Notes: generated from the sequence alone by a model not told the origin. A stretch of DNA of 22,269 nt from a virus (IMGVR_UViG_3300010413_000188:1-22269), one strand, 5' to 3'; positions 1-22,269 are shown, counted from the stretch's first letter. Numbers and translations are program-made.

Positions 1-27
1 CAGTATTCCCAATTGATTTAAAGATTT

Positions 28-140
28 CTGCCAGGTTGCCAGGTTTTAGACCTATTAACTATAATATTTTTTATTTTTTTATTTTTTATATATATTATTA
101 TTATAATTCTTTAGATTAAAATAAAACCTGGTTTGTGGCA
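28..140. repeat. Long imperfect inverted repeat, left copy
   Basis: Read in reverse complement, 16753-16864 matches this segment. The core 36-62 matches 16829-16855 at 26 of 27 bases. Similarity continues through the AT-rich tract, through a shared AAACCTGGT, to a shared GTGGCA at 135-140. The repeat brackets the early-left, lysis and virion genes. Confidence 0.75.
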
Positions 141-966
141 TTTGAAAGCTAGAATCGTCTAATGGGCTTAATCGTCACGGCAACTTGACAAAAAAACGTG
201 GCAAAAACCTGGCAGCGTTTGCAACGCAAACCGCCGTATAAACGGCATGGCTGTAAGGCTAGAGTATCAATTTCCAGCTGCCAGCTTTGGAGAATGTCGA
301 TTCCCTATCCACAACCTAAATATGTAAAATGCTGTAAAGTGTTAGGCTAGCCTTTTACTAAATAATGTAAATCTGATCCAGGATTTAGGCCTGACAGGTA
401 AACATTTTAAAATTGAGTTTTGAAATTACCGTTGATTTAAGGAAAATTGGAAATTGGATTAGAGAATCATGTCGAAAAGCTCGCGGCAAAACATATATTG
501 GAAGTCGAAACGACACGAAAAGGGTGTAAATCCATTATGGTAAAAAAAGGATGGCAGGCACTAACATTATATGGTAAAAAAACGTGTTGTTAAATCCTGG
601 TACTTACTAAGTTTATTAAAAATGTCAGTTTTGCAGGCTGCACACACGGCAGCAGCGGCAGCGGTTCCGAGGTTTTAGCATGTTCTTAGCTTCCTCAGCC
701 TAAAATATGGTAAATCCAGGTTTTTACATGGTGGATTATGGCACTTCCATATAATCAAGATATTACAAATATATTCCATGTATTAACATATCTCAGTAAA
801 TTTTAGGAGATTTAGAAATCATGATTTTGAGACCTATTTTAAAAATCAAGGTTAAAATCTGGCAGTTTTTACGTCAAGCCCTCTAGTCGTGGCGTTTTGT
901 CCTGCCAGGCAAGTATTAAAAACCTGGCAGAAACCTGGCGGCCCTGATAAATACGTGGTTTTACCC

Positions 967-1024
967 AAGGAAGCTAAGAGCTTAAAAAATGGGCAAAACC
1001 TCTTTTAATTTTCTTAGCTTCCTT
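967..1024. repeat. Perfect 13-bp inverted repeat made of two GGAAGCTAAGA sites
   Basis: AAGGAAGCTAAGA (967-979) is followed 32 bases later by its exact complement TCTTAGCTTCCTT (1012-1024). Each arm is a copy of the short word scattered over the window, here paired so that a cruciform or RNA hairpin could form. No long T-run follows on the + strand, so it is a poor terminator. Confidence 0.75.
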
Positions 1025-1235
1025 AAAACACGTCTCTATCCCTTGGCAGCAGCGGGCTACAGGCCACGACGGCAGCATGGATTTTTACATGCTTGTAGGC
1101 CTTGATATCAGCGGGGTGTAATTTTTTCGCTTGTTTGTAGACCATGGATTTTAGCGTGGCAATGAATTAAAGGAAGCTAAGAAATAAAAAGGCTGTAAAC
1201 AAGCCATATAATTCTTAACTTTTTTTGATTTTAGC

Positions 1236-1264
1236 TTGACAGTTTCAAGGTAAAATTATATAAT
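1236..1264 (+). promoter_or_regulatory. Early-type promoter for the 1339 operon
   Basis: TTGACA (1236-1241), a 17-base spacer, then TATAAT (1259-1264), a perfect sigma-A consensus. The context AGCTTGACAGTT recurs at the 2610 promoter. The complement TGTCAA lies at 1271-1276, near the expected transcription start, forming a dyad with the -35 box that could be an operator. Confidence 0.88.
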
Positions 1265-1299
1265 AAGAATTGTCAACAAGACATACTAAAATATATGGA

Positions 1300-1332
1300 G
1301 GGCGCAGCAGCCCACTAAAAAAACTAGGAGGG
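1300..1332 (+). promoter_or_regulatory. Leader hairpin plus ribosome site, copy 1
   Basis: GGGC(GCAGCA)GCCC at 1300-1313 is followed by an A-rich stretch and the ribosome site CTAGGAGGG (SD 1326-1332) ahead of the ATG at 1339. The same layout with a longer stem recurs at 1823-1856. The stem bases differ in length while pairing is kept, which supports a real RNA structure. Confidence 0.6.
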
Positions 1333-1338
1333 TAAAAC

Positions 1339-1659
1339 ATGAGTGGATTTACACAGGATACTATAGATTCGTGTAACACATGCTTTAATTGTGGTAAGAT
1401 TTACGCGACTGAGAAAGACTACTATTTTAGCGAACTAGATGTATCAATTGATTTTGAAGGCGGGCAGCTTGAAATATGCGACGATTGCGTACGCACAATC
1501 ATAGGAGAAAAGACTCGTCTTAGAAAGGCAGACCCAAGGAAGCTAAGAGACGGGATTAATAAGATGGTGGAAAACAAAATTAAGATGCTTGAATCCTTGG
1601 GGTATGCTACTAAGCTATGGTATAACGGCACGTATAAAGACTTAGAAAGAAGGGATTAA
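1339..1659 (+). CDS. Small zinc-ribbon-like protein, unknown function
   Basis: This 106-residue protein is the first gene after the promoter at 1236. It has a C12-x2-C15-x2-CG (C15/C18) knuckle and a second C47-x2-C50 knuckle, the usual four-cysteine zinc-binding layout, followed by a basic, charged C-terminal half (about 55-106). No family is recognised. The ATG is set by AGGAGGG six bases upstream and a structured leader. Phage early proteins of this kind often bind host nucleic acid or RNA polymerase, but nothing here shows which. A GGAAGCTAAGA site lies inside the gene (1538-1548), where it is read as R-K-L-R rather than the K-E-A-K seen elsewhere. The next gene begins 5 bases later, so they are probably co-transcribed. 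Confidence 0.85.
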   Translation: MSGFTQDTIDSCNTCFNCGKIYATEKDYYFSELDVSIDFEGGQLEICDDCVRTIIGEKTRLRKADPRKLRDGINKMVENKIKMLESLGYATKLWYNGTYKDLERRD

Positions 1660-1663
1660 GAGC

Positions 1664-1816
1664 ATGAAATTATTTAACCTTATATTTAGCACCAAGTTAG
1701 TGCCACAAGTAGCCAATACAAGCACATACTGCCATAAATGCTTTAGTGATGACATTGTTTGGCGTGAATCAGTTAATAAATATTTTTGCCGTGCTTGTGG
1801 GCATTTACAAGATTAA
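1664..1816 (+). CDS. 50-residue zinc-ribbon protein
   Basis: A short gene with AGAAGGG about ten bases before its ATG, starting just after the preceding stop. The product has a C23-x2-C26 pair and a C42-x2-CG (C42/C45) pair about 16 residues apart, a classic zinc-ribbon spacing, preceded by a short hydrophobic N-terminus (MKLFNLIFSTKL). Small ribbons of this type are common among phage accessory proteins; no specific role can be given. It is the second gene of the unit from the 1236 promoter and may share regulation with its zinc-binding neighbour. Confidence 0.72.
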   Translation: MKLFNLIFSTKLVPQVANTSTYCHKCFSDDIVWRESVNKYFCRACGHLQD

Positions 1817-1822
1817 AAAACA

Positions 1823-1856
1823 GGGGGCAGCAGCCCCCCATAAAAAACTAGGAGGG
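1823..1856 (+). promoter_or_regulatory. Leader hairpin plus ribosome site, copy 2
   Basis: GGGGGC(AGCA)GCCCCC at 1823-1838 is a perfect six-pair stem with a four-base loop. It is followed by AAAAAACTAGGAGGG (SD 1850-1856) before the ATG at 1864. It repeats the leader at 1300-1332 almost exactly, so it is a duplicated post-transcriptional control element or a spacer that keeps the ribosome site open. Confidence 0.62.
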
Positions 1857-1863
1857 TAACAAG

Positions 1864-2208
1864 ATGGATAAAAACATAAAAGAAAGATTTGAAGGGCTAG
1901 AAATAGATATATTATTAGATTCAATGGAGATATTATTAGATAAAAAACCAGATTTAAAGCCTAAAATATTAGGCGTGTGTATGTCAAACATGCTATTGCT
2001 TAAAAGCGGCCCAGGTTTTAGCAGGATAAAACATCATATAATTAGTGAAATGGGCAATGATATAAAGCTTGCTTTAGTTGCGTTCTTAGCTTCCTTAGAT
2101 GTTAAGCGTAGCAAAGAAGCCACATACAGTGATTTAATGCACGCTTGTATGGTAGAAAGCAGTAGGCTATATAACGGGGTATCAAACACCACTAACAGGG
2201 AGGTATAA
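1864..2208 (+). CDS. Tandem paralog A, unknown small protein
   Basis: A 114-residue, largely helical protein. It resembles the next gene along most of its length: both have an N-terminal helix around DILLDSMEIL / NILCDMLDFL, a central SxxGND or SISND region, and a C-terminal block, YSDLMHACMVES here and YKDLIHACIVTQ in the partner. The two look like a tandem duplication that has diverged. No known family is recognised. The start has AGGAGGG seven bases upstream within the duplicated hairpin leader. A TCTTAGCTTCC site at 2084-2094 encodes part of FLASL. No catalytic motif, signal peptide or membrane span is seen, so a protein-binding role is more likely than enzymatic activity, but this is inference. 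Confidence 0.82.
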   Translation: MDKNIKERFEGLEIDILLDSMEILLDKKPDLKPKILGVCMSNMLLLKSGPGFSRIKHHIISEMGNDIKLALVAFLASLDVKRSKEATYSDLMHACMVESSRLYNGVSNTTNREV

Positions 2209-2212
2209 AAGC

Positions 2213-2563
2213 ATGGTTAAAAGAACATTAGACAAGCAAGTACATGACATATTGAATAATGCGGAGTTAAATATACTTTGTGACATGTTGGACTTTTTAA
2301 AGGAAGCTAAGAAAGACCAGGCAAAACAGATAAAAGACCTTGAAAATAAAATGGTCAAAAAAATGCTAGAATATGATAGCACACCAAATATTATAAAACT
2401 CATAACTGGTAGTATAAGCAATGATTTACTTATTAAAGGTTTAAAGCTATATCTATGCTCTTTATCGTATGATTGCAGCCAGGTAAACAGCAGCTACAAA
2501 GATTTAATACATGCTTGTATTGTTACACAAAACCTTAAACGCCAAGGTCACCAAATAGGCTGA
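2213..2563 (+). CDS. Tandem paralog B, unknown small protein
   Basis: A 116-residue helical protein, paralogous to the gene just upstream (shared C-terminal SxYxDLxHACxV). Its N-terminal half is more charged, with a likely short coiled coil around residues 26-50 (KEAKKDQAKQIKDLENKMVKK). The start lies 4 bases after the preceding stop, with GGGAGG about ten bases before the ATG. A GGAAGCTAAGA site (2302-2312) sits in the coiled-coil segment. It is the last gene of the unit; a strong terminator follows within a few bases. The function is unknown; a heteromeric partnership with its paralog is a reasonable guess. Confidence 0.82.
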   Translation: MVKRTLDKQVHDILNNAELNILCDMLDFLKEAKKDQAKQIKDLENKMVKKMLEYDSTPNIIKLITGSISNDLLIKGLKLYLCSLSYDCSQVNSSYKDLIHACIVTQNLKRQGHQIG

Positions 2564-2566
2564 AAG

Positions 2567-2596
2567 AAAAACCAGGATTAAAACCCTGGTTTTTTT
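2567..2596 (+). terminator. Rho-independent terminator
   Basis: AAAAACCAGG (2567-2576) pairs with CCTGGTTTTT (2585-2594) and is followed by further Ts. It closes the first early unit just ahead of the 2610 promoter. The stem reuses the CCTGG word common in the gene-free regions. Confidence 0.9.
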
Positions 2597-2609
2597 CTTT
2601 GTGAATAGC

Positions 2610-2661
2610 TTGACAGTTACGCGGTAATATTATAAAATAGGGGTATCAAATCAAAGGAGGT
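2610..2661 (+). promoter_or_regulatory. Early-type promoter with AATCAAAGGAGG leader
   Basis: TTGACA (2610-2615), 17 bases, then TAAAAT (2633-2638). The short leader carries AATCAAAGGAGGT (2649-2661). The promoter closely matches the one at 16044 (TTGACAGTTAyrCGGTA), and the leader matches those at 16044 and 17116. The 13 leader bases are exactly complementary to the loop of the small RNA at 15962-16035. Confidence 0.87.
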
Positions 2662-2666
2662 CAATT

Positions 2667-2975
2667 ATGACTATAGAGCAAGTGTTCGACGAGGCAAAAC
2701 TATGTATTATAGAAGATGCTATGGAAGCTAAGGGCATGCACGGGGTTTTAACTAACTTATGGTACCATGTCCAAAGTCTAGACGATGATACTAAGCGCCT
2801 GCCATTTGTTAGACAATTTATGGGGGATATAGTGCTAATAGATATATTAGGTTCTAAGCTTCCTAATTATGATGTACAAGCAGCATTAAAAACCATGGGA
2901 ACTGATAAAGTTTGTACAAGCATGTTAAATTTACTGGTTGTACAGTATGCCAGGGAGGTGTTAGGCGTTGATTAA
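2667..2975 (+). CDS. Unknown 102-residue early protein
   Basis: First gene of the second early unit, with AAAGGAGG six bases before its ATG. The protein is acidic and helical, without signal peptide, membrane span or known motif. An N-terminal stretch (CIIEDAMEAKG) faintly recalls the start of the paralog pair upstream, too weak to claim homology. Eight genes follow in a tightly packed chain of overlaps, so this promoter probably drives the unit up to the weak terminator near 5001. Its ribosome site is the best-matching target of the candidate antisense RNA near 16000. Confidence 0.8.
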   Translation: MTIEQVFDEAKLCIIEDAMEAKGMHGVLTNLWYHVQSLDDDTKRLPFVRQFMGDIVLIDILGSKLPNYDVQAALKTMGTDKVCTSMLNLLVVQYAREVLGVD

Positions 2976-3423
2976 ACCTAAGATAGTAGAAGATAAAACC
3001 CCGTATTTTACATACCATTTCCAGGACAATAAAATCACAGTTGCTGACCATGGATATAATGACTTATTTATGGCAAATTTAGGGGTTCATATCGTAAAGT
3101 ATATTCATGGCGGTAACTTTGCTTACTATTGGGCTTTAGAAGACAAGGAAGCTAAGATTAATATATTATATAAGGACATGGAGGAAATTTACGATATATA
3201 CCTTGGTACTATGCCAAAGTCCTGGCATAATAACATTGCTGAAATCAGGTCCAAGTTTAAAAAAGATTGGCTAAATAAATATTGGGAAGCAGATAACAAG
3301 TATAGAGCGCCTGATAACTGGTATAAAAATAAATTTAATCAATTATATTTTAGCCCATTTATGGCGGGAGAGTGGAATTATAATATAAAACAAAAATTAG
3401 GAAGGGAAATTAAACTATTATGA
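2968..3423 (+). CDS. Unknown 151-residue protein, TTG start
   Basis: The frame opens with TTG at 2968, overlapping the previous gene by 8 bases, with GGGAGGTG nine bases upstream; no ATG start is near, so the TTG is preferred. The product is rich in aromatic residues (many W and Y) and mixed in charge, with no known motif and no membrane span. Overlaps on both sides point to translational coupling. A GGAAGCTAAGA site (3147-3157) is read as K-E-A-K. The aromatic content would suit a nucleic-acid or protein-binding surface, but this cannot be judged from sequence alone. Confidence 0.8.
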   Translation: MIKPKIVEDKTPYFTYHFQDNKITVADHGYNDLFMANLGVHIVKYIHGGNFAYYWALEDKEAKINILYKDMEEIYDIYLGTMPKSWHNNIAEIRSKFKKDWLNKYWEADNKYRAPDNWYKNKFNQLYFSPFMAGEWNYNIKQKLGREIKLL

Positions 3424-3698
3424 AAACAAGGATAACAGAGATTAAAGAATCTTGGGATTTAAGATACATGCTTAAAAGCGGAAAACATATAGACATATCA
3501 TTGAATAGCGAGGGTTTAGAATGGGCATTCACTTTATTTTTAAACGGGCTTGATACTTTTGTGAATAACATAGCTATTTCGTATAACAGTACAGAGGTTT
3601 TATTAATTCAGAATAACAATTATACATACGAACCTTATCACACAGAAAAGAACGGTAAACAAGTTATTAAAATATATGTGGAGGAACTCAAGAAATGA
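3420..3698 (+). CDS. Unknown 92-residue protein
   Basis: Starts with an ATGA overlap on the preceding stop, so it is probably translated by re-initiation; only a weak purine-rich ribosome site precedes it. The product looks beta-rich (alternating hydrophobic residues in HIDISLNS, IAISYNSTEVLLI, QVIKIYVEEL). No family is recognised. It is followed by another 4-base overlap. Confidence 0.75.
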   Translation: MKTRITEIKESWDLRYMLKSGKHIDISLNSEGLEWAFTLFLNGLDTFVNNIAISYNSTEVLLIQNNNYTYEPYHTEKNGKQVIKIYVEELKK

Positions 3699-3946
3699 AA
3701 CTAGTTAAAGGGCACAGGCTGCCACTGCAAAACGGGTATACAATAAGCCGTAAAAGCGTGGAGGGAATCGGGTATTTTGCCCGCTTATCCCCTGATAAGA
3801 AAAAGATTGACATGTATTGGCGTGATGAATCCGAGTATTGTATTATAGTAACTATAGAGGGTAAACAAGAAATAGAAGAAGCTAAGAAGGCATTTATTAA
3901 GGAGGTCGACAAGTATGTTAAAGTCAAAAAGTACGAACATGTTTAA
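3695..3946 (+). CDS. Unknown 83-residue protein
   Basis: ATGA overlap with the preceding gene and a GGAGG about 13 bases before the ATG. The product is basic, with a probable beta-sheet core (IDMYWRDESEYCIIVTI) and a charged C-terminal helix (EIEEAKKAFIKEVDKYVKVKKY). No family is recognised. Its last 32 bases are shared with the next gene in another frame; the next gene's ribosome site AAGGAGG is inside it. Confidence 0.76.
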   Translation: MKLVKGHRLPLQNGYTISRKSVEGIGYFARLSPDKKKIDMYWRDESEYCIIVTIEGKQEIEEAKKAFIKEVDKYVKVKKYEHV

Positions 3947-4160
3947 AATGCTTGATATACTACAACACAGTGAAGAGTTATTAAGTTTGGCAGATTTGGC
4001 CAAAAAATTAGACATGAGTATAAGCGGGGCCCGTAAGCTTTTAGCCCCGCTTATAGATAAAGAATATGTTACAATGGTACCTAAAGGACGTGGGGGCGTG
4101 TTTTACAAAGCTAACCACAAGCCAGAAGAAAATCATATTTATATTAAATGGGAGGAATAA
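3915..4160 (+). CDS. Winged helix-turn-helix DNA-binding protein
   Basis: An 81-residue protein with an N-terminal winged-helix pattern: LLSLADLAKKLDMSISGARKLLAPLIDKEYV (about residues 22-52) fits helix 2, turn, recognition helix, then a beta-wing in TMVPKGRGGVFY. MarR-like and other small phage regulators share this layout. The start is fixed by AAGGAGG eight bases before ATG 3915, inside the preceding gene. It likely binds DNA, perhaps to time early transcription; the operator is unknown. Oddly, the codons for residues 36-47, the recognition helix, form a perfect 12-bp inverted repeat (4019-4055), which would make a strong mRNA hairpin and could also be a self-operator. Confidence 0.83.
   Translation: MLKSKSTNMFKMLDILQHSEELLSLADLAKKLDMSISGARKLLAPLIDKEYVTMVPKGRGGVFYKANHKPEENHIYIKWEE
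4019..4055. repeat. Perfect 12-bp inverted repeat inside the wHTH gene
   Basis: TATAAGCGGGGC (4019-4030) and GCCCCGCTTATA (4044-4055) are exact complements separated by 13 bases. The arms are GC-rich in an AT-rich gene. It may act as a DNA operator bound by the encoded regulator or as a stable mRNA hairpin. Confidence 0.85.
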
Positions 4161-4162
4161 TT

Positions 4163-4525
4163 ATGGAACTAGAGTTAACCGTGGCACATGTTAGAGATAT
4201 ATTAGTCTCTAACATTTTATTTGATAAAGTCCATTGGGTTAAAAATATGACTTTTGAATCTGTGGAGCATGCCACAGAAGTTATAAACGAGCTTAAAATC
4301 ATGTTAAAAAACAAAACTACAGATATAGAGACAGCCAATATTAAAGGCGGTAAAATCGATTCTAAGGAATATATAAAGGCTTTAAATCATTTCAACAATC
4401 AACAGGCCCAAATAAATTTTATCCTGAATAGTGAGCCAGGAACGATTTTTAAAAAAGGCCGCACGGCTGAGGGCGTGTTATGGTCGGGTCTTAAATTCTC
4501 TGAGGGGGTTGTTATTCATGGATAA
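4163..4525 (+). CDS. Unknown 120-residue protein
   Basis: The ATG at 4163 is chosen over an upstream in-frame ATG at 4148 because GGGAGGA lies directly before it; the upstream ATG would overlap the previous gene and has no ribosome site. The product is helical with two amphipathic stretches (about 20-50 and 75-95) and ends in GVVIHG, an end dictated by the ribosome site and start codon of the next gene. No known family is recognised. It sits two genes upstream of a probable anti-defence gene, so a counter-defence or host-takeover role is possible but unproven. Confidence 0.78.
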   Translation: MELELTVAHVRDILVSNILFDKVHWVKNMTFESVEHATEVINELKIMLKNKTTDIETANIKGGKIDSKEYIKALNHFNNQQAQINFILNSEPGTIFKKGRTAEGVLWSGLKFSEGVVIHG

Positions 4526-4531
4526 AGAATA
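4504..4531 (+). repeat. Gene-junction repeat, copy 1 (second copy 4763-4790)
   Basis: A 28-base exact direct repeat whose core is GGGGGTTGTTATTCATGG. Each copy holds a ribosome site, an ATG, and in another frame the last codons and stop of the preceding gene (GVVIHG then stop). The copies are 259 bases apart, so two successive gene junctions are identical. Confidence 0.9.
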
Positions 4532-4784
4532 CGATTATATTATAAAATGGGGCAGGTTAAACGGTATGAGAGAGGCACGTATAACGGGGCTTATACCCAA
4601 GTTTAAACATAAATATCAGATAAAAAATGTTACCGATACCATGGTAACCATAGCGGTTCCGACATGTAAAAGCTTGAAAGAGCTACAAACAAACTTAATA
4701 CTTGAACGTGGTATAAATCAACCAGATTATATAATTAGGAGCGGTTGGAAAAATCAATGTATGGGGGTTGTTATTCATGGATAA
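4518..4784 (+). CDS. Unknown 88-residue protein at duplicated junction
   Basis: Starts MDKEYDYIIK at ATG 4518, within the 28-base repeat, overlapping the previous stop by 8 bases, with GGGGG ten bases upstream. An alternative start at 4431 lies well inside the previous gene and has no ribosome site. The product is basic, with a likely beta-rich centre (KHKYQIKNVTDTMVTIAVPT) and ends in the same GVVIHG as its upstream neighbour. No family is recognised. The identical flanks make this gene look like a cassette bounded by repeats. Confidence 0.76.
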   Translation: MDKEYDYIIKWGRLNGMREARITGLIPKFKHKYQIKNVTDTMVTIAVPTCKSLKELQTNLILERGINQPDYIIRSGWKNQCMGVVIHG

Positions 4785-5001
4785 AGAATATTATTTAAAA
4801 AGTATGACAAATCTTAATGTATCTGAGGAAGCAGGCAAGAAGATGGACGCTGTCAGGGCGGCATATCATGGAGTAGTTGAGGTAATATTTGAAACCATGC
4901 CGAACAGCAGGGAAAGAGCCAAGACACTAACAGAATTAGAAACTTCTTTAATGTGGGCTATAAAAGCCTTAGCACTAGAAGATAATGAGGGCGGGGACTA
5001 A
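4777..5001 (+). CDS. Probable Acb2/Tad1-type cyclic-nucleotide sponge (anti-CBASS / anti-Thoeris)
   Basis: The 74-residue product ends with VRAAYHGVVEVIFETMPNSR then ERAKTLTELETSLMWAIKAL. The pattern P-[DN]-SRE-x3-TL-x-LE-x-[AS]-x-MWA (residues 42-61) is what I know as the signature of the small phage helical-hairpin family containing Acb2 and related to Tad1. Those proteins bind and sequester the cyclic nucleotide signals of CBASS and Thoeris defence. Conserved-looking residues are S44, R45, E46, L51, L54, E55, M59 and W60. The start at 4777 lies in the second 28-base junction repeat; ATG 4768 is less likely because it would precede the ribosome spacing. It closes the early unit. Assignment rests on motif memory, so the family is fairly sure but the bound nucleotide is unknown. 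Confidence 0.75.
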   Translation: MDKEYYLKSMTNLNVSEEAGKKMDAVRAAYHGVVEVIFETMPNSRERAKTLTELETSLMWAIKALALEDNEGGD

Positions 5002-5017
5002 TACCCGTTCTTTTTTT
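4991..5017 (+). terminator. Weak Rho-independent terminator
   Basis: GCGGG (4991-4995) pairs with CCCGT (5004-5008), followed by TCTTTTTTT. The stem is short (five pairs including a G-U) and overlaps the stop of the preceding gene, so some readthrough into the lysis genes is likely. Confidence 0.5.
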
Positions 5018-5018
5018 G

Positions 5019-5027
5019 TGGTATAAT
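5019..5027 (+). promoter_or_regulatory. Extended -10 (late-type) promoter for lysis genes
   Basis: TGGTATAAT with no good -35 box at 17-18 bases. It shares the GTGNTATAAT form with 15947, 16422 and 20857. The start site would be near 5034, just ahead of AAGGAGG and the holin-like gene. Confidence 0.7.
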
Positions 5028-5056
5028 GGACCCATATTATTTAAGGAGGTAGTATT

Positions 5057-5242
5057 ATGTTAGATACTTTAAAGGCAAAATTAAAAAATCCTGCGGTTTT
5101 AACCGCGACTTTAGGCAATTTGATTTCTATAGCTGCAATTGTTGGGGTAAACGCTGCGGACCTGGACAAAGTCGAAAGAGTAGGGGCTTTATTAATTCAA
5201 ATCGCCATACAATGGGGGATTATGACCAATGCAGGTAACTAG
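5057..5242 (+). CDS. Holin-like small membrane protein
   Basis: A 61-residue protein with a charged N-terminus (MLDTLKAKLKN), a hydrophobic span at about 13-33 (AVLTATLGNLISIAAIVGVN) and a second at about 43-57 (VGALLIQIAIQWGIM). Length, two spans and the KLKNPAxLxA opening resemble small holins of Gram-positive phages (phi-LC3-like). It has a strong AAGGAGG before its ATG and its own extended -10 promoter, and overlaps the peptidase gene by 14 bases. A holin in this place would make pores that release the neighbouring enzyme to the wall. Identity is by size, topology and context, not by a decisive motif. Confidence 0.65.
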   Translation: MLDTLKAKLKNPAVLTATLGNLISIAAIVGVNAADLDKVERVGALLIQIAIQWGIMTNAGN

Positions 5243-6032
5243 TGGGACAGGATTTTTACACGATAAAGAAGATAAGAGAGATTTTAAATTAACACGTTCT
5301 AAGCTTCCTAATAGTGTAGCTTTAGATAGTGACGCGGCACTTCCCACAAAAGTGGATTTAGAATCCCGATTTACACCCGTGGAGAATCAACAAGATATAG
5401 GGTCATGCACCGCCCAAGCAGTAACAGGCGTGGCGGAATACGTGACTAATAAAGACAAAGAAACATACACGGATTTATCCAGGCTTTTTTTATACAAGGT
5501 TACGCGCAATTTAATGGGTGTAACAGGTGATACAGGGTCGTCAATCCGTGCATGTATGCACGCTTTAAGAACTTTGGGCATATGTCCAGAATATTATTAT
5601 CCATATGTTACGGAAGATTTTGACGAGGAACCGCCCGCCCTGGCGTATGCACTGGCACAGAATTTTAAAAGCATGAATTATTACAGATTAGACGACGAGG
5701 GCGACGACTTGTTACAATCTATTAAAGAGCATATAGCAAGTGCTAACCCCATTGTTTGTGGTGTTAAAGTATTCAGTGGGTACTTTAAGAGTAACGGGAA
5801 TGTTTATTATCCAGAGGGAGGCGTGGCAGATTCTAGCGGTTGGCATGCTATTATATTAATGGGGTATGACGAAGCTAAGAAAATGTTTAAATTTCGTAAT
5901 AGTTGGGGTACTGACTGGGGTAACCGTGGCTATGGTTGGATAAGTTACGATTATTTTTTATCCAGGGCAACCAGTTCAGATTTTTGGATACTCAACAAAA
6001 TTGATTATGTAGATATCAACGATATATTATAG
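5229..6032 (+). CDS. Papain-family (C1A) cysteine peptidase, putative lysis enzyme
   Basis: A 267-residue protein with all papain-family active-site features: oxyanion Q54 and catalytic C60 in VENQQDIGSCTAQA, H206 in SSGWHAIILMGYD, and N224 in FRNSWGTDWGNRGYGW. There is no signal peptide and no propeptide beyond about 45 residues. It starts inside the holin-like gene with GGGGG ten bases upstream, and a terminator follows, so the two form a unit laid out like a holin-endolysin cassette. No muramidase, amidase or wall-binding domain is seen in the window, so this peptidase may be the endolysin, cutting peptide cross-links, or may mature virion or host proteins. Catalytic assignment is sure; biological role is inferred. 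Confidence 0.88.
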   Translation: MQVTSGTGFLHDKEDKRDFKLTRSKLPNSVALDSDAALPTKVDLESRFTPVENQQDIGSCTAQAVTGVAEYVTNKDKETYTDLSRLFLYKVTRNLMGVTGDTGSSIRACMHALRTLGICPEYYYPYVTEDFDEEPPALAYALAQNFKSMNYYRLDDEGDDLLQSIKEHIASANPIVCGVKVFSGYFKSNGNVYYPEGGVADSSGWHAIILMGYDEAKKMFKFRNSWGTDWGNRGYGWISYDYFLSRATSSDFWILNKIDYVDINDIL

Positions 6033-6038
6033 TATAAT
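6033..6038 (+). promoter_or_regulatory. Possible -10 box directly after the peptidase stop
   Basis: TATAAT follows the peptidase TAG without a gap, and GG follows as in the 5019 promoter. No -35 box or TG extension is clear, so it is weaker than the others. It would start a short leader ahead of the virion operon. Confidence 0.4.
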
Positions 6039-6044
6039 GGTGGT

Positions 6045-6122
6045 GAGTGGAACAAACGGGCGGTAGGCCCTACACTTAATATCATGTACAATAACAAGGT
6101 TCCATTCTTGGGCCTTGTTTTT
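6045..6122 (+). ncRNA. Possible structured leader RNA before the virion operon
   Basis: This 110-base gap has a small hairpin GTAG(GCC)CTAC (6063-6073), a long-range pairing TGGAAC (6048-6053) with GTTCCA (6099-6104), and a terminator stem beginning at 6093. The long-range pairing touches the left arm of the terminator, so the segment could act as an attenuator. Alternatively it is only a terminator for the peptidase gene. Confidence 0.35.
6093..6122 (+). terminator. Rho-independent terminator
   Basis: AACAAGG (6093-6099) pairs with CCTTGTT (6113-6119) across a 13-base loop, followed by TTTTG. It ends the holin-peptidase unit or attenuates transcription entering the virion operon. Confidence 0.82.
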
Positions 6123-6145
6123 TGTTATTATAAGGAGGCATAGCT

Positions 6146-6685
6146 TTGACTATTTTAGAAAGAATCAGAAACCCGCTTTTAAGGGAACTATGGGGGTGTA
6201 TTGATACAAAAACCCCAGTTAATGCGGTTCAAGCTACAGGTACTTTAACTTGTAGTGACGCCGTGTCAGATGGTGAAACCGTAACCATCGGCGACGATGT
6301 TTACGAATTCGACACTGATAGCAGTGTTACAGCGGGTAACATAGCCGTTGATGTATCAGGCGGAGCCACTGCAAGTGACGCAGTTACCGCGCTTGTGGCT
6401 GCCATCACTGCAAGTGGCGACGGCACGTATTCAGCCGCAGACGGCGCGGGTGATACCGTGGTCATAACTTACGGGACATATGGAACCGTAGGAAATGCCG
6501 TGGCAACTACTGAGACATGCACTAATGGCGCATGGGGCGCGGCTACATTAGAAAATGGTGTAAATGGGACAGCAGGCAAAAAAGGAGAATTTTGTTGGGA
6601 CGCTGATTACATTTATGTATGTGGTACTAAAGACATGAGTGGCACTAATCATTACTGGGAGCGTGCTGCAAAAGCTTCCTATTAA
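6146..6685 (+). CDS. Virion accessory protein with beta-sandwich module, TTG start
   Basis: The TTG at 6146 has AGGAGG eight bases upstream. The 179-residue protein has a short helical head (ILERIRNPLLRELWG) and a module at about 30-145 with DGETVTIGDDVYEFDTD, then alternating A/T/V/G segments. This pattern is common in phage head and tail surface proteins whose repeats read VTIGxxxYxF. The last part (FCWDADYIYVCGTKDMSG) resembles tail-fibre end modules. It is first in the virion operon. Its exact place on the particle is not clear; decoration or fibre attachment is likely. Its composition is much more alanine- and threonine-rich than the early proteins. Confidence 0.72.
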   Translation: MTILERIRNPLLRELWGCIDTKTPVNAVQATGTLTCSDAVSDGETVTIGDDVYEFDTDSSVTAGNIAVDVSGGATASDAVTALVAAITASGDGTYSAADGAGDTVVITYGTYGTVGNAVATTETCTNGAWGAATLENGVNGTAGKKGEFCWDADYIYVCGTKDMSGTNHYWERAAKASY

Positions 6686-6698
6686 GGGGGTTTACATC

Positions 6699-7196
6699 AT
6701 GAGTTTAGCAAGAATAACCGAGATATTAGAGCGCGGCGAAGACATAGAAAATTGTAAGGGTAAAGTGTTTAATTACAATTACCGTAACACCTTGGCCATA
6801 AGCGGCCAAATTGATTTTGCTATATTAACGCCAAGCCAAAAAACCCGATTTTTACCCGTGCAAATACAGTGCGATAAAGAATGTCAAATAGATTTTTATA
6901 TGGACGCCACAATCACAGCGGAGACGGGGACCAATATATTAACAAGTATAGGTTGTTTAAACCAATATAACCCAAGGACTACTAAAATAAGTGACGCCAG
7001 GATTAACCCAACTATTACAGATTTGGGAACCCATGTTTATCCTGATTGGATATATGCCAGTCAATTTACAGCAGGGCAAACAATAGAAGGTTTACAATGG
7101 TTTTTAAAACCTGAGTCGTGGTATGTATGCAGGATTATAAACCAAGACTCACAGGCGGGCACACTAAAAGTTAATATGTTTTGGATTGAATGTTAA
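6699..7196 (+). CDS. Putative virion structural protein
   Basis: The ATG at 6699 is preceded by AAGGGGG; a longer reading from 6639 would overlap the previous gene and lacks a ribosome site. The 165-residue product appears beta-rich and ends GLQWFLKPESWYVCRIINQD, then an acidic-aromatic tail. That arrangement (xLKPxxxYxxRxxN near the C-terminus) occurs in phage head or fibre accessory proteins near capsid and connector genes. No enzyme motif is seen. Position between an accessory beta protein and the head-tail connector supports a virion role. Confidence 0.68.
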   Translation: MSLARITEILERGEDIENCKGKVFNYNYRNTLAISGQIDFAILTPSQKTRFLPVQIQCDKECQIDFYMDATITAETGTNILTSIGCLNQYNPRTTKISDARINPTITDLGTHVYPDWIYASQFTAGQTIEGLQWFLKPESWYVCRIINQDSQAGTLKVNMFWIEC

Positions 7197-7208
7197 GGAG
7201 GTGATACC

Positions 7209-7703
7209 ATGGCACTATTTACGGAAGCTGAGATTATAAGTCTTGGTTTAAGCGATTATAGCAGTATAGAACTTGACGCCATAGAGGACGATGTTTATCA
7301 AGTTACTAAAAATGATTTTGCGGTTAAAGAATGGGACATATCAGACATAACAAGCAATGTTATAACTACGGATGAAACCCATAATATAATTGTAGGTGAT
7401 TATATCAGGATATATATTGATAATACATTAGCTTATGGTGGGGTTTTTACCGTGACCGCTGTCACAGATACTACTATAACAATTAGTGAGACAATCCCAG
7501 ATATTGAAAGTAGCGGAACGGTAGTTAAAATTAAATACCCTAATGGTATTAAGGTCTTAGCTTCCAGGTATTTAAAAAATTTAGCCCAATCAAGTGGTAT
7601 AAAATCCGAGTCTATAGGGCGTTATAGTGTAACATATGATAAAGAGCAGTTTGAAAGCGATTTACAAGCAAAATACGGGAAATATTTTAGGAGGGACGAT
7701 TAA
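7209..7703 (+). CDS. Head-tail connector-like protein (HK97 gp6 type)
   Basis: A 164-residue protein whose N-terminus (FTEAEIISLGLSDYSSIELDAIEDDVYQVT) and C-terminus (GIKVLASRYLKNLAQSSGIKSE then a DKEQFESDLQAKYG tail) are helical, as in HK97-gp6 or SPP1-gp15 adaptors. Between them is an inserted beta domain (about 50-110, VGDYIRIYIDN, GGVFTVTAVTDTTITI) that I would not expect in the minimal fold. The start has AAGGAGGTGAT upstream. It overlaps the next gene by one base. Such adaptors sit under the portal; the portal itself is not in this window. A TCTTAGCTTCC site (7555-7565) encodes part of VLASRY. Confidence 0.62.
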   Translation: MALFTEAEIISLGLSDYSSIELDAIEDDVYQVTKNDFAVKEWDISDITSNVITTDETHNIIVGDYIRIYIDNTLAYGGVFTVTAVTDTTITISETIPDIESSGTVVKIKYPNGIKVLASRYLKNLAQSSGIKSESIGRYSVTYDKEQFESDLQAKYGKYFRRDD

Positions 7704-8044
7704 TGGCAGATATAACAATAACACCTCAGGCGTGTAGCATAGCAGGTATAACACCAAGTGACGTTGCAGTAAGCGACGCAGGCGATGATTTTTACATGTC
7801 TAATAATGGCAAGACTTTACTACATGTTAAAAATGGTTCAGGCTCAAGTATTAACGTGACTATAACAGGCGTGAATTCATGCGACCAAGGTTTTACGCAT
7901 GATGAGACCGTGGCGGTAGCAGACGGTGCAGAGAAAATTATAGCCCCGTTTATAATGTCACGTTTTAATAACACAGATGGAAATATATTAATTAATTTTA
8001 GTGCGAGCACAAGCGTAACATATGCAGCGTACAAATTAGCATAA
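7703..8044 (+). CDS. Small beta-rich virion protein
   Basis: TAATG overlap with the connector gene. The 113-residue product is beta-rich and low in charge, with blocks TLLHVKNGSGSSINVTITG and GNILINFSASTSVTYAAYKL, like the jelly-roll or Ig-like surface proteins found beside head completion genes in many siphoviruses. It could decorate the head or the connector. No enzyme motif, signal peptide or membrane span is seen. Recognition is by pattern only. Confidence 0.66.
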   Translation: MADITITPQACSIAGITPSDVAVSDAGDDFYMSNNGKTLLHVKNGSGSSINVTITGVNSCDQGFTHDETVAVADGAEKIIAPFIMSRFNNTDGNILINFSASTSVTYAAYKLA

Positions 8045-8060
8045 AAAGGAGGGTTTTATT

Positions 8061-8600
8061 ATGGCATCAGCGGCAGATTTTGCCCCATCACCTGGCGGCG
8101 TGTGGATTGATAAAGGGGTATTATACAAAAATAACACGACTACACCCCAAAGAATAGGCGTTATTGAAGGTGACGCGGTTTTTACCGTGGAGCGTGGTTT
8201 TAGATGGGTACCCTATAATAACATGGTATCAACCAGGACTAAAAACCTAGGTAGAAAGCAAGCTATTGACGCGACTTTAAAAATACCAACTATCGAAATG
8301 ACAGCCCAAACATTGGCCGAAGTATTCGCGGGCATGACTTTAAGTGATGAAGGAACATATTATAAAATCACTGAGTCCCACGAAATAACAGCAGCAGACT
8401 ATTGGACAGATGCAACTTTATTGGGAACCACTGTAAATGATAAATATGTTAAAATCGTGTTATTTAACGCATTTTGTGAGAGTAACACTGAGCAAACATT
8501 TAAGAAGGACGAAGAAGTTATAACAGAGTTAAATATATATGCTACTGTGGACCCTGATTACCCAAGTACTATCCCATATGAGTACGATATCGAAAAATAA
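8061..8600 (+). CDS. Putative major tail tube protein
   Basis: The 179-residue product has the profile of a siphovirus tail tube protein: a loop-rich N-terminus (ASAADFAPSPGGVWIDKGVL), a central strand region VFTVERGFRWVPYNN, a helix-bearing segment AIDATLKIPTIEMTAQTLAEVFAGM (normal for tube proteins where a helix packs on the beta sandwich), and a beta C-terminus. It has AAGGAGG before its ATG. Unusually it precedes rather than follows the head-closure and tail-terminator genes. An alternative would be another tail-related sandwich protein, but no better tube candidate lies between here and the tape measure. Confidence 0.62.
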   Translation: MASAADFAPSPGGVWIDKGVLYKNNTTTPQRIGVIEGDAVFTVERGFRWVPYNNMVSTRTKNLGRKQAIDATLKIPTIEMTAQTLAEVFAGMTLSDEGTYYKITESHEITAADYWTDATLLGTTVNDKYVKIVLFNAFCESNTEQTFKKDEEVITELNIYATVDPDYPSTIPYEYDIEK

Positions 8601-8914
8601 TGATAGAAAATTATTATATTGATTGTTACCGAGGTATTGCCGTGATTACTAAACCAGGTATAACCCAGAAGGTAGAATGGACGTATTATTTAATACGTGG
8701 TATCTTGGACACAGACTCACAGACTAGAGACGTGAGAACGGGGCGACATGGTGAAGTAACGGAGAGCGTATTAATATCCAGTTCTCAGCTTCTTAAAGGC
8801 GAGAGGCTTAAATATAAGGATAAATTATACGAGGCCGTGGCCGATGGTGTAAACATTATGGACCGTGGGCACCATTACGAAACCAAAGTAACACATATTA
8901 CAGGGGTAACATGA
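8600..8914 (+). CDS. Head closure (stopper)-like protein
   Basis: A 104-residue beta-barrel-like protein (YRGIAVITKPGITQKVEWTY, LLKGERLKYKDKLYEAVADG) of the size and pattern of SPP1-gp16 or HK97 head-tail joining proteins. It starts by TAATG overlap with the tube gene and overlaps the next gene by four bases. Position between the connector and the HK97-gp10-like gene matches the usual order for these proteins, which close the head after packaging. Confidence 0.62.
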   Translation: MIENYYIDCYRGIAVITKPGITQKVEWTYYLIRGILDTDSQTRDVRTGRHGEVTESVLISSSQLLKGERLKYKDKLYEAVADGVNIMDRGHHYETKVTHITGVT

Positions 8915-9243
8915 TTGTATATGAGGATAATTTCAGGGAAGCCCAAGAGCGTATAAATAGCCTGACAGTTGAAGGGCTGCAAATGGTGGCCCTTTATATT
9001 GTGGGTGAATGTAAAAGACAATGCCCCGTAGATACTGGGTATCTACGAGGTAGTATAGGTTATAGTATTCTACGAGGCAATAACCGTTTTATATTAAGGA
9101 TTTATACAAACGTGGAATATGCCATTTTTGTACATGAGGGGACCCGAAAAATGGCGGCGCGCCGTTTTATCAGGGACCCAATAGAACAAAAACAAAGTAG
9201 AATTGCAAGCATAGTAAACGAAGCTTTGAAGAGGGGGTTATAA
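8911..9243 (+). CDS. HK97 gp10-family neck/tail completion protein
   Basis: A 110-residue protein with hallmark HK97-gp10 sequence: CPVDTGYLRGSIGY at about residues 40-53, then VEYAIFVHEGTRKMAARRFI near 70-89, and a C-terminal helix. This family acts in joining head and tail in siphoviruses and is nearly always placed between head closure and tail terminator genes, as here. Starts with an ATGA overlap. Confidence 0.86.
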   Translation: MIVYEDNFREAQERINSLTVEGLQMVALYIVGECKRQCPVDTGYLRGSIGYSILRGNNRFILRIYTNVEYAIFVHEGTRKMAARRFIRDPIEQKQSRIASIVNEALKRGL

Positions 9244-9247
9244 AAGC

Positions 9248-9574
9248 ATGGATTACAAACAAATAATTAATTATGTGGTAAGCCCTTTAGTTCCTTGCTA
9301 CTTTGAGCTTCCAGTAGTAGAAACGGCCAAGCCTTATATAGTAGTTGAGGGCGACGCCACAAATACAGCAATATGGAACGGCGAATTTACACTTAATTTA
9401 TACCATGATAGTGACGATTTAGTAACACCCAATAGTATTTTAAAAATGGGTAAAATAAATTATAATGATGGCTCTGACTGGGCCCATGGTTCCATAAATA
9501 GAGTACGACAAAATATAAGTGATGAGTTAAACACATCACTAACAAAATATAACATGATATTAAGGGGAAATTAA
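9248..9574 (+). CDS. Tail terminator-like protein
   Basis: A 108-residue protein with an N-terminal helix (DYKQIINYVVSPLVP) and strands YIVVEGDATNTAIWNGEFTL and FTLNLYHDSD, in the size range of lambda gpU / SPP1-gp17 tail terminators. It follows the gp10-family gene by 4 bases and precedes the tail chaperones, exactly where the terminator is expected. The motif evidence is weak; position carries most of the call. Confidence 0.6.
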   Translation: MDYKQIINYVVSPLVPCYFELPVVETAKPYIVVEGDATNTAIWNGEFTLNLYHDSDDLVTPNSILKMGKINYNDGSDWAHGSINRVRQNISDELNTSLTKYNMILRGN

Positions 9575-9577
9575 AAA

Positions 9578-9889
9578 ATGGTTAGAATTAAAAAAAGACA
9601 TGTTTTTGAATTAAGTAGAATAATGAGAAAGGCTAAAATTGAGCTGCCCGCGACAGACGACCCAATGATTATAGGAAAAGCTTTGACTATATTGGTATGG
9701 AATATAGGGGACGTTGAAAAGGAACTTGACAAGTTACTTGCTAATATCCACAATGTACCAGTGAACGAAGTTGAGGACCTAGATTTTGACGAATATATAA
9801 CTAAAGTAATGGAGGTTGCAAAAGACCCAGGTTTTTTGAAACTACAAACCAAACTACAATCCCAGGCTACAACCACAGTCAAGAACTAG
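9578..9889 (+). CDS. Tail assembly chaperone, G-type product
   Basis: A 103-residue acidic helical protein upstream of the tape measure, in the place and size of lambda gpG. Near its end the codons GGT TTT TTG contain the slippery heptamer T-TTT-TTG (9832-9838), and the -1 frame is open from 9805 to 10158. Most ribosomes would stop at 9889 to give this short form; some would shift to give the longer GT form. These chaperones coat the tape measure until the tube forms. Confidence 0.83.
   Translation: MVRIKKRHVFELSRIMRKAKIELPATDDPMIIGKALTILVWNIGDVEKELDKLLANIHNVPVNEVEDLDFDEYITKVMEVAKDPGFLKLQTKLQSQATTTVKN
9832..9838 (+). other. Programmed -1 ribosomal frameshift site
   Basis: T TTT TTG in the zero frame of the G-type chaperone is a canonical X-XXY-YYZ heptamer. 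Slipping back one base enters a frame that has no stop from 9805 until 10158. No clear ribosome site or ATG starts that frame independently. Confidence 0.85.
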
Positions 9890-10158
9890 CTTTTATTTAT
9901 AGGAATTGCCCACAAGTTTTAGACTTGCCAGTATCAGAGGCCGACCGCGTAATATACGAGTGTTATATACAAATGTGGGAAGAACGATTATGGCAAAAGT
10001 TCTTAGTAGAGCAGCCAGAAGATACAACATTCGATAAATACATGGATAACAACTTGGGATTAAATAAAAAGGAAGCTAAGAAAAAACGTGTCATTAGTAA
10101 AGCAGAAGCAGAAGAGGCCGCCCGTGGTGCCGCTTTATTCTTTGGGGAAGGAGGCTAA
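9838..10158 (+). CDS. T-domain of the GT tail chaperone, made by -1 frameshift
   Basis: The -1 frame continues the G protein after residue 87 with about 106 further residues, giving a G-T fusion near 193 residues. Its middle (DRVIYECYIQMWEERLWQKF) is helical and rich in aromatic residues, typical of a T domain that binds the tape measure, and its end is basic and alanine-rich. A TTG at 9925 could be read as a separate start, but there is no ribosome site before it and the frame is open well upstream, so frameshift fusion is preferred. GGAAGCTAAGA occurs at 10071-10081 as K-E-A-K. Confidence 0.8.
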   Translation, partial: ETTNQTTIPGYNHSQELAFIYRNCPQVLDLPVSEADRVIYECYIQMWEERLWQKFLVEQPEDTTFDKYMDNNLGLNKKEAKKKRVISKAEAEEAARGAALFFGEGG

Positions 10159-10161
10159 AAC

Positions 10162-12342
10162 ATGAATGTATTTAATTTATACGGTGATGTAGACGTTCGG
10201 ACCCATGGGGCGAGCTCGACATTATCAGGCTTACAAAGTCAAGCCAAAAAACTTGGTGATACCTTTAAGAATATGGGCTCTAGGGTAACCGCCGCGGGGC
10301 AATCACTTTTTAAATTTACTACTGTGCCTATAGCCGCGGCTATAGGCTATAGTATTAAGGCGGCCAGTGATTTAAACGAAACTATGTCAAAAACCGAGGT
10401 CGTGTTTAAGAAAAACGCGGACGAGGTAAAAAAGTGGTCTACGACGACGCTTGATACTTTTGGATTGGCTCAAGGCACGGCTTTAGACATGGCCGCGGTT
10501 TATGGTGACATGGGCACAGCAATGGGCTTAAACATTGATAAAGCCACAGACATGTCAATGTCAATCACTGGCCTGGCGGGTGACATGGCATCTTTTAAGA
10601 ATATGAAACCCGAAGAAATCCACACCGCTTTAACTGGGATTTACACAGGTGAAACCGAGTCGTTAAAACGTTTAGGTATAGTCATGACAGAAACTAACCT
10701 TGCAGAATACGCCAAACAGCAGGGCATTAAAAAATCTATTAAAGAAATGTCCCAAGCTGAAAAAGTCCAACTTAGATATAACTATGTAATGGACGCAAGC
10801 GAGAATTCAATTGGTGATTTTGCCAGGACCCAAGACAGCGCAGCGAATCAAATGAGGATTGCCCAGGAATCAGTTAAGGAACTGGCCGCAAATATAGGAA
10901 CCATATTATTGCCCACTTTTACTAAGATAGTAACATGGGTTAATAAATGGATTGAAAAGTTTAGACAGTTACCCACTGGGGTACAAGAGGTTATAGTTAA
11001 AATAGCTTTGTTTGTTGGGGCTATAGGCCCGCTTTTAATCGTGGGGGGTGCCTTAATATCAGCTATAGGCACAATTATAGGGTTCCTATCCGCTGTTAGT
11101 ATCGAGGTAATAGCCGTAGCGGCTGTTATAGCGGGCTTAGCCGCGGGCATAGGGGCCGTTGTAGTAAAAACAGTAGGTTGGCAAACTATATTAGATAAAA
11201 TTAAAACCGTTATATTTACCGTAACGGATTTTGCTAAAACCATGTGGGAAGCTATACAAGAAGGACGCGACCCATTAGCCGCGGCCGTTATGTGGTTGCA
11301 AAACATGGCAGGCTCGGGGTCAGATTTAAGTTTAAAAATCGGGTCCTTATATGCTAGTTGGATGATTTTTTATGCCAAGGTCAAAGAGTTATTAGCAGAT
11401 TTATGGGTAAAATGGCAGGAAGCTTGGACCGCTATATGGGAGATAGTTAAGCCGTTTTTTGACAGGTTAGTCGAGGAAGTACTACCAATTTTTATGGACG
11501 TTGTGTCTGAGATACTGGGCTTACTTGGCGAGATGGCGGATAAGTTTAAAAAGAATTTAGATATTATCTGGGAAGCATGGAAAAAAGTTTGGAAATTGAT
11601 AAAACCATATGTTAAAACCGCGCTAGATAACGCGGTAGAGGTTATAAAAGCAGCTTTTAAGATAATTAAAGAGATAGTTAAATTTTTAAGGGCAGCTTTA
11701 AAAGGTGACTGGTCAGGCATGTGGAATTCTATTAAAAACATTGCTAAAATCGCGGTTAGTGCCTTGATTAAAGTAGCCAAAAACATGGGCGATAATTTTA
11801 AAGAACAGATGGCAAAACTGGTATCTAAAGCAGTGGAAAAAATCGGAACTCTTAAAGCCAAGATGTTAGCCAAGGTCAACGCAATTAAATCTAGTATGAA
11901 ACAAGCAGGAAAAAATATTATGTCAATGTTTATTGAAGGCATAAGTTCCAAGATATCAAGCTTAGTTAATACTTTATCTAATGCAGCGGGCAAGGTTAAA
12001 AGTTATCTAGGTTTTTCAAGTCCTACAGAAGAGGGACCAGGTAAGACAGGGGATAAGTGGGCACCTAATTTAATGAGAATGTACAAAGAGGGTATTATTA
12101 AAGGTATTCCCGCTATACAACGGGCTATAAATAAAGTTAGCGGAACTGTGAGCGATGGCTTAAATGTAAAAATGAGCGCCACTCAGATTAGTGCAACAAC
12201 AGCAACAGCGGCGAATAAAGCCAAGGAAGCTAAGATTGAATTAATAGTAAATAATCCTAAGTTTTTTGATTATAATGATGTTAGTAAATTTATGACGCCT
12301 ATTGTAACAAGACTTAAGAACTTAGGTTATAAGGGGGTGTAA
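10162..12342 (+). CDS. Tail tape measure protein
   Basis: At 726 residues this is the longest gene in the window, just after the frameshifting chaperones. The N-terminal half has the tape-measure pattern GLQSQAKKLGDTFKNMGSRV, then TKTEVVFKKNADEVKKWS-like helices and a conserved-looking block around MKPEEIHTALTGIYTGETES. A hydrophobic region (about residues 277-336, KIALFVGAIGPLLIVGGALI and following) likely gives two to three membrane spans used in DNA entry. The C-terminus carries the phage motif GFSSPTEEGPGKTGDKWAPN. At the usual ratio of about 0.15 nm per residue the tail would be near 110 nm. Starts with GGAAGGAGG eight or more bases upstream. Siphovirus morphology is the best reading because no sheath gene is seen. 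Confidence 0.93.
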   Translation: MNVFNLYGDVDVRTHGASSTLSGLQSQAKKLGDTFKNMGSRVTAAGQSLFKFTTVPIAAAIGYSIKAASDLNETMSKTEVVFKKNADEVKKWSTTTLDTFGLAQGTALDMAAVYGDMGTAMGLNIDKATDMSMSITGLAGDMASFKNMKPEEIHTALTGIYTGETESLKRLGIVMTETNLAEYAKQQGIKKSIKEMSQAEKVQLRYNYVMDASENSIGDFARTQDSAANQMRIAQESVKELAANIGTILLPTFTKIVTWVNKWIEKFRQLPTGVQEVIVKIALFVGAIGPLLIVGGALISAIGTIIGFLSAVSIEVIAVAAVIAGLAAGIGAVVVKTVGWQTILDKIKTVIFTVTDFAKTMWEAIQEGRDPLAAAVMWLQNMAGSGSDLSLKIGSLYASWMIFYAKVKELLADLWVKWQEAWTAIWEIVKPFFDRLVEEVLPIFMDVVSEILGLLGEMADKFKKNLDIIWEAWKKVWKLIKPYVKTALDNAVEVIKAAFKIIKEIVKFLRAALKGDWSGMWNSIKNIAKIAVSALIKVAKNMGDNFKEQMAKLVSKAVEKIGTLKAKMLAKVNAIKSSMKQAGKNIMSMFIEGISSKISSLVNTLSNAAGKVKSYLGFSSPTEEGPGKTGDKWAPNLMRMYKEGIIKGIPAIQRAINKVSGTVSDGLNVKMSATQISATTATAANKAKEAKIELIVNNPKFFDYNDVSKFMTPIVTRLKNLGYKGV

Positions 12343-12347
12343 TAATA

Positions 12348-13802
12348 GTGGCTTTAACATGTACCATAGAAGGGACCGAGTATCTAACACAAGACATTAA
12401 TTTTCAAGTCACAGAGTCAGGCCATAGCCAAGCTACTATTACATTGGTCGACTCCCCCGCGGGGACCCAGTTTTGGGACACTATTGTATTAAAACAAGAT
12501 GGTGTTAGGTTTTTTGAGGGCTTAATGACTGTTTCGGAATTTTTTAGCCCCGATGATTTCAACGAAAGCGAGCATTATTACACGCTCACCGCCATGGACT
12601 ATACTGGTATTACTAAATACAGAACCGTGGCCGAAGTTGTGGAAGACACCACGGCAGGAGAAGCCGTTGAAGATTATATTATACCCATTTTAGCAGAAGA
12701 GGGTATAACAATAGGAAATATAGACGCAGACTGGGAAATAGAACGTGACGTATGGAGTTATAATTACATTTATGATGTGATGGAAAAACTCATACAAGCA
12801 GCGCCAGGCTATATCTGGTATATAGACATGGATAAAAAATTCTATTACTATCCTAAGTCAACAGGGGAACAAATATATTTAAGAGATAATGACCAATTTA
12901 CTAATTATCATAGAATACGTGATTTTACAGGGTATAGGAATATACAACATGCTATAGTGTCAGAAATGCAAACACAAACGCAGCCGTTAAGGATTCCAAG
13001 CCCTTTGCCCGACGGTTCCGTAAAAACATTTACGCTTAATTTTGCAATAGCCAAGGAACCAACCATTTATATAAACTCGGTAGCCGTAGACGCTGCTTAT
13101 GTTGGTGTAAATGGGATAGACGACGATTCGGACGACTCGGATATTCAGTGGTTTTGGTCTTATGGGTCCGATACTATAACCCAGGCCAGCGGCGACACGC
13201 CATTGGCTGCCACAGATACAATACAAGTCACTTATGTAGGCTTAAGGTCTGGGGTAGTGTCCCACTCAGATTATAATAAAATTAGCAGCCGCCAAGTTAG
13301 TAACCCTGGCTTATCTGGCAAAACTGAAAACGTAGTACAAACGGGGTCCTTTGAAACAATAAATCAAGTATCTAGATATGTTAGTGATTTAATAGAAACA
13401 TATGGAACTACAGCAAGTAAGTTAACATTTAATACAGAAGATACACGATTTGCAGTAGGACAGCGTTTAAGTGTTAGGGCGAGAAATGCAGCGTATACCG
13501 TGTATATAGTAGGAATCACGGGCGTATCAAATGGGTATAACATGGAATACACTATAACCGCCATTGATGCGGCTTATGATGGCGGAACCTGGGAAGAATA
13601 TTTTTATAAGTTGATTTTAGGTCAAAGAGCCTATACAATAAATTCAACAGATGTTTTATATAAAACTATCGCGGTTCCTGATAGTGTTAGTGTATCAGGT
13701 AGCTACACAATTGGCTTATCTGGTACAGGCTTAACACTGCCATTTACTTTACCAGGTATATTAGGCGGGGCAGATTATCAGGAGGTAATTATTGATGATT
13801 AA
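12348..13802 (+). CDS. Tail hub / distal tail (baseplate) protein, GTG start
   Basis: GTG at 12348 follows AAGGGGGTG. The 484-residue product begins with a beta domain, ATITLVDSPAGTQFWDTIVL and FFEGLMTVSEF, like the ring domain of distal tail or hub proteins. Around 138-172 is SYNYIYDVMEKLIQAAPGYI then WYIDMDKKFYYYPK, a pattern seen in phage tail hub (gpD / Tal-like) proteins. A beta-rich insertion with acidic DDDSDDSD (about 260-270) precedes the C-terminal part, where a second hub-like module recurs (VGQRLSVRARNAAYTVYIVG). No peptidase or muralytic motif is apparent. Lies directly after the tape measure, matching the expected order. Confidence 0.72.
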   Translation: MALTCTIEGTEYLTQDINFQVTESGHSQATITLVDSPAGTQFWDTIVLKQDGVRFFEGLMTVSEFFSPDDFNESEHYYTLTAMDYTGITKYRTVAEVVEDTTAGEAVEDYIIPILAEEGITIGNIDADWEIERDVWSYNYIYDVMEKLIQAAPGYIWYIDMDKKFYYYPKSTGEQIYLRDNDQFTNYHRIRDFTGYRNIQHAIVSEMQTQTQPLRIPSPLPDGSVKTFTLNFAIAKEPTIYINSVAVDAAYVGVNGIDDDSDDSDIQWFWSYGSDTITQASGDTPLAATDTIQVTYVGLRSGVVSHSDYNKISSRQVSNPGLSGKTENVVQTGSFETINQVSRYVSDLIETYGTTASKLTFNTEDTRFAVGQRLSVRARNAAYTVYIVGITGVSNGYNMEYTITAIDAAYDGGTWEEYFYKLILGQRAYTINSTDVLYKTIAVPDSVSVSGSYTIGLSGTGLTLPFTLPGILGGADYQEVIIDD

Positions 13803-14250
13803 CGAAAATATTAACGTTAAAGGTGAGTACTTTTTTTACTTGGATAAAAAGTTAATCCATAGACAAAAAAATACTTTAATCTATGAACAAACAAAAAACT
13901 TACTAAATGTATTATTAGGATACACGCCCCCAAGCATGATAATAAGATACTGCGCACTTGGTACAGATAATACGGCCGCAACAACTAACGACACGCTATT
14001 AGGCGCAGAAGGTGCCCGCGTGTACCGTGTAAACCTAACTCGCTATGGTAACGTGGTAACCAGTGATTTTACATTTACCGAACTTTTGGCCGTGGGTACA
14101 TGGTCAGAGGTTGGGATATTTTGCGGGTCAGGTGCGACAGATACAACAGATTCGGGGTTGTTATGGTCTAGGGCAGTTCTAGACCCCACAATTACAAAAG
14201 CGAGCGGGCAAGAATTAACTATAAGGCATGTTACTACATGGAGTTATTAG
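13795..14250 (+). CDS. Tail fibre / baseplate accessory protein
   Basis: ATG 13795 is preferred to TTG 13792: GGAGG at 13781-13785 is spaced nine bases from the ATG. The 151-residue product has the pattern YCALGTDNTAATTNDTLLGAE, RVYRVNLTRYG, then WSEVGIFCGSG and LWSRAVLDPTITKASGQELT. I recognise this as a common phage tail-fibre or baseplate domain (IxLGxG...LxxExxR...EVGLF...LxaRxxFxxxxK). It overlaps the hub gene by 8 bases. It probably connects the hub to the fibre encoded next. Confidence 0.78.
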   Translation: MINENINVKGEYFFYLDKKLIHRQKNTLIYEQTKNLLNVLLGYTPPSMIIRYCALGTDNTAATTNDTLLGAEGARVYRVNLTRYGNVVTSDFTFTELLAVGTWSEVGIFCGSGATDTTDSGLLWSRAVLDPTITKASGQELTIRHVTTWSY

Positions 14251-14266
14251 AAAGGATTGATATATT

Positions 14267-15949
14267 ATGGATTTTGCATATCAAAAAGGCGAAATTGCAG
14301 ACAGAGCGGTATTTATAGTAGGGGAAAGCGTGACAACCTCTATATTTAATCAAGTATATGGAGCGGCTTTATTAGCCGACAGATGGACCCAGAAAAGCAC
14401 CAATATGGACGGGGACCCAGATATTAATTATTTTGCTAAACACAATATTAAAGATGTGTACAGAGGCGAGAGTCTAACGGGCGTTTTTGGCACCGAATCA
14501 GTGTCTGACGATGACGGGGACAGTGACACAATGTTTACAGATGGAGCGACACGTGTGACTTCTACGTCGGCCACCTCGGAAGTCAGCGTGGGTGGCCAAA
14601 CGACGGCCATATCTGAGGACCTGTCAGAATTCCCCGACGGGTCGGCCAGTTCCGACGATGATTATATTTTATTCTCATTTGTAGTTAATGATATAAGCAA
14701 CTGGGGGTACATAGGCATAAGAATAGGCCCAGATAGTAGCAACTATTATTATAAATATCCTAGTATATCGGGTATGGTTAGCGGGGTAAACCATTATAGA
14801 ATAAAGAAAAGCGAATTTAGTGTAACAGGCACGCCAACGGACTGGTCAAGTATTGGGTATTTAATTATTAGGGCTTATGGTGCCACAGGCGTGGACACTA
14901 CAGGCGAATGGCTAACATTGCAGTCATTGCAGCTAGTAAGAAATGACGGAGCCGATACAATGGGGGTTAGGCAGTTACCTGATAGCACAGGAACGTTATA
15001 TTACCCATATGGTAGCCCATTGAATTACCAGTCATTAAGACAAGGCTTTGGTAAACCTATAGGATATACACGTTTAAAATCTGATACTGCCTCAGAAATA
15101 TTTGTATTTAATGATAAGCTAGTTAATACATTTTATTCGGAGATGTTACAATATATTGCTTATGATAGCAATTCAGTAGGGTTAAGTTTTAAAATAGATA
15201 CTGATAACTATATACAATGTTATGTAAGTAGTGATACTTTTTACATGGATATATACGAGAGTGGAAGCCTGGCAAGCTCAACAAACCAAGCTTTAACAAA
15301 TGGGATAAAAAGGCATGAAAATATAAGAATATCCCTAGAAAAAGAAAGCACGACTTTAAGGGCAGAATTAACAGCACATGGGGAAGCTATTTTATTATAT
15401 GGGTCGACTACTCTATTAGATGAGGGCACTATAGTAGCTAACCAACCAACTAGCAGCAGCCTGGGCGTAGTAACTGGGTTTACTGTCTCAAATGAAAGAA
15501 AAAAAGCCGACATGTACCCACAGCTTGTAAGACAAAGAAATTATGTCGACCTCACAACACTTGCGAATACTGAAATGTCGGTATTTTTGGAACCTAATGG
15601 CGTGTATGAAATTAACGCCGTGGCCGTTCTAAAAGGTGATATTGCGGGTAGCGTGATAACAGATTGGGACTATGACGGGGACATAACACAAGTTATATAT
15701 CGAGCATGTAACGGGTTAGGAGTGGGCGAAACAGACGAAACCGCGGCCGTTATTAGAAAAGGCGCCCATAATCTAGCAACGAATGTTACTTACGGCTTAA
15801 GTACTACAAACGCAAATTATACCGAGTATTTTATCGTGTCAACGGGACCATTAGGCGGGCGTTTAACTTGGCGTGTTGGGTCCACTACATCAACGGTCAC
15901 CGTTAACGGTTTAGGTAGTGTTTTAGCTGTAAATAAGTTTAAATCGTGA
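14267..15949 (+). CDS. Tail fibre / receptor-binding-type protein
   Basis: A 560-residue, beta-rich protein at the end of the virion operon. The N-terminal part (1-60) probably attaches to the baseplate; a D/S/T-rich segment (about 75-130) follows. A central region (about 275-390, including VGLSFKIDTDNYIQCYVS and TLRAELTAHGEAILLY) has the look of a LamG/concanavalin-type sandwich. The last 130 residues (MSVFLEPNGVYEINAVAVLK onward) resemble fibre-tip domains that bind the host surface. Its TGA stop forms part of the extended -10 box at 15947-15955. The host receptor is unknown. Confidence 0.75.
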   Translation: MDFAYQKGEIADRAVFIVGESVTTSIFNQVYGAALLADRWTQKSTNMDGDPDINYFAKHNIKDVYRGESLTGVFGTESVSDDDGDSDTMFTDGATRVTSTSATSEVSVGGQTTAISEDLSEFPDGSASSDDDYILFSFVVNDISNWGYIGIRIGPDSSNYYYKYPSISGMVSGVNHYRIKKSEFSVTGTPTDWSSIGYLIIRAYGATGVDTTGEWLTLQSLQLVRNDGADTMGVRQLPDSTGTLYYPYGSPLNYQSLRQGFGKPIGYTRLKSDTASEIFVFNDKLVNTFYSEMLQYIAYDSNSVGLSFKIDTDNYIQCYVSSDTFYMDIYESGSLASSTNQALTNGIKRHENIRISLEKESTTLRAELTAHGEAILLYGSTTLLDEGTIVANQPTSSSLGVVTGFTVSNERKKADMYPQLVRQRNYVDLTTLANTEMSVFLEPNGVYEINAVAVLKGDIAGSVITDWDYDGDITQVIYRACNGLGVGETDETAAVIRKGAHNLATNVTYGLSTTNANYTEYFIVSTGPLGGRLTWRVGSTTSTVTVNGLGSVLAVNKFKS

Positions 15950-15955
15950 TATAAT
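15947..15955 (+). promoter_or_regulatory. Extended -10 promoter overlapping a stop codon
   Basis: TGATATAAT, preceded by CG, gives CGTGATATAAT. The TGA is also the stop of the tail-fibre gene. No good -35 box is seen. Transcription would start near 15962 and make a short RNA ending at about 16035. Confidence 0.7.
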
Positions 15956-15961
15956 AGAACA

Positions 15962-16035
15962 ATAGTAAAAACAATAAAAAATCATGCCTCTTTACCTCCT
16001 TTGATTATTGAACGGAAAAGGCATGATTTTTTACG
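15962..16035 (+). ncRNA. Candidate antisense small RNA with anti-Shine-Dalgarno loop
   Basis: Between an extended -10 promoter and a perfect 13-bp terminator stem, the 31-base loop contains ACCTCCTTTGATT (15994-16006). This is the exact complement of AATCAAAGGAGGT at 2649-2661. It pairs over 12 bases with the leader of the gene at 16104 and over 13, with one G-U, with the leader at 17153-17165. The RNA, about 74 bases, could bind and block these ribosome sites. No coding frame is present on the + strand. Alternative: on the - strand the same loop is a ribosome site for a 20-residue frame (15985 down to 15923). Confidence 0.6.
15976..16032 (+). terminator. Strong bidirectional-type terminator
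   Basis: AAAAAATCATGCC (15976-15988) and GGCATGATTTTTT (16020-16032) are perfect complements. The A and T runs on the two sides allow termination in either direction. It ends the tail operon and the candidate small RNA. Confidence 0.9.
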
Positions 16036-16043
16036 TGCTTAGG

Positions 16044-16096
16044 TTGACAGTTATACGGTAGTTATGATATAATAATAGTACCAAATCAAAGGAGGG
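16044..16096 (+). promoter_or_regulatory. Early-type promoter with AATCAAAGGAGG leader
   Basis: TTGACA (16044-16049), 18 bases, TATAAT (16068-16073). The -35 flank (TTGACAGTTATACGGTA) closely matches 2610. AATCAAAGGAGGG follows, the same leader word as at 2649. Confidence 0.88.
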
Positions 16097-16103
16097 TATT
16101 AAC

Positions 16104-16349
16104 ATGTTAGTACAATGTACAGGAACTAAAAAAGTCTATGAGTACCCATATGACCAAAAGAAAATAATAGCCCTTAAAAGCCGTGGTTATAAATGTATAA
16201 AATATAAAGGTAACACGGCCGTGTATACAATGGGAAAATCATTTATATTAGTGCATGATAGTAAAACAAGGGTGTATATATTCACACGTAAAAGGCAATT
16301 TGATAGGGAACTAGAATTAACACTTGACAAATACAGTAAATTCTTATAA
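16104..16349 (+). CDS. Unknown 81-residue basic protein, single-gene unit
   Basis: A basic protein rich in lysine and tyrosine (ALKSRGYKCIKYKG, TRVYIFTRKRQFDREL), predicted to be mostly beta with a C-terminal helix. It has its own early-type promoter and a strong terminator after it, so it is a one-gene unit placed between the late tail operon and a repeat-rich region. The ATG has AAAGGAGGG nine bases before it. No family is recognised. Because its ribosome site is complementary to the small RNA made just upstream, it may be one of that RNA's targets. Size and charge would fit a nucleic-acid or host-protein binding factor. Confidence 0.8.
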   Translation: MLVQCTGTKKVYEYPYDQKKIIALKSRGYKCIKYKGNTAVYTMGKSFILVHDSKTRVYIFTRKRQFDRELELTLDKYSKFL

Positions 16350-16395
16350 ACTTAATTTAAATTAGCCAGGAATCCATATATTTTTAAAATAGATT

Positions 16396-16419
16396 AAAAA
16401 GCCCGTTAAGGGCTTTTTT
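16396..16419 (+). terminator. Rho-independent terminator
   Basis: AAAAAGCCC (16396-16404) pairs with GGGCTTTTT (16410-16418) over a five-base loop with a T-run. It ends the 16104 unit. Confidence 0.92.
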
Positions 16420-16421
16420 CG

Positions 16422-16430
16422 TGTTATAAT
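16422..16430 (+). promoter_or_regulatory. Extended -10 promoter
   Basis: TGTTATAAT, preceded by CG (CGTGTTATAAT), directly after a terminator and without an evident -35 box. It matches the form at 15947 and 20857 and would begin an RNA of about 70 bases. Confidence 0.65.
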
Positions 16431-16436
16431 TATATT

Positions 16437-16509
16437 GTATCAATCCTTTATATTTAGTGTTACTATATTTGGTGTTACTTAAGACCAGGTTTAAAAGCCT
16501 GGTTTTTTG
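16437..16509 (+). ncRNA. Second small RNA candidate
   Basis: Framed by the extended -10 at 16422 and a terminator at 16481-16509. The body holds an imperfect repeat TTAGTGTTACT / TTGGTGTTACT (about 16454-16480). No coding frame longer than a few residues is present. Its targets are unknown; the loop does not show an obvious anti-Shine-Dalgarno word. Confidence 0.5.
16481..16509 (+). terminator. Rho-independent terminator
   Basis: ACCAGG (16484-16489) pairs with CCTGGT (16498-16503), extendable by A/G-T pairs, and is followed by TTTTTTG. Confidence 0.82.
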
Positions 16510-16752
16510 TATGTCTGAATATCTGACATTTTACATGTTATTCCAATGTAAAAACCTGGTAATTTTCAACCGCTACAACCCTTGATACCACACGATGTTT
16601 AATTTGCTGCCAGGTTTTTGCCAGGTTTTTAGAACACGATTGGCAGGTCAAAAACCCTACAACCCTTGGCATTACTACGTTTATTAAATTTGTCAGCATT
16701 TTACTACTGGCAGGCTCCTAGACCAGTAACCCCAGTGGTTTAAGGGGTGTCC

Positions 16753-16864
16753 TGCCACATTACCAGGTTTATTCTCCTTTTAAGAGAGTATAATAATATA
16801 TAAAAAAGGTAAAAAATAAAAATATAGTATAGTTAATAGGCCTAAAACCTGGCAATGTGGCAGG
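16753..16864. repeat. Long imperfect inverted repeat, right copy
   Basis: The reverse complement of this segment matches 28-140: a 27-base core with one mismatch (16829-16855), the AT-rich tract, and the flanking CCAGGTTT and TGCCAC words. See the left copy for details. Confidence 0.75.
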
Positions 16865-17115
16865 AGGTTATTCTATTGGGCTATATAACAGGGGTAGAGG
16901 CCTGCCAGTATCATATTAGTGACATTTTTAACAAATCTAGATTTCCCAGTGCTTTGATGTGGTTTTTGCCTGCCAATTAGGTGTTAAAAACCTGGCAAAA
17001 ACCTGGCAGCATAAAAACACAATTCTTAGCTCCGCTTTTAAAGCACGTTTCAAGCCTGGATATTATTTACATGCTATATATGTAAAAACGTGGTAATTGT
17101 CAGATATTCGGGTGG

Positions 17116-17165
17116 TTGACACTTGTCTCCCTATATGATAAGATTTAGTTAATCAAATCAAGGGA
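17116..17165 (+). promoter_or_regulatory. Early-type promoter with AATCAAGGGAGG leader
   Basis: TTGACA (17116-17121), 17 bases, TAAGAT (17139-17144) with a TG extension two bases upstream. The leader AATCAAGGGAGGT differs by one base from those at 2649 and 16084. TGTCAGATATTC just upstream is half of an inverted pair with 16517 and may be an operator. Confidence 0.85.
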
Positions 17166-17174
17166 GGTTATTTT

Positions 17175-17285
17175 ATGACTTATTGTAAGTATTGTAATAA
17201 AGAGTATAGCGACGATGAGTGCGACGTTGAAGATGGGTGGATATATTGCCCAGATTGTAAAGAACCACTACAGAGAGTTCGATAA
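17175..17285 (+). CDS. 36-residue zinc-ribbon protein
   Basis: A very short gene with a perfect ribosome site (AGGGAGG nine or so bases before ATG) directly after the promoter at 17116. The product has C4-x2-C7 and C25-x2-C28 pairs, a complete four-cysteine ribbon, with little else. Its TAA overlaps the AAGGAGG site of the next gene. Too small for an enzyme; a protein- or nucleic-acid-binding role is probable. Confidence 0.75.
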   Translation: MTYCKYCNKEYSDDECDVEDGWIYCPDCKEPLQRVR

Positions 17286-17298
17286 GGAGGTAATAGAA

Positions 17299-17826
17299 AT
17301 GGCGGATTTTTGCGAATCATGCAAACACCAAGATAGTAGTAAATGTGAGGATTGTTACATATGGGATTATACTTTGGGCGCTACGTATATGAATTATGAG
17401 GGTTTACCCGAATTTAGTGTTAATGACTTTGTGATAGTAAATTATAAGGGGCAAGATTTTAAACGCGCCCAAGTTATAGCGGTAACCGATAATTACGTAT
17501 CTGTTTTAGTTATAGACTTAAATACTGTGATAACAAGCGATAAAGTGTTTTTTAACTCATGTACTAAGTCAGGGGCGATTTTTGAGCTGATGGATAATAA
17601 GTGGGTGTCCGTAAGTGATAGAGGCTTAACTTTACATAGAGAAAATGACAAACAGGTGATACAACAACATATGGCCTATTGTATTAACATGGTGGGTAGC
17701 TTGTTAGATGAATACATTTGTGAGTATGCAGATGACACCACCATAGACCAAAAACTTACTATATTTAATACAATAGCAAATGATAAAAAACGCTTAAAGG
17801 AATTTTTAGATGGGAGAATTGATTAA
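17299..17826 (+). CDS. Unknown 175-residue protein with N-terminal cysteine knuckles
   Basis: The ATG at 17299 has AAGGAGGTAA nine bases upstream; an upstream in-frame ATG at 17215 would overlap the previous gene and lacks a ribosome site. The N-terminus has C5-x2-C8 and C16-x2-C19 pairs, a compact zinc site. A beta domain follows (FSVNDFVIVNYKGQDFKRAQ, YVSVLVIDLNTVI), then helices in the last 60 residues (MAYCINMVGSLLDEYICEY). The middle has some likeness to small SH3/KOW-type barrels, not enough to claim it. It overlaps the next gene by one base. Function unknown. Confidence 0.78.
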   Translation: MADFCESCKHQDSSKCEDCYIWDYTLGATYMNYEGLPEFSVNDFVIVNYKGQDFKRAQVIAVTDNYVSVLVIDLNTVITSDKVFFNSCTKSGAIFELMDNKWVSVSDRGLTLHRENDKQVIQQHMAYCINMVGSLLDEYICEYADDTTIDQKLTIFNTIANDKKRLKEFLDGRID

Positions 17827-18209
17827 TGGCGGGCTATAAAATACATTTAATTGCAGGGGCAGCGGTACCAATAGCGGTATCGTACGCCTTAGATGATATA
17901 AATTGGGCCTTAACAATCGGGGTTTTATCTTCAAGTTTTGGTGCCTTGATTCCAGATATAGACGCGGATTATTCTAAGATTAGGCACATGTTGCCCAAGG
18001 TAGCCAAGTTATATGACAAGCTACCAAAGAACATGATTTTTAAACATAGGGGTATATTAACCCATAGTGTGGTAACTTTAATACCCTTAGTTTATCTTTA
18101 TTATTTATGGTCCAATTGGGTAACATTAGGCCTTTTAATGGGGGTTTTTAGTCATCATTTAGTAGATGGCTTAAGTCCTAAAGGTCTACCAAGATATTTC
18201 TTATTTTAG
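17826..18209 (+). CDS. YdjM/DUF457-family membrane metal-dependent hydrolase-like protein
   Basis: A 127-residue membrane protein with the family's sequence marks: H7 near the N-terminus, IPDIDADYSK (P43-D46), HRGILTHS (H74-S81), and HHLVDGLSPKG (H110-G120). These His/Asp residues form the proposed metal site of the YdjM/DUF457 group, inner-membrane proteins that are regulated by LexA in E. coli. Hydrophobic spans lie at about 8-22, 27-42, 80-95 and 98-113. It starts by TAATG overlap. In phages this family is found occasionally; a role in envelope alteration, superinfection exclusion or lysis timing can be suggested only from its membrane location. Confidence 0.83.
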   Translation: MAGYKIHLIAGAAVPIAVSYALDDINWALTIGVLSSSFGALIPDIDADYSKIRHMLPKVAKLYDKLPKNMIFKHRGILTHSVVTLIPLVYLYYLWSNWVTLGLLMGVFSHHLVDGLSPKGLPRYFLF

Positions 18210-18221
18210 GGGGTGTATGTA

Positions 18222-18329
18222 GTGAAGTACTGTTTTAATTGTGGTAAGTGGGTAGAACCAGAAACCGACGAACGGGGCCAAGATAGGTGCCCCGATTGTG
18301 ATACATTAGTTGGATTGAGTGCACCATAA
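18222..18329 (+). CDS. 35-residue zinc-ribbon protein, GTG start
   Basis: GTG at 18222 follows AGGGGGTG eight bases upstream; the nearby ATG at 18217 is followed at once by a stop. The product has C4-x2-CG and C23-x2-C26 pairs with the common CPDC form, so it is a bare zinc ribbon. Its stop lies in the ribosome site of the next gene. It resembles the 36-residue ribbon at 17175 in design and may bind a similar partner. Confidence 0.68.
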   Translation: MKYCFNCGKWVEPETDERGQDRCPDCDTLVGLSAP

Positions 18330-18343
18330 AGGAGGCTAAGAGA

Positions 18344-18493
18344 ATGAGCATCTTATTTATAATGTATTGTAATCTCATGGTGCTATATTTGGCACCATTG
18401 CCGAAAGTAGGTATTTTAAAAGAGGCTTACGAGTTCTATTCTAAGCCGATAAAAAGGGAAGGGGTCGTGGTAATTCATGCAAAAAGAAATTAA
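18344..18493 (+). CDS. Small 49-residue protein, hydrophobic N-terminus
   Basis: AAAGGAGG lies eight bases before the ATG, within a near-copy (GGAGGCTAAGA) of the scattered GGAAGCTAAGA word. The first 20 residues (SILFIMYCNLMVLYLAPLP) could form one membrane span; the rest is basic. The last codons encode GVVVIHA, determined by the ribosome site and start of the nuclease gene that overlaps it by 17 bases. This mirrors the GVVIHG junctions at 4504 and 4763. Possibly it serves as a coupling leader more than as a functional protein. Confidence 0.6.
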   Translation: MSILFIMYCNLMVLYLAPLPKVGILKEAYEFYSKPIKREGVVVIHAKRN

Positions 18494-18764
18494 CATAGAA
18501 CAATCATGCGTAAAATGGACCAAGGACCGTGGTGGTATGTTGATAAAACAAACAGCATTTAAGGGGTGTCCTGATAGGCTTTTAATTTGCCCAGGGGGCA
18601 ACATGGTGTTTATTGAATTTAAAGACCCTAAAGGACACGCCAGTAAGCTACAAGAGTATTATATAAAGAAGCTAAACAAAATGGGTGTAGATACTTATAT
18701 ATGCAGAAGCTTGGACGAGTTTAAAGAAATATATTTTTTAAAAGTAGGAGGGGTAAAACCATGA
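18477..18764 (+). CDS. VRR-NUC domain nuclease
   Basis: A 95-residue stand-alone VRR-NUC protein. The key residues fit the PD-(D/E)XK fold: E8 in the first helix, FKGCPDRLLI (G30, P32, D33), FIEFKDPKG (E47, K49), and a Q59 helix (SKLQEYYIKKLNKMG). Such nucleases are frequent in phages beside SNF2-type helicases and are thought to cut branched or flap DNA during replication, recombination or before packaging. The start is coupled to the previous gene with GGGGTCGTGG upstream. Its last 4 bases overlap the next gene. Confidence 0.88.
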   Translation: MQKEINIEQSCVKWTKDRGGMLIKQTAFKGCPDRLLICPGGNMVFIEFKDPKGHASKLQEYYIKKLNKMGVDTYICRSLDEFKEIYFLKVGGVKP

Positions 18765-18991
18765 TAGATAATGATGTTTTAATATGTAAACACTGTGGTA
18801 GTGTAATGTTTTATGTATCTAGGAAAAGAGTAACTAATAAAAACTGGTATCATAACGGTCTATACTGCGCGAACTGTGCGGGGTGGGCTAAGTGGGCCAA
18901 TGAAAAAACTTTACGTAAACTTAAAGTATCGGGTAATATTGTCTATGACTTAATGAGCGATAAAGACGAAGAGTACATAAAAGAATTATAG
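18761..18991 (+). CDS. 76-residue zinc-ribbon protein
   Basis: ATGA overlap with the nuclease gene, with AGGAGGGG upstream. The product contains C9-x2-CG (C9/C12) and C36-x2-C39 pairs, again a four-cysteine ribbon, followed by a basic-aromatic segment (GWAKWANEKTLRKLKV) and an acidic C-terminal helix. Located between nuclease and helicase genes, it may help bring them to DNA, but no family is recognised. Confidence 0.75.
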   Translation: MIDNDVLICKHCGSVMFYVSRKRVTNKNWYHNGLYCANCAGWAKWANEKTLRKLKVSGNIVYDLMSDKDEEYIKEL

Positions 18992-19003
18992 GAGGGTAAT
19001 AAG

Positions 19004-19180
19004 ATGGATAAAAAAGGATTGATAGCAGGTTTAAGATTTTTAAAACTAATTGGTATAATTTGTTTTTGGGTAGGTATAATTTTGATTATATATTTACATG
19101 GTTGGCGTACTGCAATATCAATATACTTAATAGTATTTGGCCAAAATACCATAAATGGGGCTAAGGGGTTGATAAAATGA
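19004..19180 (+). CDS. 58-residue two-span membrane protein
   Basis: A short gene with AGGAGGG seven or eight bases before its ATG. The product has spans at about 11-31 (RFLKLIGIICFWVGIILIIY) and 37-47 (AISIYLIVFG), a basic start and a basic end. It overlaps the helicase gene by ATGA. Its size recalls holins and antiholins but it lies in a DNA-metabolism unit, so a membrane anchor or superinfection factor is equally likely. No family is recognised. Confidence 0.68.
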   Translation: MDKKGLIAGLRFLKLIGIICFWVGIILIIYLHGWRTAISIYLIVFGQNTINGAKGLIK

Positions 19181-20520
19181 TACTAGAAAAACACCAAGTT
19201 AAAGCCCTGGAAGAATTAAAGAGTCATAAATCAATGGCTCTTTTTTATAAAATGGGTAGCGGCAAGACATTAATATTATTGGAGTATATCCGCATAGTAA
19301 GGCCTAAAACCGTGTTAGTAGTCGCGCCTAAATATGTATGTGATAGTTGGGAGGCAGAAATTAAGAAATGGAAGTATGATTTTAGCTATGGTATTTTAGC
19401 GGGCCGTGCCGCTTCACAAAGGCGTAAATTACTTAACAAAGATTCACAAGTGTATTTTATAACGCCCGATTCATTACCATGGTTATTAAAGCATAGAGAC
19501 ACATTTACATTGATTGTAGTAGATGAGGCAAGTGCATTTAAAAACACTAATACAGTACGATGGAAAACACTATCAAAATTCAAAAGAGCGCAAATGGTAC
19601 TATTAACAGGCACGCCGACACCAAACGGGTTACATGAAATTTACCCATTAATCAAACTAATTTCTAATATATGGCCAGGTAAAAGCGTGTTTTTAACTAA
19701 GTATTTTAAGCCCATTGTAATGGGTCATATAGTCGTAGGATACAGCCCGCTTGACAAGTATGTAAAAGACTTGATTTATGAAGAAGTTAAAAACCTTGCT
19801 TTAGTTCATGAGGGCGACAAATACGATACTTTAAGCCAAGAAATAATTATAAGTATGAATAAAAAAACAGAAAAACAGTACCAAGATTTAAACAATGAAT
19901 ATTTGCTTGAGTATGATGGTGGCGTGGTTCCCGCTGATAGTCAGACAAGACTACTACAATTGTGCCGCATGCTTACGAGCGGGCACGTCTATGACTATGA
20001 CGAGAACCAAGAACGCCAGGCGTATAAATTAAATACTTTAAAGCTCGATACACTTCTTAGCTTCCTTACCACTAATGAGGAAGAGAATGTTATAATCTGG
20101 TATGAGTGGCGAGCTTCCAGAGATAATATTGAGCATTTATTAAATACCCATAAAATAGCATATACGACCCGAGATGTAGGCGGTTGGAACCATGGCGATT
20201 ACCGTGTATTTTTAGCGAACCCAAGGTCATATGGCTATGGGATTAACATGCAGCAGGGCGGGCGTGTAATGGTTTGGTATGACTTGACTTTTAGTGCTGA
20301 GACTTACGAACAAGCCAACGCCAGGTTAGCCCGCCGCGGACAGAGACAGCAAGTGCTAATTTATCACATGGTAGTTAAAAACACGATTGACGAGTATGTT
20401 TTATTTAAGTTAAAAAGAAAAATATTGAATCAGGAGGAATTTTTAAACAAATGGTTGATTTCAGCAAGTACCAAGGAGCCAAAGATGTTAAATACAAACG
20501 ATTGGGAGACATTACAGTAA
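19177..20520 (+). CDS. SNF2-type DNA helicase/ATPase (superfamily 2)
   Basis: A 447-residue protein with the superfamily 2 motifs in order: Q-like start KHQVKALEEL, Walker A MGSGKT (26-31), motif Ia VLVVAPKYVCDSW, Walker B VVDEASAFKN (D116-E117, a DEAS variant of DEAH), motif III LLTGTPTPNG (T144-P147), motif V near YGYGINMQQGG, and motif VI QANARLARRGQRQ (379-391). Phage SNF2 proteins of about 450 residues typically occur next to a VRR-NUC gene, as here. It probably moves along or remodels DNA in replication or recombination. The ATG overlaps the preceding stop. A GGAAGCTAAGA copy at 20055-20065 is read in another frame as L-L-S-F-L. Confidence 0.93.
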   Translation: MILEKHQVKALEELKSHKSMALFYKMGSGKTLILLEYIRIVRPKTVLVVAPKYVCDSWEAEIKKWKYDFSYGILAGRAASQRRKLLNKDSQVYFITPDSLPWLLKHRDTFTLIVVDEASAFKNTNTVRWKTLSKFKRAQMVLLTGTPTPNGLHEIYPLIKLISNIWPGKSVFLTKYFKPIVMGHIVVGYSPLDKYVKDLIYEEVKNLALVHEGDKYDTLSQEIIISMNKKTEKQYQDLNNEYLLEYDGGVVPADSQTRLLQLCRMLTSGHVYDYDENQERQAYKLNTLKLDTLLSFLTTNEEENVIIWYEWRASRDNIEHLLNTHKIAYTTRDVGGWNHGDYRVFLANPRSYGYGINMQQGGRVMVWYDLTFSAETYEQANARLARRGQRQQVLIYHMVVKNTIDEYVLFKLKRKILNQEEFLNKWLISASTKEPKMLNTNDWETLQ

Positions 20521-20660
20521 TAAAAGCCTTATTTGATGGGTTTATTACTCAAGAAATACAACAAGATGGTTACGAGGATTTTATAGTAGTTGTAAGACAT
20601 AAAAACGACCCGAACATTGATAAATTTAACGCGGAATTAAAAAGGAGGGGGAAGGCATGA
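20451..20660 (+). CDS. Unknown 69-residue protein overlapping helicase end
   Basis: Starts at ATG 20451, 70 bases inside the helicase gene, with AGGAGG thirteen bases upstream. The product appears beta-rich (DITVIKALFDGFITQE, FIVVVRHKN) with a basic helical tail. The long overlap is unusual for the window, so a shorter form from an internal start cannot be excluded, but no internal ATG is well placed. Unknown function. Confidence 0.68.
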   Translation: MVDFSKYQGAKDVKYKRLGDITVIKALFDGFITQEIQQDGYEDFIVVVRHKNDPNIDKFNAELKRRGKA

Positions 20661-20839
20661 ACCTAGATTTAATTAGGATAAGAATTCTATTATTGGAACA
20701 TGGTAAAACACTAAAAGACATATTACCCTTATATCCACGGGCTAAAGGCGGCCAGGGCATATCTAGGCCATATTTTTACAAGGTTCTTAAGAAGGACCCG
20801 CGAACAGTGGAGGCCAATATAGTAGATATTTTAAAATGA
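20657..20839 (+). CDS. 60-residue putative DNA-binding protein
   Basis: ATGA overlap with the preceding gene and AAGGAGGGGG close upstream. The sequence LLEHGKTLKDILPLYPR followed by ISRPYFYKVLKKDPRTVEANI could form a helix-turn-helix: a tri-helical unit in which SRPYFYKVLKK would be the recognition helix. It sits right before the terminase promoter, so it may control that switch. The HTH call is a pattern guess. Confidence 0.62.
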   Translation: MNLDLIRIRILLLEHGKTLKDILPLYPRAKGGQGISRPYFYKVLKKDPRTVEANIVDILK

Positions 20840-20883
20840 CAAATTACCCCCCGACGTGCTACAATGAAAGCATGAAGGGGGGT
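20836..20883 (+). promoter_or_regulatory. Late-type terminase promoter inside a ribosome-site hairpin
   Basis: ATGACA (20836-20841), 18 bases, then TGCTACAAT (20857-20865, extended -10). ACCCCCC (20846-20852) and GGGGGGT (20877-20883) form a perfect seven-pair stem; the right arm is also the Shine-Dalgarno site for ATG 20890. The -10 box is in the loop. RNA from upstream carries both arms and hides the ribosome site. RNA from this promoter (start near 20872) lacks the left arm and leaves it free. Confidence 0.72.
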
Positions 20884-20889
20884 TTTATC

Positions 20890-21330
20890 ATGGCAAAAAG
20901 GAGGAAAACATTCCAAAAACTAGACTTAGAGTCTAGTTTATTAAATGGGCAAATAGCCCAGATAGTAAAATTTAAACGCTCTAAAAGGCCAGGCCTGCCA
21001 GTTATAGAGATAAACGACGAGACTAAATCCGAGCTTGTGGAATCTCTTAAACAAAGCTTAGTTATGCAAGCCCTTGGTTATCATGTAGATAATACAAATG
21101 TTACTACATACTACGACCATAAAGGGCAAAATGTTACTAATAAACTTGGTGTACATACTGAATTAACCAATGAGCGTAAATATGTACAACCCAATTATAA
21201 AGCTACATTACAACTATTAGAAACCTTGGACCCTGGATTTTTTAATTCTAGTGGAGAAGGGGCGCCCCAAATTATTGACGATTGGGGGTTGTGTATAGAT
21301 GGCGATAGCGAAACACAAGAAGATAAGTAA
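20890..21330 (+). CDS. Putative terminase small subunit
   Basis: The ATG at 20890 is chosen over in-frame ATG 20836 (part of the promoter) because GGGGGG lies seven bases before it. The 146-residue product has a basic N-terminus (AKRRKTFQKL), an acidic helical middle (EINDETKSELVESLKQSLVM) and an acidic C-terminus. It overlaps the large terminase gene by 32 bases. No standard small-terminase motif is visible; the call rests on position, size and charge layout, a DNA-binding basic head and an acidic end. It could instead be another packaging-linked protein. Confidence 0.55.
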   Translation: MAKRRKTFQKLDLESSLLNGQIAQIVKFKRSKRPGLPVIEINDETKSELVESLKQSLVMQALGYHVDNTNVTTYYDHKGQNVTNKLGVHTELTNERKYVQPNYKATLQLLETLDPGFFNSSGEGAPQIIDDWGLCIDGDSETQEDK

Positions 21331-22269
21331 TTTAATTTTACCTGCTTTTAAATCGCTATATCAAGTTAGTAAAACGTTTCAAGTTGCTAAAGGTGGCAGG
21401 GGTAGTGGTAAAAGCACGACTATAGCAATCAAGATTGTTATGTTAGTTATAAAATATCGTGTAAACGCCCTGATTGTAAGGCGTGTAGGTGCTACGCTTA
21501 GGAAGTCCGTTTATGAACAGATAAAAGAAGCAATTGCAGTAATGGGCGTTGAAACTTATTTTAAATGTACTGATAGCCGCCTGGAAATTGTGTATAAACC
21601 AACGGGCCAAGAAATCATGTTTCGTGGTGCTGATGATGCAGGAAAAATTAAATCCGTTAAGACTAGTAAATACCCCATCGGTATACTATGGATTGAAGAA
21701 CTAGCCGATTTTATGGAACCTGGCCCTATAGATGTTATTATAGACTCAGTTATCAGGGCGGAAATAGGATTTAAATATCAAGTATTTTTTTCTTACAATC
21801 CCCCAAAACGTAAAAGTAATTGGGCCAACAAACGGTATAATTCTAAAATTGCTATACCACAAGACACATTTATACACCACTCAACTAGTTTTGATAACAC
21901 ATATTTGGCGGCCGCGTTTTTTGCCAGGGCCAGGGAGTGGGAAGCTAAGAATATTAATTATTTTAAATGGAACTATTTAGGCGAGCCGTTAGGCGGCGGA
22001 CTTATCCCATTTAATAACTTAACTTTTAAGAAAATAGAACCCGATTTAATCAAGACTTTTGATAATAATATCCAAGGGCTTGACTGGGGTTTTGGCGTGG
22101 ACCCTACAGTTTTTACGAGGTCCCACTATAGTAGAAAGCAACGTAAATTATGGGTATATGGCGAAAAGTACGAGACTAAACTACATAATATACATTTAGC
22201 AAAATGGATTAAAGACATGCAATATAATGATACTAGAATCGTGGCGGATAGCGAGGATTCATTCAGGAT
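21299..22269 (+). CDS. Terminase large subunit (3' end beyond window)
   Basis: The gene runs off the window after 323 codons. Motifs of the PBSX/SPP1-type large terminase are clear: Walker A KGGRGSGKST (31-40), Walker B ILWIEELADF (E133, E134), the coupling motif SYNPP (165-169), and nuclease residues in GLDWGFGVDP (D262, D268) and IVADSED (D317). It cuts concatemeric genome DNA and drives it into the head. Start ATG 21299 lies inside the small subunit gene with GGGGG about eleven bases upstream, so translation is coupled. A GGAAGCTAAGA copy at 21940-21950 is read as W-E-A-K. The genome would continue with portal and head genes. Confidence 0.95.
   Translation, partial: MAIAKHKKISNLILPAFKSLYQVSKTFQVAKGGRGSGKSTTIAIKIVMLVIKYRVNALIVRRVGATLRKSVYEQIKEAIAVMGVETYFKCTDSRLEIVYKPTGQEIMFRGADDAGKIKSVKTSKYPIGILWIEELADFMEPGPIDVIIDSVIRAEIGFKYQVFFSYNPPKRKSNWANKRYNSKIAIPQDTFIHHSTSFDNTYLAAAFFARAREWEAKNINYFKWNYLGEPLGGGLIPFNNLTFKKIEPDLIKTFDNNIQGLDWGFGVDPTVFTRSHYSRKQRKLWVYGEKYETKLHNIHLAKWIKDMQYNDTRIVADSEDSFR

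Follow-up and report, generated by a model that had tools for sequence, protein, structure and literature searches.

What does an 11-base word, GGAAGCTAAGA, do in a phage genome fragment that carries 13 copies of it, spread over the two strands and, within genes, over several reading frames? The window analyzed here is the whole stretch of IMG/VR virus record IMGVR_UViG_3300010413_000188, 22,269 bases long with a GC content of 37.9% and a coding share of 86%. The ORFs described all lie on the + strand and have starts with Shine-Dalgarno-like sites. They encode a tape measure protein, major tail and head-tail proteins, a VRR-NUC nuclease, a DEAD-type helicase, and the terminase large subunit (TerL), whose gene runs off the right end. 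Given these tail, head-tail, and terminase genes, and TerL cut by the right end, the record is a siphophage fragment. No portal, capsid, or recognizable integrase or repressor was seen within this incomplete 22-kb fragment. Among phages and prophages, those of Bacillota are the most closely related to it, with TerL at 45–49% to Paenibacillus, Brevibacillus, Peptoniphilus, and others, and the tape measure N-terminus at 51% to a Syntrophomonadaceae phage.

We found the 13 exact copies in the 22 kb (eight on the + strand, five on the −) at precisely the positions and strands that the original prediction had given, right to the base, and the word read backwards, as a control, gave 0/0. Markov models of orders 1 to 4 predict 0.007–0.038 exact copies; about 0.01 had been estimated earlier. 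With at most one mismatch allowed, there are 20 copies, compared with a shuffle mean of 0.32 and a largest shuffle value of 2. When the letters of the word are permuted, the resulting words occur on average 0.003 times exactly, 0.3 times with one mismatch, and 5.1 times with two, whereas 13, 7, and 6 copies were observed; the one-mismatch count had been proposed as a check, and within the fragment it stands at 7 against 0.3. At three mismatches, 44 copies were observed and 48 expected. The excess is thus confined to exact and one-mismatch copies, the counts with two or three mismatches being what chance predicts, and the site is sharply bounded. Its only extension is a weak AA on the 5′ side, giving AAGGAAGCTAAGA, with A in 11 of 13 and 10 of 13 copies at the two positions.

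Four of the 13 exact copies lie in gene-free DNA, at 684–694 (−), 969–979 (+), 1012–1022 (−), and 1172–1182 (+), all within gene-free region A (1–1338); those at 969 and 1012 form a convergent pair, and both have the extended form AAGGAAGCTAAGA. The other nine fall inside ORFs, where each of the four stop-free frames occurs: 1538–1548 (+; ORF 1339–1659, frame R-K-L-R), 2084–2094 (−; ORF 1864–2208, F-L-A-S), 2302–2312 (+; ORF 2213–2563, K-E-A-K), 3147–3157 (+; ORF 2968–3423, K-E-A-K), 7555–7565 (−; head protein gene 7209–7703, V-L-A-S), 10071–10081 (+; ORF 9925–10158, K-E-A-K), 12225–12235 (+; tape measure gene, K-E-A-K), 20055–20065 (−; helicase gene, L-L-S-F-L), and 21940–21950 (+; terminase large subunit gene, W-E-A-K-N). 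The four frames named in the original prediction are therefore right, with R-K-L-R used once, (K/W)-E-A-K five times, L-A-S twice, and L-S-F once. Genes are not significantly avoided (9 of 13 copies in ORFs versus 86% coding, P 0.10).

One-mismatch copies lie at 2723–2733 (+, GGAAGCTAAGG) and 2853–2863 (−, GGAAGCTTAGA), both in ORF 2667–2975; at 3877–3887 (+, AGAAGCTAAGA) in the E-A-K frame; at 5298–5308 (−, GGAAGCTTAGA) and 5870–5880 (+, CGAAGCTAAGA, E-A-K frame) in a C1 peptidase gene; and at 7223–7233 (+, GGAAGCTGAGA) in the head protein gene. Of the near copies reported earlier, those at 2723 and 5870 are thus genuine one-mismatch matches and “about 3880” is 3877, while 2853, 5298, and 7223 had been overlooked. 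A further one, at 18331, is present but sits inside the ribosome-binding site of the ORF starting at 18344 and is probably unrelated.

It is nearly certain that the word is maintained at the DNA level and not by protein sequence. Shuffling synonymous codons in the phage genes yields a mean of 0.12 copies and a maximum of 3 in 2,000 trials, compared with the nine observed, and the tripeptide E-A-K is written GAA-GCT-AAG in eight of nine cases in the analyzed ORFs, where codon usage predicts about 5% each. The encoded word is found in 0 of 168 TerL, 16 helicase, 5 tape measure, and 4 head-protein homologs. In the helicase, the acidic or methionine residues usual in homologs (L-E-E-L, L-M-D-I) are here replaced by L-L-S-F. 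The coding copies are accordingly not demanded by conserved protein sequence, and a protein-level cause is ruled out by the synonymous shuffle together with the homolog comparison. We regard as highly improbable that a favored E-A-K codon string and chance produced the word. E-A-K is a common helix tripeptide, five of the nine intragenic exact copies and three near copies use its frame, and an unrelated AT-rich contig carries five same-strand copies; against this, four exact copies are gene-free and four more use other frames, the shuffle never exceeds 3, and 180 related loci hold a single copy, so we hold this explanation refuted.

The exact identity of the copies could also be produced by a mobile mini-element inserted 13 times. 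However, 11 bp is no multiple of 3, yet the ORFs are intact, and the flanks differ outside the word. In addition, the TerL alignment is ungapped at the copy site, from which it follows that copies came by substitution rather than insertion. Intact ORFs and the ungapped alignment rule out an inserted element, to which we assign a negligible probability. The original prediction had placed selection on DNA or RNA, not protein; the exclusion of protein stands, and the choice falls on DNA, since both orientations under same-direction genes indicate that double-stranded DNA is acted on rather than single-stranded RNA. A single-stranded RNA signal is thus an unlikely cause of the word, and no Rfam match was found; on these two grounds, we ruled out an RNA element.

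The invariant 11-mer holds about 22 bits of information, whereas 11.7 bits suffice to locate 13 sites in the phage and about 18.8 bits in the phage plus a 3-Mb host. This surplus would fit a site that must tell phage DNA from host DNA. One way to use it would be a packaging, recombination, or nuclease-protection signal, a word that a phage enzyme reads and that marks DNA as self. Bacterial genomes seldom contain the word whereas the phage has it often, and the information in the word suffices to separate phage from host DNA. We consider such a signal unlikely, given that the two copies at 20–22 kb do not stand out and that no matching enzyme was seen in the fragment; packaging sites, moreover, are normally one or few and lie near terS.

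The distribution of the copies depends on position but not on strand. Eight of the 13 exact copies lie in 684–3157 (2.47 kb), as had been noted earlier, and this clustering is real (P about 0.001 for any window of that size), whereas the 8:5 division between strands shows no bias (P 0.58); strand and position were the two tests of bias suggested at the outset. The cluster spans gene-free region A plus the operon of small genes that follows a promoter-like site at 1236–1264 (+). Most other near copies reach up to 7.5 kb, exact and one-mismatch copies are absent from 12.3 to 18.3 kb, and no exact copy occurs from 12.3 to 20 kb, with two at 20–22 kb; the mean spacing of exact copies is 1.7 kb.

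Region A has a diverged partner, gene-free region B (16350–17175), which holds a two-mismatch copy at 17024 (−). The two share an inverted AT-rich core (28–140 versus 16753–16863, 80% identical, E 9e-23; about 45–118 is the AT-rich core of A) and both carry paired CCTGGCAAAAACCTGGCA (CCTGGCA) repeats with 11-bp spacing, a second repeat for which no relative was found. Judged by sequence, A and B look like a duplicated replication origin or regulatory hub. Another dispersed motif, AAAACCTGGCA, has eight exact copies, in gene-free regions only (193–214, 919–940, 16608–16629, 16844, and 16987–17008).

This layout brings in the main rival explanation, namely that the copies are centromere or replication-organizing sites: a partition or initiator protein would load around origin-like A, its partner B, and the outlying sites, and hold or segregate an extrachromosomal phage genome. 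Consistent with this, copy density drops away from region A (eight exact copies in 0.7–3.2 kb, none in 12.3–20 kb), the paired CCTGGCA repeats that flank the AT-rich core of A and B give an origin-like layout, suggestive of an origin role, and sites lie inside genes in both orientations. The phage-plasmid N15 likewise uses several separate protein-loading centromere sites, IR1–4, on one molecule (PMC7205306). The N15 sites, however, are four inverted-repeat copies, whereas the 13 copies here are asymmetric and lack the palindrome typical of ParB/parS, and the scanned ORFs of the incomplete fragment included no ParA, ParB, or replication initiator. We therefore see this as a real but minor possibility.

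A simple operator at promoters was also considered. The site at 1236–1264 matches the sigma-70 consensus TTGACA-17-TATAAT at 12 of 12 positions and lies ahead of the small-gene operon; further promoter-like sites are at 2610–2638, about 16043–16072, and about 17116, all four being consensus matches only. None of the exact copies overlaps these four best promoter-like sites, and the nearest, at 1172–1182, ends 54 bp upstream of the predicted 1236–1264 promoter in this incomplete genome. Judged against these predicted promoters, simple operator action finds no support and was set aside. As separate observations, three promoter-like sites have a longer common context, GCTTGACAGTT (or GGTTGACAGTT), and a leader, ATCAAATCAAAGGAGG, is common to 2645–2666, 16080–16101, and 17152–17173.

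We then looked beyond the fragment. No close relative was found in the collections searched (IMG/VR, scanned with TerL, tape measure, helicase, and early genes, and the genomes of GTDB), the best match being about 51%; none of those relatives carries the repeated word, and 500–3300 has no DNA relative in phages or plasmids. The search of related phages that the original prediction had proposed found one copy of the word in 180 related loci (2.88 Mb). In a comparison of 212 loci from phages or prophages, each at least 9 kb long, the word is the strongest dispersed 11-mer. Only two others, L051 and L121, also reach at least 10 dispersed copies of a word, and these are almost all one-stranded, as promoters or protein repeats would give. 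In about 990 Bacillota genomes, a sample of species taken at random that may not include the lineage of the host, the 13-mer occurs 0–4 times each, which is chance level, and 14 genomes whose prophages are related contain the 11-mer 0–6 times each. At least 120 IMG/VR stretches contain the 14-mer, matches that we take as chance in so large a collection. Matches to the convergent pair in seven contigs all proved to be the same coding sequence and were set aside as coincidence.

These counts bear directly on a host-directed tag, such as a DNA uptake sequence or a Chi-like site, with which the host chromosome would be full. Neisseria DUS has about 2,000 copies at 1–1.5 kb spacing, with orientations equally active, nearly half in inverted repeats, and an AT-DUS extension (PMC3388099). 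The word resembles it in density (1.7 kb spacing), in its use of both strands and of genic and non-genic DNA, in exactness, in its convergent pair (969/1012), and in its extended 5′ dinucleotide (PMC3388099), and thus shares with uptake sequences both orientations, sites within and between genes, and ~1–2 kb spacing. However, DUS is chromosome-wide in its host, whereas the word was not seen so in the about 990 Bacillota genomes, with the host's lineage perhaps outside that sample; related prophages lack it, and 8 of its 13 copies crowd into 2.5 kb. Chi sites stimulate recombination and are usually strand-biased and genome-wide, and the word has no strand bias and is not host-wide in the sampled genomes. 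We consider a host-directed tag quite improbable. Among the options raised originally, a protein-binding site remains the best class, while the host-wide uptake or Chi-like tag finds no support in the ~990 genomes sampled.

The exactness, the use of both strands, and the mix of genic and non-genic sites are best accounted for by a protein that binds double-stranded DNA. Our preferred explanation, which we hold tentatively and at somewhat less than even confidence, is that the copies are recognition sites of a phage-encoded protein silencing or organizing phage DNA; protein binding, the phage origin of the binder, and its silencing role are each something that we infer. In the proposed mechanism, GGAAGCTAAGA with its weak 5′ AA (AAGGAAGCTAAGA) would be recognized by a protein that binds double-stranded DNA sequence-specifically. 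Its gene most likely belongs to this putative temperate-type Bacillota siphophage and would be either in the unsequenced part or the one for the winged helix at 3915. Many sites would be occupied at once, densely on region A and on the operon of small genes that follows the 1236 promoter and sparsely elsewhere, and the bound protein would silence and organize the genome as an orientation-independent roadblock or DNA-bridging complex, an analogue of stoperator/silencer repressors. Because the sites are in free orientation, any silencing must be orientation-independent (roadblock, bridging, or coating). The candidate binder within the fragment is an 81-amino-acid winged helix-turn-helix protein (3915–4160, +), the only recognizable small DNA-binding regulator there, matching PF09339 (HTH_IclR) at E 9e-6, with a predicted helix-helix-helix-beta-hairpin fold (pLDDT 78).

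Multi-site phage repressors exist (PMC9283540, PMC4557955, PMC9934374), and where a single phage genome carries many sites, immunity repressors with their stoperators are the precedent that has the best support (PMC9283540, PMC6550527, PMC9934374, PMC4557955). The stoperators of cluster A mycobacteriophages (L5 and TipsytheTRex; MabJ prophages) are, like the word, multiple asymmetric ~13-bp sites that occur genome-wide and cluster near the early-promoter region (PMC9283540, PMC6550527, PMC9934374). The word shares with them many copies of one short asymmetric site, and by analogy its cluster over an early-like operon matches the stoperator layout. Among stoperators, one site overlaps the early promoter and is the true operator. 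Stoperators, however, are mainly intergenic and have one orientation relative to transcription, losing function when reversed, whereas here 9 of 13 exact copies are inside ORFs and the orientation is neutral (8 + / 5 −). As intragenic position and free orientation depart from two defining stoperator features, the word may work like a stoperator, but we do not call it one. It differs further in its invariant core, its Bacillota phage, and the lack of a recognized repressor in the fragment. The cognate repressor of stoperators combines an HTH with a second DNA-binding domain; the incomplete fragment offers only the 81-amino-acid winged helix.

Repressor sites of phiC31 are inverted repeats, whereas the word is asymmetric. 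Together with those of BPs, they are known dispersed repressor sites (PMC4557955) and were compared with the word here. The SPBRE/MrpR system of SPbeta is likewise found in a Bacillota phage and has a dispersed repressor element of ~15 bp (PMC10516654), but SPBRE lies in promoter regions, whereas the strong promoter-like sites here are free of exact copies. That system has a tyrosine-recombinase-like repressor; none was seen among the ORFs scanned in this incomplete genome. The silencer reading must accommodate the absence of a recognized repressor or integrase in the fragment, the nine of 13 intragenic copies, the 8:5 orientation, and the lack of promoter overlap. None of the relatives keeps the sites, which also counts against it.

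A bolder version, possible but in our view doubtful, is that the word serves as an address tag on the DNA, specific to the phage and independent of orientation. It would be written into genes in each frame available, overriding local amino acid preference, and by it one phage protein would coat, silence, or segregate the genome and tell it from host DNA. If true, such a site system would differ from stoperators, centromeres, and uptake tags alike. Words that selection keeps inside genes, on either strand and in every open frame, are familiar chiefly from the uptake sequences and Chi of bacterial chromosomes, whereas phage repressor systems have their sites between genes and one way round; 13 near-invariant, orientation-neutral sites, nine of them intragenic, would imply different binding mechanics. 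The word is, moreover, ready-made bait for its protein.

Several side observations concern the same DNA. The small proteins of ORFs 1864–2208 and 2213–2563 are paralogs encoded in tandem (28% identity, E 1e-8), and each ORF has one exact copy of the word, at non-homologous positions. Two small ORFs in succession have a 33-base direct repeat (94%; 4504–4536 and 4763–4795) at their starts. The papain-family (C1) cysteine peptidase gene in this phage (5229–6032) adjoins a small membrane protein that, by eye, appears holin-like (5057–5242). Also by eye, several tiny proteins look like CxxC zinc ribbons (17176–17286, 18222–18332, 18761–18991, 1339–1659, and about 1664–1816), the smallest being tentative frames. 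Finally, in an unrelated AT-rich viral contig (L127, 5266–5385), a 32-bp perfect palindrome, AAAGGAAGCTAAGAACGTTCTTAGCTTCCTTT, occurs twice with the same 11-mer in each arm; its four copies, being one palindrome repeated twice, are a different thing and were rejected as a comparable case.
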